Shown one piece after another: positions 1-64,000 of a DNA stretch of 64,000 bases. Below the pieces are notes generated by a model. That model was not told the origin of the DNA, ran no database searches, and saw nothing but the letters and a program-made list of their open reading frames with translations. Within the stretch, counting starts at the first letter, position 1. Each line of letters opens with the position of its first letter. A program made the position numbers and the translations under genes. The DNA comes from Bolinopsis microptera (Eukaryota; Ctenophora; Tentaculata; Lobata; Bolinopsidae), in contig NC_087074.1 in assembly GCF_026151205.1 (NCBI RefSeq), positions 18,264,712 to 18,328,711 on the forward strand. Direction: 5' to 3'.

Positions 1-1143
1 AACATTAAAGTACAAAATAAAGTAAAAAGTTTTACAACAAATCATCACACATGTTTACAAAGTCAAAAGTATCATAAACTAATGAAAAAAGATAAATTAT
101 AAATATTTCCCCGCCAATATTACTAATTTATCAACTACAACTAATTTGGATATTATCAAATACATTGCATCATTACATTTTAAAACTAAATCCTATTTAT
201 ACTTTCCAGTTGTAGTACGAACATATATTAACACAATAATTTAAATTCCCTAGCTAACAGCGAAGCAAAAATAAAAATGGTTATGATAATACATTTTGAC
301 CATTTGATGATTCGAATTTTGAATTTGAATATAAATTTCAATTCAAATAATGGAATAGCAAATTAAATACAAAGTTGCTGCATTGTTAAGCTTAGAGTTT
401 AGTTTAAATACTTAATACACCGTTTGTATTTGTTTAACGGGTGGTACTTGCAAAATAGTTATTCCAAATATTAATGTATTGACCATTTACGAGTTAAACT
501 CTGTTCAGTGCCAAGTACGTTTTGATAGTTTTTTAATGGACTTATTAATTAACGGCTGGTGGTGGTGTCATCGTTTGTCGTACTCAAAACGTTTCGCGGT
601 TGCGAATGCCGGCCCATCGAGGAAAATCTTTTTACTTTGTATTTTAACCATTATAAAGTATGATTAGTCGGATATAGTACTGAGTTCAAACAGTCCCCGA
701 AACGAAAAAGCAAACATTCGATTTTTGTTTCGGCGACTGAATCGTTGATGGGCCGGCAAATATTTGTTGTCGAGTAGTGTTGAATACTCATATTAACATA
801 ATTATTGATTTAATTTAGGAATTGTATATAACTATCTTTGACCAAGTTTAATTGTTAATGAGAATGCACCCCAGGACTGGGCGCGCGCGGCGGCTTTGAT
901 GTTAGCGGCTACAAGCTTGAAGCTAGGCAGCTGCAGAAAAAACGCCGCGCGCGTTCACAGTTCAGCGTACGACTTTTCGTTTTTGATTTTACAAATGACA
1001 AAGCAACTTTTAATGATTATTAATGGAATTATCGGATATTTATAATTCAATATGTATTGATTCTTCTGTGGAAAATAAAAATTGTATTTTACTTAAATTG
1101 TATTTTACTTAAATTTATTTAACCAGCGCCCTCACATGACATG
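1..1143. other. Intergenic, no gene recognised
   Basis: AT-rich sequence with only short random open frames. The one structure I see is a pair of inverted segments around GCCGGCCCATC (about 608-626) and its reverse complement GATGGGCCGGC (about 746-760), roughly 130 bp apart, which could be the ends of a small MITE-like element. A GC-rich CGCGCGCGGCG patch lies near 881-960. No coding frame, tRNA or other RNA gene is recognisable. Confidence 0.6.
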
Positions 1144-1230
1144 TTGCTCTATCCAGAGCCCTTGCGCTTGCAATAGCGCGCGCCCGCCTCACGGCGGTAA
1201 AAAGGGCTCTAGCCATGAACCCACCCAACG

Positions 1231-1262
1231 ATTTTGGCACCACTCTACAGTGGTGCCAAAAT
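1231..1262. repeat. Perfect 14-bp-stem hairpin
   Basis: ATTTTGGCACCACT (1231-1244) is followed by a 4-base loop CTAC and its exact reverse complement (1249-1262). It lies inside the GC-rich inverted-repeat composite and is probably part of that element rather than a host terminator. Confidence 0.7.
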
Positions 1263-1413
1263 TACCCGCGCTTTTGTCCTCATATGCGACGTGTGTAGCC
1301 TTTCAGACATTGATTGCTTAAACGAGGTGTCGTACGTCAGTCGTCAACTCAAGATCGGGTGACAGGGGGCTGACCATGCCCGAACCTAATTGATCATTGA
1401 TTGGGTCTGAGGT

Positions 1414-1455
1414 CACGTGATTATGAGCCTATGAGGTCACGTGACTATGACGTCA
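1414..1455. promoter_or_regulatory. Two CACGTG E-boxes plus a CRE-like site
   Basis: A segment TGAGGTCACGTGA occurs twice, with CACGTG at 1414-1419 and 1438-1443, followed by a consensus cAMP-response palindrome TGACGTCA at 1448-1455. These are classic bHLH and CREB/ATF sites. They sit inside repeat DNA with no recognised gene nearby, so a promoter role is speculative. Confidence 0.35.
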
Positions 1456-2187
1456 CCAGACCTTGTCCTCTGTTTTCCGCTTATTGGACCAGGTGAGCTT
1501 GCATGCTTGTGAATGAAGGTGTAAGTACAGCTGTACTGTATTTTATACCTAATTAACCCCTATACACTGTCACTATGCACTATAGAAACCTGAAAAGTGG
1601 TTACTGCATACTGGAGGGAGAAGTGCCAAGACTACCTGCGCTACAAAGACGCTGTTGTCAGCACTGCGCACGCGCGCACGAACCTTCCCATCGGGGTTCG
1701 TGGATAGGTGCTTTTCTTGACTTGTGAAACAAGCGCGCCCGAAGTGGCGCGAAAGCACATGGTTAGGTGAACATGACATGCACAAGCTCATGCATTAGCG
1801 CGCGCTCGCTTGTAGGTTTACAACCTACCAGGACGCGCGCCGAGTTGGACTCGTCGACGGTCCTTCCAATATATGAACAGATATTTTACGAGTATCACCC
1901 GTTAAGCGCTCGCCGAAAGCGTGTCATGCGTAGCTTAGTGTCGTAGTAAAGCCCATGTAGTTAGTTAATTGACGATGTCAAACCGTTGCGTTTTGATCGA
2001 AAACCTGGTTTTAGCCTCCCCACTGTGCACAGCGTGGTGAGGCCCAACGGTGCATTTTGCCGATCTAACGATGAACAAAGTAGTTGCGACTTGGATGACT
2101 TCGCCGCTTCGACGCGCTGGTCGCAGAGCACGCAACGATCCATGGAAGGGTTGACATCGTCAATCAAGTTGCGACTTGCAAGACGTA

Positions 2188-2991
2188 TTATTTGATGCGC
2201 GGCGCGGCCCATGCCCAGTAGTGCAATAGTGCATCGCGCGGCGCTACAATATCAAACATGGTTAGGTGAAGGTAATAAACGTAAAGGTAATCGGTATTTA
2301 TTATATTAATCAATAATATATAATAACATCTATAAACAAAAGAGCACCTAAAGAGGCTCAGCAAAGTGCTGGCATATTTACGCTTACGAAGACTCATTCG
2401 TTCAATATGTCTCAAAGTAAATAAACTCCTCCATCCTACTCTATCTCTTGCTAAGTTCACTAAGTTGGTAAAATCATCTTCATTTTTCAAATAAATTTGT
2501 CTCTTAAATAGGTCCTTTTTTACAATAATATCATACAAATTAGTCCTGTGTCTACCCACTCGTCCCTTTAGTGTTTGACATCCTAGTGTAGCAAATAACA
2601 GAGACTGGTAGGCAGGCGTGTCGTTGTCACTGCGTAGAACATGACCTAGCATTGTCCACCGTGCCTTTTCCACTCTCTCGGAAAGGGGCCTGGTCTGGGT
2701 ACGAGCGTAGAGGGCCTTATTAGATATTGAGCTAGGCCAATAGATGTGTAGGATGCGCTTGAGGTGCTTCCTCTGAACAACATCTACAGACTCTAGAACA
2801 TGCTGAGGTACGGCCCAGCAGCAGCAGTTGTACAGGAGCACTGATACTACTAGTGAGTCGTAGAGTTTGATCTTTCTCTTCTCAGTTATTTGACTCCTCT
2901 CTGATCCCTGGCACCACAGCTTGTCAAATGACCAGAAGGCAGAGTTAGCTTTAATTAATAATGATTTTATTAAAAGCGCGGCCCAGGTCAT
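2188..2991 (-). pseudogene. 5'-truncated LINE reverse transcriptase fragment
   Basis: The open frame encodes only the C-terminal tail of a non-LTR retrotransposon polymerase. Recognisable pieces are SVLLYNCCCWAVPQHVLES, PLSERVEKARWTMLGHVLRS and GRVGRHRTNL. They align well with the tail of the larger LINE at 41.9-45.0 kb ([49 protein letters not shown]), so the two belong to related families. The reverse transcriptase catalytic core and the endonuclease are missing. Homology ends near 2380 and the remaining codons to the stop look non-coding. This is a typical 5'-truncated dead copy, bounded by the inverted repeats of the surrounding composite element. Confidence 0.75.
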
Positions 2992-3109
2992 GCATATGGT
3001 GGAACAATAAATTAATTTAATTGTAATAATTATCGTTCAACTAACCATGTGCTTTCGCGCCGTGAGGCGGGCGCGCGCCACTGCAAGCGCAAGGGCTCTG
3101 GATAGAGCA

Positions 3110-6100
3110 ATAATTATCGCTTAACCACAAATCTTCGTGCACTTCTGTAAGCGCGAGGGCTATAGTTTTATTATTTTCAGCACCAAAATTTATAAATTTT
3201 ATAATATTATTGAACTGTAAATATAGTGAAAAAGATAAAATTTAAAATTTGTCTCTCTAAAATTTGTTTTTCTTTATAAATTGGTTTATAATTTTAATTT
3301 GATTTAAACGAGATCAGAGATAATTGGAATTTTAACTTTTTCGGTAGTCTCTAAAAATTTTTGCTCATTTTAAATAGCAGTGTACCATTTTTTTAATTGT
3401 TGCATTCAGCGATAATTAAATTGTAAGGAGTATTCGAACAATACTATAATTATCAAGATTCAGCTGAAACATGTTTAAAATAATTTGATTACGGTCGGTT
3501 TGCCTCACCTTAACACATTTACCAGTTGAATTACATAATCGTCTTTTCTCAAACTATTGTCATTTCTTACTGCCTAATTCTTGGATTGTCTAAATAACCC
3601 CAGATAACTTAAGGAATAATTAAAAGCTTTGATTATTGGCCATGGCCATCAAATAATAACTGGTGGAATGGTTACATCAGTGTGCTGCGAGTTTTAGAAA
3701 GATGCCATAAAATATAAGTGTGCTTATTGGCTCTGATGCAATACCTTTCTAGATGATGTGATCAACCATGATACTGGACATCATATCAGCTCATGGTACT
3801 ACTAGTATTGACAATTCTCTTGAAGTTCTATACATTCATACTACAGATATTGGGCACAGGTATTCCGGATCATGCTGCATTGGGTCAGAAGGAAAACGAT
3901 AATTTGAAGTTGGAATATGGATTGACGATCTCGAATATCTGGTAGATATTGCCAAACTGAAACATCAGACAGCATACTGTGCCTTTAATTATGGGTTGAA
4001 TTATGGGTCGAATACCAACAACTAATAAGATTAGTCCTGTATATCAGCACTATTTGATAGACCTTTCTTTTAGAAACCTGCAGAAAGCTCATTGCATTAC
4101 CAGTCAAAGAAGGATGTCTAAGAATAGAGGATCAACAAGAATTTCGCCGCGGTAACACCACGCACGATCAAATTTCCCTACTGCCTACAATGTTATTGTT
4201 CTACTTTATTGTATCCCAGAGTGGTGTTTGGCGCACGTGATAATCTTTTATATTATATTTATATTAGGCGTGCAGAACTTGAAAAATTCTGCGCGCATCT
4301 GAGGTGTCGCCGTCGATCTGTATGTGGTTTGGTTGTAGATCATTTCATACTTTGCGCGGTTTTGTTTCGTGTTAATAGCAATAATGATGCGTATCATGTC
4401 ACCGGTCACGTCATATTACTGCATCGTATGCCAACTTTATTGACTTGTGACTGTAATAAAATATTCTGCCTCGTCTTAGTTATTATTTTTATCTAATATA
4501 AGAATATAAACTAATACATTTTGATGCTTACTCGACACATCTATACTTATAGCACCATCGATTTTCGAGCCTTTTATTTGATATACGATTCTTTAAAAGC
4601 AAACCGCAATGTTGATATTAGCTTCTTGAATGTAAATGTAAAGTAACATCTGTTCTCAACTATGTATTCCTATGCTTTTTACCATTCAGTGTCGATTAAC
4701 TGTATAATAATCAGCCTCGAGTTTATCAGCTGATATCATAATTTTTTTTTTTTTGACTTGCTGAATTTTATCACTCGGTAATTAATTAAGCTTGTCTCAC
4801 CAAAATAACACTTAAATTTATGATTGATCCGTGTGTAACAGTCGTCAAGCACCAAAAACTGGTTGCTATGCCTGTAATTAATTAACACATAACTGGCGTC
4901 GCGCGCGCAAAATATACTCCTTTTATACACAGAATTATAGGGGAGTGGTCTATATTGCGAAGGAGCAGACTTTTGTCGACATCGTAGGACCGTCGGGCCA
5001 CCTCATATATCCAAACCCGATTACTTATTCCCTACGATCTTTTTGCCTTCGGCAAGAGTAGGGAAAAAAATTGAAATTTTGTTGCCATTACAATGAATAT
5101 TAATATTATTTACTATTTGTAAGTCTCTGCACTTTACTATGTATGCTACCTGGGGTCAGGGCCGGGCTAAACGGAAATTATCTTTAATTATCTATTGGAG
5201 TGGGCTGGTGGCTTGAGTCAATGGTTTAAAGTTGTATTTGGTATTTAAGGAAGCAATGATGGTAGAGATACTTAATATCTTGGCCTGCGAAATCTCGTAG
5301 TTTACCCAAAGTGCCTAAGGTGCAGTTGGTACAAAGAGAAACTTTAAGGTAAGATCAAGTTTCTACTAGTACCTGTACCTTGTCAATCAAGGTTAAGATG
5401 CACAACTTTATCTCTGACAACTGAGTACAAGGGTTAAATAAAATCATTACCTTTTTGTAATGCATACAAATTACACAAACATCAATTTAGTACTCTTAAT
5501 TGTTATATACAGGTAAGTACTGGTTTTTGACTGAAAAAATGTGTGATCGAACACATGCACAATTAATATAGGAGGCCTTGCAGTCTGATGTGCTGAGCTG
5601 TTAACATTCTTCTGGTTCCCCTCAACTTAATAATTGTGGTTTTCTATATTAATCAATGTCTAAAAAATATAATATATATGAGTTTAAAAAAATTAAAATT
5701 GTCTTTTTTGAATAAAATTCATGTACAGTATGTTGAATTGGATCTGCCAGACAATTGTTGAAACGATATAAAATTAATATTAAGTGTCCATTGCATTCAC
5801 AACTCAAGGTCACGGCACATTCTAATGATTTTATTTTATGCATTTATTTACATTGAAGACAATGTCAGATTTTTTTTCCTGAATAGACTGAATTAGAATG
5901 AATAGACTCATTGATGACAATTTTCTAACGAAGGTAATAGATACATCAATAGACATAAAGTCCTGTGAATCTTATCTAAATCTATTCATTCTGCAGTATC
6001 AGTCGACAACTAAGTAACCCTATTATGCAAGAACTACTGTAGAAATCACATGGTGTTAGCAATTATGACAAATGATATTACAGTAGCAGTACCAGTATGA

Positions 6101-6255
6101 GTGCCTTTGACAGTTCTAACTAACAAAATAGTGACAGGTTTTTTTTAATCGTTACCTTAAGAGGAGCGAAAAGATTAAATAGAATTCATGTTGAAATGCC
6201 TTTGGCATTAATTCTTGCTCAATAATTGGTTAACATGTAATATTATATTATAATA
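3110..6255. other. Intergenic, no gene recognised
   Basis: AT-rich sequence with no convincing coding frame on either strand. The longest open frame (4209-4496, +) has no recognisable motif and a low-complexity hydrophobic tail. The phrase ACTAATACATTTTGATGCTT near 4511 also occurs in the 117-bp tandem array at 9.5-9.8 kb, so part of this stretch is repeat-derived. Confidence 0.5.
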
Positions 6256-6622
6256 CAGGGTGGCCTAAAAGTAACTACCCACAGTGAGGAGATCACTGAT
6301 TAAGTGTTGGGATCAAGTATCCACCAGATCTTTAAATGATCATAACTCGGCTTAATTGTGAACAATCAACAAAACTGAAATTTTGGGAAATCACTTGAAT
6401 TATCAAACCAAATGTGTCTATAAACTTTGTAGTTCCTAGCTCAAAGTGTTCTCACTGTATGGCGACAATAGTGAAAAAGAGGGAGTGGCGTGCCACACCC
6501 TCTGTAATCAATGAAATTTTGCGAAACTTTCAGAAATTCTAAGTTTTTGTGAAATTTTTGTGAAACGAATTACGTGAGTTGTTAAAGGGTTTCATGTGGG
6601 TAGTTACTCTTGGGCCACCCTG
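6256..6622. mobile_element. MITE with TA target duplication (Tc1/mariner-type ends)
   Basis: The 367-bp element begins CAGGGTGGCCTAAAAGTAAC and ends with the near-perfect reverse complement GTTACTCTTGGGCCACCCTG. It is flanked on both sides by TA. A TIR starting CAGGG with a TA duplication is typical of non-autonomous Tc1/mariner-like elements. No transposase frame is present. Confidence 0.75.
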
Positions 6623-7110
6623 TACATACTATCAATTATAAAATTTTGCAACCAAAATTTTAAATATGAGGCTTCCATGATATACTAATTACAACACTAC
6701 AAATCTATTACATTTATTGAGAAAATTATGTAATGTAACGCGATGGAGGTTCTTTAAGCGGGCAATTCCAGTCCAAACCCTGGAAACATGACATAAAGGA
6801 TTTGTTTTACTTGTTGCATGAAAAGCACTAATACAGAGGGTGTCATTAAAATTAAAATTCTTTGATGCTGCCTGGAAATATTTGTATTTCTGAATTATTG
6901 ACTTTCAAGAAAACAATAAGTTCACCATGTTCTTGATCATTATAGGTCTGAATTAAATGATATCTACACATTGTTTGTGTTTTAAAAGAAATTTAGTTTT
7001 TTCTGCTGAGATAATACTTACAATTTAGAGCTAAGATTCAAATTTTGTTTGATAGTTTGTTGGTTTATTTTCAGTTATCTCATTTTCTAATTTCCCTACT
7101 TCATATTCAG
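6623..7110 (+). promoter_or_regulatory. CLP1 upstream region with 5'UTR splice acceptor
   Basis: About 490 bp upstream of CLP1 without coding potential. A strong acceptor (polypyrimidine tract, then TTCATATTCAG ending at 7110) lies 8 bases before the CLP1 start codon. The first coding exon is therefore probably preceded by a non-coding exon that I could not locate. No TATA box is obvious. Confidence 0.4.
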
Positions 7111-7118
7111 GTAACAAC

Positions 7119-8399
7119 ATGCCAACTGACAACAAAAAAGAATCTGAACCCACTGACACAATTGTGATCACTAGTGAGTGTGAACTAAGATTTGAAGTAG
7201 AGAGCGATGAAGTTTCACTTGTGCTTGTGGATGGTCAAGCAGAAATCTTTGGAACAGAGATTCCTCAAAATAAAGTTTACAAGTTTGTTGCTGGGTTGAG
7301 CATTGCAGTATTTTCATGGAGGGGGTGCCGACTGAAGATTACTGGTAATTGTTCTCGGTACATCAGTAAACAGACTCCAATGGTAGTTTATTTGCAGACT
7401 CATGGTGCACTCCAACAAATGCGCAACAATGCAGAAAGGGATGATAAAGACGGTCCCAGAATCTTGGTGGTTGGTCCTCAAGATGTAGGCAAATCAACAC
7501 TTTGCAGACTACTTTGCAACTATGCTGTAAGAATGAAGCAACAGCCTGTGTATGTCGACTTGGATGTGGGACAAGGTTGTATTGGAATACCTGGATCTAT
7601 TGGTGCACTTGTGCTAGAGCGTCAAGCTGATGTTGAGGAGGGATTCACTGAGCAACTGCCTATTGTGTATCATTTTGGGTACTACTTCCCTGATGCAAAC
7701 TGGGCTCTTTACAATGAACTGGCTAAGAAAATTGCAGAAGATATTGAAAAGAGGTCTGAGTTCTCCCAAAAAGCCAGGCACAGTGGATTTGTTGTTAACA
7801 CATGTGGTTATGTTACAGGTGACGGATATAAGTTCATTAAAGAAGCAGTAGATATCTTTAAAATCAATTGTATTTTGGTTATTGATCATGAGCGGGTGTT
7901 CAATGATCTTCAGCGTGATATTCCTGAAGATAAAGCAACATCGATTCTTCTCCCTAAAAGTGGAGGTGTCATTAAAAGGAATGGACCCTGTAGGAAACGT
8001 ACTCGGGAAAGCAGAGTTAAGCAATATTTCTATGGTTTCCGACGCCCACTTAACCCATTTGTGTTCAACATTGGTTTCGATGATATACAAATCTATAAAA
8101 TAGGCTCTCTTGAGATCAGTGATTCATTGCTTCCAATCAACAAAGTTACTGACATTAAAAACAAACTGAATTGCGTGAAAATTGAAATTGATAATGAGTT
8201 ACTGCACACAGTTCTGAGTCTGGTGTTTGGTGAGCCTCCAGATCTGCTCTGCTCCACAGTAGCCGGGTTCATCGTCGTCAAAGATGTTGACATGGAGAAC
8301 AGGCAACTCAACGTTCTGGCTCCTGCACCCCATCCCCTAACTCATAATATCTGCCTGTGGAGTGACACAAAGTATAACGATGAGGGTTCTATCAGTTAG
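7119..8399 (+). CDS. CLP1: CLP1, polynucleotide 5'-hydroxyl kinase of pre-mRNA 3'-end processing
   Basis: 426 residues, matching the roughly 425 of animal CLP1. Family knowledge: CLP1 is a nuclear subunit of cleavage factor II and the tRNA splicing endonuclease complex, and phosphorylates RNA 5'-hydroxyls. Seen here: an N-terminal domain (about 1-110) with ELRFEVES and AEIFGTE, then a Walker A loop GPQDVGKST at 119-127, the YVDLDVGQG segment around 145-153, VVNTCGYVTGDGY, LLPKSGGV, EYFYGFR-like QYFYGFRRPL and a C-terminal domain with STVAGFIVV and LAPAPHPL. The P-loop lysine and serine are present, so kinase activity is plausible. The coding region has no intron, but an acceptor just upstream implies a 5'UTR intron. 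It lies 0.9 kb before the UBE2Q-like gene on the same strand. Identification is very secure. Confidence 0.97.
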   Translation: MPTDNKKESEPTDTIVITSECELRFEVESDEVSLVLVDGQAEIFGTEIPQNKVYKFVAGLSIAVFSWRGCRLKITGNCSRYISKQTPMVVYLQTHGALQQMRNNAERDDKDGPRILVVGPQDVGKSTLCRLLCNYAVRMKQQPVYVDLDVGQGCIGIPGSIGALVLERQADVEEGFTEQLPIVYHFGYYFPDANWALYNELAKKIAEDIEKRSEFSQKARHSGFVVNTCGYVTGDGYKFIKEAVDIFKINCILVIDHERVFNDLQRDIPEDKATSILLPKSGGVIKRNGPCRKRTRESRVKQYFYGFRRPLNPFVFNIGFDDIQIYKIGSLEISDSLLPINKVTDIKNKLNCVKIEIDNELLHTVLSLVFGEPPDLLCSTVAGFIVVKDVDMENRQLNVLAPAPHPLTHNICLWSDTKYNDEGSIS

Positions 8400-9280
8400 G
8401 TACAACTGTACAAGAGCTCCTGGCCCTGGGGGGTCTTGAAACTGAATAAGCTGCTATTTCTTAGATTAACAGTTAACTAAGTGAAAAGAAGTAAAGGTGT
8501 CTGATAAATCAATTGGTAATATTATAACATTACGGTGTAATACGATATCATGTACGTGTACTTTCTATCCTGAATCCTATTTCTCCAATCATATAATGGA
8601 CTTGAGAAATGAGTAAAAGGTGATAAACTGAAATTCGATCTAGCAAATATTATTTCTTCATACTAGACGTTGCCGTGGATATGTGTCCAGACACTGTGTA
8701 TTATTGTTTATCTCTTCAGTAATGACCATTACTAATATGAATTTTTGATGTAATTTAGGCTTACCTTCTTGATTTGATCAGAGACGCTACACAGTTGCAC
8801 TGCACTCATGCACTGTTCGAAATTATTTCCAAACCTGCCGTAAAATGATATTTTGCTCATTGGAGTCTGGATTATCATATCAGAAATCGTTTTTCCGAAA
8901 GTCTGTAATGTTTTTCCGAGAGTCTGTAAATAATTCTTGAAAAAATCAATCAATACCTATAATACAATTGGGATTGACAATGTTTGTATACTGAAAATTT
9001 CAATTATTATTTTACAAGTTGTATTTTTATCATTGATCGCCGTCGTTTTCCTTGTTTCTTTTGAATCTATAGTAATGATGCTAACTTTCTCTAAAGGTTT
9101 GGTTTTAAATTTACAAAATCACGCTGACTATGTATTAATCTCTTGTGACGCAAGAAATGTCCAGAATGCGCAATGCAAGTTTAAATTTAATCTGATCTCT
9201 GAATCTGTTCCTTATTTTTCATTACACTCAACTCAACTGAACAAATTTTACACGACTCTCCACTGTATTCTCCAAGGGCC
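8400..9280. other. CLP1 3' flank / UBE2Q-like 5' flank
   Basis: About 880 bp between two same-strand genes. It must hold the CLP1 3'UTR and the promoter or 5'UTR of the UBE2Q-like gene. I see no canonical AATAAA close to the CLP1 stop and no clear promoter motif. The short open frames here show no recognisable domain. Confidence 0.4.
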
Positions 9281-12200
9281 ATGAATATAATGTCAAAGAG
9301 CAAGAAAGCAAAGACGGCATGTCCCAACAGTACCACAAGAAACCCCATGGTTAATGACGTCAGAGAGCGCAGATTGATGAAAGAACTTCAAGACATCACT
9401 AACAATGCCACTACCTTCACCGTGGACCTGGTAAACGACAATCTTTTCGAGTGGCACGTAAGTATTATCTCATGTACCTTACTCGGGAATATTATGACTG
9501 GGATAAAGTGGTGGGTTTTGGAAAATTCCGCCATATTTTTCCCGGTCATTAATTTTCCCAGTCATAAATTAACCCGCTATAATGTTCCCGAGTAAGGTAA
9601 ACTAATATTAATACATTTTGATGCTTGGTGGGTTTTGGAAAATTCCGCCATATTTTTCCCGGTCATTAATTTTCCCAGTCATAAATTAACCCGCTATAAT
9701 GTTCCCGAGTAAGGTAAACTAATATTAATACATTTTGATGCTTGGTGGGTTTTGGAAAATTCCGCCATATTTTTCCCGGTCATTAATTTTCCCAGTCATA
9801 AATTAACCCGCTATAATATTCCCGAGTAAGGTACATTGTTTGAACTGTACACCCTTTTTGTTAATTTCTAAAGCCACAAACAGTGGTCACTTATCCAGCA
9901 TATGTTATTCGGGATACTGTGCGATTGTTTAAAAAGAGTGGTAATACGAGCCTTTTAAATTCTATAGATATTGTAAAACAGGTATAATAACACCACACGG
10001 TTGTTTTAAAAGTTGCCCCAGTGACCTCGTACCCTGTATCCATTTTAAAGTATATTAATCTCGAGACAACAGGCGATTATGTTGGAAATTCAAAGTGATC
10101 TTATCGTCGCATCTCCAGGCTTATTGTCCCACGCCATCTCTCGCTTGTAGAAATGAGTAGACCGGGTACACTTTTTTGTTGGGTGAGATTGAAATAATGT
10201 AAACGGTGTATTTTATATTTCTCCCGGTATCTTGTCACGTACTTCAAAATCACGAGAGGCTCGTGGTTTAAAAGGTTCTGGGGTTCTGGAGTTAATGTTA
10301 AATGGTTCTCGAGGCAAGACGATTATTTACTATTTAGTTTGAGTTAATGTTTGAGTATGACAACGTTAAAATTCGACAAATTACATGGTTGTGAGTTGTG
10401 ACGTAACAACTTCCTTTATTGATTAAATAGACTTAAATACGGAGAGCTGCATAACTGCAAACTAATGGCGTTATAACTTCATAACCTCAAAAGCAGTTGG
10501 ACACACCAAATACGGTCGAACTGTGCACGATTAGCTGTCCCCCTCTGCAAATATATATTATATGTGATGTAATATCATATCATTTACACTTTTGTCTGCA
10601 TATTTGATGCCCGAGTAAATTGAAATAGTGATTAGTGGGCGTCCGATATTTTATTCCCATCCTGCATCATCCTACGACAAAACTTGTTCTACGACATACG
10701 GATGTAATTAATTGTCTCGTATTTCGTATCTTTATACAGTAAGAATTAGGATGATATATGTATGTGGTAGGATTTAATAATAAAGTCTCCCATGATATCT
10801 GAAGCCTGTATTAAATTATTAATTTTTATTAGTGGTCTGGTCTTTCTGTATCGCTTAGTGCATTTTAATGAATTCTGATAGTTGGAATTAAGATTTCTCA
10901 GAAACTAGCATCATCAAGTTGCGGTCAAATTGCTAATATCAGCATCAAAAAGCTTTACCATATCGAGTGCCGGCTCCCGTCTCGTCTGACAGATCAATTT
11001 CCACTATTGGTCCACCCCCAGTTTGGAGAAATACAAAATTGTGCATGCTAAGAACCATTTAAACACTAAATCTTTGTTCTTTCATAAACTCAAGAATGGA
11101 GTCTAACATCTAGAGTGTAGACTCTAGATTCTAGAAACATATTGTAACCTCCCCACATATAGCTCATGTAAATAATTCCAACATTGCACTTACAGGTACC
11201 TTCTGATTGCTGGTGTATGTACAGGGGGGGGGGGTTCGGAAAGATATCTACCCCCTCCGCGCTGGTATCTACCCGAATTTCGAGCGTGGAAATGCGGTCG
11301 AAACCAATACCCTTACTACTAATTAACATTTAACAGACATCCAAGTAATGTAACCTTGGTTCTTACCTTAATTTATTTTCTTCAGTAGAAAGTGTGTATA
11401 GAAATCTTACTACATAGTTTCGAGTGTATTTCTACAGTCCCATTTCGACGGGACCGCTAGCATTATCAGCCCTATGAGGTATTCTTGTACCAAATGACAC
11501 GCGTCACAGAGGTCACTTGCGCCGTAATACCATTGAATGCAATCTTTCGAAATGCAGGTTTTGATAGTTTGATGGTTTGTAATTTTAAACACCGACAATC
11601 ATTAACACTGTTTCAGAAATATCACTGAATTTAATATAACGTCACGGCATGATAGTTACTCGCTGGTCTTGTAAAAGTTTCCATTCGTGTTGAACGCATA
11701 ATAATATCACATATATTTCAGATCAGGTAATATAATTCTTACATCATATAAATTATTAAGTTATTATATCATTCATCAGAGCGGAGACTCTCTCATCTTA
11801 CTGCAGTAGCCACAGAGTTTCTGGTTATAGAGTGTCGCAGAGTTGCAGACACTAATAATACAATTGGCAAGCAATAGGCATCAAAATAATATATAATCTC
11901 GCAGCAGAAGTGAATTTTAAGTACACGCGCTGTACACCTGTGTCTGATAGCTCTGTGTATTTATGTAATTTATGCAATTTAAGGGACCTCCGCGTCCGTG
12001 TGTGTTTTGGTTCTTGGTTAGTGTAGCTGAGATCTTTAAATATGTATATGGATTACCATGGTTACGTCACCATGGTTACGTCACCATGGTTACGTCACTT
12101 ACCCGGGAGAGCAAATTAGGTCAGATTGTAACGAACCCGTCACAGCTTACCGTTTTATTACAATGTAGGTCTCGATTTTCGATCCGTTATTAAAAGCACG

Positions 12201-15200
12201 GCATGAAGGCTAGGCTTTTGGTAACAGATCGAAATCTAATCATATATTGTTCTTATAGTACATTCTTTTATCTTAAGTCTCTCCACTTAAAAGTACATAT
12301 TTTCTTACCAAAGCTCTTTTCTTTGCAATTCTATTGCTCATCTTACTAAGTAAATCGAATTTGCATATAGTATCACAATTCACAATGGACCTTATTCTGC
12401 AGAATAAATATTAATTATTTGTTCTGCAGATTCTGAAGAACCGACCAGATCTTTCGGCTTTCTTCAGCTGGATTTGACCAGATTTAAATTCTGTAACCAG
12501 AACAGGGAACGGTTTTTCTCAGCTTTTTTCCTTGCGACGGATAATCTGTTTTTTTATAAAACAGAACTTCAGCACATTCTTAAGAAACTACTTTCATAAC
12601 TACATGACGTATATTCATAAGATCTAGATCATGACATGACGCATTTTATTAACATGTTGATAATGATCAAGCAAGTAACGGAACGTAAACGATTGAGCAA
12701 TTTCGGGATAACCTCCTAAAAAGCACCGGAAGGCTGATTAGTTTGAATTCCGTCCATTTTCTACCATTTTTGGCACTTTGATACTCCTGACCATTCTATA
12801 CCCTTTTTTCTAAAACGAAGACAAAATGTCACTGGATTTTAAACTAAAAATCCTAAGAAGGCTAAGATTACCAAATTTTAGAAATTCTTAAAATTTTGAT
12901 GTCCGCTTGCTAATATCCGGTGTTTTGGTAGAAACCGGACCGGATTAAAATCTTCAATTATTCGTCGGTACCTAACAGATAACGTATAATTATAAAACAA
13001 GAATTGTTTGCACCGCAATTATTCGTTTAGTGTAGTACAGATCAGTACCCTTAATAACATGAACCGTACAATCAACATAATATTATCGTAATCTTAAATA
13101 TCCCAACTTTTTTAGCATAATTTGTCAGCGTTGATAAAAGTGATATTCAATATGCTAATTTCCACCACTCTCCCTTTAACACACCGTAAACACTCCCAGA
13201 TAAAACTGCACACAGTGGACAAGGACAGCCACCTCGCTGAGGGGATGAGAGCAAACAACATTGGTTACATCCTCCTCAACATGACATTTCCTGACAACTT
13301 CCCGTTTGCGCCTCCCTTCGTACGAGTGGTAGCCCCCATTGTGGAGGGGGGTTATGTGCTGGACGGGGGCGCGCTCTGCCTCGAACTCCTCACCCCTAAT
13401 GTTAGTGTTTGGTAATTTTGAGTTAGTGTTATCATTAAGGTTATTTATTACTGGTAAAAACTCGATTGATATGTGGGGAAGTTTGATTTGGTGCAAGGTT
13501 GCTGGCTGCTGGCTGCTGGCTGCTGGTTGCTGGCTGCTGGCTGCTGGCTGCACTTCCTAATGTTTCAGTGATATATTATCCTGCAATTAACAAGTTATAA
13601 TGCTCATTGAATCAGTACATTGTACTACAATTTATAAGTTCGGTGGTACGTGGTACGCGGGGTCTGTGTTTTTAACACTTGACCTTGTCCAGTCACCGTT
13701 GACAGGATGAAATGAAATATTATATTATAACATCATTATTTCCCGTTCATAATTTATCGAGGAGGATTTAACCTTGTGTTTAGAGTATGAGCTGCCGAAG
13801 TTTGACCTTGTGTGCACTGTGCATAATATGCATCGTGTAATAAATTGTGTTGTATACAATGTCGCCTATAATACATCTAGCGTCCCGTCAAATTCAACTG
13901 CAGTTAAAGCTCGCACAGTAAAAGTGATGCGGTGGCAGTGTTCTATGATGGAAATCTAAAATATATGGCTACAATGAGCATTTTAATAACAATATTAATT
14001 CAATCCTATAATGTGCCATGTAATAATATTAAAACCGTTATATGTATCTACTTAAAAAACTTCTTATCGGTCATGTAACCCCAATAATGTGTTGTTATAA
14101 GAAAGATAAGCAGCGTTATCACTCAGAAATCAACCCAGTTAACAAATTTGAAAATGGGGGGACAAAATTTTGAATTGTCTATCCATCACAATCTGATGAG
14201 TCAGTTGTTACTGGTGACACGTATCCTAGTGGTTGTCGTCGATTACACGCTATATGATGCGGTAAAAGTGGTCTGGGTTTCTTTTCCTTTTTCTCAGTTA
14301 CTCTTACAGTATTCTAGAGATACCCATAATGGCCTAGCAATCCCGTTATTTAATGTTCTAATCCTAAACAGAGTGTTGATTCCGGAGAATATTATTTTAG
14401 AAGAATACGAAGAAAAAAGTAAATTTTCCACAGGCACAGTTTCACAGAATGAATAGTGTTTAAAACAAGCCAGTGTAACTCATTTAACTAACGTGGTTAA
14501 TGGTGTTATAAAATTACACACTTACTTACTCAGGAAATAAACTACCTGTTCTTGGGCAAGTGAACTTTTTAATCTGTGTCTTTTTTAAATGAGCAGGGGT
14601 CTCTCAGACACCAGAGGCTTTGAGTAGCAAGTATTATATGTATATAATACTTACTTAATAGCTAATATAACTACTATAAATATAAGGTAATACATGATCA
14701 GCAGACAATGATTTCTGCATGTTGTTAAATAAATGCAACACCGCCCACGAATATTTCGTAATTATGAAATGCCTAAAATAGCTACCTGTGTTCAGTGCCA
14801 GTGTTAAATTCTAGGCTCATAATTTTCAGTCAAAACGATACAATATCGCAGTGAGGTATTTATTTGTATCCCAATGCCTTAACTATGCTATGATCATGTG
14901 ACAAAGGTGATTTGAACTGACCATATTTAAGTAAAAGAGTTCACCCGTAAATGGCTAAAAATTGAGGTTAACCTCTCATTTATTGAATATCTGGCCAGTC
15001 AATCATATGTTAACCTCTAAAACATAATCGTTACACTGAGTAAATGTTTTATTACATGCATAGCAGTATATTGATAAACCAATCCCAGTGTAATATGGTC
15101 TGTAGCGAGGTTAACAATCATAAGTTTACTATTACTACTACAAGATATCAATTATCTTGATAGTTAACCTCATTTTTAGACAAATTTCGGTTTATGATAT

Positions 15201-15962
15201 TGATTTGATTCCGACATAAAATATCTCAATAAACATCTTCTTTAGGTTAGAACCTTAAAGCCAAAATTGTATGGAGACGATACTATTGTATTGTCTACAG
15301 AATTTTAATGTTTGCAAATATCAAAATTCTGTACAATAGAATTGTGGGTAACAGTCAAGGAACACCTGTGCCAAGTTTCAGGTCCTGGGTGTGGCCAGTC
15401 TTTTCCAAAAGTTGAGCTTTATCGGGAAAAAAGATATTTAAAGATAAAGTTAAAGTTTTGTAATTACAGGTAAACCTCAAACTTTGGCGCGCAATAATTC
15501 CGCGACGCAAGGTCAGCTTTTTATGCGGTTTTTTCATACTTGTTCGTCTTCAGCAGTTCTATCACATGTGTGAAAACTGGAAAGATTACCATCCCCCCCC
15601 TCTGGCCTTAAGTCTCCAGTATGATTGGTTTGATATAAAGCGGCTTATATTTTATAAGCTCATAAAATTGTTTATTATTCCTAATAATTCGATAACGATT
15701 AAAGAGTCATAATATGTGCCAACCAATCTTGAGAGTTAACAATATACCGTTTCTAACAAAGAATTACTTTCAGGGCTGGACAGCAGCCTACACAATCGAA
15801 GCCATCGTCACGCAAGTCGGCTCCGCTCTCATCAAAGGGAACGCCAAAATCGCCAAAGACGGACGAAAGTTCTCGCTCAAAGCCGCACAAGCATCATACA
15901 AATCCCTTATAAAAACCCACGAGAAATACGGCTGGGTAACTCCACCCAAGGCGGAGGGATAA
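9281..15962 (+). CDS. UBE2Q-like ubiquitin-conjugating enzyme (E2), three exons
   Basis: Exons by eye: 9281-9457, 13200-13400 and 15774-15962 (stop at 15960). All junctions are GT/AG and in phase 0, giving 188 residues. Exon 1 ends [11 protein letters not shown], exon 2 carries [15 protein letters not shown] and YVDGG-like [16 protein letters not shown], exon 3 starts [12 protein letters not shown] and ends [16 protein letters not shown]. The Cys in [11 protein letters not shown] is the expected active-site residue of the UBE2Q family, which lacks the usual HPN motif. The length and the absence of a long N-terminal RWD-type region resemble UBE2QL1 more than UBE2Q1/2. The role, transfer of ubiquitin from E1 to substrate or E3, is inferred from the family. 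An alternative upstream exon cannot be excluded because the initiator ATG is not otherwise constrained. Confidence 0.92.
9475..9833. mobile_element. Inverted-repeat element containing a 117-bp tandem array
   Basis: The element begins TACCTTACTCGGGAATATTA and ends with the reverse complement TAATATTCCCGAGTAAGGTA. Between the ends, a 117-bp unit starting GTGGGTTTTGGAAAATTCCG is repeated about three times (9511, 9628, 9745) with almost no divergence, each unit repeating the right terminal sequence. It starts only 17 bp downstream of the UBE2Q-like exon 1 splice donor. Internal amplification of a MITE is the simplest reading. Confidence 0.7.
9834..13199 (+). other. Intron 1 of the UBE2Q-like gene
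   Basis: No gene is recognisable inside this intron on either strand. It holds a G-run near 11,224-11,233 and a triple repeat of CATGGTTACGTCAC at about 12,057-12,098. The acceptor is CACTCCCAG at 13,191-13,199. Confidence 0.6.
12057..12098. repeat. Three tandem copies of a 14-bp CATGGTTACGTCAC unit
   Basis: CATGGTTACGTCAC is repeated three times head to tail in intron 1 of the UBE2Q-like gene. Each copy carries TTACGTCA, close to a CREB/ATF site. It could be a small enhancer-like array or a simple minisatellite. Confidence 0.6.
13401..15773 (+). other. Intron 2 of the UBE2Q-like gene
   Basis: Intron running from donor GTTAGTG to acceptor TTACTTTCAG. It holds a 7-bp GGCTGCT minisatellite just after the donor. 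No other gene is recognisable; the open frame at 14,148-14,456 has no recognisable domain. Confidence 0.55.
13497..13553. repeat. GGCTGCT minisatellite
   Basis: About seven copies of the 7-bp unit GGCTGCT, one changed to GGTTGCT, lie about 100 bp into intron 2 of the UBE2Q-like gene. Confidence 0.8.
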
Positions 15963-18147
15963 TCCCGCCACACCCCCCTTTCACGTTGTGAGAACTCAGT
16001 TTCAAGTGTGTACACGTGACAGTCAGCAGGGAATGTATCCCCAAAAGTGACTTGTAGAATGAAGAGAATCTGCGGACAACTTGTTGCCACTGGTTAGATG
16101 TACAGAAATGAGCATTTGTCATATAAAAATATGCAGTCCTTGCATACCGGCTAATATAATATGCGCTATAACGTAGTGTGTTACGTCGACTGGGATATTA
16201 GAGAAAAATATTCGTGTGAGCCGGTCTGTAATCCGTTGGTGACATGTTCTGAATTCCTCGGCTGCGTTATTCATATTGTAACAATCCCGATGTGAAATTA
16301 GGAGAAAACGGTTTCCGTCGAATCGGGAGATGACGTAGAAAAGTGCATTCAAATTTCCCTTAAAAATTAATGGGTTTTATCAATTAATCTGTCATCTTTA
16401 GTCTGGTGACGATTTGTTTCGTTGTTTTACATCGCTTTGTTTTTTGCGCTTAGCTTTGAATTGCATAACTTTGTAATTAAATCTTAACTCTTCATTTGAA
16501 AATTTGCAGTTCTTAACATGCCTTACTACAGCTTAACGTCTCCGTGCAGATTTTATTAATAACTAGAGCAGAAAACCCGTCCCTCGTACGCTTGATGTTG
16601 GCGAATAACCCATTCTGTCCTCCTCGCCGCTCTCCTCTCATTTATTGATGATGTTACAATGGTTTGAGAACCGATCTGGTGGTGTAAAGATGTTTGAAAA
16701 TAACATTTATTTATCATGCTCTTTGGCACCACTTGGGGTCTAAATTTTAAAATCACCATTTTAAGGTCAATTTTTCATTTACTGGAACCATTCTTAAGCC
16801 AAACTACACATATTATCATAAAGACAAAAATCTTGCGTTTAAAATCATAAATATGGTTCTGCACTATCGCAAAATGAAGTCGAGAATATGGTGTCAATAA
16901 AATGGCAACAGATATTATATAAAAATCGTTCCGCTAACCGCGTTACTTATAGATTGATGTCTAAAATTCAAGATTTATAATGCTACTTCGCATTAAGGAC
17001 TCATTTAACAAACATAATCTCTGTATAATATGACAAGAGTTGTGCAAGAGATTAAATCAACATCATCCAGACATGATGGGATCTGACCTGAACAAATAAG
17101 GTTTTCTTTAAATATCACCCTATTTATAGCAGTGCCGTAAAATTTAGTTTAAAGTTTTACTGTGGTGCCTGTTCAGATTTATCTACGCTGACTGATGACC
17201 GCCAGACCGCTGAAGCCGTGCCATATCAGTCGGTTAGTCCTAGTACAATCCTATAGTATTTTAATTTGGTTTTCCTTTAACATCGATATCGCGTTTAATT
17301 CTCACACGGGCCAAACCCTTCGATTTTTAAACGGTATAAATTCTCTATTTGATGAATCAGCATCAGCAGCATCAGTCAGCGTAAAAAACTTATTTTCCAA
17401 GACACCACAGAAAATATGTAAAAGAATCTAGAGCAAATATTTCTAACATAAGAGAGACTTAAATATTAAGCTTATTGGCAGTGATTCTTTGATTATCTTT
17501 ACATAACAGTTGTTTTCGAGATGTAAACTGGTATATTTTTATGAGAAAAGAAGTTTAATGAGCTATAATATAATCCACCACTATATCATTCAGCAGTCAC
17601 ATTCTTTCATTATCTATTTGTGAGATAGCTAATTTATTGTTAATTGTAATTTTACACTTGAAAGCTTTTAGATGCTGGTAGTGATACTAACAACTTAACA
17701 AGTCTTGATGCCTTCCGATAATTTATGATAAACATAAATACCGATATTATGAAGTTTACTTATGTAGCAGACTCAGCCAAGCGAGACAAAGGAATTTCGT
17801 TGAAAATATGTCAGAGACAAGTATGTCACATTGGGGTGATACGCTGGTATTTGGCATGGCTTCGTGGGGACAATTATAATTTGAGATGTCAAAAGATACA
17901 GCTTGTATGCATATTGCATTATCGTCTGAGCTGCTTATTAATTCCTTGTCATACTTAGTAAGACTTGGCTGAAAGGAATGAATTTCTTCTTGGTATCAGT
18001 AAATTACTGTGAATATCTGCGCTACTCTAGAATCCTCGATAGTTATCAATAACTTGGTCATAGATTAAAAATGACGCGTTTCTTGATTATACATGATGAT
18101 ATAAGGGTTTGAAACACAAGTGGACAGTTTCCAGAACAATCATTGTA
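15963..18147. other. 3' flank of the UBE2Q-like gene, intergenic
   Basis: Includes the UBE2Q-like 3'UTR, of unknown length. No other gene is recognisable. Short open frames on both strands have no recognisable motifs. Confidence 0.5.
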
Positions 18148-18300
18148 CAGTAAAACCCCGATTTACCGCGGAGTTTGGGGGAAAGGAAACAGCCGCGGTA
18201 AATCGGGGTTTTGTTAGTTTACATTGTGCATGTTAAGCCCTTTTTGGAGGAAGGAAATGGCCGCGGTAAATCGGGGTTTACGGTAAATCGAGGTTTTACT
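18148..18300. mobile_element. Small MITE with pogo/Tigger-like ends
   Basis: Left end CAGTAAAACCCCGATTTACC and right end (reverse complement) AGTAAAACCTCGATTTACCG are near-identical, with TA next to both. Two further copies of CCGCGGTAAATCGGGGTTT sit inside, giving a multiply folded palindrome. CAGTAAAACC-type TIRs with a TA duplication resemble the pogo/Tigger branch of Tc1/mariner. There is no transposase. Confidence 0.6.
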
Positions 18301-18594
18301 TACATGTATCCATGTACAAAATGTGAAATCACTTGCACCAAACTTCCCTCTTTTCCACTATTGTTGAATTCGTTTTCCAAATTAAAATTGTATATGTATA
18401 TATATATATATTAAAGCTTGTTTCGTTAAGTTATAAATATGAACGTTTTTCTTTTGCGTTGTGAGTTGCCATGTCTTTAAAATGAAATTAATCGAACACG
18501 TTCATCAGTAAAAGTGTGTGGTTACTCTCTGGTCATGATGAGATCATGGTTTTGTTGTGTTGTCAAATTAAATTGACTCCTGAGAACGACCCAC

Positions 18595-18822
18595 ATGTTT
18601 ACTTTGACCGTGCTAATGAAAAAACACAAAAAACAGGAGAGGCTTCAGGGCAGTATTGTATTACCATGGTGGCGTAATGATCGCAACCCTCGCTACGAAT
18701 TCTTGTGGCTCATTTCATCTGAGTATTACGTTAACATTGAAGCTCGATCCAAAACTACTGATGATATGTTCATGTTCAGAGATCAAAGGGATATCATCAT
18801 CAAGCCCTCGATATATGAATAA
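18595..18822 (+). other. Unassigned short open frame, doubtful
   Basis: 75-codon frame with fairly protein-like composition (VLPWWRNDRNPRYEFLWLI) but no motif I recognise, no splice context and a MITE-rich setting. It may be a remnant of a transposon gene or a chance frame. Listed only so that it can be checked. Confidence 0.15.
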
Positions 18823-19029
18823 AGTGTTCTAAATATTTCTGACTTTAGTGGTAAACGTTTTTTGCTCAAATAAACTTAACGATGATTTCTTCTCTATGAA
18901 ACTTCATTACTTCAAGGGGTAAAAGTAACTAATTCTAGACATTTCTTGCCCCCAGAGTTCTTGATACATATTCGACAGGGTGTTCTAGCAAAATTGTACG
19001 TAAAATTGTACTAAATATCCCGAAGTTTT

Positions 19030-19133
19030 ATTCTCAGAATTGTACTTAATGTCCCCCCTGTGGCTTAAGATCGCTGAAGGTGCCTCGTTCGAACAGGGCT
19101 GGGGGACATTACGTACAATTCTGAGAAGAAAAC
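19030..19133. repeat. Inverted repeat, probable MITE
   Basis: TTCTCAGAATTGTACTTAAT (about 19,031) is mirrored by ATTACGTACAATTCTGAGAA (about 19,108), and GTCCCCCCTGT by ACAGGGCTGGGGGAC. The loop between arms is about 40 bp. No coding capacity. Confidence 0.6.
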
Positions 19134-19496
19134 ATTTACTGGGGGTGCGGTGAATATAGGGCTTTACTGTACGGCGCTAGAAGTTATTTTGTGATAATTC
19201 AGCATTGGTAAATCACATTTTGTGTATAATATTATTATCACGCGCCGCGAGTGGTACGGAGCGTGTAGAGCATGAGCTAGCTGTGATTACTACTATTATT
19301 ATTATATATCGAGCGCATGCAGCACGTACGTCAAACTCTTCTCAAGTGAAGTAAACCAACAGTGCAGCATTTTACCAACGTACACATAATTCATTTAAGT
19401 TATACACAATTGAATAGAAGTGAATTCATATCTCTGACCACATGATCGTGAGTTCTGAGTTGCTGCGAAGGGTTGAATTTCGATTACGTTATAATA

Positions 19497-20043
19497 GGGG
19501 TCGTTCACATATTACGTAATCACTTTTTAGACACTTTTTACACCCCCTCCGTAATCGGGTTTACAAATAGCCTTAATGTCAAAATTACGCACACTAGCGA
19601 GAATCCCGAAGTCGGGATTGCCTTCACTAATTTAAATGCTACCCTGGTGAATTGATCACGAATGGTCGTGTAATTCCTCATATAATTATAAGGAATTAGG
19701 TCAAATTTCTTGTTTGGTTCTGCAAATGTTTGGTTTGAACCAATGGTTGGGGTCAGAATAGAAGGTTTTTAGGTTTGGGTTTAATTAGATTGACCGTCAC
19801 AGCCAAACAGAAAAGCTGTTGAAGTTATTTACGTGATAGTCCAGTGTAGATGGAAAAGCGGTTATTTTGTATTCATCACCCAGTTTATACGCATCGCGGG
19901 CTTAAAGTAATAATTTGACCACAATATTTGGAACTCAGTGTATAGTAAATAGCACCAAATTGAAGGTACCCTCCCGTAGTCAACCGCAAGCATTTGGAAA
20001 CCCCCTCCCCCCTCAGCTGATTACGTATTATGTGAACGACCCC
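19497..20043. mobile_element. MITE with GGGGTCGTTCAC ends and 8-bp target duplication
   Basis: The 547-bp element starts GGGGTCGTTCACATATTACG and ends with the reverse complement CGTATTATGTGAACGACCCC. Flanks are TTATAATA on the left and TTATAGTA on the right, an 8-bp target duplication with one mismatch. An 8-bp duplication points to hAT, P or Merlin-type transposition rather than Tc1/mariner. No transposase frame is present. Confidence 0.7.
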
Positions 20044-20225
20044 TTATAGTAATATCATATATCAGTGCATCAATGGATATTGAAGAGCTGCCAACAAGAA
20101 TGTTTTTGCGTGAGTAACCCAGAATTTTCTAAATATGATCGGTGGAATGAGGATACAAGTAAAACATGCTTTGATCAAAATAAATTCGAACCAATTTTAT
20201 AACCAACACAGTACTGTACTCACTT

Positions 20226-20474
20226 CGTTTAAATCAGAAATCATGGGATACAACGACTTTTTATGCATAACATAATTCTGTTTCTCCGCTAGACCCCAAA
20301 ATGGTCATTAATCAATGGCCTTTGACGCTTTTCGATTGAATTGCCCCCATCGTTTAAATCAGAAATCATGGGATACAACGACATTTTATGCATAACATAA
20401 TTCTGTTTCTCCGTTAGACCCGAAAATGGTCATTAATCAATGGCCTTTGACGCTTTTCGATTAAATTGCCCCAT
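20226..20474. repeat. Two tandem 125-bp units
   Basis: A 125-bp unit starting CGTTTAAATCAGAAATCATG is present twice head to tail (20,226 and 20,351) with only a few mismatches, indicating a recent duplication. It is non-coding. Confidence 0.8.
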
Positions 20475-21355
20475 TATAAACTTAAATGTGGCTTCTCGTT
20501 ACGAGAAATAGTGCCAAGTAGTAGATATAGTTGTATCGTGACGTAACGATCAAACATTTCATAATACGTACTTTTGGGGCAAAGACAAAAGGCTCCGATC
20601 CATATCCAACATAACAATTACAGGTCCCTTCTATCGACTGTTAAGCGCACTGCTAGTGCTGCTCTGCAATCATGCTACAAAAAGGCATTGCCATTAGTTC
20701 CTCTACCACGGCCGCGAAAACCTGGCCTCTAAATTCAAAGCTTTTCGTGTATTTTTTTTGTTATTTTGAGCGTTAACGGCTAGTTTTTCGCCACCGTGGT
20801 ATACGTACCAGTATTTACAATTGCCCAACTCAACACCTTAAAACTTTTAATTCTATCAAATCATATCTTAGATACCAAAACTTGTTAAAAACGCCGACAT
20901 TTTTATTGATTACGGAGTTTTACATAACACTGGTGCCCATCAGCTCTCAAGCAGTCACCAAAACGTATAACATAATAAGCGGTTACTAAACAGCACTGCA
21001 TTTAAAACTGACCCATTTTCTTGATAAAAACGATTCAAGCTCAGCATCCAGCACCAATTAATAAATTACAAATATATTAAATCAAACCTCTGGCACTTGA
21101 AACTTGGTATTCCTAGAGTTTCTGTACAAAGGACAGTGTGACGTACACAGTGACGTACAGTGTGACGTACACAAATATTGACTTTAAGTCGCACACAGCC
21201 AACATGTGGCCGGGTTGCTCGGAGCACATGACAATCACCAAAATACCCCAGTTTTGGCCTTATAAAGCGCGGTTGTCATGCAATCCGAACATTCCGACCA
21301 CATGTGAACTATGTGGACCTGGACAGCTGCACGATGGTGAGGGTCGGGTGAAGGG
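20475..21355. other. Intergenic, 3' flank of the minus-strand phosphatase gene
   Basis: Lies just beyond the stop codon of the minus-strand Nudix/EF-hand/phosphatase gene and should contain its 3'UTR and poly(A) site. A short GTGACGTACA repeat occurs around 21,138-21,172. No other coding region is recognisable; the plus-strand frame 21,138-21,437 is a shadow of the last phosphatase exon. Confidence 0.5.
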
Positions 21356-24300
21356 TTATGAAGTGTCAATCCTAATAGTTCTTATCTTGTTCCGGTCTGC
21401 CAGGATGCAGGCCGCTTGGTTCGTTCCCCCACAATAGCCGGAAGAGGAGAACACTGTGAGAAGCTTTCCGTTTTGTTGGACCTGAGGGAAATATTGTTAA
21501 TTCATACATCACAGTGGGCCAGAATAGGGGGTCATGCTATACTAGACCATCAGTGATCAATTTAGATCATTTCAAACATTATTTTTTACTTCAAATCAGT
21601 TGAATATTGATTTTTAAACAAATTTTGGTCCTTTATAAGTCACAGAAAAATTTTTTTGGCTCATTCCATAGAAATTTTCATGGCTGAAATGTAGGTCTAG
21701 AGGCATCCAATTCGAGTTTTTGCTAAAGATAATCGTTGAATGTGTTTAGAATGTTTTTAAATTGATAGTCCTGAGGCTATTGATCATTTTAGTTTTTGAA
21801 TTATGAAAAAATATTGATCGTAGCCAAAGTTATGTCAAATTGAAACCAGAAAATTGGGCGCGAATGCCAGAAATTTCTGAAATTGTCAGAAAATACCAGT
21901 AAAATTCCAGAAAAATAGCATTTTTTGATGATATTTCCAAAACAGACCACTTTTTAGTACCCCATAACCTCATGGCACCAGGCCACGACATTGAGAGCCA
22001 AGAAAGATGTTCAAAATGGGGTTTGTTTGAGAAAAAATAATTTTTTTCAAATCTGCAAGGTAAGTCTAAATTCCATCAAATTTTTTTTTCTGAAAAAGCC
22101 CCAAAAAACCCCAGAACAGTTCTTATACCATTGTTTAGAGAATCGTCTGAGCTTTCAGATGGTACCATGCATTAGTGGGGCAACCTGAGGCATCTAAACT
22201 TTTTTTGGCCAAATTTAAGCAAAAATTAGTCAAAAATGAGGCATAAAATTGAGTGCGTGCCAAAAATTCAGCTTAAATGATATGATTACATGGTTTTTTG
22301 CTTGAATTGAAGCAAAGAGAGTACTTTCACCTTAATTAGGAGTCAATATACAGTGTTTTAAGCCAATTTTAGAAATAAAATGATGGGTTATGCCAATTTT
22401 GACTGCCAAAAGTGAAAAAATTGGCAGTCAAAAAATTTCGTAAAATCGCCGACGCGCTGCGCGAAAGCCATTTAATCAATTCAATTATGGTTTTTTGCAT
22501 CTAATAGCCAAGATTTTCTACTGCAATACAAAACTTACTTAATTACTTTTAAAAGAACTCAATTTTTCCTCTAGTATAGCATGGTGGCCCACTGTGTACA
22601 TAGCGGTCACTTCATCGGTCTCGCCGTGAAAAACAGGAAAGGTAACTATGGTAAATTATTATAATTATGGTGAATGGGGGCGAGTGGTTTAAACAATATC
22701 TGGTAGAACACTATAAGGATTTATGGCCTCCATTCTCCCTGGACCATACCTGGAAGCCTGCCTGTTTAACCTCGTGTGCTCTGATTACATGAGAGAGTTT
22801 ATTTCTCTTCAGAAATGCTTCTAAAGCCTCTCGAGAGAAAAGGTAGGCCGTTCCTCGCCGATGGTTTGCGATAAAACCTCCAGAGTCTTTTACTTCCTCT
22901 TTAGTTTGTGTATCAAGTTCATCCTCTCTGTAGGTTATATAATATTGTTTTATATTTGATTTTAATTATTCTAAATGAAATGAGATTAAAAATCCTTCCA
23001 GTCAGTTTTTCTCTGGAAGAATACAAATTCACATTTACCTCAGAGGATCTGACCACATCACCTCCCAAGCCAGCCTGGATTCCTTCTCAGGGTTAGGTAG
23101 ATCGTGAGGAATGTCCTCGAACACGGACAAATATCCACCACCATTCTCAGGGGAGGGTATACCTCCGTGTACGCAAAATATCTGAAAGGAGGAAAAGTAT
23201 AGATATTAAAGTTAGATCAGCTAGAGAAAAATTAAAATGTGCTGAAAGACAGAGCCCAGAAACCAACTGCTTTTAGTGTGTTTAGAGTTGGCTTTATTGT
23301 AAATAACTACACAGCCCTGCTAAAATATTCAACGTGCTGTTGTGGTAATTAATAACCTTATCGTCTATAACTGCCGCCAAGGGTAGAGCGTCAAAACACT
23401 TGTTGACAGCCTCCCACACTTTCTCTCCCATGACATCTCCAAACTTTGATAAGCACTCTGATTTGAAAGTAAACATCTGCTGAATATTCCTCACTTCGTG
23501 GTTGCCTGGATATAATGTGTAATAGTTACTTTTGATATCCTGATAACTGTGTCCACTGTAAACGGTAAAAAAGAAAATACTGCAAGTGCAAGTCTGTGCA
23601 ATGACGTCGTCCCACAATATATGCTTTTATTTGATTATCGATAAAAAATGTTTATCGTAATTTGCGATGAACCTTCTGCAACTGTGAACAATGAATAAGG
23701 GCCGATAAGATAAATGGATTTTAATACCCATATTGGAAATAATTAGCTGATTTTACCTCTGATAAGAAAGAATTTCTGAGGAGCGATCAGTTTCTGAGCA
23801 AAAAGGTAAGCGACCACTTCTAACCCATAATCTCCTCTGTCGACGTAGTCACCCAGGAATAAGAAGTTACTGGGGGTCAGCACTGGACCCATTCTCCATA
23901 ACACCTACAAAAGGAATCATCAAATTATTATAAGTACGAGGGCCAGGGATTCAGGGATTGTGACAACAGTTTTTCTAGAGGGTGAGAATGACACAACCAT
24001 ATTGAGGGACTCTTAAATTTTATATTTACACTTTAAAAACATATAAAAACCATGTATTAAGGGGGCCGGGGGGGGGGTCTTCATCAAAATTCTCTCGAAA
24101 TTGATTTTATAGTTGTTTCTGATAGAGGGGAGTGATATCTATCAGCTGCTTTTGGTCCCATGGAAACATATTGTTCCTAGCCGAAATTATCGCTGGTCTA
24201 TCTTGGACCTGGAAAAATCGTCAAAAAATGAGGTCCAAGATTTTCAAAATCGAATAAAAAAGTTTCTAAGGCCTATCTCAAAATTCGGCTCGATTGATCT

Positions 24301-24998
24301 CTTCTTAATGATCCCTAGAACATATCCTGAACGTTTCAGGGTTATTCCTCAAAAAATGTAGGAGAAGATAGATTTTTAGACTCGATTTTCAGGGCGCGCG
24401 ATTAAAAATCGCTCGCGCAATACAATTACACATTTAAAGCGCTGACCTTCGACCAGCGATAATTTCGGCTAGGAACAATATTTTTCCATGGGACCAAAAG
24501 CAGCTGATAGATATCACTCCCCTCTATCGGAAACAACTATAAAATCAATTTCGAGAGAATGTTGATGAAGACCCCCCCCCCCTGCCCCCCAACTCCACAG
24601 TGCTTACCTTTTCAAAGGCTACAAGGTCGTGGAAGTTGCCGTGAACATCCCCCAGGATGTATGTAGGACTGGTAAGGTTGAGCAGACGCGGCTCCGTCAC
24701 AAACACTTTTTGTACCTGTCAGGAAATTATATTGATTAAAACAAATTCATAAACTTCATCTGGAAGCATCTTGTGTCAATCGAGAAATAGTACAAAAATG
24801 TATCTCACACCGTAAACTCCAAAATTCTAACTCAACACGAACCTGTTCGGCGATACTAAGCATGCAAGTTCCCAGAAGGTTGGGGTCCACACACCCCCAG
24901 CTGAAGGCAGATTTGGGTATCCCCTGGTTATTTGGGTCACTCTTGATGTGTCTCTCAAAGTACCGCAGGCCCGACAACATCTCGTTAGGGTTGGAGTG
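21356..24998 (-). CDS. PPP-family Ser/Thr phosphatase exons of the fusion gene (exons 14-20)
   Basis: Every PPP signature is present in order: [13 protein letters not shown] (GDxHG, exon 15), [16 protein letters not shown] (GDxVDRG, exon 16), [17 protein letters not shown] (GNHE, split between exons 16 and 17), [23 protein letters not shown] (HGG, exon 18), [30 protein letters not shown] (exon 19) and [19 protein letters not shown] then IRTIRIDTS* (exon 20). Metal ligands and phosphate-binding residues are therefore intact, and the enzyme should be an active metal-dependent Ser/Thr phosphatase. Exon 14 ([13 protein letters not shown]) is a pre-catalytic region. A 1.1 kb transposon lies in the last intron, 28 bp upstream of the final exon, and a foldback element sits next to the exon 15 donor. 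Confidence 0.93.
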
Positions 24999-25420
24999 CT
25001 AGGGGAAGAATGTGTCAGAGTCCAAATAAATGTGCAGGGCGATAACTTTAAATAAGAATTAAGGGGGTTACATTATAATCCCTTGTTTTAGTTGTTTATG
25101 TTAGTTTCTGATTGGCGCGATCAGTCTAGCAGACAGCAGCACTGGTTTATATAAATGTATAGTCTGCGTGTTTGGACGCTTATTTCAGACAAATTCTCCT
25201 GATTGACGTTTAATAGTTGCCGCTACAAATGTTAAAATATCTAGATATTCTAGTGGCATACTTTGCCAGTGCTGTACTTATAACGCTTTATGTCCAGACG
25301 AGCATGCCTTGTACTTGATAACCTGGTACAGTGATGATCTGTTCACTGTTACCATGAACCGCTGGAGTAGCTTTACAGCAGCGGCAAAACAGAAAGAATC
25401 TGCAATCATCACGGTATTTG

Positions 25421-25451
<31 letters not shown>

Positions 25452-27478
25452 GGTATTTGCTATTCGGGGATGTTTTCTTTGTAATCCAGCGGAATGATCC
25501 AACCTCTCATACGCACATACACACACACATACACACAAACGCACAATAAATGCTTGTCAGATTCACAGTTCGTCAGTTCAGTTCAACTTGTAAAGACGTG
25601 GTTTACCACTTGCTTGAGATGTTCGAACTTTCTCGAACCGTGGCCGTTTGTGTAAATTGCTAACCGCAAAGCAATTAGCAACCGCCAACCATCCCATTTT
25701 TATCCAATGCGAATAATTTAACTTTCTGTTCCTTTGTTTTCTGGTTCCAAGTTGAAGTTAGCTCTCTTAAAAGGAATGCTGGACATAAGCACAGAAATAA
25801 AGATATTCTACTAGAACAACAGTCAGGACTCTTTGAGGACTCTTTGAGTACTTATTAGGTCAGAGAGAGACTAACTTCTGCCAGTTTGTTCCTGTGTCCT
25901 GAGCCGCGTACGTTTTGGTTTCCATAGCAAATACCTTTTATGTTTGTTGCTTGATCAATTTCACATAGCTGCTCAGTTTTACAAGTTAAGTTAAGTTGGT
26001 TTTCTTCGGTATTCTGATCATGAAAAGCAATATCAACAAGGTTGGACTCATTGTACTTTTCAAACAAGTCATACATGTTCTTCTCAATAGATACATAGAT
26101 TGTCGCATAATATTAATTATATATTATGCGACAATCTATGAACGTACATAATAAAGTGAACGATCTCGGCCCGGAGGGTCAGCAGTCTGCCCTCCTGATT
26201 CTTCCGAGTCGGAACAGTTACTACCACAAACCAGGATACCCACAAACCAGAATACCCACAAACCACACTAAAGAAAACGCCATCTTTCTTTCCTGGCAAT
26301 CACAGCCTGCCAGTGAACTGTCATCTTATAATTTAACGGGAATGACAATGCCATCCTGCGTAACCACTCACCACTGTCCGTGAGCAAATAATGAATAATT
26401 GATCAGCGGAGACACGACGAAACGGTAAATTTTAAATTCCGTTATTATCCTCAGTATCCTACGTCAACGTGATATTCATGTCTATTGTAATAAACATAAT
26501 ATGTCGGTTTCTTTACTATCCGTTATAATATCAGATAACGTGACTTATCATTAAAAAATCAGTTATTTGTGTTTGTTGCTTTCTATTCTTTGCGTTGTTT
26601 CCTTTCTTTATGTTAAGAAGCCCACCTCTATACCACACGTACTAGTAGTTATAACCTGCTAAACGGTAGATTTGCCATTTATACCAGACATGTAATATTG
26701 GATGGTACTGCCAATATGATTATTAGAATCTCTAGTTGATTAATGGATAGTGCTGGCTATTGACACTGTGAGCCCTCTGTACTACGGACAATCTTGTAGA
26801 CAGTCGCTTCACACGACATGATCATTGCATTTAAGAAGTCGTGATCGTTGCAATTAGTAGCTTGTAATGGCCATCTGCTTGTCATTACCTAGTCTATCAA
26901 CTATTTACTGTGTGATTCTGTCTGCCTCATCCGAGTCATTCACTTAGAAATCCTCCAGGCTTGATTGTTATTCCATTTAACTCTACTACAAGTAATAACC
27001 AATAAAATAAACTTACAAAAATAAAGCCGCACTCAAATTTGAATTTCATAATTCGTCCGGTCCCGTTTTGAGTCCCTTTTCAGTCATTTACAGCACTTTT
27101 AGAATCTCTAAACAATCGCAGATTTCGAGTTAGTAAGTTAGTAAGTGCTACTCTTCCAACCTTCCTTTGTTTACATATAATTATACGTACATGTACATAA
27201 TATGATAATATGAGTCTACGTTAATAGAGTCCATATTGATTCGTGGGTTTACTGCTGACATGTTATATCTAGTTGTAGCTATTTTGAACTCATCTTACAA
27301 TTTACTATTTTCTTTCCATCACTAAGTTTGTATCATTCATAACATTAGGCAAGCTCTACCTGTTACAGCAATTATACAGCAATTCATCAATTATAGCTTG
27401 AATCGTTTTAAAGTATCAACGTATTTCGTGCGAGCTAAGCCATATTTGATAACATTCTCACAGACAATCTGATAGGTA

Positions 27479-27516
<38 letters not shown>

Positions 27517-30500
27517 GTAAATTGTAAGAAGCACTCGAAATACAGCAGTGTGACCAACAAAACCAGATGGCAGAATCAACACTCTCCACCTCGCAATACA
27601 CACTTGGTTCAGACAATGGGACAATTCACAGTTTTTCTACCAACACCACAGATTTTGAACTAAGCGGTCAGCTGAACGACCAGGAGCGGCTTTACCTGCT
27701 TGTTTACCATTGTGCCATGTTCATTATAGGAACAATTAGCAACGCCCTACTCTTCATATGTACTCTCACATTCAAGCAACAGCAGAACACGCACAGCGAG
27801 ACAGTGTCCGCTCTGCTGGGCAGGGACAAAGAGAGCAACTTCAGGATCAACAGGGTGGTGATCTTGGAGAACTTATCCTTTAACGGTCTCATGATTTGCT
27901 TGGCGGTAATCGCGCCAGTGGTAACGACCCACACTGTCAAATACTGGGCTCTAGGTCATGTGATGTGTAAACTGATAGCGCAGAGCACGGAGATTTTGTA
28001 CACTTCGGGGCTATTGGTATACTTTACAATGTCTTTACACCGGCTGGGAGTTGTGGTTTGTCCTTACACCAAAGTCAAACCTACGGAGGTAAAGTTTTTC
28101 CAGAATCTTTTTATACTTGAGATATTTACATGAAGGTATTTCATTGATGATTTGCAAATATGGTATTTTCTTCTTCGGAAGGAGAATGCTATGCTTCTCG
28201 AAGTAGGAATAATGATTAATGAGAAATAGAACATTTGCCTAGAAGAGAATTAAGATAACTTGCCCTGTTCACTGTTGTTCAACCAATTTTATTTCAGATC
28301 CGTCTACTAACAATGTGGTTGTGGGTAGGAACCACCTTCATGGTGATATTCCTGAACATATTCGTCTTATCCCACGCAGAATTCGACCAGTTTCACGGTA
28401 CCTGTTCCATTCTTAACCAGGCCTCATTCCTACTACCTCGTTTCGTGATCTACTCTGTCCTATACGGCGGCTCACTTCTGACAATTTTCACCTGCGCTGT
28501 CTTACTCTCGGTGAAATCTTTCTGCGGGAGAAACCCAGAGCTGGATTCGTCACTGGCGCCGAGTTTGCTGTTTTACACCTTCGCGTGGACAGGGCTGCTC
28601 GTTAAAATGGTCTCTGTATCTTTCGAGTGGCCCTTGTCCCCGCTAGCTGATGTCGTGACTACGAGCGCCCCAGAGTTGCAGGTCGCGCTGAATCCTCTTC
28701 TGGTTTTCTGGCGACACACTCAGCTAAGAGAGACTCTTTCAGATCTTTTCAAATGTGTGGCATGCAGAGCAGTGGGTTCAGGAGACGACGAAATGGAAAT
28801 GGAGGATTGAAGACACTGGTTATTTGCGAAATTATGGGAGAGAATCAGAAAATAACAAAATTTAACAGATTTACTTTTTTACATTAAATAATTACACTTT
28901 TTAAAATCAAATATCTTATTTCATAACGAGGGATGTGCATTTAATCAATTATTTCATCAGATCTTATATTCAATGTAAAACCAGACGTCGGTGCTTTCCT
29001 TTTCTGAGTAACCTTCTAAAAATAATCCCATAGTTTCCCAGACAATATTATGCGGACATTGCGATAAGAAACTCATATAAAAACCTTTGTGTCGGTACTT
29101 CTGATAACTCAGTAGAACGGATATGGAGGTTAATTATACGGGGCTCACCTCATTAAATGTATCGACTGAGTGGCTTCTGTCGATAACGAGAGTGTTATAG
29201 AGATTACCGTCCTTCTGTTTAGCTTCCTCGTTAGCGCGGCACAGTTGTGCGGAGCTGAGAGTCATGGCCAGATTCTTGACTTGGTCACTTGAGGGTGTAA
29301 GGAGATTATTTAACAGAGTTTTTTAGTCCTGCTGATATAATATATAAGCTGTTTGAAGGTCTAATATTCTAACAAATGAAGCGTTACAGTTAGAGTATCA
29401 CAGTTACAGTTAGAGTATCACAGTTACAGTTAGAGTATCACAGTTACAGTTAGAGTATCACAGTTACAGTTAGAGCATCCCAGTTACAGTTAGAGTATCA
29501 CAGGTACAGTTAGAGTATCACAGTTACAGTTAGAGTATCACAGTTACCTGTCCCAGAGAACTGCTACGTCGCTGATTGTGCCCGTTCTTCTTACTTTAAC
29601 CGTGTGCATGGCCAACTCATATTGCGGATCTGGATGGTGTTTTTTATGTCATATCACTCATACTTTATGCTTTCTAACCAATAAGATATCAGCTTTAAAA
29701 TAAAGTTAATTCGAGCATAAGATTAAGAATCATTTCTTATTCATCATTACAAACCTCCTGGTTTGACGTTGTCATTGACGTCATTTGCTGAAAATGTCAT
29801 TCCTTCCACATTCATATCCTTCGCTTCCTCGTCATTTTTCTGCGTTACCTGCACGTTAACTGTCTTCAGACATCCAATACGTTAAATTTTAACTGTACAC
29901 AAGTAACTTTACGGTATGTACCTTCATTTTTACATAATATGATGCTAATAAATATTCAAAATATCACTCAACATCATGCCATATTGATTATTTGGTAGTC
30001 TAAGCGAAACTTACTGGGGCTTGTGGACTTCTGACTGCGTCATATTTAACGGCAGATTTCTGTAGTCGGAAGAGGGAGCTCGTTCCCCTGAACTTCAGCA
30101 TACCAACCGCTGTCAAGAATTCAGTGAGGTACAAGGAAGACTTATCCTCCGAGCTGAACACTCTGAAAGAACATGTTTGTTAGATTTGATAACAAAAGAA
30201 CTACAGCACAAAAACATGTATAGTATAGGCTACAATAAAATAATTCATATAGGTTAGGTAAAAGCGCACTCATCATGTACGTGACTGACCAACAACGTGC
30301 TATTGTTTTCCAACTACAAATTTAAATGAAAGTCGAAGAAATTGTTTTCGTCACTCTTTATCAATTTAATATGGTACGTTCCATCGAAATTTGCCCCTAT
30401 CATCTACCAGCAATTTCCTATGATCATTGAAAAGAACCCTCCTATCGCAACTTAAATCGGTCGTTAACTATTATTTATTTTTAATAAAATTAAATAATTG

Positions 30501-33500
30501 AATTAATTCTTGCTTAGCTTGCTTGCGCGTCTTGATTGCGCAGTATATTCTACGAAAAGATTATCGCGCGTTACGTATTGACATGTCGGAAGACCCTTTT
30601 TTACTTGGTCAGCAGGATTCCCTGTATAGAAATATAGGCCCAGAGTTTAATGAAATGCCGGTGCTTTGGTTAAGTACTCAATATTTTCAGACAATTTCAA
30701 CTGACTTGTGGTTAATCCGATCGAGTTACAACAATTTTAAGATCATGTGCGAATCAAGGGCTATTAAAATCAGTGGAACTAGTTTAGTAATTGCACGATA
30801 ACTTTCCTCGGTTAAAGATAATTTTCGAAACGTTTTAACGTGATATCACACAATAAATCAACTGCATGTTACACGATTACGCCTGATATTGAACTCGGCT
30901 TCGCCTCGTGTGATTAACAGGCTAATCGGCACTCAGTTGCAAGACCGCATATCCGGGCCTATTGGCGTACATAACACAGCATTAACGATCATTATAGTAC
31001 ACCGTCTGCATTCATTTGAATGGAATTTTAAATATTTCGAGCAAAATGATCTTATAGAACAGTGTACTGACTTGGCTAGTTGAACGGCTTCTTCGTGGAT
31101 CCCTTCAGTAGAAATGTCGGGATTCTTCAATCTCTGAATATCACCGACCATGTGGCTGAGAAAAGATATATTTATAGACTGATATTCATAATTAGTTTTC
31201 CCCTCTTCCCAAAAATATGTCATCTGTCAGTTGAATTATATGAGGAAGTTAATTACTTTTCACTTACCAGAATTCCGTGAAGTCAAGTTTACCATCCAAA
31301 TTTTTGTCGTAGTATCGGAATATGTATCGGCACCTGGTGCAGTGGGACGAAAGATTCAGTTCAAGTAGTGACAGAGTAATTTAAAAATATAGAAAGGTGG
31401 AATTCAACGTTGAATCATTCAATAACATAATGAGTCAATATACTGGATAACAACTAGCACTGACGGTCTGAATCATGCCTAAAACTTATATGCACTCTTC
31501 AAAGATCTATAACTTTTGAAAGTTTGGAAAGACTCAATTTCCCAGTTTCGACTACAATCTCGACCAGTCACTTTGCCGGGCCACGCCGATTGTTCTCATT
31601 CACAACCACACAATTTGCCCTTACTCTGCACGATAACGAGCAGTACATGAGATGCAGCCACCATTCCTTGCCTCATAAACACAAAACACAATGATATTTT
31701 GTTTATCCCTTCATTCATTTATTCGACCTTGAGCACAAAATAATACCAAGTGCGGTGAGCAAGTTCGTTACTGCTTGCATATTTTAACCGCGAAATGGAA
31801 CTACATCACATTTTCACAGTAAAATCATGCTACTTTGTGTCAATATGTTCCGTGAATATCCCCGGGATTACTCGAGCACGAGATCATAATAATATGCGTA
31901 ATTTCACCCTACATAACCATTTATTTCCTATCATTTGGTGTATCGCACCTAACTTTCACAATTATATCTTATTTGGACGTTCCTCCTAGTATTACAGCTA
32001 GTGTAACCTTTAACCTGCCTGTAATAATATTAAGTTTTATTTAACGACGGTGAGAGTATCAACTATCACTACATTTTAACACACGGCTCACAGTGCAGGG
32101 GACCCTTTACACAATAACAAGGGAGTATGTGTTCGAAGTTTGAATCTAGGTTGGGGGCCGGGGGAGGGGAGAGAGGGGACCTGGGGGCCTGGGGAGGGAG
32201 GGGACCTGGGAGGGAGGGGACATGGGGACCTGGGGGCCTGGGGAGGGGAGGGAGGGGAGGGAGGGGAGGGAGGGGAGGGAGGGGAGGGAGGGGAGGGAGG
32301 GGAGGGAGGGGAGGGAGGGGAGGGAGGGGAGGGAGGGGAGGGAGGGGAGGGAGGGGAGGGAGGGGAGGGAGGGGAGGGAGGGGAGGGAGGGGAGGGAGGG
32401 GAGGGAGGGAGGGGGCCAGGGGAGGGGGGAAGATTATTCGCGATATATTACCTCATTTCCGCAGAAGAGCTGCCGTGTGGTGTATTAGGATCCATTGCAG
32501 CGAGCCCCAATATAAACTCCTGGCTTGTTATCTCGTTATCCTTCTTTATGTCAAACGCTCTGAAAAATTGTGATATTTTCGTAGGAAAAGGCAAAGTGAA
32601 GTTTCCTTGGAATATATTTCTATATTTAGATTCCTAGCGAAATGTAACATAATATACCACTCAAAGAATTTACTAATCTGAGTTTGAAGACCGGGCTTTA
32701 GTACCCCAGAAGTTAAATAACAAACCTGAAGAAGTCAGGGGCTTGATCGGGAGGGAAACCGAACCCAGCCATGAGCTGGGTAAATATCTCCAGTGAAGCT
32801 GTGTTCTGCGCTCCACAAACTCGATCAAAGTACTCCATTATTAACGACTGTTCTGTGAAAAGTAGGTATAATTATCATAATATTATGAGTGTTTTATCGG
32901 AAATTTGTGCCTCAAATTTAACATTGAGTTAGCAAATATGCTTGTTAAAGTTTTTGTCTTTACGACTCAATTTCATTTGAGGTTACCGATATCATGAAGC
33001 GGATGTTTTAAACTGTTACGAATCAAATAATCCTGTTCAGGAAAAAATCCAATTTGGCATGCTATAGTACTGAGAGGACGTATTCATATTAGAGAAGGCG
33101 CAGTCCAGCAATTTTGTATTCGGTCCATTTATTTTTACTTTTAAAAATCTTTAGAATTTCTTTAGAACGTATAATAATTTCAATAAGCTTGTGACGTCAT
33201 AATATGACTAAAATGCATGATGATTTTCTTTAAAGTTGAATTAGGACAAACGAAAGCTAGGGGTAGGTCACTGTCGGCTAGTATAAAAGTAACAAGTTCA
33301 AACGTCCGGCCGAAACATGCCTACTTCTCGTTGACAGAATCATGATAGGTATTAGGTATAATTAGTATGATAACCCCAAAAATATGGAAGCAGGGTTTTA
33401 ATACCATAGAAGTTTTTATTTAAATAAAAGTGTAATTTTATACTTTGGCTTTTACTTTTCCTGCAATAATGCGACAAAATATTCGCGTTACGATAATTAT

Positions 33501-36500
33501 TGACAGTGTAAGTTGATATTTATTTTTGAACAATTTCATTATTTCTAGTGAATTAATCAATAGGAATATTTGAAATCTGAATCCAGCCGTATCAGCGAAA
33601 TCAAAAACAAATTAACCAAGTCACAGAACCGGAAACGTTTGAACACATAAAATTCATAATATATAATATATAACATCGGACAAATCTACAATTCTCAAAA
33701 ACACGTACCTCGAGGCCCAAAATGAGCAGCGTCAAGTAGATACCGATGCATTTTCATCTGTATAGAAGAGTAAACTATCTTGGCATTACATCCGCACGAC
33801 CGGCTCATGTGCATGCGGCATTGCTGGGGAGGCGGTGTACCTTCCACTGCTAGCAGCGAGAGCGGGTAGATCTGACCATCTGAAACATTACAAAAATTTA
33901 AATTATTAGATCAGGTTCGGATCTTCGACAATCCGCCTTGGTGATTTGGTGTTAGGAAATGTCTCTATCATGTACATTGTACAAATGTACATCCATTCTA
34001 TTACTTGGATGAAGTAATAGATATTTCCATATGTTAAGGAGCAACTACTTGAACTGTAGGAAGTGTCTATTCTAGAAGTTCCAGTGTACACTAGAACAGT
34101 TCTTACTAACACCATGTTTTGTGAGAGCTGGGTAACATACCAGCGTGCTTACATTTGAACTACAAGCATGATCAATAACATTAACTTAGAGCTGGCTCTC
34201 GTGGAGGGTTTCCTAGTTCTCGTTATAAAGCTTACAAATAGGTACTCTGCCAGTGCTCGGAGCAACTCCTAGGGGTCCAACTTGAAACTTCCTTACGTTT
34301 GTAGTAATGTAGCAGCTAGAGATCTCTTCGTCAATAATATTAACCTAGAGCTCCACTATTGGGTGCTGCTCCGGTCCGTAACAACTTGTAAAAAGTCATT
34401 TTCTACCGGTTTAAGTCATTAAATTGAATACAACTATATCTAAGACCTGAATGAGAGCACAGTTATATAGTTTGTTTTTGTAAATCTTTCTGGCATTGGA
34501 TGCTATTTCACGAGACAACAGTAGCCAGTAGGCTTTATATTTTTATACCGTCAATAGAGTGGCAGAGTTCTAATGTGACCCTAACTCAAACTGCACTAAA
34601 TTTAGAACAATGGATCAGAATCCAGATGCGAGAGAGCTATAGGACAATTAAAGAAACAATAGAAATCAAGTTTCTATCGACTGAATGCTTATAATCTATT
34701 GCTCTTTGTTGGTAGGCTTCTACTCCTTCTGATTTGAATACTGCTGCCATTATATAGCAACTGAGTAGTATCTAATGTCATATTTTCTTTGAGATTTTCT
34801 CTTTCAAGTAAATTAAAGCGGCCATCACCCTTTCTACACCAACTCGGGGGGGGGGGGGGGGGGGGGACCAACTGTGGACAATACCTCTTCACCTCGATCA
34901 AAAACATGCCAACAAAATTGCAGTGGACACATTGTGACTTATACGTGTTCACCGTGTACCAGGTGCGTAATATTAGTATTACATTGTCTGGAACATAATA
35001 TGAGACATTGAACATCAATCTTAATGAAATGCGTTATATGTACGTGACTAGTGCCCGGTTATGTGTGACCAGTTGTGTGTGAGCGGATATGTGTGACCAG
35101 TCATGTTATTCTCGTCTTATCAGTTTAAACAACAAATCCAATGAAGCGGTTTTTTTCTAATTCCTAGGGTTTTTTTCCCTGATTCAGGCGTGAAAATGAA
35201 CGATGCAAATTTCGTGTCATTGTCTTAATTAGATTATGCACTATGCAGTTGTACTGAAAGTATTACCACTAAAATACCACTCATAATACTTTTAACCGAT
35301 AACCATCTCCGATGATTTGTTATAAAAAGTTATCTGTTTATTTAAATGTATTAATCTAGAGATAAAACCTAATTTTTTGAAAAGATCAAAAACGATCGTA
35401 TAAAACATTTACCGCACGAAAGTGATGATTAATTAGATTTCGAATGCCATGAGCCTTAATATCTAAGGCTTCAACAGTTAAAAGTACAGCGTTTTTACAG
35501 TATTATTTTTCGAAAGATTTACGGACTTGATTAGTGAATTACTGATAACAATGACCCCCAAAATCGGTGTCCGTCTTCGCTGGCTTGCAGATCTGAATTC
35601 TGATGGGGAGCTGAAACATGACAGCCTTTAACCAACGAGATTCCAGCCTTGCAAGGGTCACTGTCACGTGCCCAAACAAACAACTCCTCAAAATAATCCA
35701 CATCTGTTGCTTAACCTTAAATATTGTATTATATTATCTATTGCTAAATTAATAGGTATCGTTTTTAGTTGTGTCATTTCATTTCCAATGTTACACTTTG
35801 TAGGAACTGATATTAACCGAGTTTCTGATTCAGGATGTTACTGAAGATAGTAATGAAAATGTTTTAACACCTCAGTACTGTGTTTTACTACAGCTCAACC
35901 TGCTCAGTCTGACTATTTGGGAATTTAAACACTTGATATTTGTACTACAATCATGACGGCAGTGGAAGAGGGAAGTGAATTATCTGGAGACATAGGAATG
36001 ACCCAACCCTGTGTGCTACCCCCAAGAAAACATAAGAACTCTAAGAGAACACTCTCAAAGAACTTTTCGGATTATTCACCATCTCAACAGCTTAGTATAC
36101 ACCGGTTAAGACTATGGTTCCTCAGGAATTGCCGCTACTTGAAGCGTCCTCCCCCCTCCCTACGATCTAAAGGAGCTACTATCGTAGAATCACCGGAGAT
36201 GTTCCGTAACCTGTCCATCTTAGAGTCACAGAACCTAGAGTTGGCTATCAAAGCCAAAGATCTCCAGATCAACGAACTCAGAGGTACAATCAGTAGCGAT
36301 GAACCGCAACTAACACTACCACCAAACGACGTGAAGAGCCTGAAGAAACACTACATTTCTAAAATAGAGTTCTACAGAAGCCAAAACAACAACAAGTGGA
36401 AACACTGGCCCAACAAGACCAAAGCTCTCCTCCAAACTTTACTGACACAGACTAAGAAAAGGAGGAATTTCAAAAAGCGACAACACCGGAACGACAGGAA

Positions 36501-39500
36501 AGTTGAACGTGACGCCAAAAGAGCACTGGATACAGGAAGTGTTGTAGTGTTGGTTAACGAAGACATACCTGCTGGGGCACTGGCACTGTTAGGAAAAGGA
36601 CTAGGCTATATCCCAACCCCAACTCGGGATAACATCGACTTGAGACTTGACATGAAGCTCGTCACCAACAAAATACTGAACTATTCTAATAGAGTACTTT
36701 CCGGAGAGACAGGATTACCTAACATAAGTAACCTCCCCGCCAAACTCCGTAGAAAAAACTACTCTACAGCAAAACCAAGCAATGAACAAGCAGTCAATAC
36801 AGCAGTGGACACAATGAGACGAGAACTCGACATCAAATTGAAGACTGCCGGAAGCCCACCTAAGCCCACCAACTTATCCTCTTCTGAGATAAAAGGACTC
36901 AAATGGTTGGAACAGCGCATTAAAGATGGGACAATAGCCATCACTAAGGCAGACAAGGGTGGTGCAACCCTTATTATCGACCCTGACCTCATCAAGCAAC
37001 GGACACTGGAGAAACTGGAAAATCAGGAACTATATGAAAAGTTGGACTGTGACCCTACCCAACAGCTGTATGAGAAACTCTTCAAGCACTGGGTACAGGG
37101 AAAAGAAGAAGGACTGATATTAGCAAGGGATGCGAAAGAAGTGATGGGTGTTTCTGACAACACCAGAGCAGACCAAACTGGACCCACAAACCGCCCCAGT
37201 ACCCTCCCTCACTATCGCCCCGGCCAGCCGTATTTCTACCCTGCTTTTAAAATTCATAAGCTGAAGAAAGAAGAACTCATACCAGGGGCCAAACCACCAG
37301 CAAGACTCATTACCGCCCTCCACGAAGGAGCCAGCAGACGACCGGATGTCTTCCTAGCTGATAAATACCTACGTCAACTAGAAAGGGATTTTTGCGAAGA
37401 CCTTCTTATTGATAATAGAGACGCCTTAGTCTGGCTCGACAACATCAACAATACCCTGGACACAGAACTCAAAAGCAACATTAAAGCATTCACATTTGAT
37501 TACAAAGCTTTATATGATTCATTGAGTCCCCACCTCACACTCCAAGCTTTGAAGGTGGCCATGGAAGAAAAGAGACCAGAATGGTCCGCCAAATTTAAGG
37601 AGTGGTTGATAAGAAGTGTTGAACTCAGCTATGAGTCGTCTATAGGCAAATTTAACGGAGAGTGGTACAGACAAAAACGAGGAGTACCGACAGGAGGCAG
37701 TATCTGTGTACAACTTGCAAACATAGCAGTATACCATGTCATGCGTGAGCAAGTCTATTCAGACACGGAACTAATGGAACCTGTAAAATCGGTCAAGAGA
37801 TACATAGACGACGGCTGTGGAGTATTCCATGGTACGAAAAGACAGTTTTCAAAATTCATCGCGACTGTCAATACAAGGCTAGCAGAACTTGGCCTCCACA
37901 TTGATGAGAACATCATAGAAGATAACAATGTTTATGTGGCGTTCTTAGACATAAAATTTTGTTTCGACACCGCAGGTGATCTTCAGACAGACCTCCATGT
38001 TAAAGAGACTGATGCTCGCTCTTACCTGTACTTCGGTTCCCACCACCCGAACCATACATTCAGCAGCATAGTCTATAGTGCATGCCTGAGACTCCGGCGA
38101 ATCATCAATGATAACGACAGACTCCGAAAACAAATTGATGAATTAAAAACCTTTTTCTTCCAATCCAACTACCCTAAAACTATGGTAGATAACATCAGTG
38201 AAAAAGTCAAAGGCTTTGAAAGATGCCTCAAACCACTGGACAACTCAAACAGCAGTGTCCTGGTCCCAAAGTCTCCAGAACCAGCAGTCCGCGTTATTTC
38301 AACATTTGGCAGCGATCAAGAGTTAGTAGAATCGGTAAAAAGATTGGAACCAGAACTCAGTAGAACCAGGAGCTTCTCAGGATTATCTGGTTCCCATACA
38401 AGTGGAAACACCCCAGGCTCCCCAATATCATCTAGAGCCGGTACATCACGCCCTATCTTCAAATTCGTCAGACGTACTGGAACATCATTTAGAAGGAAGT
38501 TAGTCAAAGCAAAACAGTTTGCGGATGACTTAACCCAACCTCACACAAGACCATGTGGGGGCAGACACTGCGGTACCTGTAACATCATATCTCCACATCC
38601 ATCAATAACAGTCAATGGACAGCGAGCCAAAGCAGTGTCTGGTACATGTGTCAGCTACAATGTTGTATACATCTTCAGTTGCCAACTTTGTAATATGTGT
38701 TATGTAGGAAGAACGGTGCAGCCCCTAAGGGCACGAGTAAACGAACATCGCGCCCATTACTACAAACTCATTTCGGACAATACGTTTGTCCCTGAAGAAA
38801 ACGACGACGGATTCAGCTTGGGTAAACACCTTGTAGAAGTTCATAACATGAAACAACGTGACAATTTCAACCAGGCTTATAAAGTGTCAATTCTCAGTAA
38901 TAGTAGTCCAAGAACTCTAGAAGTAGATGAACACCGTTATATTCAGAAACTAAGAACTATACGTCCATTGGGGCTCAATGCCGTGGACCCGTTTGGGATT
39001 CCATTATTGGATTTATCTTAAAGGTTTTCCATTGCATTGGGGCACAAAAGTTATGTTTTAAAAAATATTCATAGGTATCGTTTTTAGTTGTGTCATTTCA
39101 TTTCCAATGTTACACTTTGTAGGAACTGATATTAACCGAGTTTCTGATTCAGGATGTTACTGAAGATAGTAATGAAAATGTTTTAACACCTCAGTACTGT
39201 GTTTTACTACAGCTCAACCTGCTCAGTCTGACTATTTGGGAATTTAAACGCTAAATTAAAGATATTTGAAATTAAATCATCGATTTTATCAGTTTAATCC
39301 TGCTTCGAGAGATTGACAAATTAGTAAATTACATTTGTCTGGAAAGTTATAAATAAATTCTAACATTTATTACAGGCTTTGACATTAAATATACCCAACG
39401 AAGTTGTACATTCAAGTCATTCAAGCGAGACTTATAATGGAAATATCAAGATTTTGCACTTCTATATCAGATCAGAATTTATGGACAGTTAATAGTATGG

Positions 39501-42500
39501 ACAATTTTGTATCGGTTCAAATATTAGGAATATAATTAAAAGTTATGGTGGAAATAAAATGTTTTTAGGGTATTTTAAAAACATTTTACAGTTGATAATT
39601 CTCTCACTGAGTAAAGCAGTTTATTCCAAATTTTTGGTCCACGAAACATAAATGCAGCATCCGTTCGTCTGAAATGTGGTGCAGGAGGAACTTTCAGCAA
39701 ATAAAAGTCATCATCTAGTCTGGATAGTTAAAAGTGCGTTTAAACATATTATGTATTAATTAGGCGCATTCAGTATTAATTACGTCACTAAAACGCCCAA
39801 TATGAACAGCGACACGAACCTTGGGAGATATATTCGGCAAATTGTAGGGGTTCAGGTTTTCTGAGGGCACACATTTTGATCTCTGATAGTTTCATCCATT
39901 TTTTCTTCACAACTACTTCTGATACGGGATATTCTGTTGTGTCTGCTGGTTGCTGGGAGAAATTCACTTTTATTAACTAACCCAAAATAAACAGTCAAAA
40001 TAATTAAACAAGGTAATAATTTAAGATCCCGATATATAATAACGGAAGTATAGACCTAGATTCTGGTAGGGGCCGGAGGTGAGGCATATTTTTGTACACA
40101 TGAAAGAAATTAACCAATCACGTTCCATTATTGACCATTCAAACCCCAGAATCACTGTCACGTGTCAAACACAATATACCTCACCAGTCGCCTTCCCACC
40201 ACAATTTACATATAATAATGTTGCGTGTTTCACTTATTATCATTTATATCATTTAAGCTCAAATTATAATCGTAGCTTAAATGTTAAATAGCATATTAAT
40301 ATGATACCATAAAGTTTACATTTAGTTGAAGCTTTACCGAAAATTTAAAAGCAATAACAGAAAAGACGATGTCTAAATTTTCAATAAAAATTCTAAAGTC
40401 ATGTATCGTAACTTTGAGTTGAAAACATGGAGATGGATAAGGGGAACACTTACTGCGTAGAAGATTGTTCTGAAACGAGCCTGATCATTGGCGACTAAAG
40501 TGTGTTCCAGCCTCAATACTCCCTTTAGATTCACGTTGATACCACCGTCCTGCAATTTATTCAAATTACTCATGTCCTAGGGTAATCAGCCCTATTTGGA
40601 ATAGATAACCGTCGTCCTGCCATGGACTCTTGTCTCTTACCATAGCCCCAACGCTATGGTACTACTCAACAGGGGTTGGAGCCTCGAGGTTCTGGCTCTG
40701 GGGCGGTGCATTGTTAAAGACCCGTTTATGCGAGATTTTTTGTAACACAAAGAAATTAGTCAAAGTAGGTACCCGGACCATTGACAAAATAATGCTTTAT
40801 GCATGAGCATTGCAAGCGGCGGGGGTTCCTGCTTTATTTTGGCAAGCAAACGTTGCTTACTCCCCTTATGTCATTAGAAAAACGATGCACATTATCCTCG
40901 ATTATAATTATATTGACGCCACGAACTTGTGATAGCTGGGCCTTTGGTTTTATTTCTATAACGATCTTTACATTTGTGCTACGCAAGGTGTAGTGAATTC
41001 TTGAAATATACGTTTTGATTTTATTCCGACTTGTTTCTAGCTTTGCTCATAGCAAAGCAACCAGTGCAGTGACCTCATATCACGAGTGGCTGCTGCTGGA
41101 AAAGCAGAAAATTCGTTGACATTTGAGATAGGGCATGATCACAGTTAGTCGGACTGTAAACACTATCGTATTGTGTAAGTTCAAAATCCGGCAAACCGGA
41201 AAATAGATAGATATCCGACTGTTTCCGGTCCGGCAGCCAAAACCCCAAACGGCAAACCAGTCGGTTTCTATTCTCAATTAGTATCATAAAACTATGCGCT
41301 TTTAGCTTACCAATATTACAATACAACTGAATGTTCAAGTTCTATAAATTTTGTGCGATCGCGATGTAAAGTCAGTAAGACAATGTGTTACGCCTTCTGG
41401 TCCTTTTACGATATGTTTTCTAATCAAAAATGTTAACAAGAAACGTTTGTATTGTTGTTATATCTGTTTACACTCTTCACTAAGCCTCTACAATTGCAGA
41501 ACTAGAAAATGACAGTTTGTAAAGTGTCGTGGATGGTAATCTTCTTGTTTGCTTCTCTCACAGGTAATCCTCTATATATATCTTCTTATCTCTATTTTAC
41601 GATTAAATATTATTACATAATTACCCTGTCTCCGTTTAACGAGTCCCAACTCTCTTTCCTCAAGTAAAGTACCCATTAATAGTTATCGCAAACATGAAAT
41701 AGCACTGATTACTGAGTGCAGTGGACTAAAAGTTATGACTTTCCACAAATCAGGGAATGTTCTAGATGGCAGAATCTCACTCACTCCCAAATCTCGTAGG
41801 TATATATTATATAACTTTATTCAAATCAAAAATAGAACATAAAGAACATCTTGATGACCTGATAAGTCACCAAGAGAAAAATAACACAGAATAAACTAAG
41901 TCATGCTTAACTCTCTCCATGCTTTTCTATATGTTGCTAAAAGTCTTAAATGGTATAAATCGTCTGTATTTACAAGTCTAAAGTTTTTGTCACTTAAATC
42001 GTTCAAAATAGTTTTTAACAAGTTTGACTGGTGTCGTCCGACTCTACCTCTCATCAAACTCTGACTCTCTACAGCAAAATGTAAGGCAAGCTGGGCAGGT
42101 GAGTTATTATCACTGCGGAGGATGTGACCGAGCATTCTCCACCGTGCACGAGCAACACGCTCACTTAGTGGAACAACTTCGCAGCGTTTGTATAGAGTCA
42201 CATTTCGTATGACATTAGGGTAGGTCATGCCGATGATCGTACGGAGATGATTCCTGTGGCAGACATCAAGTTTTTGAAGGAGTTGTTTAGATGTTGCCCA
42301 ACTGTTGCAATTATACATCAGTATTGAAACAACTTGTGCTTCATATATCTTGAGTCGAATCTTCAAGGGTATACGTCTACCTTGTTCCCAGACTTTTTTG
42401 TAGTTCTGAAAAGCAATGTTAGCAAGTATACATCGTCTCTTGACATCTTCGATGCTACACAACTTAGAGCCTAAAGAGATAGATGACCTCCAAGGTTCTC

Positions 42501-45500
42501 TACCTCTGAGTGTCTCTCCTTTGTTATCGACCTCGTTCTTGCCGGCCAGATAGAAGTGGGTGAACTCGGTTTTTGACTCATTGACAAAAAGATTCCACTC
42601 TTCCAATATCTCTTTACATATTGGCAACAAAGACTCCAAATTGCTTTTATCCTCATCAGTAAAATCAACATCATCTGCGTACTCCCACTCGAGGGGTAAC
42701 AGATTCTCAGCTATGGGAGGGTTAGGTCTTAGATAGGACATAACAGCACGCAGGTGGTAAAGTGCTGCTGCCAGATATAGAGTGAACAAGTTTCCAGACA
42801 AACTGTCGCCTTGAAAAGCTCCAATCGTGACAATAAACTCTCCCGATATTGTTGAGTTCACTTTGATCTTCAGTTTAGTATTTGCGAGCAAATACCTTAC
42901 CAGTCGAATGTCATCCTCACTACAACCAGCATCAGCTAAAATGTCAAGTAATACCGACCTCTTTATGGTATCAAAAGCAGAGGACATGTCAATGCCCATC
43001 TTATGAAGAGACCAGCGTTTTTCCTTGACAACTGAAACTAGTATTCGCTGGGTCCAAACGATATTTGCACAACTATGGCCAGGTTTATAGGCATTCTGCC
43101 AAGGACCAGTGTACTGAGATACTTGCCTTTGGATGCGCTTTAAGACTATCATGGACAATATCTTTCTAGTACCGTTTAGTAGGCAAAGTGGGCGCAAACT
43201 CTTAGGGGGGCCTAGTGGCTTTCCAGGTTTTTGGAGCGGAGTAAGGTATCCCTCTGTGAAAGAAGGTACATGTTCATGGAGCTCAAAGGATCGATTAGTA
43301 AGTTGTGCAAATGTGGAAAAAAATATTTCAGGAGAGTGTTTGAGGAACTCGTTTGGGATCCCATCTGGTCCAACAGCTTTACCGTTCTTGAGTTTCTTGG
43401 CCGCAAGCTCAACTTCAAACGCTGTAATGGGGTTTTGAAGGGGCCTAGGGTTATCTGTGAACGGTTCTAGTGGTGGTTCACTGTCAGGTCCAGTGTAGTG
43501 TTCTTCGAAGTACTGGCGAATGATTTCAGCCTTGTCTCGTTCATTATCTACCAGTTGGTTGTCAGTGTTGAAAACAGACACAGAGCCCGCACCCGTTTTC
43601 TGTTTGCCTGATAGTTGACGAGCAGCTTCAAACATTCTCCGTCCTTCGTCTATGGTGGCTATAGAGTCAGCTAGGCTGTTTGCTAACTCAACTCTCAATT
43701 TTTTCAACCGTTTAGTAATGTCGTTTGAGAGCCTGTTGATATTAGCTCTGAGAGCTGTCCTGTCTCTGTATTCGTTGTTGTTCAGTTGTTGTAAAAGTTG
43801 TTTCCTTTCTTCAGACATGCTAACAACTTGACTGTCAGAGGAATGATTCATCTTTCGCTGTGGCTCGCGAAAACCCACAGTGGAAACAGCAGCTTCTTTA
43901 ACTACACCAAAAAGCATATCAAATTGCTGTTCCGTGTTGTTGGAGGTAAAGTCAGGATCTGATACAGTTTGCTCAAGTTTCTGATGAAGTTCTTGCTGAT
44001 ATTGTTGTTGAACTTGTTTGCTTCCAATCAAGGTTGTTGTGTTATAACTCTTCTGAAATGCTCTGCTCTCCCCGTACAACTTGAAGCGCTGCGAAAAATC
44101 TGCCTTGGCAACAACAAGTTTGTGGTCACTGCGGTGCGTTGTACCTGCATATGACCTGGCATCAGTTAGCAGTGCCTTGCTTCTGGACTTGCAGAGTATG
44201 AAGTCAATCTGTTGAAATAAGGTTTACTTTTCCTGGTTGCTCGATCCCGAATCCAACCAGTCCGTGTGGTAATGTGTCTGCTGTTATGGGAGAATGAAGT
44301 GTTGGCAGCAAACAGGCCATTAGCAGTGAGAAAGTGTAGCAACCGTTCACCGTTTTCATTCCTCCTCCCAACACCATGTCTACCAATATTCACATGTAAA
44401 CCATTTTCTACATCAACAGGGCTTCTTTTGCCAAGTTTGGCATTAAAGTTGCCTAACATCCATACTTCAAATCTAGCAGGAACACTGATAGCCTCGAGTA
44501 GCTCATCATAAAATTGGGTTGCTAATCGGGGATTCTGAACTAATTTGGGATTCGTAGGGCTGTAACAATTAACAATTCTGATATGACAAGGTGGTTGATC
44601 CACCCTTTTAGCTCTTAAATTAAAGTCCATATAAACAACTCTGTCACTGATCTGATGATGAGATACTATACATTCCAAAAAACGCTTGTTAACAATAAAC
44701 CCAAGTCCACCGTGTCTATCGTGTCTCTGATCAAACAAAAACAATCGATGATGTCCGGGGAGTGTTGTTTCCAAGTATTCACGTGTCTTGGTCTCCTGAA
44801 GTGCTAAAATGTCTAAGTTATATCTGTCAATGTCCTCTGCAACAAAGTGTTGCCTGTATGTGGTCGATAGACCGCAAACATTCCATGTCCCAAAATTGAG
44901 TGTCGTAGCCATGATGAAAAGAGTTGCGTAGACTAGGAATCCTGTGATCTTCCTCGAGGCGTTAAACGTACTGACTTTTGCAGTCATGCGGACCCGTTAC
45001 AGTCACACACCATCCTAACGTAGGTATAAGATGGCAGAATCCAAGTCCTTATTATATAATTACCCTGCCTCTGTTTAACGAGTCCCAACTCTCTTTCCTC
45101 AAGTAAAGTACCCATTAATAGTTATCGCAAACATGAAATAGCACAGTGGACTAAAAGTTATGACTTTCCACACATCAGGGAATGTTCTAGATGGCAGAAT
45201 CTCACTCACTCCCAAATCTCGTAGGTATAACAAGAGGTGTCGAAGAAGGCACACAGCCGATCAAAACATGGTGTGAATACCCAGGGATATACCTCCAAGG
45301 AGATATTTCACCACCCAACAGATATGGATCACTACTCCAGGCTAAAGTGGAGTGCCTTAAAAGATATCCTAGTAGGGTTTATTTCATCTGTTGAATTCGT
45401 ACACAAACCGAATATAAATATTTGCGTTTCTACTATATTATAATTCATGTAAATAATATTAATACTGATTACCAGTGACAGATTATACCGCTCTCGAATT

Positions 45501-48500
45501 GTAATAATTCTCAATTAATTGCGTTAATTTGCCATATTATATAATAGCTACCATTGTCAGAATGTCGGGGTATAACGTACGAAGCCGAATCGACAAATTC
45601 CTTGAAGTACAAACTACGACCGTTTGGTCCCCCTTACAATACTACCAGAGGCGACAAATTATGGAAAATATGCTATGAAACAGCAGGTTAGAAATGAGGG
45701 AGTTTTCTGAGCTATGTTAAGCATGTAAGAAAATCATGGTGTTTTTAAAAAATTAGTCTATATCTATGAATTTTTTGCCAGCTATCATTCACCTCCTAGT
45801 CTCTCAACAATTTACTTTACTATGCTACACTGAGAAAGTGAGAATGATATCTGAGCAGGTAATATTTGTGATTCTGTTACTATAAACTATGGAATTAAAC
45901 AGGGGATATAATTTAAAGCTTTCAACTTTTGACGTAAAAATCACTCTTATCTTAATTTTTTAAGTCGATGAAATTTCAGAGTGTATAAAACAGTACAGAG
46001 GCACACTAGCAGTCACCAAATCCGGGAGACTATGCCAGAAATGGGACGCACAAACTCCCAATAAGCATATCTTCACTGCTGAAAAGTAATTAAAAACTTA
46101 TTTTGATTTGCAGTTAATGCTTTAATGGTTTGGAAGAGTTGCTACCTAAGGAATTAGCAATTTTACTGATCACGGAAATCATCACATTAGAATCCAAGTT
46201 ATACTATGATACATTAGATTCTTAGCCTTAATGATTGAATCATGGCGCATAAGCTGCCAATTTTTCTTTAATTTCTCAGTTTTTTGTCTTTAGAAATTTA
46301 CCCCACAGTCACATCAACATATTCCCAGCTTTCCCACTGAAGGTATGGAAGAGAACTATTGTCGTAACCCTGGATACGAGTAAGCTTTTCACTAATTTTG
46401 CTCTATTTTACTTTTATTAATATGCTTATTACTTATTAATAGAAACGGTGCCACTTTTAAATTTTTCTCCCGTTATAAATAATGTATAATATAATTGAAA
46501 CACTGAACATTTCAATTCACATTCTGCGCCGCTCATGATTGAGATTGAACAACGACTAATAAAGATCATTGTTTTTCATTAAGTTCATTTTTCCAACTAC
46601 AATCTACATACAATATGATAGCTGACAAACCACATCCTACACAGAGAAACAGGTCTATGGTGTTACAATAGCGAGGGTAAACAACCAAGATGGGAATACT
46701 GTGAGACACTATGTGATCGCGCAAGTGGGTTTATTTTATTATCATATTTTCTGTCACCGAATAAACAATCCCTAATATTTTTCCATCTACCCAATTAGCA
46801 GTCCTGGCCGAGTGGCTCAGTTGAGTAGTCTACCTGCTTGTTAATCGCGAGGTACCAGGTTCGATTCCCAGCTTCCCGGTTAAATAGAAAGCATGGTACA
46901 CACTACCTTAACCGTCGCTGGCCAAATGAATAATTGAATCCTTCGGCTTTCTGTTATTGGCTGGTTCTACTTGTGTACCATTGTGGCTGTTGGAATGTCC
47001 GAAGTAAAATAAGTGTTAGATTTAAATTTTTTAAAGCACAAGGGTGCTTGTGCAGATTCACATCAACACATTGCCTATTTTTGACCCTATCGATTTCCAA
47101 TCGTAAGTTGAGACTAACTTTGAAAACTTTAATAAGCCCCGATAAATTTAATCGTCAGAAGTCGTGAAAGTTACCTTCAGTTAAGGGGGGGTTCACCCTG
47201 ATTTTATTGTGAAACTTGGTTTCGAGATAGCAGTTAACCAACAAACTAGGACCAGTGACCGAACTTTTGAGGGGGTCCCGGACCCCAACCGCCAAACGGT
47301 GCCCGCGGGGCAGCCACGCCCATACTTGGTCCAAATTAGGCCCAATTTAGCCAAATACCCTGAACATGCCCAAAATCCAGATTTTATGTGCTCTACTTGT
47401 AGCTAGTGGTCCCCTGAACTCGTATATGAATTTTCATCAAGATTGGACAAAAAATGACTGAGTTATGAGCAAAAAACCATATGACCATATTTGGGCATAC
47501 GCACCAAATTTGATCGAATTTGGCCCATAAATTGGTCAAATATCAATATTTTTCAATGAAACCAACTTTATATGAAAGTTAAGCCTATACTACACATTAT
47601 CTATGATTATCAGCTCAGTATCTACCTAACTGTGGATTCTGTGTTCAAATAATCGCAAAAAATGAACAAAATTGCCCATATCTCAGTTCGCGATATTTGC
47701 AAAACTGATTTCGCTCAAAACAATAGAACTCAATAGGGTTTCAATATTTTTACATGAAATTTTCAGAATCAACGTAGAATCGCATTTCGACCTTAAGTTT
47801 TGTATTGGAATTTTGAGTTAGGCCTTTAAAAAAATTTGGCGGCCAAATTCCAAAATTTGCAATGCGAAATTCATTTTTAACTCTTTGACAGTGACTCCTT
47901 AACTTAGATGTTATATAGCAGTATAAAGACCCAATTTCTAATATCGATGGCCTGCTAAGTAAAGGAAAATCCAAGAGATCTCATTCGGCCCGGACATCGC
48001 AGCTTTATTGAAGCCGAAACCGGATATTTAAGCCGGAAACGGATTCGGCCGGATACCCGGTCAGTTCCTTAATTGTATAAATTAATCATAGCGTAATTTG
48101 AATTAAAACATTGTTGAATAATTAGTATTATCTTATTACTTGATTAATATTCTTACATAATTGCAAATTTTATATTTAATGTTCAAATTTTGTTGATATC
48201 ATAAATAGTTTGTAATATTATTGCGACTATAGCACAATAAGATTATTAAACTGTTCAGGAATACTGATGTGCCTAAATTTACAATTTTAATCAATGAATT
48301 GCATTGAGGGTTTTAATGCTAGTATAATCCATGTCCATTGTCCAATTGATTATATATATAACTAAGTTAGATATGGCTAATATTCTGATTATAATCACAA
48401 ATTTTATTTCGAAAAAGTTGAGTTTACCAAATCTAGATGAACAGACCCTTATTGTCGTGTCAGACCCCCACGGCCCACATTCCTAATTATGGTACAATGG

Positions 48501-49989
48501 TTCAGAGCTTCAGATATTATTATGTAATATGTCACGGCACTACTACTAAAGCACCACTGTGTAGGCTTCCTGGCGCCGTGCCAATCACTTGTCTCACTTA
48601 TTATCAGACATATCAGTTAGTATGGATTATTCTTGTATAACTGCAGAATCGCAAATATCTGAAATCCAAAAATAAAAACAGACCTTTGCCGCGACAAAAT
48701 CATGCGGCTATTAGTACTAAGTAATATTACATAAGACAATAAATAAGCCAATTACCTCGCGGCACTTTCTGATAGCAGCATCCTGCAGAGTCTCACCCTC
48801 ATGTACCCGTCCTGCTGGTAACCACCAACCAGTAGCGTCAGCGCTGGTGTAGAGGTCAAATCATGGAAATGTCAAAATAAACACAAGTAGAATTGTATTT
48901 TATTGTAATATCTTGTGAATTATATCTGTGATAAGTAGGAGTTGTTTATAATATGTTTTCAGATACTTCCGCCAATAGGTGCCGTTATAAGGTCGAAACT
49001 CTGTAATTCATACACTTTTCCGGGCCCTGCTGACCGAACTATGATTGAAGTGAAACTGAAGTAGTTGACATAACAATTAGTTTGTTTGTCAGTACTTGAG
49101 GTGTTGATATTATCAGACTTTGCCAAAGCAGCTCCCCTACTAAAAGTGTTTAAACTAAAGAAAACCTACTAATATTTTAAAATAATAATTCCACATTGTT
49201 GGCTTAAAGAGTCTTAAAACTGTAAATTTAGTAGGGTCACGTACTTTGCTACTGGTAATTTGCCAGACTGTTTTGACACGTGACAACACTGATTGGTCAA
49301 CACTGCAAGCTGATTGGTTAATTGATATGTCAGAAAAAAAATAAGGTTCACTTTCCCACCAGTATACAGATCTATATACTACACACTGATAACACACAGA
49401 GTGGATCGTGACATGAGGGAATACGTAACCATACCAGGACACACTGTAAGTTGTGTTAATTAAGTCACACATAACATATTTTATATTATATTTGAAACTT
49501 GATATAGTGGTCTCAGCAACCAACTAACACCTAGCCTAGTAGGTAAAGTGTGGTAGGTACTTGTCGTTCTGAGTGTGCGTGAAATGTGTAGTTACAGGGT
49601 CTCAGATAAAGTATAGCTTGTGACTAATTAATTGCCTAATTGACGCAATTAACACCCGATTATAAACTGCACGCAGGATGGAATACCATTCTGCACATTG
49701 TAACTAAAACTAAATTGCTGTTATTAGCAGGAATATAATAAATACTATGTCCCTCATAACTTGAGTACAATTTTACAGGAGTTTAGCACAAAGCACTTAG
49801 TTTATGATAATACACATCACACGCTGCTAACCGCTGGACTAGGAGGAAGGTATCGTCTCTTTGTTGCACTAGAATCAGAACAATGTTGACAGTCTGAAAA
49901 GTACATTGAACTGTTGATTGCTTGCCTCCTTCCGAGCCTGCTGGTGTGTTCTTCGTCCGATTGGCATTTTCCGGCATTGCTAAAAGCAT
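21356..49989 (-). CDS. Nudix / EF-hand / PPP-type Ser/Thr phosphatase fusion protein, 20 exons
   Basis: Exons in transcript order: 49989-49823, 48843-48756, 40549-40454, 39952-39820, 33879-33709, 32852-32726, 32559-32452, 31333-31268, 31155-31072, 30162-30015, 29848-29755, 29629-29548, 29287-29149, 24998-24843, 24715-24608, 23904-23757, 23505-23357, 23181-23039, 22927-22750, 21481-21356. All introns are GT-AG and the phase is preserved at all 19 joins, giving about 836 residues with no internal stop. Order: Nudix (about 35-165), linker, EF-hands (about 265-325), linker, PPP phosphatase (about 550-835). An in-frame TAA just before the first ATG supports the start. Two nested opposite-strand genes and a Penelope element lie in its introns. 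I know animal PPP enzymes with C-terminal EF-hands (PPEF/RdgC) but not this arrangement. The join between Nudix and EF-hand parts rests on phase and orientation only. Confidence 0.8.
21510..22596. mobile_element. Non-autonomous DNA transposon with CACAGTG ends and 5-bp target duplication
   Basis: The 1,087-bp element begins CACAGTGGGCC and ends with the exact reverse complement GGCCCACTGTG. It is flanked on both sides by TACAT (21,505-21,509 and 22,597-22,601). The TIRs continue with a shared CATGCTATACTAGA, but the left end carries 12 bp between the two blocks and the right end only 2. No transposase frame is seen. CACWRTG termini plus a 5-bp duplication are features of the Transib/RAG-type superfamily, although the duplication here is not GC-rich as is usual for that group, and other superfamilies also start CACAGTGG. 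It lies in the last intron of the phosphatase gene. Confidence 0.7.
24061..24597. mobile_element. Foldback element with about 130-bp inverted arms
   Basis: The left arm (about 24,065-24,197: GGGGGTCTTCATCAAAATTC, then a block around GATAGAGGGGAGTGATATCT and TCCTAGCCGAAATTATCGCT) returns as a reverse complement at about 24,453-24,596. The arms are separated by about 250 bp. It is in the phosphatase intron and its right arm ends 11 bp from the exon 15 splice donor. Transcripts could form a long hairpin there. Confidence 0.75.
26094..26140. repeat. Perfect 20-bp-stem hairpin
   Basis: CATAGATTGTCGCATAATAT (26,094-26,113) is followed by a 7-base loop and its exact reverse complement (26,121-26,140). 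No TIR-like longer structure or known small RNA family is apparent. It may be a tiny palindromic element or a hairpin-forming transcript. Confidence 0.75.
27484..27512. repeat. GA microsatellite
   Basis: About 14 uninterrupted GA units in the putative promoter or 5'UTR of the GPCR gene, which starts at 27,567. GA tracts can bind GAGA-type factors, but there is no further support here. Confidence 0.85.
27567..28810 (+). CDS. Seven-transmembrane receptor, rhodopsin-class-like, two exons
   Basis: Exons 27567-28088 and 28298-28810 (GT-AG, phase 0) give 344 residues. The N-terminus has N-glycosylation sites (NGT, NTT). Helices are visible: TM1 [19 protein letters not shown]2 [20 protein letters not shown]3 [20 protein letters not shown]4 [19 protein letters not shown]5 [22 protein letters not shown]6 [20 protein letters not shown]7 [11 protein letters not shown]. 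The TM3 cysteine and a Cys in loop 2 (FHGTCSILN) could form the conserved disulfide. The DRY motif is replaced by LHRL, the TM2 Asp by Asn, and NPxxY reads NPLLVF. These departures place it among divergent class A receptors. Ligand unknown. The gene sits wholly inside an intron of the minus-strand phosphatase gene. Confidence 0.8.
28811..29148. other. GPCR 3' flank inside the phosphatase intron
   Basis: About 340 bp between the receptor stop codon and the next exon of the opposite-strand phosphatase gene. It must contain the receptor 3'UTR. No distinct element is recognised. Confidence 0.5.
29149..33879 (-). CDS. EF-hand and linker exons of the fusion gene (exons 5-13)
   Basis: Exon 5 starts with the end of the Nudix domain ([14 protein letters not shown]) and runs on into a Cys-containing linker. 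Exons 6-8 form a calcium-binding module: [10 protein letters not shown] and [19 protein letters not shown], then EF loop [12 protein letters not shown] (canonical 12-residue spacing) and [15 protein letters not shown], then a second, perfect loop [12 protein letters not shown]. Exons 9-13 form a linker ([41 protein letters not shown]) without a family I recognise. The EF-hands lie N-terminal to the phosphatase, opposite to PPEF. An exon of 82 bp (29629-29548) borders a 20-bp tandem array whose unit contains the splice donor sequence. Confidence 0.8.
29381..29547. repeat. 20-bp tandem array abutting and containing a splice donor
   Basis: Eight copies of the 20-bp unit CAGTTACAGTTAGAGTATCA (29,381-29,540), with minor variants, plus a partial CAGTTAC at 29,541-29,547. 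Read on the minus strand, the partial unit is GTAACTG, the first bases of the intron after the 29,629-29,548 exon of the phosphatase gene. Nearly every full unit repeats GTAACTG, so the array is a chain of donor-like sequences downstream of the real donor. Confidence 0.85.
32144..32430. repeat. GGGAGGGA microsatellite (G-quadruplex-prone)
   Basis: About 280 bp of GGGAGGGGA/GGGAGGGA units, most regular from 32,240 to 32,410, within the intron just downstream of the 32,559-32,452 exon of the minus-strand phosphatase gene. Open frames of Gly-Arg or Gly-Glu repeats across it are artefacts of the repeat. Runs of four or more G-triplets make quadruplex formation on the plus strand likely. Confidence 0.9.
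33880..35742. other. Phosphatase-gene intron, no exon recognised
   Basis: Intron between Nudix exon 4 and exon 5, on the exon 5 side. It contains a 24-base G run (34,843-34,866). A minus-strand frame near 35,555-35,660 can be spliced in phase onto exon 4 but shows no Nudix similarity, whereas exon 5 does. No nested gene is recognised here. Confidence 0.5.
35743..39259 (+). mobile_element. Complete Penelope-like retroelement with direct terminal repeats
   Basis: Two 178-bp direct repeats (35,753-35,930 and 39,072-39,249), starting TAGGTATCGTTTTTAGTTGT and ending GGGAATTTAAAC, appear identical by eye. They flank one long intact open frame. The whole is bracketed by a 10-bp target duplication GCTAAATTAA (35,743-35,752 and 39,250-39,259). 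Direct terminal repeats of this kind are typical of Penelope-like elements. Identical repeats and an intact frame point to a very recent insertion, in an intron of the minus-strand Nudix/phosphatase gene and opposite to it. Confidence 0.93.
35931..39071 (+). CDS. Penelope-like reverse transcriptase with GIY-YIG endonuclease (1,022 aa, coding 35,953-39,021)
   Basis: ATG at 35,953, stop ends 39,021; the flanking bases to the terminal repeats are UTR. RT motifs are clear: [17 protein letters not shown] (about residue 335), motif [13 protein letters not shown] (about 515), motif [18 protein letters not shown] (about 576) and motif [12 protein letters not shown] (about 616). The C-terminal part has a Cys/His cluster CGGRHCGTC (about 868) and a GIY-YIG nuclease [18 protein letters not shown] (about 905-925) with RARVNEH. 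The N-terminal 300 residues are basic and coiled-coil-like. In this family the RT copies the RNA at a nick made by the GIY-YIG domain. No frameshift or stop is present, so the protein may be functional. Confidence 0.95.
39260..39600. other. Phosphatase-gene intron between Penelope and a LINE fragment
   Basis: AT-rich intron sequence with no recognised exon or element. Confidence 0.5.
39601..39721 (-). pseudogene. C-terminal LINE reverse transcriptase remnant
   Basis: The minus strand reads [20 protein letters not shown] followed by [17 protein letters not shown]. This resembles the last residues of CR1/jockey-type LINE polymerases (compare KRSFFFRTHSVWNDLP in the LINE at 54.8 kb). Only about 40 codons remain, about 100 bp from exon 4 of the phosphatase gene. 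A short fossil fragment. Confidence 0.5.
39820..49989 (-). CDS. Nudix-domain exons of the fusion gene (exons 1-4)
   Basis: Exon 1 gives the first strand of the fold ([20 protein letters not shown]). Exon 2 gives [20 protein letters not shown] followed by RKCRE, and exon 3 continues [18 protein letters not shown] then ARFRTIFYA. The split Nudix box joins to exactly the 23-residue GX5EX7REUXEEXGU frame but reads RKCREDGGI: the first Glu of REUXEE is Lys and the last is Asp. Exon 4 holds [20 protein letters not shown] and AEYISQ, continuing to [10 protein letters not shown] in exon 5, a typical C-terminal Nudix layout. Substrate unknown. Loss of a metal-ligand Glu suggests weak or no hydrolysis, with binding possibly retained. 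The 8.2 kb intron between exons 2 and 3 houses a kringle gene on the plus strand. Confidence 0.82.
40550..41508. other. Intron of the Nudix/phosphatase gene, upstream of the kringle gene
   Basis: About 960 bp between Nudix exon 3 on the minus strand and the first kringle exon on the plus strand. It probably includes the kringle gene promoter. The open frames here have no recognisable motif. Confidence 0.5.
41509..46798 (+). CDS. Secreted protein with PAN/apple-like Cys domain and a kringle
   Basis: Exons by eye: 41509-41563, 45225-45371, 45561-45686, 45965-46085, 46329-46379, 46645-46724 or to a stop at 46796. Phases match at every join (1, 1, 1, 2, 2). Exon 1 is a signal peptide, [18 protein letters not shown]. 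Exons 2-3 give a Cys-rich domain ([52 protein letters not shown]) resembling PAN/apple-like folds. Exons 4-6 give one complete kringle: [64 protein letters not shown] then ETLC. Function unknown; kringles bind proteins or ligands outside the cell. The 3' end is uncertain: if the donor after 46724 is not used, the product ends 24 codons later. A LINE lies in intron 1, and the whole gene lies in an intron of the minus-strand Nudix gene. Confidence 0.82.
41611..41804. repeat. Left copy of the long target-site duplication around a LINE
   Basis: 194 bp that match 45,050-45,229 with about four substitutions and one 14-bp indel (GATTACTGAGTGCA region near 41,706-41,720). It ends CAAATCTCGTAGGTATA, which includes the intron 1 acceptor of the kringle gene and its first exon 2 bases. 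Confidence 0.85.
41805..45049 (-). mobile_element. APE-type LINE inserted at kringle exon 2
   Basis: About 3.2 kb on the minus strand between two long direct repeats. Its 3' end is AT-rich (TTTGAATAAAGTTATATAAT), and its coding region holds an endonuclease and a reverse transcriptase. The 5' junction (45,018-45,049) carries scrambled pieces of the target (CGTAGGTATA, AGATGGCAGAATC), as expected if the cDNA end jumped templates during integration. No ORF1 is seen. Confidence 0.85.
41896..44987 (-). pseudogene. LINE endonuclease-reverse transcriptase, one frameshift
   Basis: The N-terminal part (44,987 to about 44,215; a good start is [15 protein letters not shown]) is an AP-endonuclease-like domain with [27 protein letters not shown] and [10 protein letters not shown]. 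The frame then shifts near 44,215 (in RKSKPYFN) and resumes in another frame as [20 protein letters not shown] and [12 protein letters not shown]. The RT has [45 protein letters not shown] and the active-site EYADDVDF (around 42,680), and ends WRELSMT. The C-terminal tail is shared with the fragment at 2.2-3.0 kb. Otherwise open over about 1,000 codons, so only one indel has inactivated it. Confidence 0.88.
45050..45229. repeat. Right copy of the long target-site duplication
   Basis: 180 bp matching 41,611-41,804. It runs directly into kringle exon 2, supplying its polypyrimidine region and acceptor (CAAATCTCGTAG before 45,225). See the left copy for the differences. Confidence 0.85.
46802..46885 (+). 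repeat. tRNA-like sequence, probable SINE head
   Basis: TGGCCGAGTGGCTCAGTTGA resembles a Pol III A box and GGTTCGATTCCCA a B box, about 50 bp apart, with CTTGTTAATCGCGAGG in the anticodon-arm position (GTT-like). The acceptor and T stems do not pair well, so a functional tRNA is unlikely. A tRNA-derived SINE or tRNA pseudogene is the better call. Confidence 0.5.
46886..48755. other. Intron of the Nudix/phosphatase gene with a shared repeat
   Basis: Non-coding sequence between the kringle gene and Nudix exon 2. It includes a repeat (47,355-47,850) also present at 52,727-53,205. No other exon is recognised. Confidence 0.5.
47355..47850 (+). repeat. Interspersed repeat, copy A
   Basis: About 490 bp that align closely, in the same orientation, with 52,727-53,205 (for example TTGGGCATACGCACCAAATT and CTAACTGTGGATTCTGTGTT in both). 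The other copy is part of a TIR element, so this one is probably a truncated relative of that element's internal part. It is non-coding. Confidence 0.85.
48844..49822. other. Intron 1 of the Nudix/phosphatase gene
   Basis: Intron between exons 1 and 2, about 980 bp. The 122-codon minus frame at 49,155-49,523 shows no domain. Three CCAAT-type ATTGG motifs occur near 49,290-49,320. Confidence 0.5.
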
Positions 49990-51753
49990 GATTTATTATG
50001 AGGGTGTTTGGTGGATTATATAGCTTATCAATCATCATCATGCTTATTGAACAAGTAGCTATACTAGAGACAAAAATACAGTATGAAAAATATCGGCAGT
50101 ATTCTAAAAATAAATGTTGATAATGTTGATAGCACATTATTACCATTGAACAGCGAAAATATTTGTTTCATCGTTTGTGCAATGTTCTACAGAAAATGTT
50201 TCGAATTGTAACTTTATATGGACATGTTCATTTGAATAATATTGGTAAATAATATTAGTAACCCTATTGAAAGACACGGTGTAGTTGGTTAACTTTGTCA
50301 CACCAAGAAATTGTATTAACCCTTGTTGGTTAGGATAATCGTCTCATCCTCAAGGCAAACTTTATCGTATAACAAACAATATCTTAATCAGGTTCAATAG
50401 CATATGCATATCGCCTAAATAAGGCTGGCACAAAAATGTAACATTGTCACACTATAAACATGTGACGGAATAAATATGGAACACTTGCTGCCGTTTTTGA
50501 GTGTCCAGTTGACAGGATGGGTATGACAATTACCTACATACTCAACGACTTTTTCGTTGAATAGTTCCCCAGGTTAATTCCGTCACATATTTAAGAAAAT
50601 TTCGGAAAATTTTTGAGGAATGTTTAGGGCACCCTGACATTTGACAAGGAATGCTGAGTAGTGTAACATTATTTGATGACCTGGGTATGTTGGGAATTGT
50701 TAACATATCACATAGTTTCGAGCAAATAAAAACACAGTTTTACTCTTGATGATATCTCAACATGTGTGAAATTGAGCAAACATTGATATATACCAATTAC
50801 TGGCTCAATCATTTTAATATAATTATATTACGTTCAATGGAACACTATAACAATTACACACCAATACAATCTATTACGTCATAATAGGGCAAGCAATGTT
50901 AATTACGTCACATAAGTGATTGTAGAATTAAGATACATTTTCGTTCACATTGACAGTTCTTATTATAGTTTGAATTGATTAAGATAGGGATCATAGCCGA
51001 ATATAGCCACACTACTTGATATTGTTGGTGCAGGGAAAGTTCATTTTGTCACATTTTTAGTGATTTCGAAAAACTGTCATTTGCATTTTTGTGACAATGT
51101 AAACATCAACTGCCTTTAACTTGAATCAACTGCATCGTCTTTAAAACGTTGTCCTTTAACCAATGTTCTATTAGATTAACTTAACTTTGGCATCTCTCGA
51201 TCTCCTGGCGGTTTTCCAGGAGGGACTATATTCAAATCAAATCAATGCCCTGAAAATGTGCCTGGACAATGGTCATATTGGTATACAAATGACTAGATTC
51301 AAATCTACATTAAACCATGTCAAAGAGAGACAGGCTAGGTGAGATGGACAATAGATTTGGAAACTAGATCTGTAGTCCATCTAATTTGAATGACAAAAGT
51401 TCAATACTGGCAATTACTATTTTCGATCATATTTACCACTCTTGTCATATCCACACCACTTTGAGGTATCAAAACTTGCAACGACAACTTAAATTGTTAG
51501 ACTGTGTCCAATCCTTTAAGTCAGTGTGGTTTCTTCTTGATAAGTTGATATAAACATGCATTCAGACATCACAGACCATTGATGTGAAATATGTGGGTAC
51601 ATGTTTTAGGTCTCTTAGGTCATACAATATGAACTGTAGAAGGATTTAATTTAAAGATTTGTACAGTTCAATACCTTTTCTTCTAATTACATTACAGGTC
51701 AATGTTTTTTCAAAACCTAAATTTGGTTAATTTTCATCCTTGACCCTCTTCTT
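49990..51753. other. Upstream region of the Nudix/phosphatase gene
   Basis: Should contain the promoter and 5'UTR of the minus-strand fusion gene. TAA lies directly upstream of, and in frame with, the proposed start codon. I see no clear TATA box or other gene. Confidence 0.45.
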
Positions 51754-52297
51754 CCACAATAAGGGGCCATAATTTTTAAATTATGTAACAGTATAGAATT
51801 ATTATTATTATTATTCTTCTGATGAAATGTGTGATCTAAACTTCTAAATCTAGGAATTTAGGAGTGTATAATGTAGATTGTAGATGGAGGCAGAGTACGT
51901 GAGTGCACGATTAATAGACATATAAATCCCATGAGATGTAGATATTAAACTGTCTCAAAAGTGCAAAATACATTACAACCCTATTAAATGCTTGAACAAA
52001 CTTTTGCATTGGTCATTGAAAAATATAACCTAAACTAAACCTTATCATCCAAAATTGTCTCCTGTTGGAGAAGATTTAATTTATGATTTAACACATTAAT
52101 AAGACAGATTCTACATGAGCAAGGATTAAATCCTAGAATGATTTCATAGAGTTACATATACCAATGCCCAGGTAATGTTCACTGGTTTCATCACAGCTAA
52201 TGATTTTGGTGAATGCTTCTGAATCAAATACACTGAGCAGATATTGGATGATCATCATAGAGATTAACATGTTTTCAATAATAATAATAATTCTATA

Positions 52298-53948
52298 CGG
52301 GTATATGGCCCCCAGAATATAGGTGGCCCCCAAAATATAGGTCATGTTAGTGGATACAGTTCTAACCAAGATAAGCGATACTAATGGGATCTGTTACTGC
52401 TATGTTGGAGTAAAACATGTAACTAATGTTTCTGGATAAAAATTTTGGACCTACATGAGGTATTTTGGTATATTTGGTCATGACAGCGAAAGATTTAAAC
52501 GATGTTGTCATTTTCTAGAGGGGTAAATATGGCGAAAAATTGTCATGACAAAAATCTGTCCAACACATGCCATTAAGACTACTGGTATGAGTATAAGTAT
52601 TATTTTAAGCTATCTTTTCATCGAGACATCTGCAAACTGACAATTTGGAAAAAAGGTATGGCCACCACAATTTTACGGGCCCCCAGAATATAGGTCTATA
52701 CGACCCCCAGAATATAGGTTGGTCAAAAACCCTGAACATGCCCAAAACCATGCTTTGGGATGCTCTACTTGTAGCTACTAGTCTCATGAACCCACATATC
52801 AAGTTTTATCAAAATTGGATAAAAATTGGCCGAGTTATGGGATAAAAACAAAAACCATATGCCCATATTTGGGCATACGCACCAAATTTGATCGATTTTG
52901 GTCCATAAATTGGTCAAATATCAATATTTTTGAATGAAACCAACTTTATATGGAAGGTAAGCATATATTACACATTCTCTATGATTATCAGCTCAATATC
53001 TACCTAACTGTGGATTCTGTGTTCAAATAATCGCAAAAAATGAACAAAATCGCCCATATCTCAAACTGACTTCGCTCAAAACAATAGAACTCAATAGGGT
53101 TTCAATATTTTCACATGAAATTTTCAGAATCAACGTAGAATTGTCTCATGACCTTAAGTTTTGGGACAGAATTTTGAGTTAGGCCTTTAAAAAAATTTGG
53201 CGGCCAAAAATGTCTGATTTACAGTCATTGAGGTGCACATTGTATTGATACAGATAAAAACAGCCCCCCTCAATCATATCTAGGGACACTCCTTCAATCT
53301 TATTTAAGTATTTAGTTAAGATCCCTACTAAATGAGTGCATGAAAGCTTTTTAACTAGTAAAATTAAAGATTTTACTCATTACGGGTATATGGCCCCCAG
53401 AATATAGGTTTAAAAAAAAAATAGCGACCAAGATTCTGCATTTTCTCTGTCACCCTGAGCATTAAGGAATGTGGGGTAGTGATGAGAAACAGTTAAAGAA
53501 CATATGCTGAAGAGATGGCATCATCAAAATGTATGAAGGTGGAGTATTTGAGGACGATTTTTGCATACCTATATTCTGGGGGCCGTAGTTTTTGATTTTT
53601 TGCTATTAAGTATACTCTAAACCATTTCAATTTAGTATCTGGAGCCATTGGCATCATCAATACAGTCTCAGCAACATATTCTGACTGCATATAACTGTCT
53701 GTGACAATTTTAGAACAACTTAGGAACAGATGTTTGGACCTATATTCTGGGGGCCCTGTTAAAAAATGGTATTTTTACAGGTGAAAAAAAAGTACACTTA
53801 AAAACCTAATAATTATTTTCAACTACCCAAGAAACATTTAAAGGGTTATTATGTACATATTTACAGCCCTAAACATGCTTAGAAGTAGTTTTAACACCTG
53901 TTTCTAAGTGCTCAAAAAACGACCTATATTCTGGGGGCCATATACCCG
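52298..53948. mobile_element. TA-flanked transposon with repeated subterminal motifs
   Basis: It begins CGGGTATATGGCCCCCAGAA, with a perfect 27-bp TIR ending ...TATAGGT repeated in reverse at the right end. TA lies on both sides (52,296-52,297 and 53,949-53,950). The motif GGCCCCCAGAATATAGGT recurs inside at about 52,326 (variant), 52,678, 52,695 and 53,391 in one orientation and near 53,568 and 53,741 in the other. No transposase frame is present, so it is non-autonomous and Tc1/mariner-like. It includes a copy of the interspersed repeat. Confidence 0.75.
52727..53205 (+). repeat. Interspersed repeat, copy B
   Basis: Matches 47,355-47,850 over about 480 bp in the same orientation. It forms part of the interior of the TA-flanked transposon. 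Confidence 0.85.
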
Positions 53949-54761
53949 TACAGTTACATAATTGAAACAATTATGGCCCCTTATTGTGGGCAGAGTATGT
54001 GTCTTTGTTGAAGTGTCCTGGTATAAACTTATCTGAGTGACTGCATTAAAATAATTTAAGGAGAGTTCTCTTAAAACTTTAAAACAATGGGGATAAATAC
54101 TAAGACCTAAAAAATCAAAACAAAATGCAGCCACCTAATGTTTTCAGTGTCTGACAATATGAAGTTTTCACTCTCTTTTGCAGGTACCACCCGAAGACTC
54201 CCTTGATTTGATTTGATTTGAAACTTTTACAAATAGTACATTATACAATACAGCAAACAGAATTAAAAATATACGACATTATTATCATGAGGCAATTGTA
54301 GGGTAAAAGTTGTAGTCCATATTGTATAAATACTAAAAGCATGGTTAAGTGGTACAAGTTCTGGGGGTATACGTATTACAAGTAATAGTTCTACTCCCAG
54401 ACTCACTAACACCACCTCCATCTAAACACACAAAATGTATCTAAAACACGCAAATTTAGAATTATCAAAATAAATACATAATGTAATGTATCCATGACCT
54501 GACCCATAATGCGCCAAAAATTGCGCGCGTATCATCACACAGCGCTTAGAAGCAAGATTACAGTCGGATATAAAGTTCGCGTAATCCAGTTAAGTATATT
54601 AACTGAGGACTGCACCAGGGTCAAATCATGGTGACAGAACGTAAATGTTATTTAATATTATTTAATAGATTTATTTTTATATTATAGTTGTTATATTCAG
54701 TATCGTGACCGATCTATCAGTGGCGGGGGCCCACATATAAATATCATTTGCACTCATTAAC

Positions 54762-57700
54762 TTAGTCAGGGTCTGTCAATTTGTCCCAAAAGTGTTTTGC
54801 CAGGTTTGCCTTAAAAGTTCCGGCATCACTTATCTCTTTAAGGTCAGTTGGTAGGTCATTCCAGACACTGTGTGTTCTGAAGAAGAAGCTTCTCTTAAAG
54901 GAGTGAGCTTTTGCTTCCACAGTACACTTCAGGGAAAGGTGGTCGTGTCTGTTCTGTCGCCTCTGGTTGATATCAGGCATTTGAGATGTATCAACTTCAT
55001 TATATCTCGAGGGTTGCCTTATGTTTGAACGCAACCTACCCTGTTCACTGGTTGTTATCGGGGTTAAATAAGGTGGGAGCTTCAGAACAGATTGACCATT
55101 GTATATCTGATGGAATAATAGTAAGTCTGTGTATTCAAACTTCAGCTCCATTGGCAACATGTCTAGCTCTCTTAATCGAGCCAAGTATTCTAAGTCATTA
55201 TAGTGATGATCCTGTTCGCCAAGGATCCACTTAACTGCTCTGCGCTGAATGTTTTCAACTTTGTTATTCAAGACAACACTTGTTGGTCTCCAGACAACAC
55301 TGCAATTTTCGAAAAGGCTCCTAACCAGCGCTAGATAGAATGCCCGTTTTTGTTTACGGTCTTTAATAAACCGTAGAGTTCTTTTCATTAGATCTAGACG
55401 AGAACTAGCTTTCGTACAAAGGTTGACTATGTTCTCCTCCCACTTAAGGTCTGTTCTAACAAAGACCCCAAGGTCTTTTTCACTCTGGACGAAGTCTAGT
55501 GCCGTTCCATCTAGGGTGTAGACAAAGAGCTGAAAGGGGAAAAAACTCAAAATTCCTTTTTCGCTCAATTTGCTTGATATAGAGAGTACCTTACATTTAT
55601 TGGGGTGAAACTTCATTTTGTTTCTTACTGCCCAGCAATGCAGGGCATCTATATCTGCTTGTAGGATCTCATGGTCCCTCCAGCCCACAATTTTACGCCA
55701 TATTTTGGTGTCATCAGCGTACAGGGCAATTTTTGTACCTTCACTTACGCATTCTGACATGTCATTAATAAAGAGTACAAAAAACAGAGGTCCTAAAATG
55801 GAGCCTTGGGGAACTCCTGATTGGACATTCTTTTGTTCTGATTGGGATCCCCCAATAATAACACACTGTTTGCGGTCTTTGAGATAGTTCATAATAAACT
55901 TCAACAGTGTACCATCAATTTCAAATTCCGATTTTAATTTCTTTAGGATGACATCATGGTTAACTGAGTCAAAGGCCTTGGCAAAGTCAAAGTATACCAC
56001 ATCAGTTCTGATATTATCGTTAATAGACAGTGAAAGACAGTCTATATACCCGACCATTTGTGTAGTACAAGACCTCTGAGGAAGAAAACCATGCTGGTTG
56101 TCATGTATTTTATGCTGGCATTTTGCCAACAGTTCATCTCTCACTATTTTTTCAAAAATTTTCATTGTAAGGCTTGTGAGAGAGATTGGCCGATAATTTT
56201 CAACTAAAGTTTTGGGGCCTTTCTTATGCACAGGTACTACGTTAGCAAATTTCCATTCAGATGGTATCTGACCTATATTATAGGTAAGAGATTTTAAAAA
56301 GGCTCGAGAGTGGGTATGCAATACTATCTCTACAGTTCTTTAAAATTTTGCCATGGATACCATCTGGACCAGCAGCTTTATTAACATTGACATCTTTTAG
56401 AATTTTTCGGATTCTGCTGGTACTGAACTCAATGTCGTTTACTGAGTCATTACTATAATCAATATCAACATCATAATTACTCGCTTCGGAAAACTGTGCA
56501 GCAAAATATTCATTGAACATTTCAGCTTGGTCTAAGTGATTGTTTCTAAATCTGCCGTTATAGTTTACTGTTCCTGGTATGCGAGTAGATTTTGATGTCG
56601 ATTTGACATGTTTCCAGAATTTCTTTGATATAAGAGCTGGATCATCATCATCATTCAGATTTGATATCATTTTTTGGTCGACCAAATTTTGAAAATCTTT
56701 TCTACATTGTGAGAACTTTTCATAGTCCTCAGCTAGGCATGATCTTTTAGATTTGACTCGTAGTTTTTCTTTTTTGAGACACAGCTGATAAGTGTCAGAG
56801 TCAAACCAGGGTGGCTGATCCTTATCTGATATCGTAATAGTTGGGATTCGGTTCTGTATGTGATGGAACAGGATTTTCTTAAAACGGAACCATCCTGTTT
56901 CTGCATCACAGTTAAGGTGATCATCCCATCTAACTGATTTCAGATCATTGTTCAGGCCGATCCAGTCTGCTTTTTTGTAATTTAAGATTTTTCGTTTGGT
57001 GACCTTCTTTCTAAACTTCATTTTAGCACTAAAAGTTATTCCAAAGTGATCTGAGGAGCATATCTCATTTTTCCCCAGGACCGCCAAATTTTCAACAACA
57101 CTTATCATATTACAGAAGAGAAGATCGAGGACCTTCCCTTTATCATGAGTGGGTTGGTTTATCATTTGTGTTAAGCCTAGGTCATTAAACAGATCTATAA
57201 AACGGCCACCAAGAAGTGTGGGGGACACACCGTCTGACCAGTTAACTTCAGGTAGATTGAAGTCCCCAACTACAAAGTGGGCCTTAAACTTTCTCCGTCC
57301 TACCACATTTCTGAGGTGTTTCTCAATTTCATTAAAATTATTTTCACCAAGGGTGCCAACTCTATAGCAGGCAGTTATGCAGTAGCATGTGTTGTTTGAT
57401 TTTAGGCTGACTGAGATCATTTCAGCCCTAGAGCTGACATCAATCTTGTCATTTTCAATACTGATGCCAGTCTTGACTGCAATAAGGACTCCACCCCCCT
57501 TCCCTCGAAACTTATTTGGGTTATCAGGATCCGGGGGTGGGATCTTTTGGATCTATCCTTCCGATATATCTTGTAGATGCTATCAGGGAGGATCTCATTT
57601 TCCAGGTGCTCTTTTGAAAGCCAAGTCTCAGTCAGAACAATAACATCAGGCTTGTCTTCATAGATCTTAGATTGGAGCTCTAGTAGTTTACCAGCATCAA

Positions 57701-58286
57701 GCGGCATGTTTTTAGATGCTAGGCCACTAAAGGGGACAAGCCCTCTCAAATTTTGGTACATTACCTTTAGATGACTGAGGTTATTGTTATCAACTGGACC
57801 TGGGTTAAGTATGCTTGTATTGCAGATAACAAGCAAAACTAAGTTCAGAATGGTCGTCCAGATGGTGAACATGTTACTTAGGAACTGATGTCCACTACAC
57901 TTAGCGGAGGAGTAACGTCTGGGACAACCATACTTCACTATCCATAGGGCTATTCCATTTTGTTTCTTTGAATAGATGATCATTAGGACTACAAGATTTG
58001 CACTGTTCATAAGGCAGTCCCAGTCATTGGTCAGGTGTAGTCCGATCTTGTACGAGCGATGCATACGAAATGTTTGGTCTGAGTATTCACTTGCTGTTTC
58101 AATGGCCCCCGCCAATAACAGACAGATCATATACACATATACAACAATCACTACTCCATAAATCATCTTTAAAATAGCACTTTTCTCTATAGTGGTAATT
58201 GAATCTATATTTAATTTAGCATTGCATTTGACTTTGGGAGAGTATAGACCAATCACTGTTCTGTGTTGTAAAAACGTGACTCCCAT
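54762..58286 (-). pseudogene. LINE ORF2: AP endonuclease plus reverse transcriptase, two frameshifts
   Basis: Three overlapping frames. The N-terminus (58,286 to about 57,540) has hydrophobic stretches and NLRGLVPF, PDVIVLTETWLS. After a frameshift near 57,540 (in PRKDRSKRSH/PDPDNPNKFRGKGGGV) the endonuclease continues with NTCYCITACYR, FVVGDFNLPEVNW and SSDHFGITF, then NVNKAAGPDGIHGKILKNC. A second frameshift near 56,300 leads into the RT: VVPVHKKGPKTLVENYRPIS, DVVYFDFAKAFDSVNHDVI, SGVPQGSILGPLFFVLFIND, ALYADDTKIW and SVWNDLPTDLKE. All catalytic motifs are present, so the copy is recently inactivated. Confidence 0.9.
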
Positions 58287-58489
58287 AAATTAGTTTAAAA
58301 CTCAAAGTTAGGTGGAGACTGGAAAATATGTACTGATTATACTCTGTTAAAGAAGCAAGAAGTTAATGAATTAAAATATTGTCAATTAATAAATATGGGA
58401 ACAAATTATGAGAGCATTGTTAAGCTATAATGTTCGTTAAAAATGAAAGAGTTCTCTGAATTCTATAAGTTGAACATGTTACAAGGTGA

Positions 58490-60100
58490 CTACCTAGGTT
58501 GGTTAGCAACGCCAATAAGAACTTTGGCTAACACACTGGTTCCAACAGGATTAAGATGGATACCATCCCTGTTAAACATATTAAAATCTAAAAGCCACAT
58601 AGTAGGTGTCTTCTTTAGGAAAAAAGAGAAAAAGTCAACAAATCTTATACTTTCTTTCTTACACATCTCACTTAATAGATCATTAAACTTATGCATATTT
58701 CTAATATGTGTAAGATAACTTGCCTTCCTAGGGACAAGTGAAAAGAAATTAATCTTAGCTGCAGGAAATACCTGTTTTGTTAGGATTATAAGGTCATTAA
58801 TGTCTTCAAATATGCGTTTTATGTCAGAGTCTACAATCAAATTTTCAACATCATTTCCCCCGACTTGAAGGAACACAGTGGAAACATTAGATGTATTAAA
58901 TTGCTTGGTACACTTTTCAACTTCGTTATAAATGTCACAAGCGTGTGCTCCAGACCGGGAGATAACTTTAAAAATTTTTCCACGCCTGGAAAGTGTTTCA
59001 GTTTTCAAGCTCTTGAGGAGGGAGCTGCCAAACACAAAGGTATCAGGGTATGTGGCATCTTTGGAGGTGCTGGTTGCAGGGGAGGTATTCGGTTCTGCAG
59101 AAGGTTGTGGGGGAGGAGGGGAGGAGGATGGGGGAGGAGAATGGATAGCAGGAGGGGCTTCTTTAGGTGGGAGCAGACGTCGGAAGGTGACACTGTAACG
59201 GACTCCCCTTTCTTTCTGTACATCTTTGTCTCCAGCAAGTATTTCATGGTAAAAAGATTGCTGGAAACCAGGCAACATCGTGAATATGCTCCCGGGAGTA
59301 AGAGTAAGGTACTTGACGGATTTCTTTTTGTCAAGGGAAATGTTCATTTTCCGAGTTGCACCAATCGAGAGTGTTGATATTGGTGCACCTGGATCGAGGC
59401 CTGATTCATCATCCTTGTGGGGAGGAAGGCAACACACATATGAGCTGTACTTGTTAACTAACATAGAGTTATACTCTGTTCCTAGTGTTAAGTTAACAGT
59501 CTTCAGCAGTTTATCCATGATGGTGTTGGGTTGGATAGAGACTGGTGAGAGGGCAGCAGATCTTCGATTGTATGCGTATCGTTGGCTGCCGTACAGGAAG
59601 GTATCTGGGCTTAAGTTTGTTCCAGACCTGCTGTAATTGATCTTCTTGACGTGTTCAAGGACTTCCTCAACCAGAGGCTCACTAAGGGGGTCATGTCGAA
59701 GATTATAGTGAAGGAGCAGCGGAGATGGAGAAGGTGGGGAAGAGGATGATGGACTCGATGATTCCTGTATTTTGGGTACTGGAGAGGGTGCAGAATCAAG
59801 TAGCGTGTTGGTATATTGGAGAAGGTTCTCCAATGTATTCTGCACCTTTCTAAGTTCTTCGTTAGCGAGATTTCCCAGTTGGGGAACTATAAGGTCTTTC
59901 AGTTTATCAAGTTCCATTGTAGAAGGAGGACATCTCCAGGGGTCGACAGTCAGCACAAGCACAGCAGCCCAAGGGGTCAGACGGTACACACAGCGGCATG
60001 ATGTGCCTATCTGAAACGAGAATAAACGGCAGAAAAGGAATGGTAATGAGATATTGAAAAGTTTAGTTTTAAATAAATCATTGCAATTAAGAAGACTCAC
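58490..60100 (-). CDS. LINE ORF1 protein with AlkB-like dioxygenase and SGNH esterase-like domains
   Basis: The open frame has 536 codons; a more likely start is MELDKLKDL at codon 62 (59,917), giving 475 residues. Numbering from there: a helical N-terminus (1-45), a Ser/Pro linker, then an AlkB-like region (about 70-250) with the iron ligands HKDDE (H167, D169) and YHEI (H224), LSIGATRKM, LTPGS and the 2-oxoglutarate-binding RYSVTFRR (R240, R246). A Pro-rich linker follows. The C-terminal domain (about 293-470) is SGNH/GDSL-like: VFGSSLL for the nucleophile block, SRSG, VGGND (block III) and RDGIHLNPVG for the Asp-His pair. Esterase-like ORF1 domains are known from CR1-type LINEs. An AlkB domain beside it is not one I recognise as standard. 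A role in RNA dealkylation is inference only. Confidence 0.85.
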   Translation of the reverse strand: MSLLNCNDLFKTKLFNISLPFLFCRLFSFQIGTSCRCVYRLTPWAAVLVLTVDPWRCPPSTMELDKLKDLIVPQLGNLANEELRKVQNTLENLLQYTNTLLDSAPSPVPKIQESSSPSSSSPPSPSPLLLHYNLRHDPLSEPLVEEVLEHVKKINYSRSGTNLSPDTFLYGSQRYAYNRRSAALSPVSIQPNTIMDKLLKTVNLTLGTEYNSMLVNKYSSYVCCLPPHKDDESGLDPGAPISTLSIGATRKMNISLDKKKSVKYLTLTPGSIFTMLPGFQQSFYHEILAGDKDVQKERGVRYSVTFRRLLPPKEAPPAIHSPPPSSSPPPPQPSAEPNTSPATSTSKDATYPDTFVFGSSLLKSLKTETLSRRGKIFKVISRSGAHACDIYNEVEKCTKQFNTSNVSTVFLQVGGNDVENLIVDSDIKRIFEDINDLIILTKQVFPAAKINFFSLVPRKASYLTHIRNMHKFNDLLSEMCKKESIRFVDFFSFFLKKTPTMWLLDFNMFNRDGIHLNPVGTSVLAKVLIGVANQPR

Positions 60101-60653
60101 GATGTAATTGAGTCATTTGGAAAACAATTTCAATAATAACAACATCCGAAAGACTACCATTAGGGCTCAATACAGACAGACACACTCTTACCTAGTCCCA
60201 AAGGTTTGGGCCGACACTTCGCAAGAAGTGCCGGATGCATTCCATCCAACTCCCAGACCCACTGAGCAGGTACATCATGTCTCGCCCCAGAGATGAGAGG
60301 TTATCAGTACATACTCCCCATACGGGGTGTTACTTAGCACATTCCCTAAACTCAATAAATGTAATAGATTTGTAGTGTTGTAATTAGTTTAATTTAGCTG
60401 TTGTTACATGTAGTTTACATTTAGTTTATGACTATTAACAGGCAACAAATCAAATGATACCGTTTGTGTACCATTAAATCGATTTTAAATCTTAATTCCG
60501 GGTGCAAGGCCTGTAAGCTAGAGTAAACTTTACTATCTACTGTTACAACAACTGAGACATGACATGTTTACCATGCCATTTTTATTACCAGAGGATCTCA
60601 GTTATAGTTTTATAATAGATGGTGCCGTCCAGTACACAGGAGAGCGCACGCCC

Positions 60654-60855
60654 ATAGCAGCAGTGAGCAGCAGTTAGCAGCAGTGAGCAGCAGCAGTTAG
60701 CAGCAGTGAGCAGCAGTGAGCAGCAGTGAGCAGCAGTGAGCAGCAGTGAGCAGCAGTGAGCAGCAGTTTTCAGCGGTTGCGCGCGGCGTGCGTTGCGCAG
60801 TAAAGACACGCATAAAACTGCTGTTCACTGCTGCTCACTGCTCACTGCTGCTAAC
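60654..60855. repeat. AGCAGCAGTG minisatellite with inverted arm
   Basis: About a dozen 7-10-bp AGCAGCAGTG-type units at 60,654-60,770. After a 47-bp GC-rich spacer their reverse complement CTGCTGTTCACTGCTGCTCA continues to 60,855. The result is a large potential hairpin directly upstream of the decayed RT fragment. Confidence 0.85.
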
Positions 60856-60879
60856 TTTTAATGTCTGCCTCAATGTGGC

Positions 60880-61790
60880 TGCTGAGAGAACAGAAAGCAA
60901 CAAAGTGGTGTCCCACGGAGCGGTTCTTCAAAGATCTATCAGTCCGCTTGTTGATGATATCACTGTGTTAGATACAGACTATGCAGATGACATGGCTGTA
61001 CTGGATAACAGCGAGGAAGGTCTTCAAGAAACAACTGACCTTTTGTGTATGTATGGTGCCCAGGGAGGTCTCAGAATCAATGGTAAAAAGACTGAGGCTA
61101 TGGTCATTGGTAAAGCAACCTCTCAACGGCCATACACGAAAGAAGCCACAGTGAACATCACTGTTGAAGACACGCCAGTGCAGCAAGTTAGTGACTTTAC
61201 GTACTTAGGTACAATTATTTCCAGCGACGGTACTATCGACCGTGAGCTGTCAGTGAGGATTCAGAAAGCTTCCGGAGCCTTCAATCAACTGAGTAATATA
61301 TGGAAAAACCGCAACATCCAGTCTTATACAAAGATCAGGATTTATAAGGCAGCGGTTTTGACAATATTGTTATATGGTAGTGAGGTTTAGAACACAACCA
61401 AAAAGCAGCTACATCGCTGTTCCATCAGCGTTGCTTGAGGAGAATATACTTAGGATAAGATGGCTCGATCGGGTTAGAAACACTGAAGTGCTGGAGCGTG
61501 CAAAGATAAATCCAGTAGAGATGTACATAGGAGCAAACCGCCTGCGTTGGTTTGGCCATGTCACCAGAATGCCAGACACTAGGCTTCCTGAGTACCTGCT
61601 TAACTGGACCCCTGCGCATGGGAGGAGATCTAGGGGTCGTCCAAGAAAGAACTGGATGAAATGTTTGCTGGAAGATACTACAGCGTTTACAGGAAACACT
61701 GACATAGTCCTAGAAGGAGCGAGTGAGATGGCTAGTGACCGCAAACTCTGGAGGGAGATGATACGTCACAAACGGGAGTTAATTGCATGA
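60880..61790 (+). pseudogene. LINE reverse transcriptase C-terminal fragment, decayed
   Basis: A plus-strand frame carries the RT active site DYADDMAVLDNSEEGLQET and then GGLRINGKKTEAMVIGK, VSDFTYLGTIISSDG, AVLTILLYGSEV. A stop (TAG where Trp is expected, 61,388) and a further frameshift near 61,430 follow. It then resumes as ILRIRWLDRVRNTEVLERA, RLRWFGHVTRMPDTRLPEYL and GRRSRGRPRKNWMKCL. The N-terminal RT and the endonuclease are absent. It belongs to a different LINE family from the two larger elements, judging by the tail. Confidence 0.85.
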
Positions 61791-63081
61791 TAATCGAATG
61801 ATTGAGGAGACCTAATCAAGTACAAGTAAGTAGTATATATTTGATAACGGGAAAACACTTGAAGTTCGAAAACATGCTCAATATGCCTAAACGTGTGATA
61901 GTAAAGAAAAAATGGTTATAAAGCAATGAAAGGCATTAGTTTGGGTGCTAAGAAAAAATGATTATAGTAAGGATTTGATACATGTTTCGTATCCAAATAT
62001 CAGTGGCACGAAAAGTGGCATGCAACGTATGTCAAGTAAGGATTAATATAGCGCTCGATTTTTAGCGATGAATAAAAAATGATGTGTTTTGTAGACATTT
62101 GTATTGTAGGTTTGCAACCTACCAGGACGCGCGCCGAGTTGGACGAGTATCGCCCGTTAATCATTTGTATAGTGTGCACAGCGCGTCTGCGCTGCACCCA
62201 AAATATAGTAACATGACAATCATTTACTATATTTTGAACTGAACATTTTTTGATATTTAATCACAAAACAAAGTCACGAGTTGCAAAATATTAACATAAT
62301 TTATCATTTTTTAGTATGATGCAATATTAATTGACAATTAACGATGTCAATTTGCAATCCTTCGCAGCTCGGCGTGGCCCAGTAGTGCATCTCGCCGATA
62401 AGCAATATAAATATTGTTTAACGATAAGCAATCAAGGCCAATCTCTGATATTCTTGTTACCACTTTGCACGTGACGGTAATATGCTGTACTCGTAAAATA
62501 TTTTTGTTTTAAGACCGTCGACGAGTTTGAGCATATTAACAATGGTCAAGCTTCTACAGTGTATGACAACCTTTATAATGATAAAATTGACCCAACGCGC
62601 CCCCGCCCCCCCCCCCCCCCCCCCCTTTTGATTATGGATGATGATTATTGATTAATCACTCTACACTCGACTTTCACGTAACTTTTTCAACCCGTTCTCT
62701 AGCTGGCCCTGACCGACTATTTATATTCGAAACCCTAACCTTGGCCTTTTTATTTGATCCCAACCCTAACCCTAATGCCTAACCCAATCCCTAACAGAAA
62801 CATATGCTGAAACCGGAAACCCTAACCCTAACGAGAAATTCGACCAACTTCCTTATATAATATACGGTCATATCACGTGATCAAGACAGTTTTTCGCCAA
62901 TATATCTCGCAGGGGAGCATTTTAACCTTATGTCATGGGGGTGATTCTGAATCAGCGTCTCGAAAAATCTCGAAGATCGACTGTTAAGTGATTAAGCACG
63001 CTTGTATGATTATATCATTATCATTGACAAATGACAATTGAGTTTATGAATATTATTACTATCAGCCTGGGGTTCCCAGGT
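61791..63081. other. Intergenic repeat-rich stretch
   Basis: No gene recognised. It contains a copy of the GC-rich repeat seen near 1.8-2.2 kb (about 62,106-62,160 and 62,345-62,390), a C-run (about 62,606-62,625) and degenerate telomere-type motifs. Confidence 0.55.
62733..62833. repeat. Degenerate CCCTAA telomere-like motifs
   Basis: CCCTAA or AACCCTAAC occurs about six times within 100 bp (62,733, 62,764 onward, 62,818-62,833), interrupted by other sequence. CCCTAA is the standard animal telomere repeat. The arrangement suggests a small decayed interstitial telomeric block rather than a real chromosome end. Confidence 0.6.
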
Positions 63082-63535
63082 AAGAGGAAGAGGAAAAGGA
63101 AGAGGAAGAGGAAGAGGAAGAGGAAGAGGAAGAGGAAGAGGAAGAGGAAGAGGAAGAGGAAGAGGAAGAGGAAGAGGAAGAGGAAGAGGAAGAGGAAGAG
63201 GAAGAGGAAGAGGAAGAGGAAGAGGAAGAGGAAGAGGAAGAGGAAGAGGAAGAGGAAGAGGAAGAGGAGGAGGAAGAGGAAGAGGAAGAGGAAGAGGAAG
63301 AGGAGGAGGAAGAGGAAGAGGAAGAGGAAGAGGAAGAGGAAGAGGAAGAGGAAGAGGAAGAGGAAGAGGAAGAGGAAGAGGAAGAGGAAGAGGAAGAGGA
63401 AGAGGAAGAGGAAGAGGAAGAGGAAGAGGAAGAGGAAGAGGAAGAGGAAGAGGAAGAGGAAGAGGAAGAGGAAGAGGAAGAGGAAGAGGAAGAGGAAGAG
63501 GAAGAGGAAGAGGAAGAGGAAGAGGAAGAGGAAGA
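63082..63535. repeat. AGGAAG hexanucleotide microsatellite, about 450 bp
   Basis: About 75 copies of AGGAAG, with only two AGGAGG variants, within one uninterrupted purine tract. It generates long open frames of Lys-Arg or Leu-Phe repeats that should not be taken as genes. The strand asymmetry is complete (all purine on the plus strand), which favours triplex DNA. Confidence 0.95.
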
Positions 63536-63823
63536 GTTTAATTTTGAGCAAATATCATCCTGATAGAGTGATAGTACTTGTTAGTTGTTGTTAAGATTTA
63601 TTATGTTATCAATCACAATCGTCAATCAGGCTATTCTTTTGAATATCCAGTATTCAGTATTACAAGCAAATAATAACGGCACATATTACAGATAACTGTT
63701 TACATTTTCAAGTATAGTTATACTACGTAGACGTGTCTCGTGATCTGCCACTAGACACAGCAGTGGTGTTGCAGACACGCCAGCTCAAGTAATAAAGTGT
63801 TACCATGGGCCGGCACAACACAG
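63536..63823. other. Sequence between the microsatellite and the E-box cluster
   Basis: AT-rich, no recognised gene or repeat. Confidence 0.5.
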
Positions 63824-63884
63824 CACGTGTGCTAGCAATGACACGTGCCAAAGTACACGTGATGGCACGTGTTCGTAGCACGTG
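63824..63884. promoter_or_regulatory. Cluster of five CACGTG E-boxes
   Basis: CACGTG at 63,824, 63,842, 63,856, 63,866 and 63,879: five palindromic E-boxes in 61 bp, spaced 18, 14, 10 and 13 bp. This is the binding site of MYC/MAX, USF, CLOCK and HES-type bHLH factors. Whether a promoter lies at the right edge of the window cannot be told from here. Confidence 0.5.
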
Positions 63885-64000
63885 ATCTCACATCTTGTTG
63901 ACAATGCCACCCTACTTGAGAGCCCTCACACTGGCTCAATTGATACTAAAATATTTGCATTATCAAAAGACAGCATCTTGACAAGTAAAATGTCAGTTTT

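Follow-up and report, generated by a model that had tools for sequence, protein, structure and literature searches.

The LOC134812734 locus of Bolinopsis microptera

The window, i.e. the whole 64,000-nucleotide stretch of Bolinopsis microptera DNA that was analysed, contains the gene LOC134812734, which runs along the minus strand from position 49989 to position 21356 and could be rebuilt from 20 exons, each junction having a GT donor, an AG acceptor and compatible phases, into a reading frame free of internal stop codons. A protein database search returned the public product of this gene, P0001 (833 aa), which is 100% identical to the rebuilt product. The public annotation, where the gene is already listed as uncharacterised, agrees with the 20-exon model of the first-pass annotation, and the exon rebuild together with the identical P0001 confirms that all exons lie in one orientation and splice in phase without a stop. 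Three donors are usable at the end of exon 1 (49832, 49823 and 49814), all in frame, and give proteins of 833, 836 or 839 aa, respectively. The originally proposed length of about 836 residues corresponds to the middle donor, 49823, whereas the public model, judging from its 833 aa and complete identity, uses the donor at 49832. An open stretch between exons 19 and 20 (22655..22542) was dropped as an extra exon because exon 19 joins position 21481 in frame, as it does in P0001. The exons are listed below; all come from the splice rebuild, with any further evidence given in brackets.

49832..49989, minus: exon 1, start codon and Nudix; donor of the public 833-aa model; the frame is kept at 49823 and 49814 as well
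48756..48843, minus: exon 2, first part of the Nudix box
40454..40549, minus: exon 3, Nudix
39820..39952, minus: exon 4, Nudix
33709..33879, minus: exon 5, end of Nudix and link to the EF module
32726..32852, minus: exon 6, EF module
32452..32559, minus: exon 7, non-canonical EF-A loop (alignment)
31268..31333, minus: exon 8, canonical 12-residue EF-B loop (alignment)
31072..31155, minus: exon 9, EF module
30015..30162, minus: exon 10, degenerate EF-C loop and KFRGTS stretch (alignment)
29755..29848, minus: exon 11, variable linker (identity table)
29548..29629, minus: exon 12, conserved linker element, a 14-residue stretch followed further on by LWD (identity table)
29149..29287, minus: exon 13, linker to PPP
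24843..24998, minus: exon 14, N-terminal part of the PPP region
24608..24715, minus: exon 15, PPP, GDVHG (alignment)
23757..23904, minus: exon 16, PPP, GDYVDRG (alignment)
23357..23505, minus: exon 17, PPP, GNHE (alignment)
23039..23181, minus: exon 18, PPP, VHGG (alignment)
22750..22927, minus: exon 19, PPP, RRG and RAHE (alignment)
21356..21481, minus: exon 20, an 11-residue stretch and the stop codon (alignment)

On the 836-aa model, Pfam matched NUDIX at residues 37–144 (E = 7e-13), EF-hands (1.1e-10) and Metallophos at residues 571–790 (2.1e-31). The Nudix, EF-hand and phosphatase domains of the first-pass annotation were thus all recovered, although the Nudix box is not intact (see below). 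When the genome assembly (264,652,675 bases in 232 contigs) was searched with the Nudix part, all four matches were the gene's own exons.

Other features found in the window, several of them within introns of LOC134812734, were the following.

7056..8399, plus: polyadenylation factor CLP1, a single uninterrupted frame with all three CLP1 Pfam domains
27528..28810, plus: GPCR-like gene in two reading frames inside intron 13, on the opposite strand; the first frame matches 7tm_1 below threshold (1.8e-5; 24.8 bits, cut-off 30.5) and the second has no Pfam match
32240..32420: long CCCTCC simple repeat array in intron 7
35929..39021, plus: 1030-aa open frame in intron 4 that matches reverse transcriptase (5.6e-7) and, below threshold, GIY-YIG (0.0083); we take it to be a Penelope-like element
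41896..44996, minus: LINE-like element in intron 2, two overlapping frames with reverse transcriptase (8.9e-21) and endonuclease (1.9e-8)
58490..60112, minus: 540-aa frame with an AlkB-like 2OG-Fe(II) oxygenase (3.1e-13) and a GDSL/SGNH-type hydrolase (5.4e-6, below the cut-off), upstream of endonuclease and reverse transcriptase frames (57552..54762) and perhaps the first frame of a retroelement
63062..63580: long purine-rich array, open in several frames

One chain across animal phyla

The search with P0001 gave 82 proteins in total. Of the 81 other matches, 44 align over at least 92% of the query, which places the Nudix, EF and PPP parts co-linearly in one chain; ten of these 44 are encoded on contigs of 2.6–4.8 kb (source label 'lgn') that look like assembled transcripts, as some 800 codons in 2.6–4.8 kb leave little room for introns. 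The first-pass annotation had pointed to the junction between exon 5 and exon 6 (33709/32852) as the place where transcripts might end or begin. In a two-gene model, a small Nudix protein (exons 1–5) and an EF-hand phosphatase with its own start codon in exon 6 would be joined only by prediction. Exon 6 does hold an in-frame ATG (MEYFDRV...), exon 5, if left unspliced, meets a stop shortly past its donor, and a contig carrying a second copy of the locus, C97, has no detected exon 5 upstream of exon 6. However, some 240 bases upstream of exon 6 this contig passes into a dispersed repeat, in which it ends, so that exon 5 could not be seen on it and its absence is no evidence against the junction. 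The two-gene model, which we rejected on the strength of the co-linear relatives, seems hardly credible, and the sequences of those relatives support the joining of exons 5 and 6 in one gene. A single polypeptide with Nudix, EF and PPP in that order, as originally proposed, is thus borne out by the identical P0001 and by full-length relatives from many animal phyla.

Contig C97, 27,877 bases long, has exons 6 to 19 as well as a part of exon 20 that matches poorly (76%). Its exons 6 to 14 are the same as in the window except for one silent base in exon 8, and ten introns are 91.5–98.2% identical over their best-aligned stretches; exon 15 lacks one base, exon 19 contains a stretch of differing bases, and gaps are numerous in the left third of the contig. 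We take this contig to be the other haplotype with sequence errors; it may, alternatively, be a decaying duplicate of the locus. The repeat in its intron 5 (positions 23300–27877) is a dispersed inverted repeat of several kb with many genome copies at 93–98% identity.

In all, 145 proteins were gathered, including fragments, isoforms and sequences from near-identical species, so that the counts cannot be read as independent events. Of the 1982 matches of the third protein search, 120 were listed, a scope that allows no statement on non-animal relatives. Among the matches listed, family members come from at least a dozen animal phyla (phylum assignments are ours), and the combination is not peculiar to this genome. 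The non-bilaterian relatives among these matches are from the ctenophore Bolinopsis, the sponges Sycon and Amphimedon, and the cnidarians Acropora and Nematostella; the deuterostomes are echinoderms, hemichordates, Branchiostoma and the tunicates Ciona and Styela. The same matches include molluscs, annelids, nemerteans, Lingula, the bryozoan Watersipora, Macrostomum and rotifers, as well as Priapulus, tardigrades and arthropods, the last with a single insect that we noticed by name, Anabrus. Among the matches listed we saw no name of a vertebrate or a nematode, which would explain the neglect of this family. Its members appear in the databases under names such as 'uncharacterized protein', 'PP1 isozyme 1-like' or 'pef-1-like'; two from echinoderms are entered as BSL1 homolog and BSU1. 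Judged by titles and abstract openings, none of the papers listed in our literature searches describes the Nudix, EF-hand and PPP combination; sponge ilborin, which combines an EF-hand with an aldolase TIM barrel in the account of PMC8864356, was set aside as unrelated. What the analysis adds is the presence of this family in many animal phyla, the absence of the Nudix triad from all members aligned, and the conserved linker element.

Conservation of the three domains and the linker

The C-terminal PPP domain is complete, as had been claimed. P0001 contains the GDxHG, GDxVDRG and GNHE motifs and the later His and Arg ligands of PPP Ser/Thr phosphatases. In the EF/PPP alignment (138 proteins of at least 560 aa), none of the eleven ligand or motif residues checked is missing from more than one of the covering sequences. 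Mean pairwise identity in this domain reaches 64.3% among the 120 proteins of at least 700 aa that make up the identity table. In a tree of 25 sequences and 277 columns, the 19 family members adjoin one BSU1 (ultrafast bootstrap 82%) and stand away from calcineurin A, PP1/PP6 and PP5; with a single BSU1 and no PPEF or PP7 in the tree, this grouping is a pointer to a BSU1 kinship of the PPP domain rather than a proof. One metagenomic relative, P0110 (1168 aa; excluded from the EF/PPP and N-terminal alignments), has two tandem PPP domains, the first with altered motif residues (GNYVDGG), and shows neither a Nudix nor an EF match that passes the Pfam cut-offs.

The presence of EF-hands and a PPP domain in one chain brings to mind a rearranged PPEF/RdgC or calcineurin A. 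The top PDB sequence match of the protein is indeed a calcineurin A entry, but its score is summed over two stretches, and the best single stretch gives 158 bits versus 175 for BSU1. A Foldseek search with the whole predicted model of P0001 (mean pLDDT 76.9, pTM 0.54) returned calcineurin-containing fusion chains in its first six rows, followed by PP1, and the rmsd of 23–31 Å for the fusion chains indicates shared domains, not a shared arrangement. Against such an origin, the EF module precedes the PPP domain, the chain ends with that domain (...IRTIRIDTS), and no IQ motif was found, either among Pfam matches of the 836-aa model up to E 10 or by a simple pattern search. PPEF membership was therefore rejected, in line with the original distinction between this protein and PPEF, and calcineurin A membership was rejected on the position in the tree (which includes no PPEF) and the missing C-terminal extension. 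We consider descent from either enzyme extremely improbable.

The 'two EF-hands' seen at first are real as Pfam matches, but belong to a larger module: in the predicted structure of the scallop protein, the EF region is part of a fold that matches the four-EF-hand sensors SOS3, calaxin and AtCBL2. Only one loop of P0001 has the full EF consensus (EF-B, at residue 303). The 12-residue EF-B loop is canonical in P0001 and in 100 of 137 aligned sequences, whereas EF-A is canonical in 1/136 and EF-C in 0/134. Calcium control of the phosphatase is plausible from the conservation of EF-B, but would not be universal, as this loop is non-canonical in the other 37 of the 137 sequences and has been lost, for example, in corals. 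Mean pairwise identity of the EF part (42.5%) falls between those of the PPP and Nudix parts.

Of the three domains, Nudix has the lowest mean pairwise identity (22.4%), and its fast divergence argues against one conserved ligand. The N-terminal alignment comprised 126 proteins in which the anchor motif is preceded by 225 residues or more; its least conserved Nudix rows are aligned uncertainly, which makes counts at single positions approximate. None of the 126, the ctenophore protein included, has the catalytic triad formed by the glutamates of REUXEE: the first and third glutamates occur in none and the second in 44, and the first position is occupied by Leu in 70 and by Ile in 27. At the seven key positions, the ctenophore box reads G-E-R-K-E-D-G, so that RE has become RK and EE has become ED, and the box is not intact. 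The fold itself is kept where tested. P0001 has the best Pfam NUDIX score in the family (2.2e-13), 24 of the 25 matches in a PDB profile search with the bilaterian Nudix part were of the Nudix type, and the N-terminal fold of the scallop model matches Nudix hydrolases; for sponges, cnidarians and tunicates the assignment is by alignment. Pfam NUDIX is a poor detector here, with 6 of 45 members and 6 of 15 N-terminal pieces recognized. In a ten-protein test it detected nemertean P0018 and annelid P0052 and missed two sponges, a sea anemone, a tunicate, a hemichordate, a sea urchin and nemertean P0012 (2/10 detected).

Could the domain, in ctenophores at least, still catalyse hydrolysis through an atypical active site? 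The ctenophore box, tied with three others, is the nearest to canonical (five of seven key positions), and the top Pfam score belongs to the same protein. Its first glutamate, however, is replaced by Lys and its third by Asp, and forms of NUDT9 with RILGEE or REFGKK were inactive in the experiments described in PMC6461439. Hydrolase activity thus appears very unlikely. Non-catalytic Nudix domains are typically found in multidomain proteins, where they bind small molecules or other domains, according to the overview in PMC5389931. The suggestion that the protein 'couples nucleotide binding' to dephosphorylation is not supported as written, given the absence of the triad in 126 of 126 sequences and the low conservation of this domain.

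Between the EF module and the PPP domain, mean pairwise identity over the 120 sequences goes from 22.4% at residues 386–425 to 59.5% at 426–450 and 34.7% at 451–488. Residues 426–450 thus form a short element whose conservation comes close to that of the catalytic domain, whereas the sequence on either side is variable. Its motif is K-V-[RK]-R-[ST]-G, most often KVRRTG (55 sequences) or KVRRSG (34); 118 of the 120 sequences have Ser or Thr at residue 440, and all 120 have Gly441. The predicted model places strands here with low confidence (block means of 63, 55 and 38 over residues 421–450). The basic run ahead of the Ser/Thr looks like a kinase site, and the element may serve as an internal pseudosubstrate or docking strand; its conservation suggests a switch.

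Proposed regulation and comparison with known systems

We favour, at roughly even odds (about 0.5), the view that this protein is a calcineurin-like single-chain phosphatase with a calcium sensor in cis, a pseudo-Nudix module and a switch in the linker element. Its output would come from the PPP Ser/Thr phosphatase domain, in which the metal and phosphate ligand residues are intact; this domain is preceded within the chain by an EF module of the calcineurin-B/CBL kind, with one working-looking calcium loop in most relatives. The N-terminal Nudix fold, having lost the residues for hydrolysis, is probably a binding or protein-contact module. The basic-Ser/Thr-Gly element is the best candidate for the moving part, as an internal docking or autoinhibitory strand that is possibly phosphorylated, and calcium at the EF module, perhaps together with a ligand or partner at the Nudix fold, would alter its hold on the catalytic domain.

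A competing view, which we hold to be a serious possibility at somewhat below even odds, takes the Nudix and linker parts as passive, the Nudix fold being a structural or targeting remnant and the phosphatase being constitutive or controlled by partners instead of calcium or a metabolite. The universal loss of the triad, a Nudix identity of only 22%, the near-absence of canonical EF-A and EF-C loops and the loss of EF-B in more than a quarter of the sequences would all fit such a protein. The persistence of the three-part order in distant phyla, the canonical EF-B loop in most members and the strong conservation of the linker element speak against it. A more ambitious extension of the regulated-phosphatase reading is speculative, and we think it doubtful: an ancient enzyme, which the common ancestor of today's animals already had and vertebrates have apparently lost, whose inactive Nudix domain would sense a nucleotide metabolite and whose EF module would sense calcium, both gating the phosphatase through the phosphorylatable K-V-R-R-[ST]-G strand as a coincidence detector of calcium and energy or redox state. 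Were the favoured reading true, animals would have a calcineurin-like phosphatase with a built-in sensor, and, in addition to TRPM2, there would be another case of a Nudix enzyme fold repurposed next to calcium signalling; the conserved linker element offers a specific, testable target.

Several known systems share parts of this arrangement. The likeness to calcineurin, going by structural resemblance, lies in the pairing of a PPP domain with a CBL/calcineurin-B-type calcium sensor; the difference is that the sensor here is in cis and N-terminal, whereas calcineurin consists of a catalytic A subunit and a separate EF-hand B subunit. The C-terminus of calcineurin A carries the B-subunit-binding helix and the calmodulin-binding and autoinhibitory segments, none of which P0001 can have, as nothing follows its PPP domain. 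PPEF/RdgC phosphatases, which carry an IQ motif, likewise combine EF-hands with a PPP domain in one chain, but their EF-hands follow the PPP domain instead of preceding it. Plant BSU1/BSL phosphatases have Kelch repeats, whereas none were found among Pfam matches up to E 10 in the 836-aa model.

Comparable in composition, going by their description, are the EF-hand Bsu1-type phosphatases without Kelch repeats that a 2021 study reported from choanoflagellates and other protists, naming Thecamonas, Monosiga, Salpingoeca, Basidiobolus and Nannochloropsis as holders (PMC8249667). They too have EF-hands and PPP in one protein, and the BSU1 grouping of our PPP domains agrees with such a kinship; here, in contrast, the EF module is preceded by a Nudix fold, and the main text of that study does not contain the word 'nudix'. 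For the Nudix part, the TRPM2 NUDT9-H domain and DBC1/CCAR2, as presented in PMC6461439 and PMC5389931, offer the parallel of a Nudix fold without the catalytic Glu in a multidomain protein. Human TRPM2, whose NUDT9-H reads RILRQE and is catalytically inactive (PMC6461439), is also a precedent for an inactive Nudix fold beside calcium signalling, and it shares the Ile at the first Glu with 27 of the 126 family members. The effector in our family is a phosphatase, unlike in TRPM2 or DBC1, and while TRPM2 lost catalysis in vertebrates, here the triad is lost in every aligned member.
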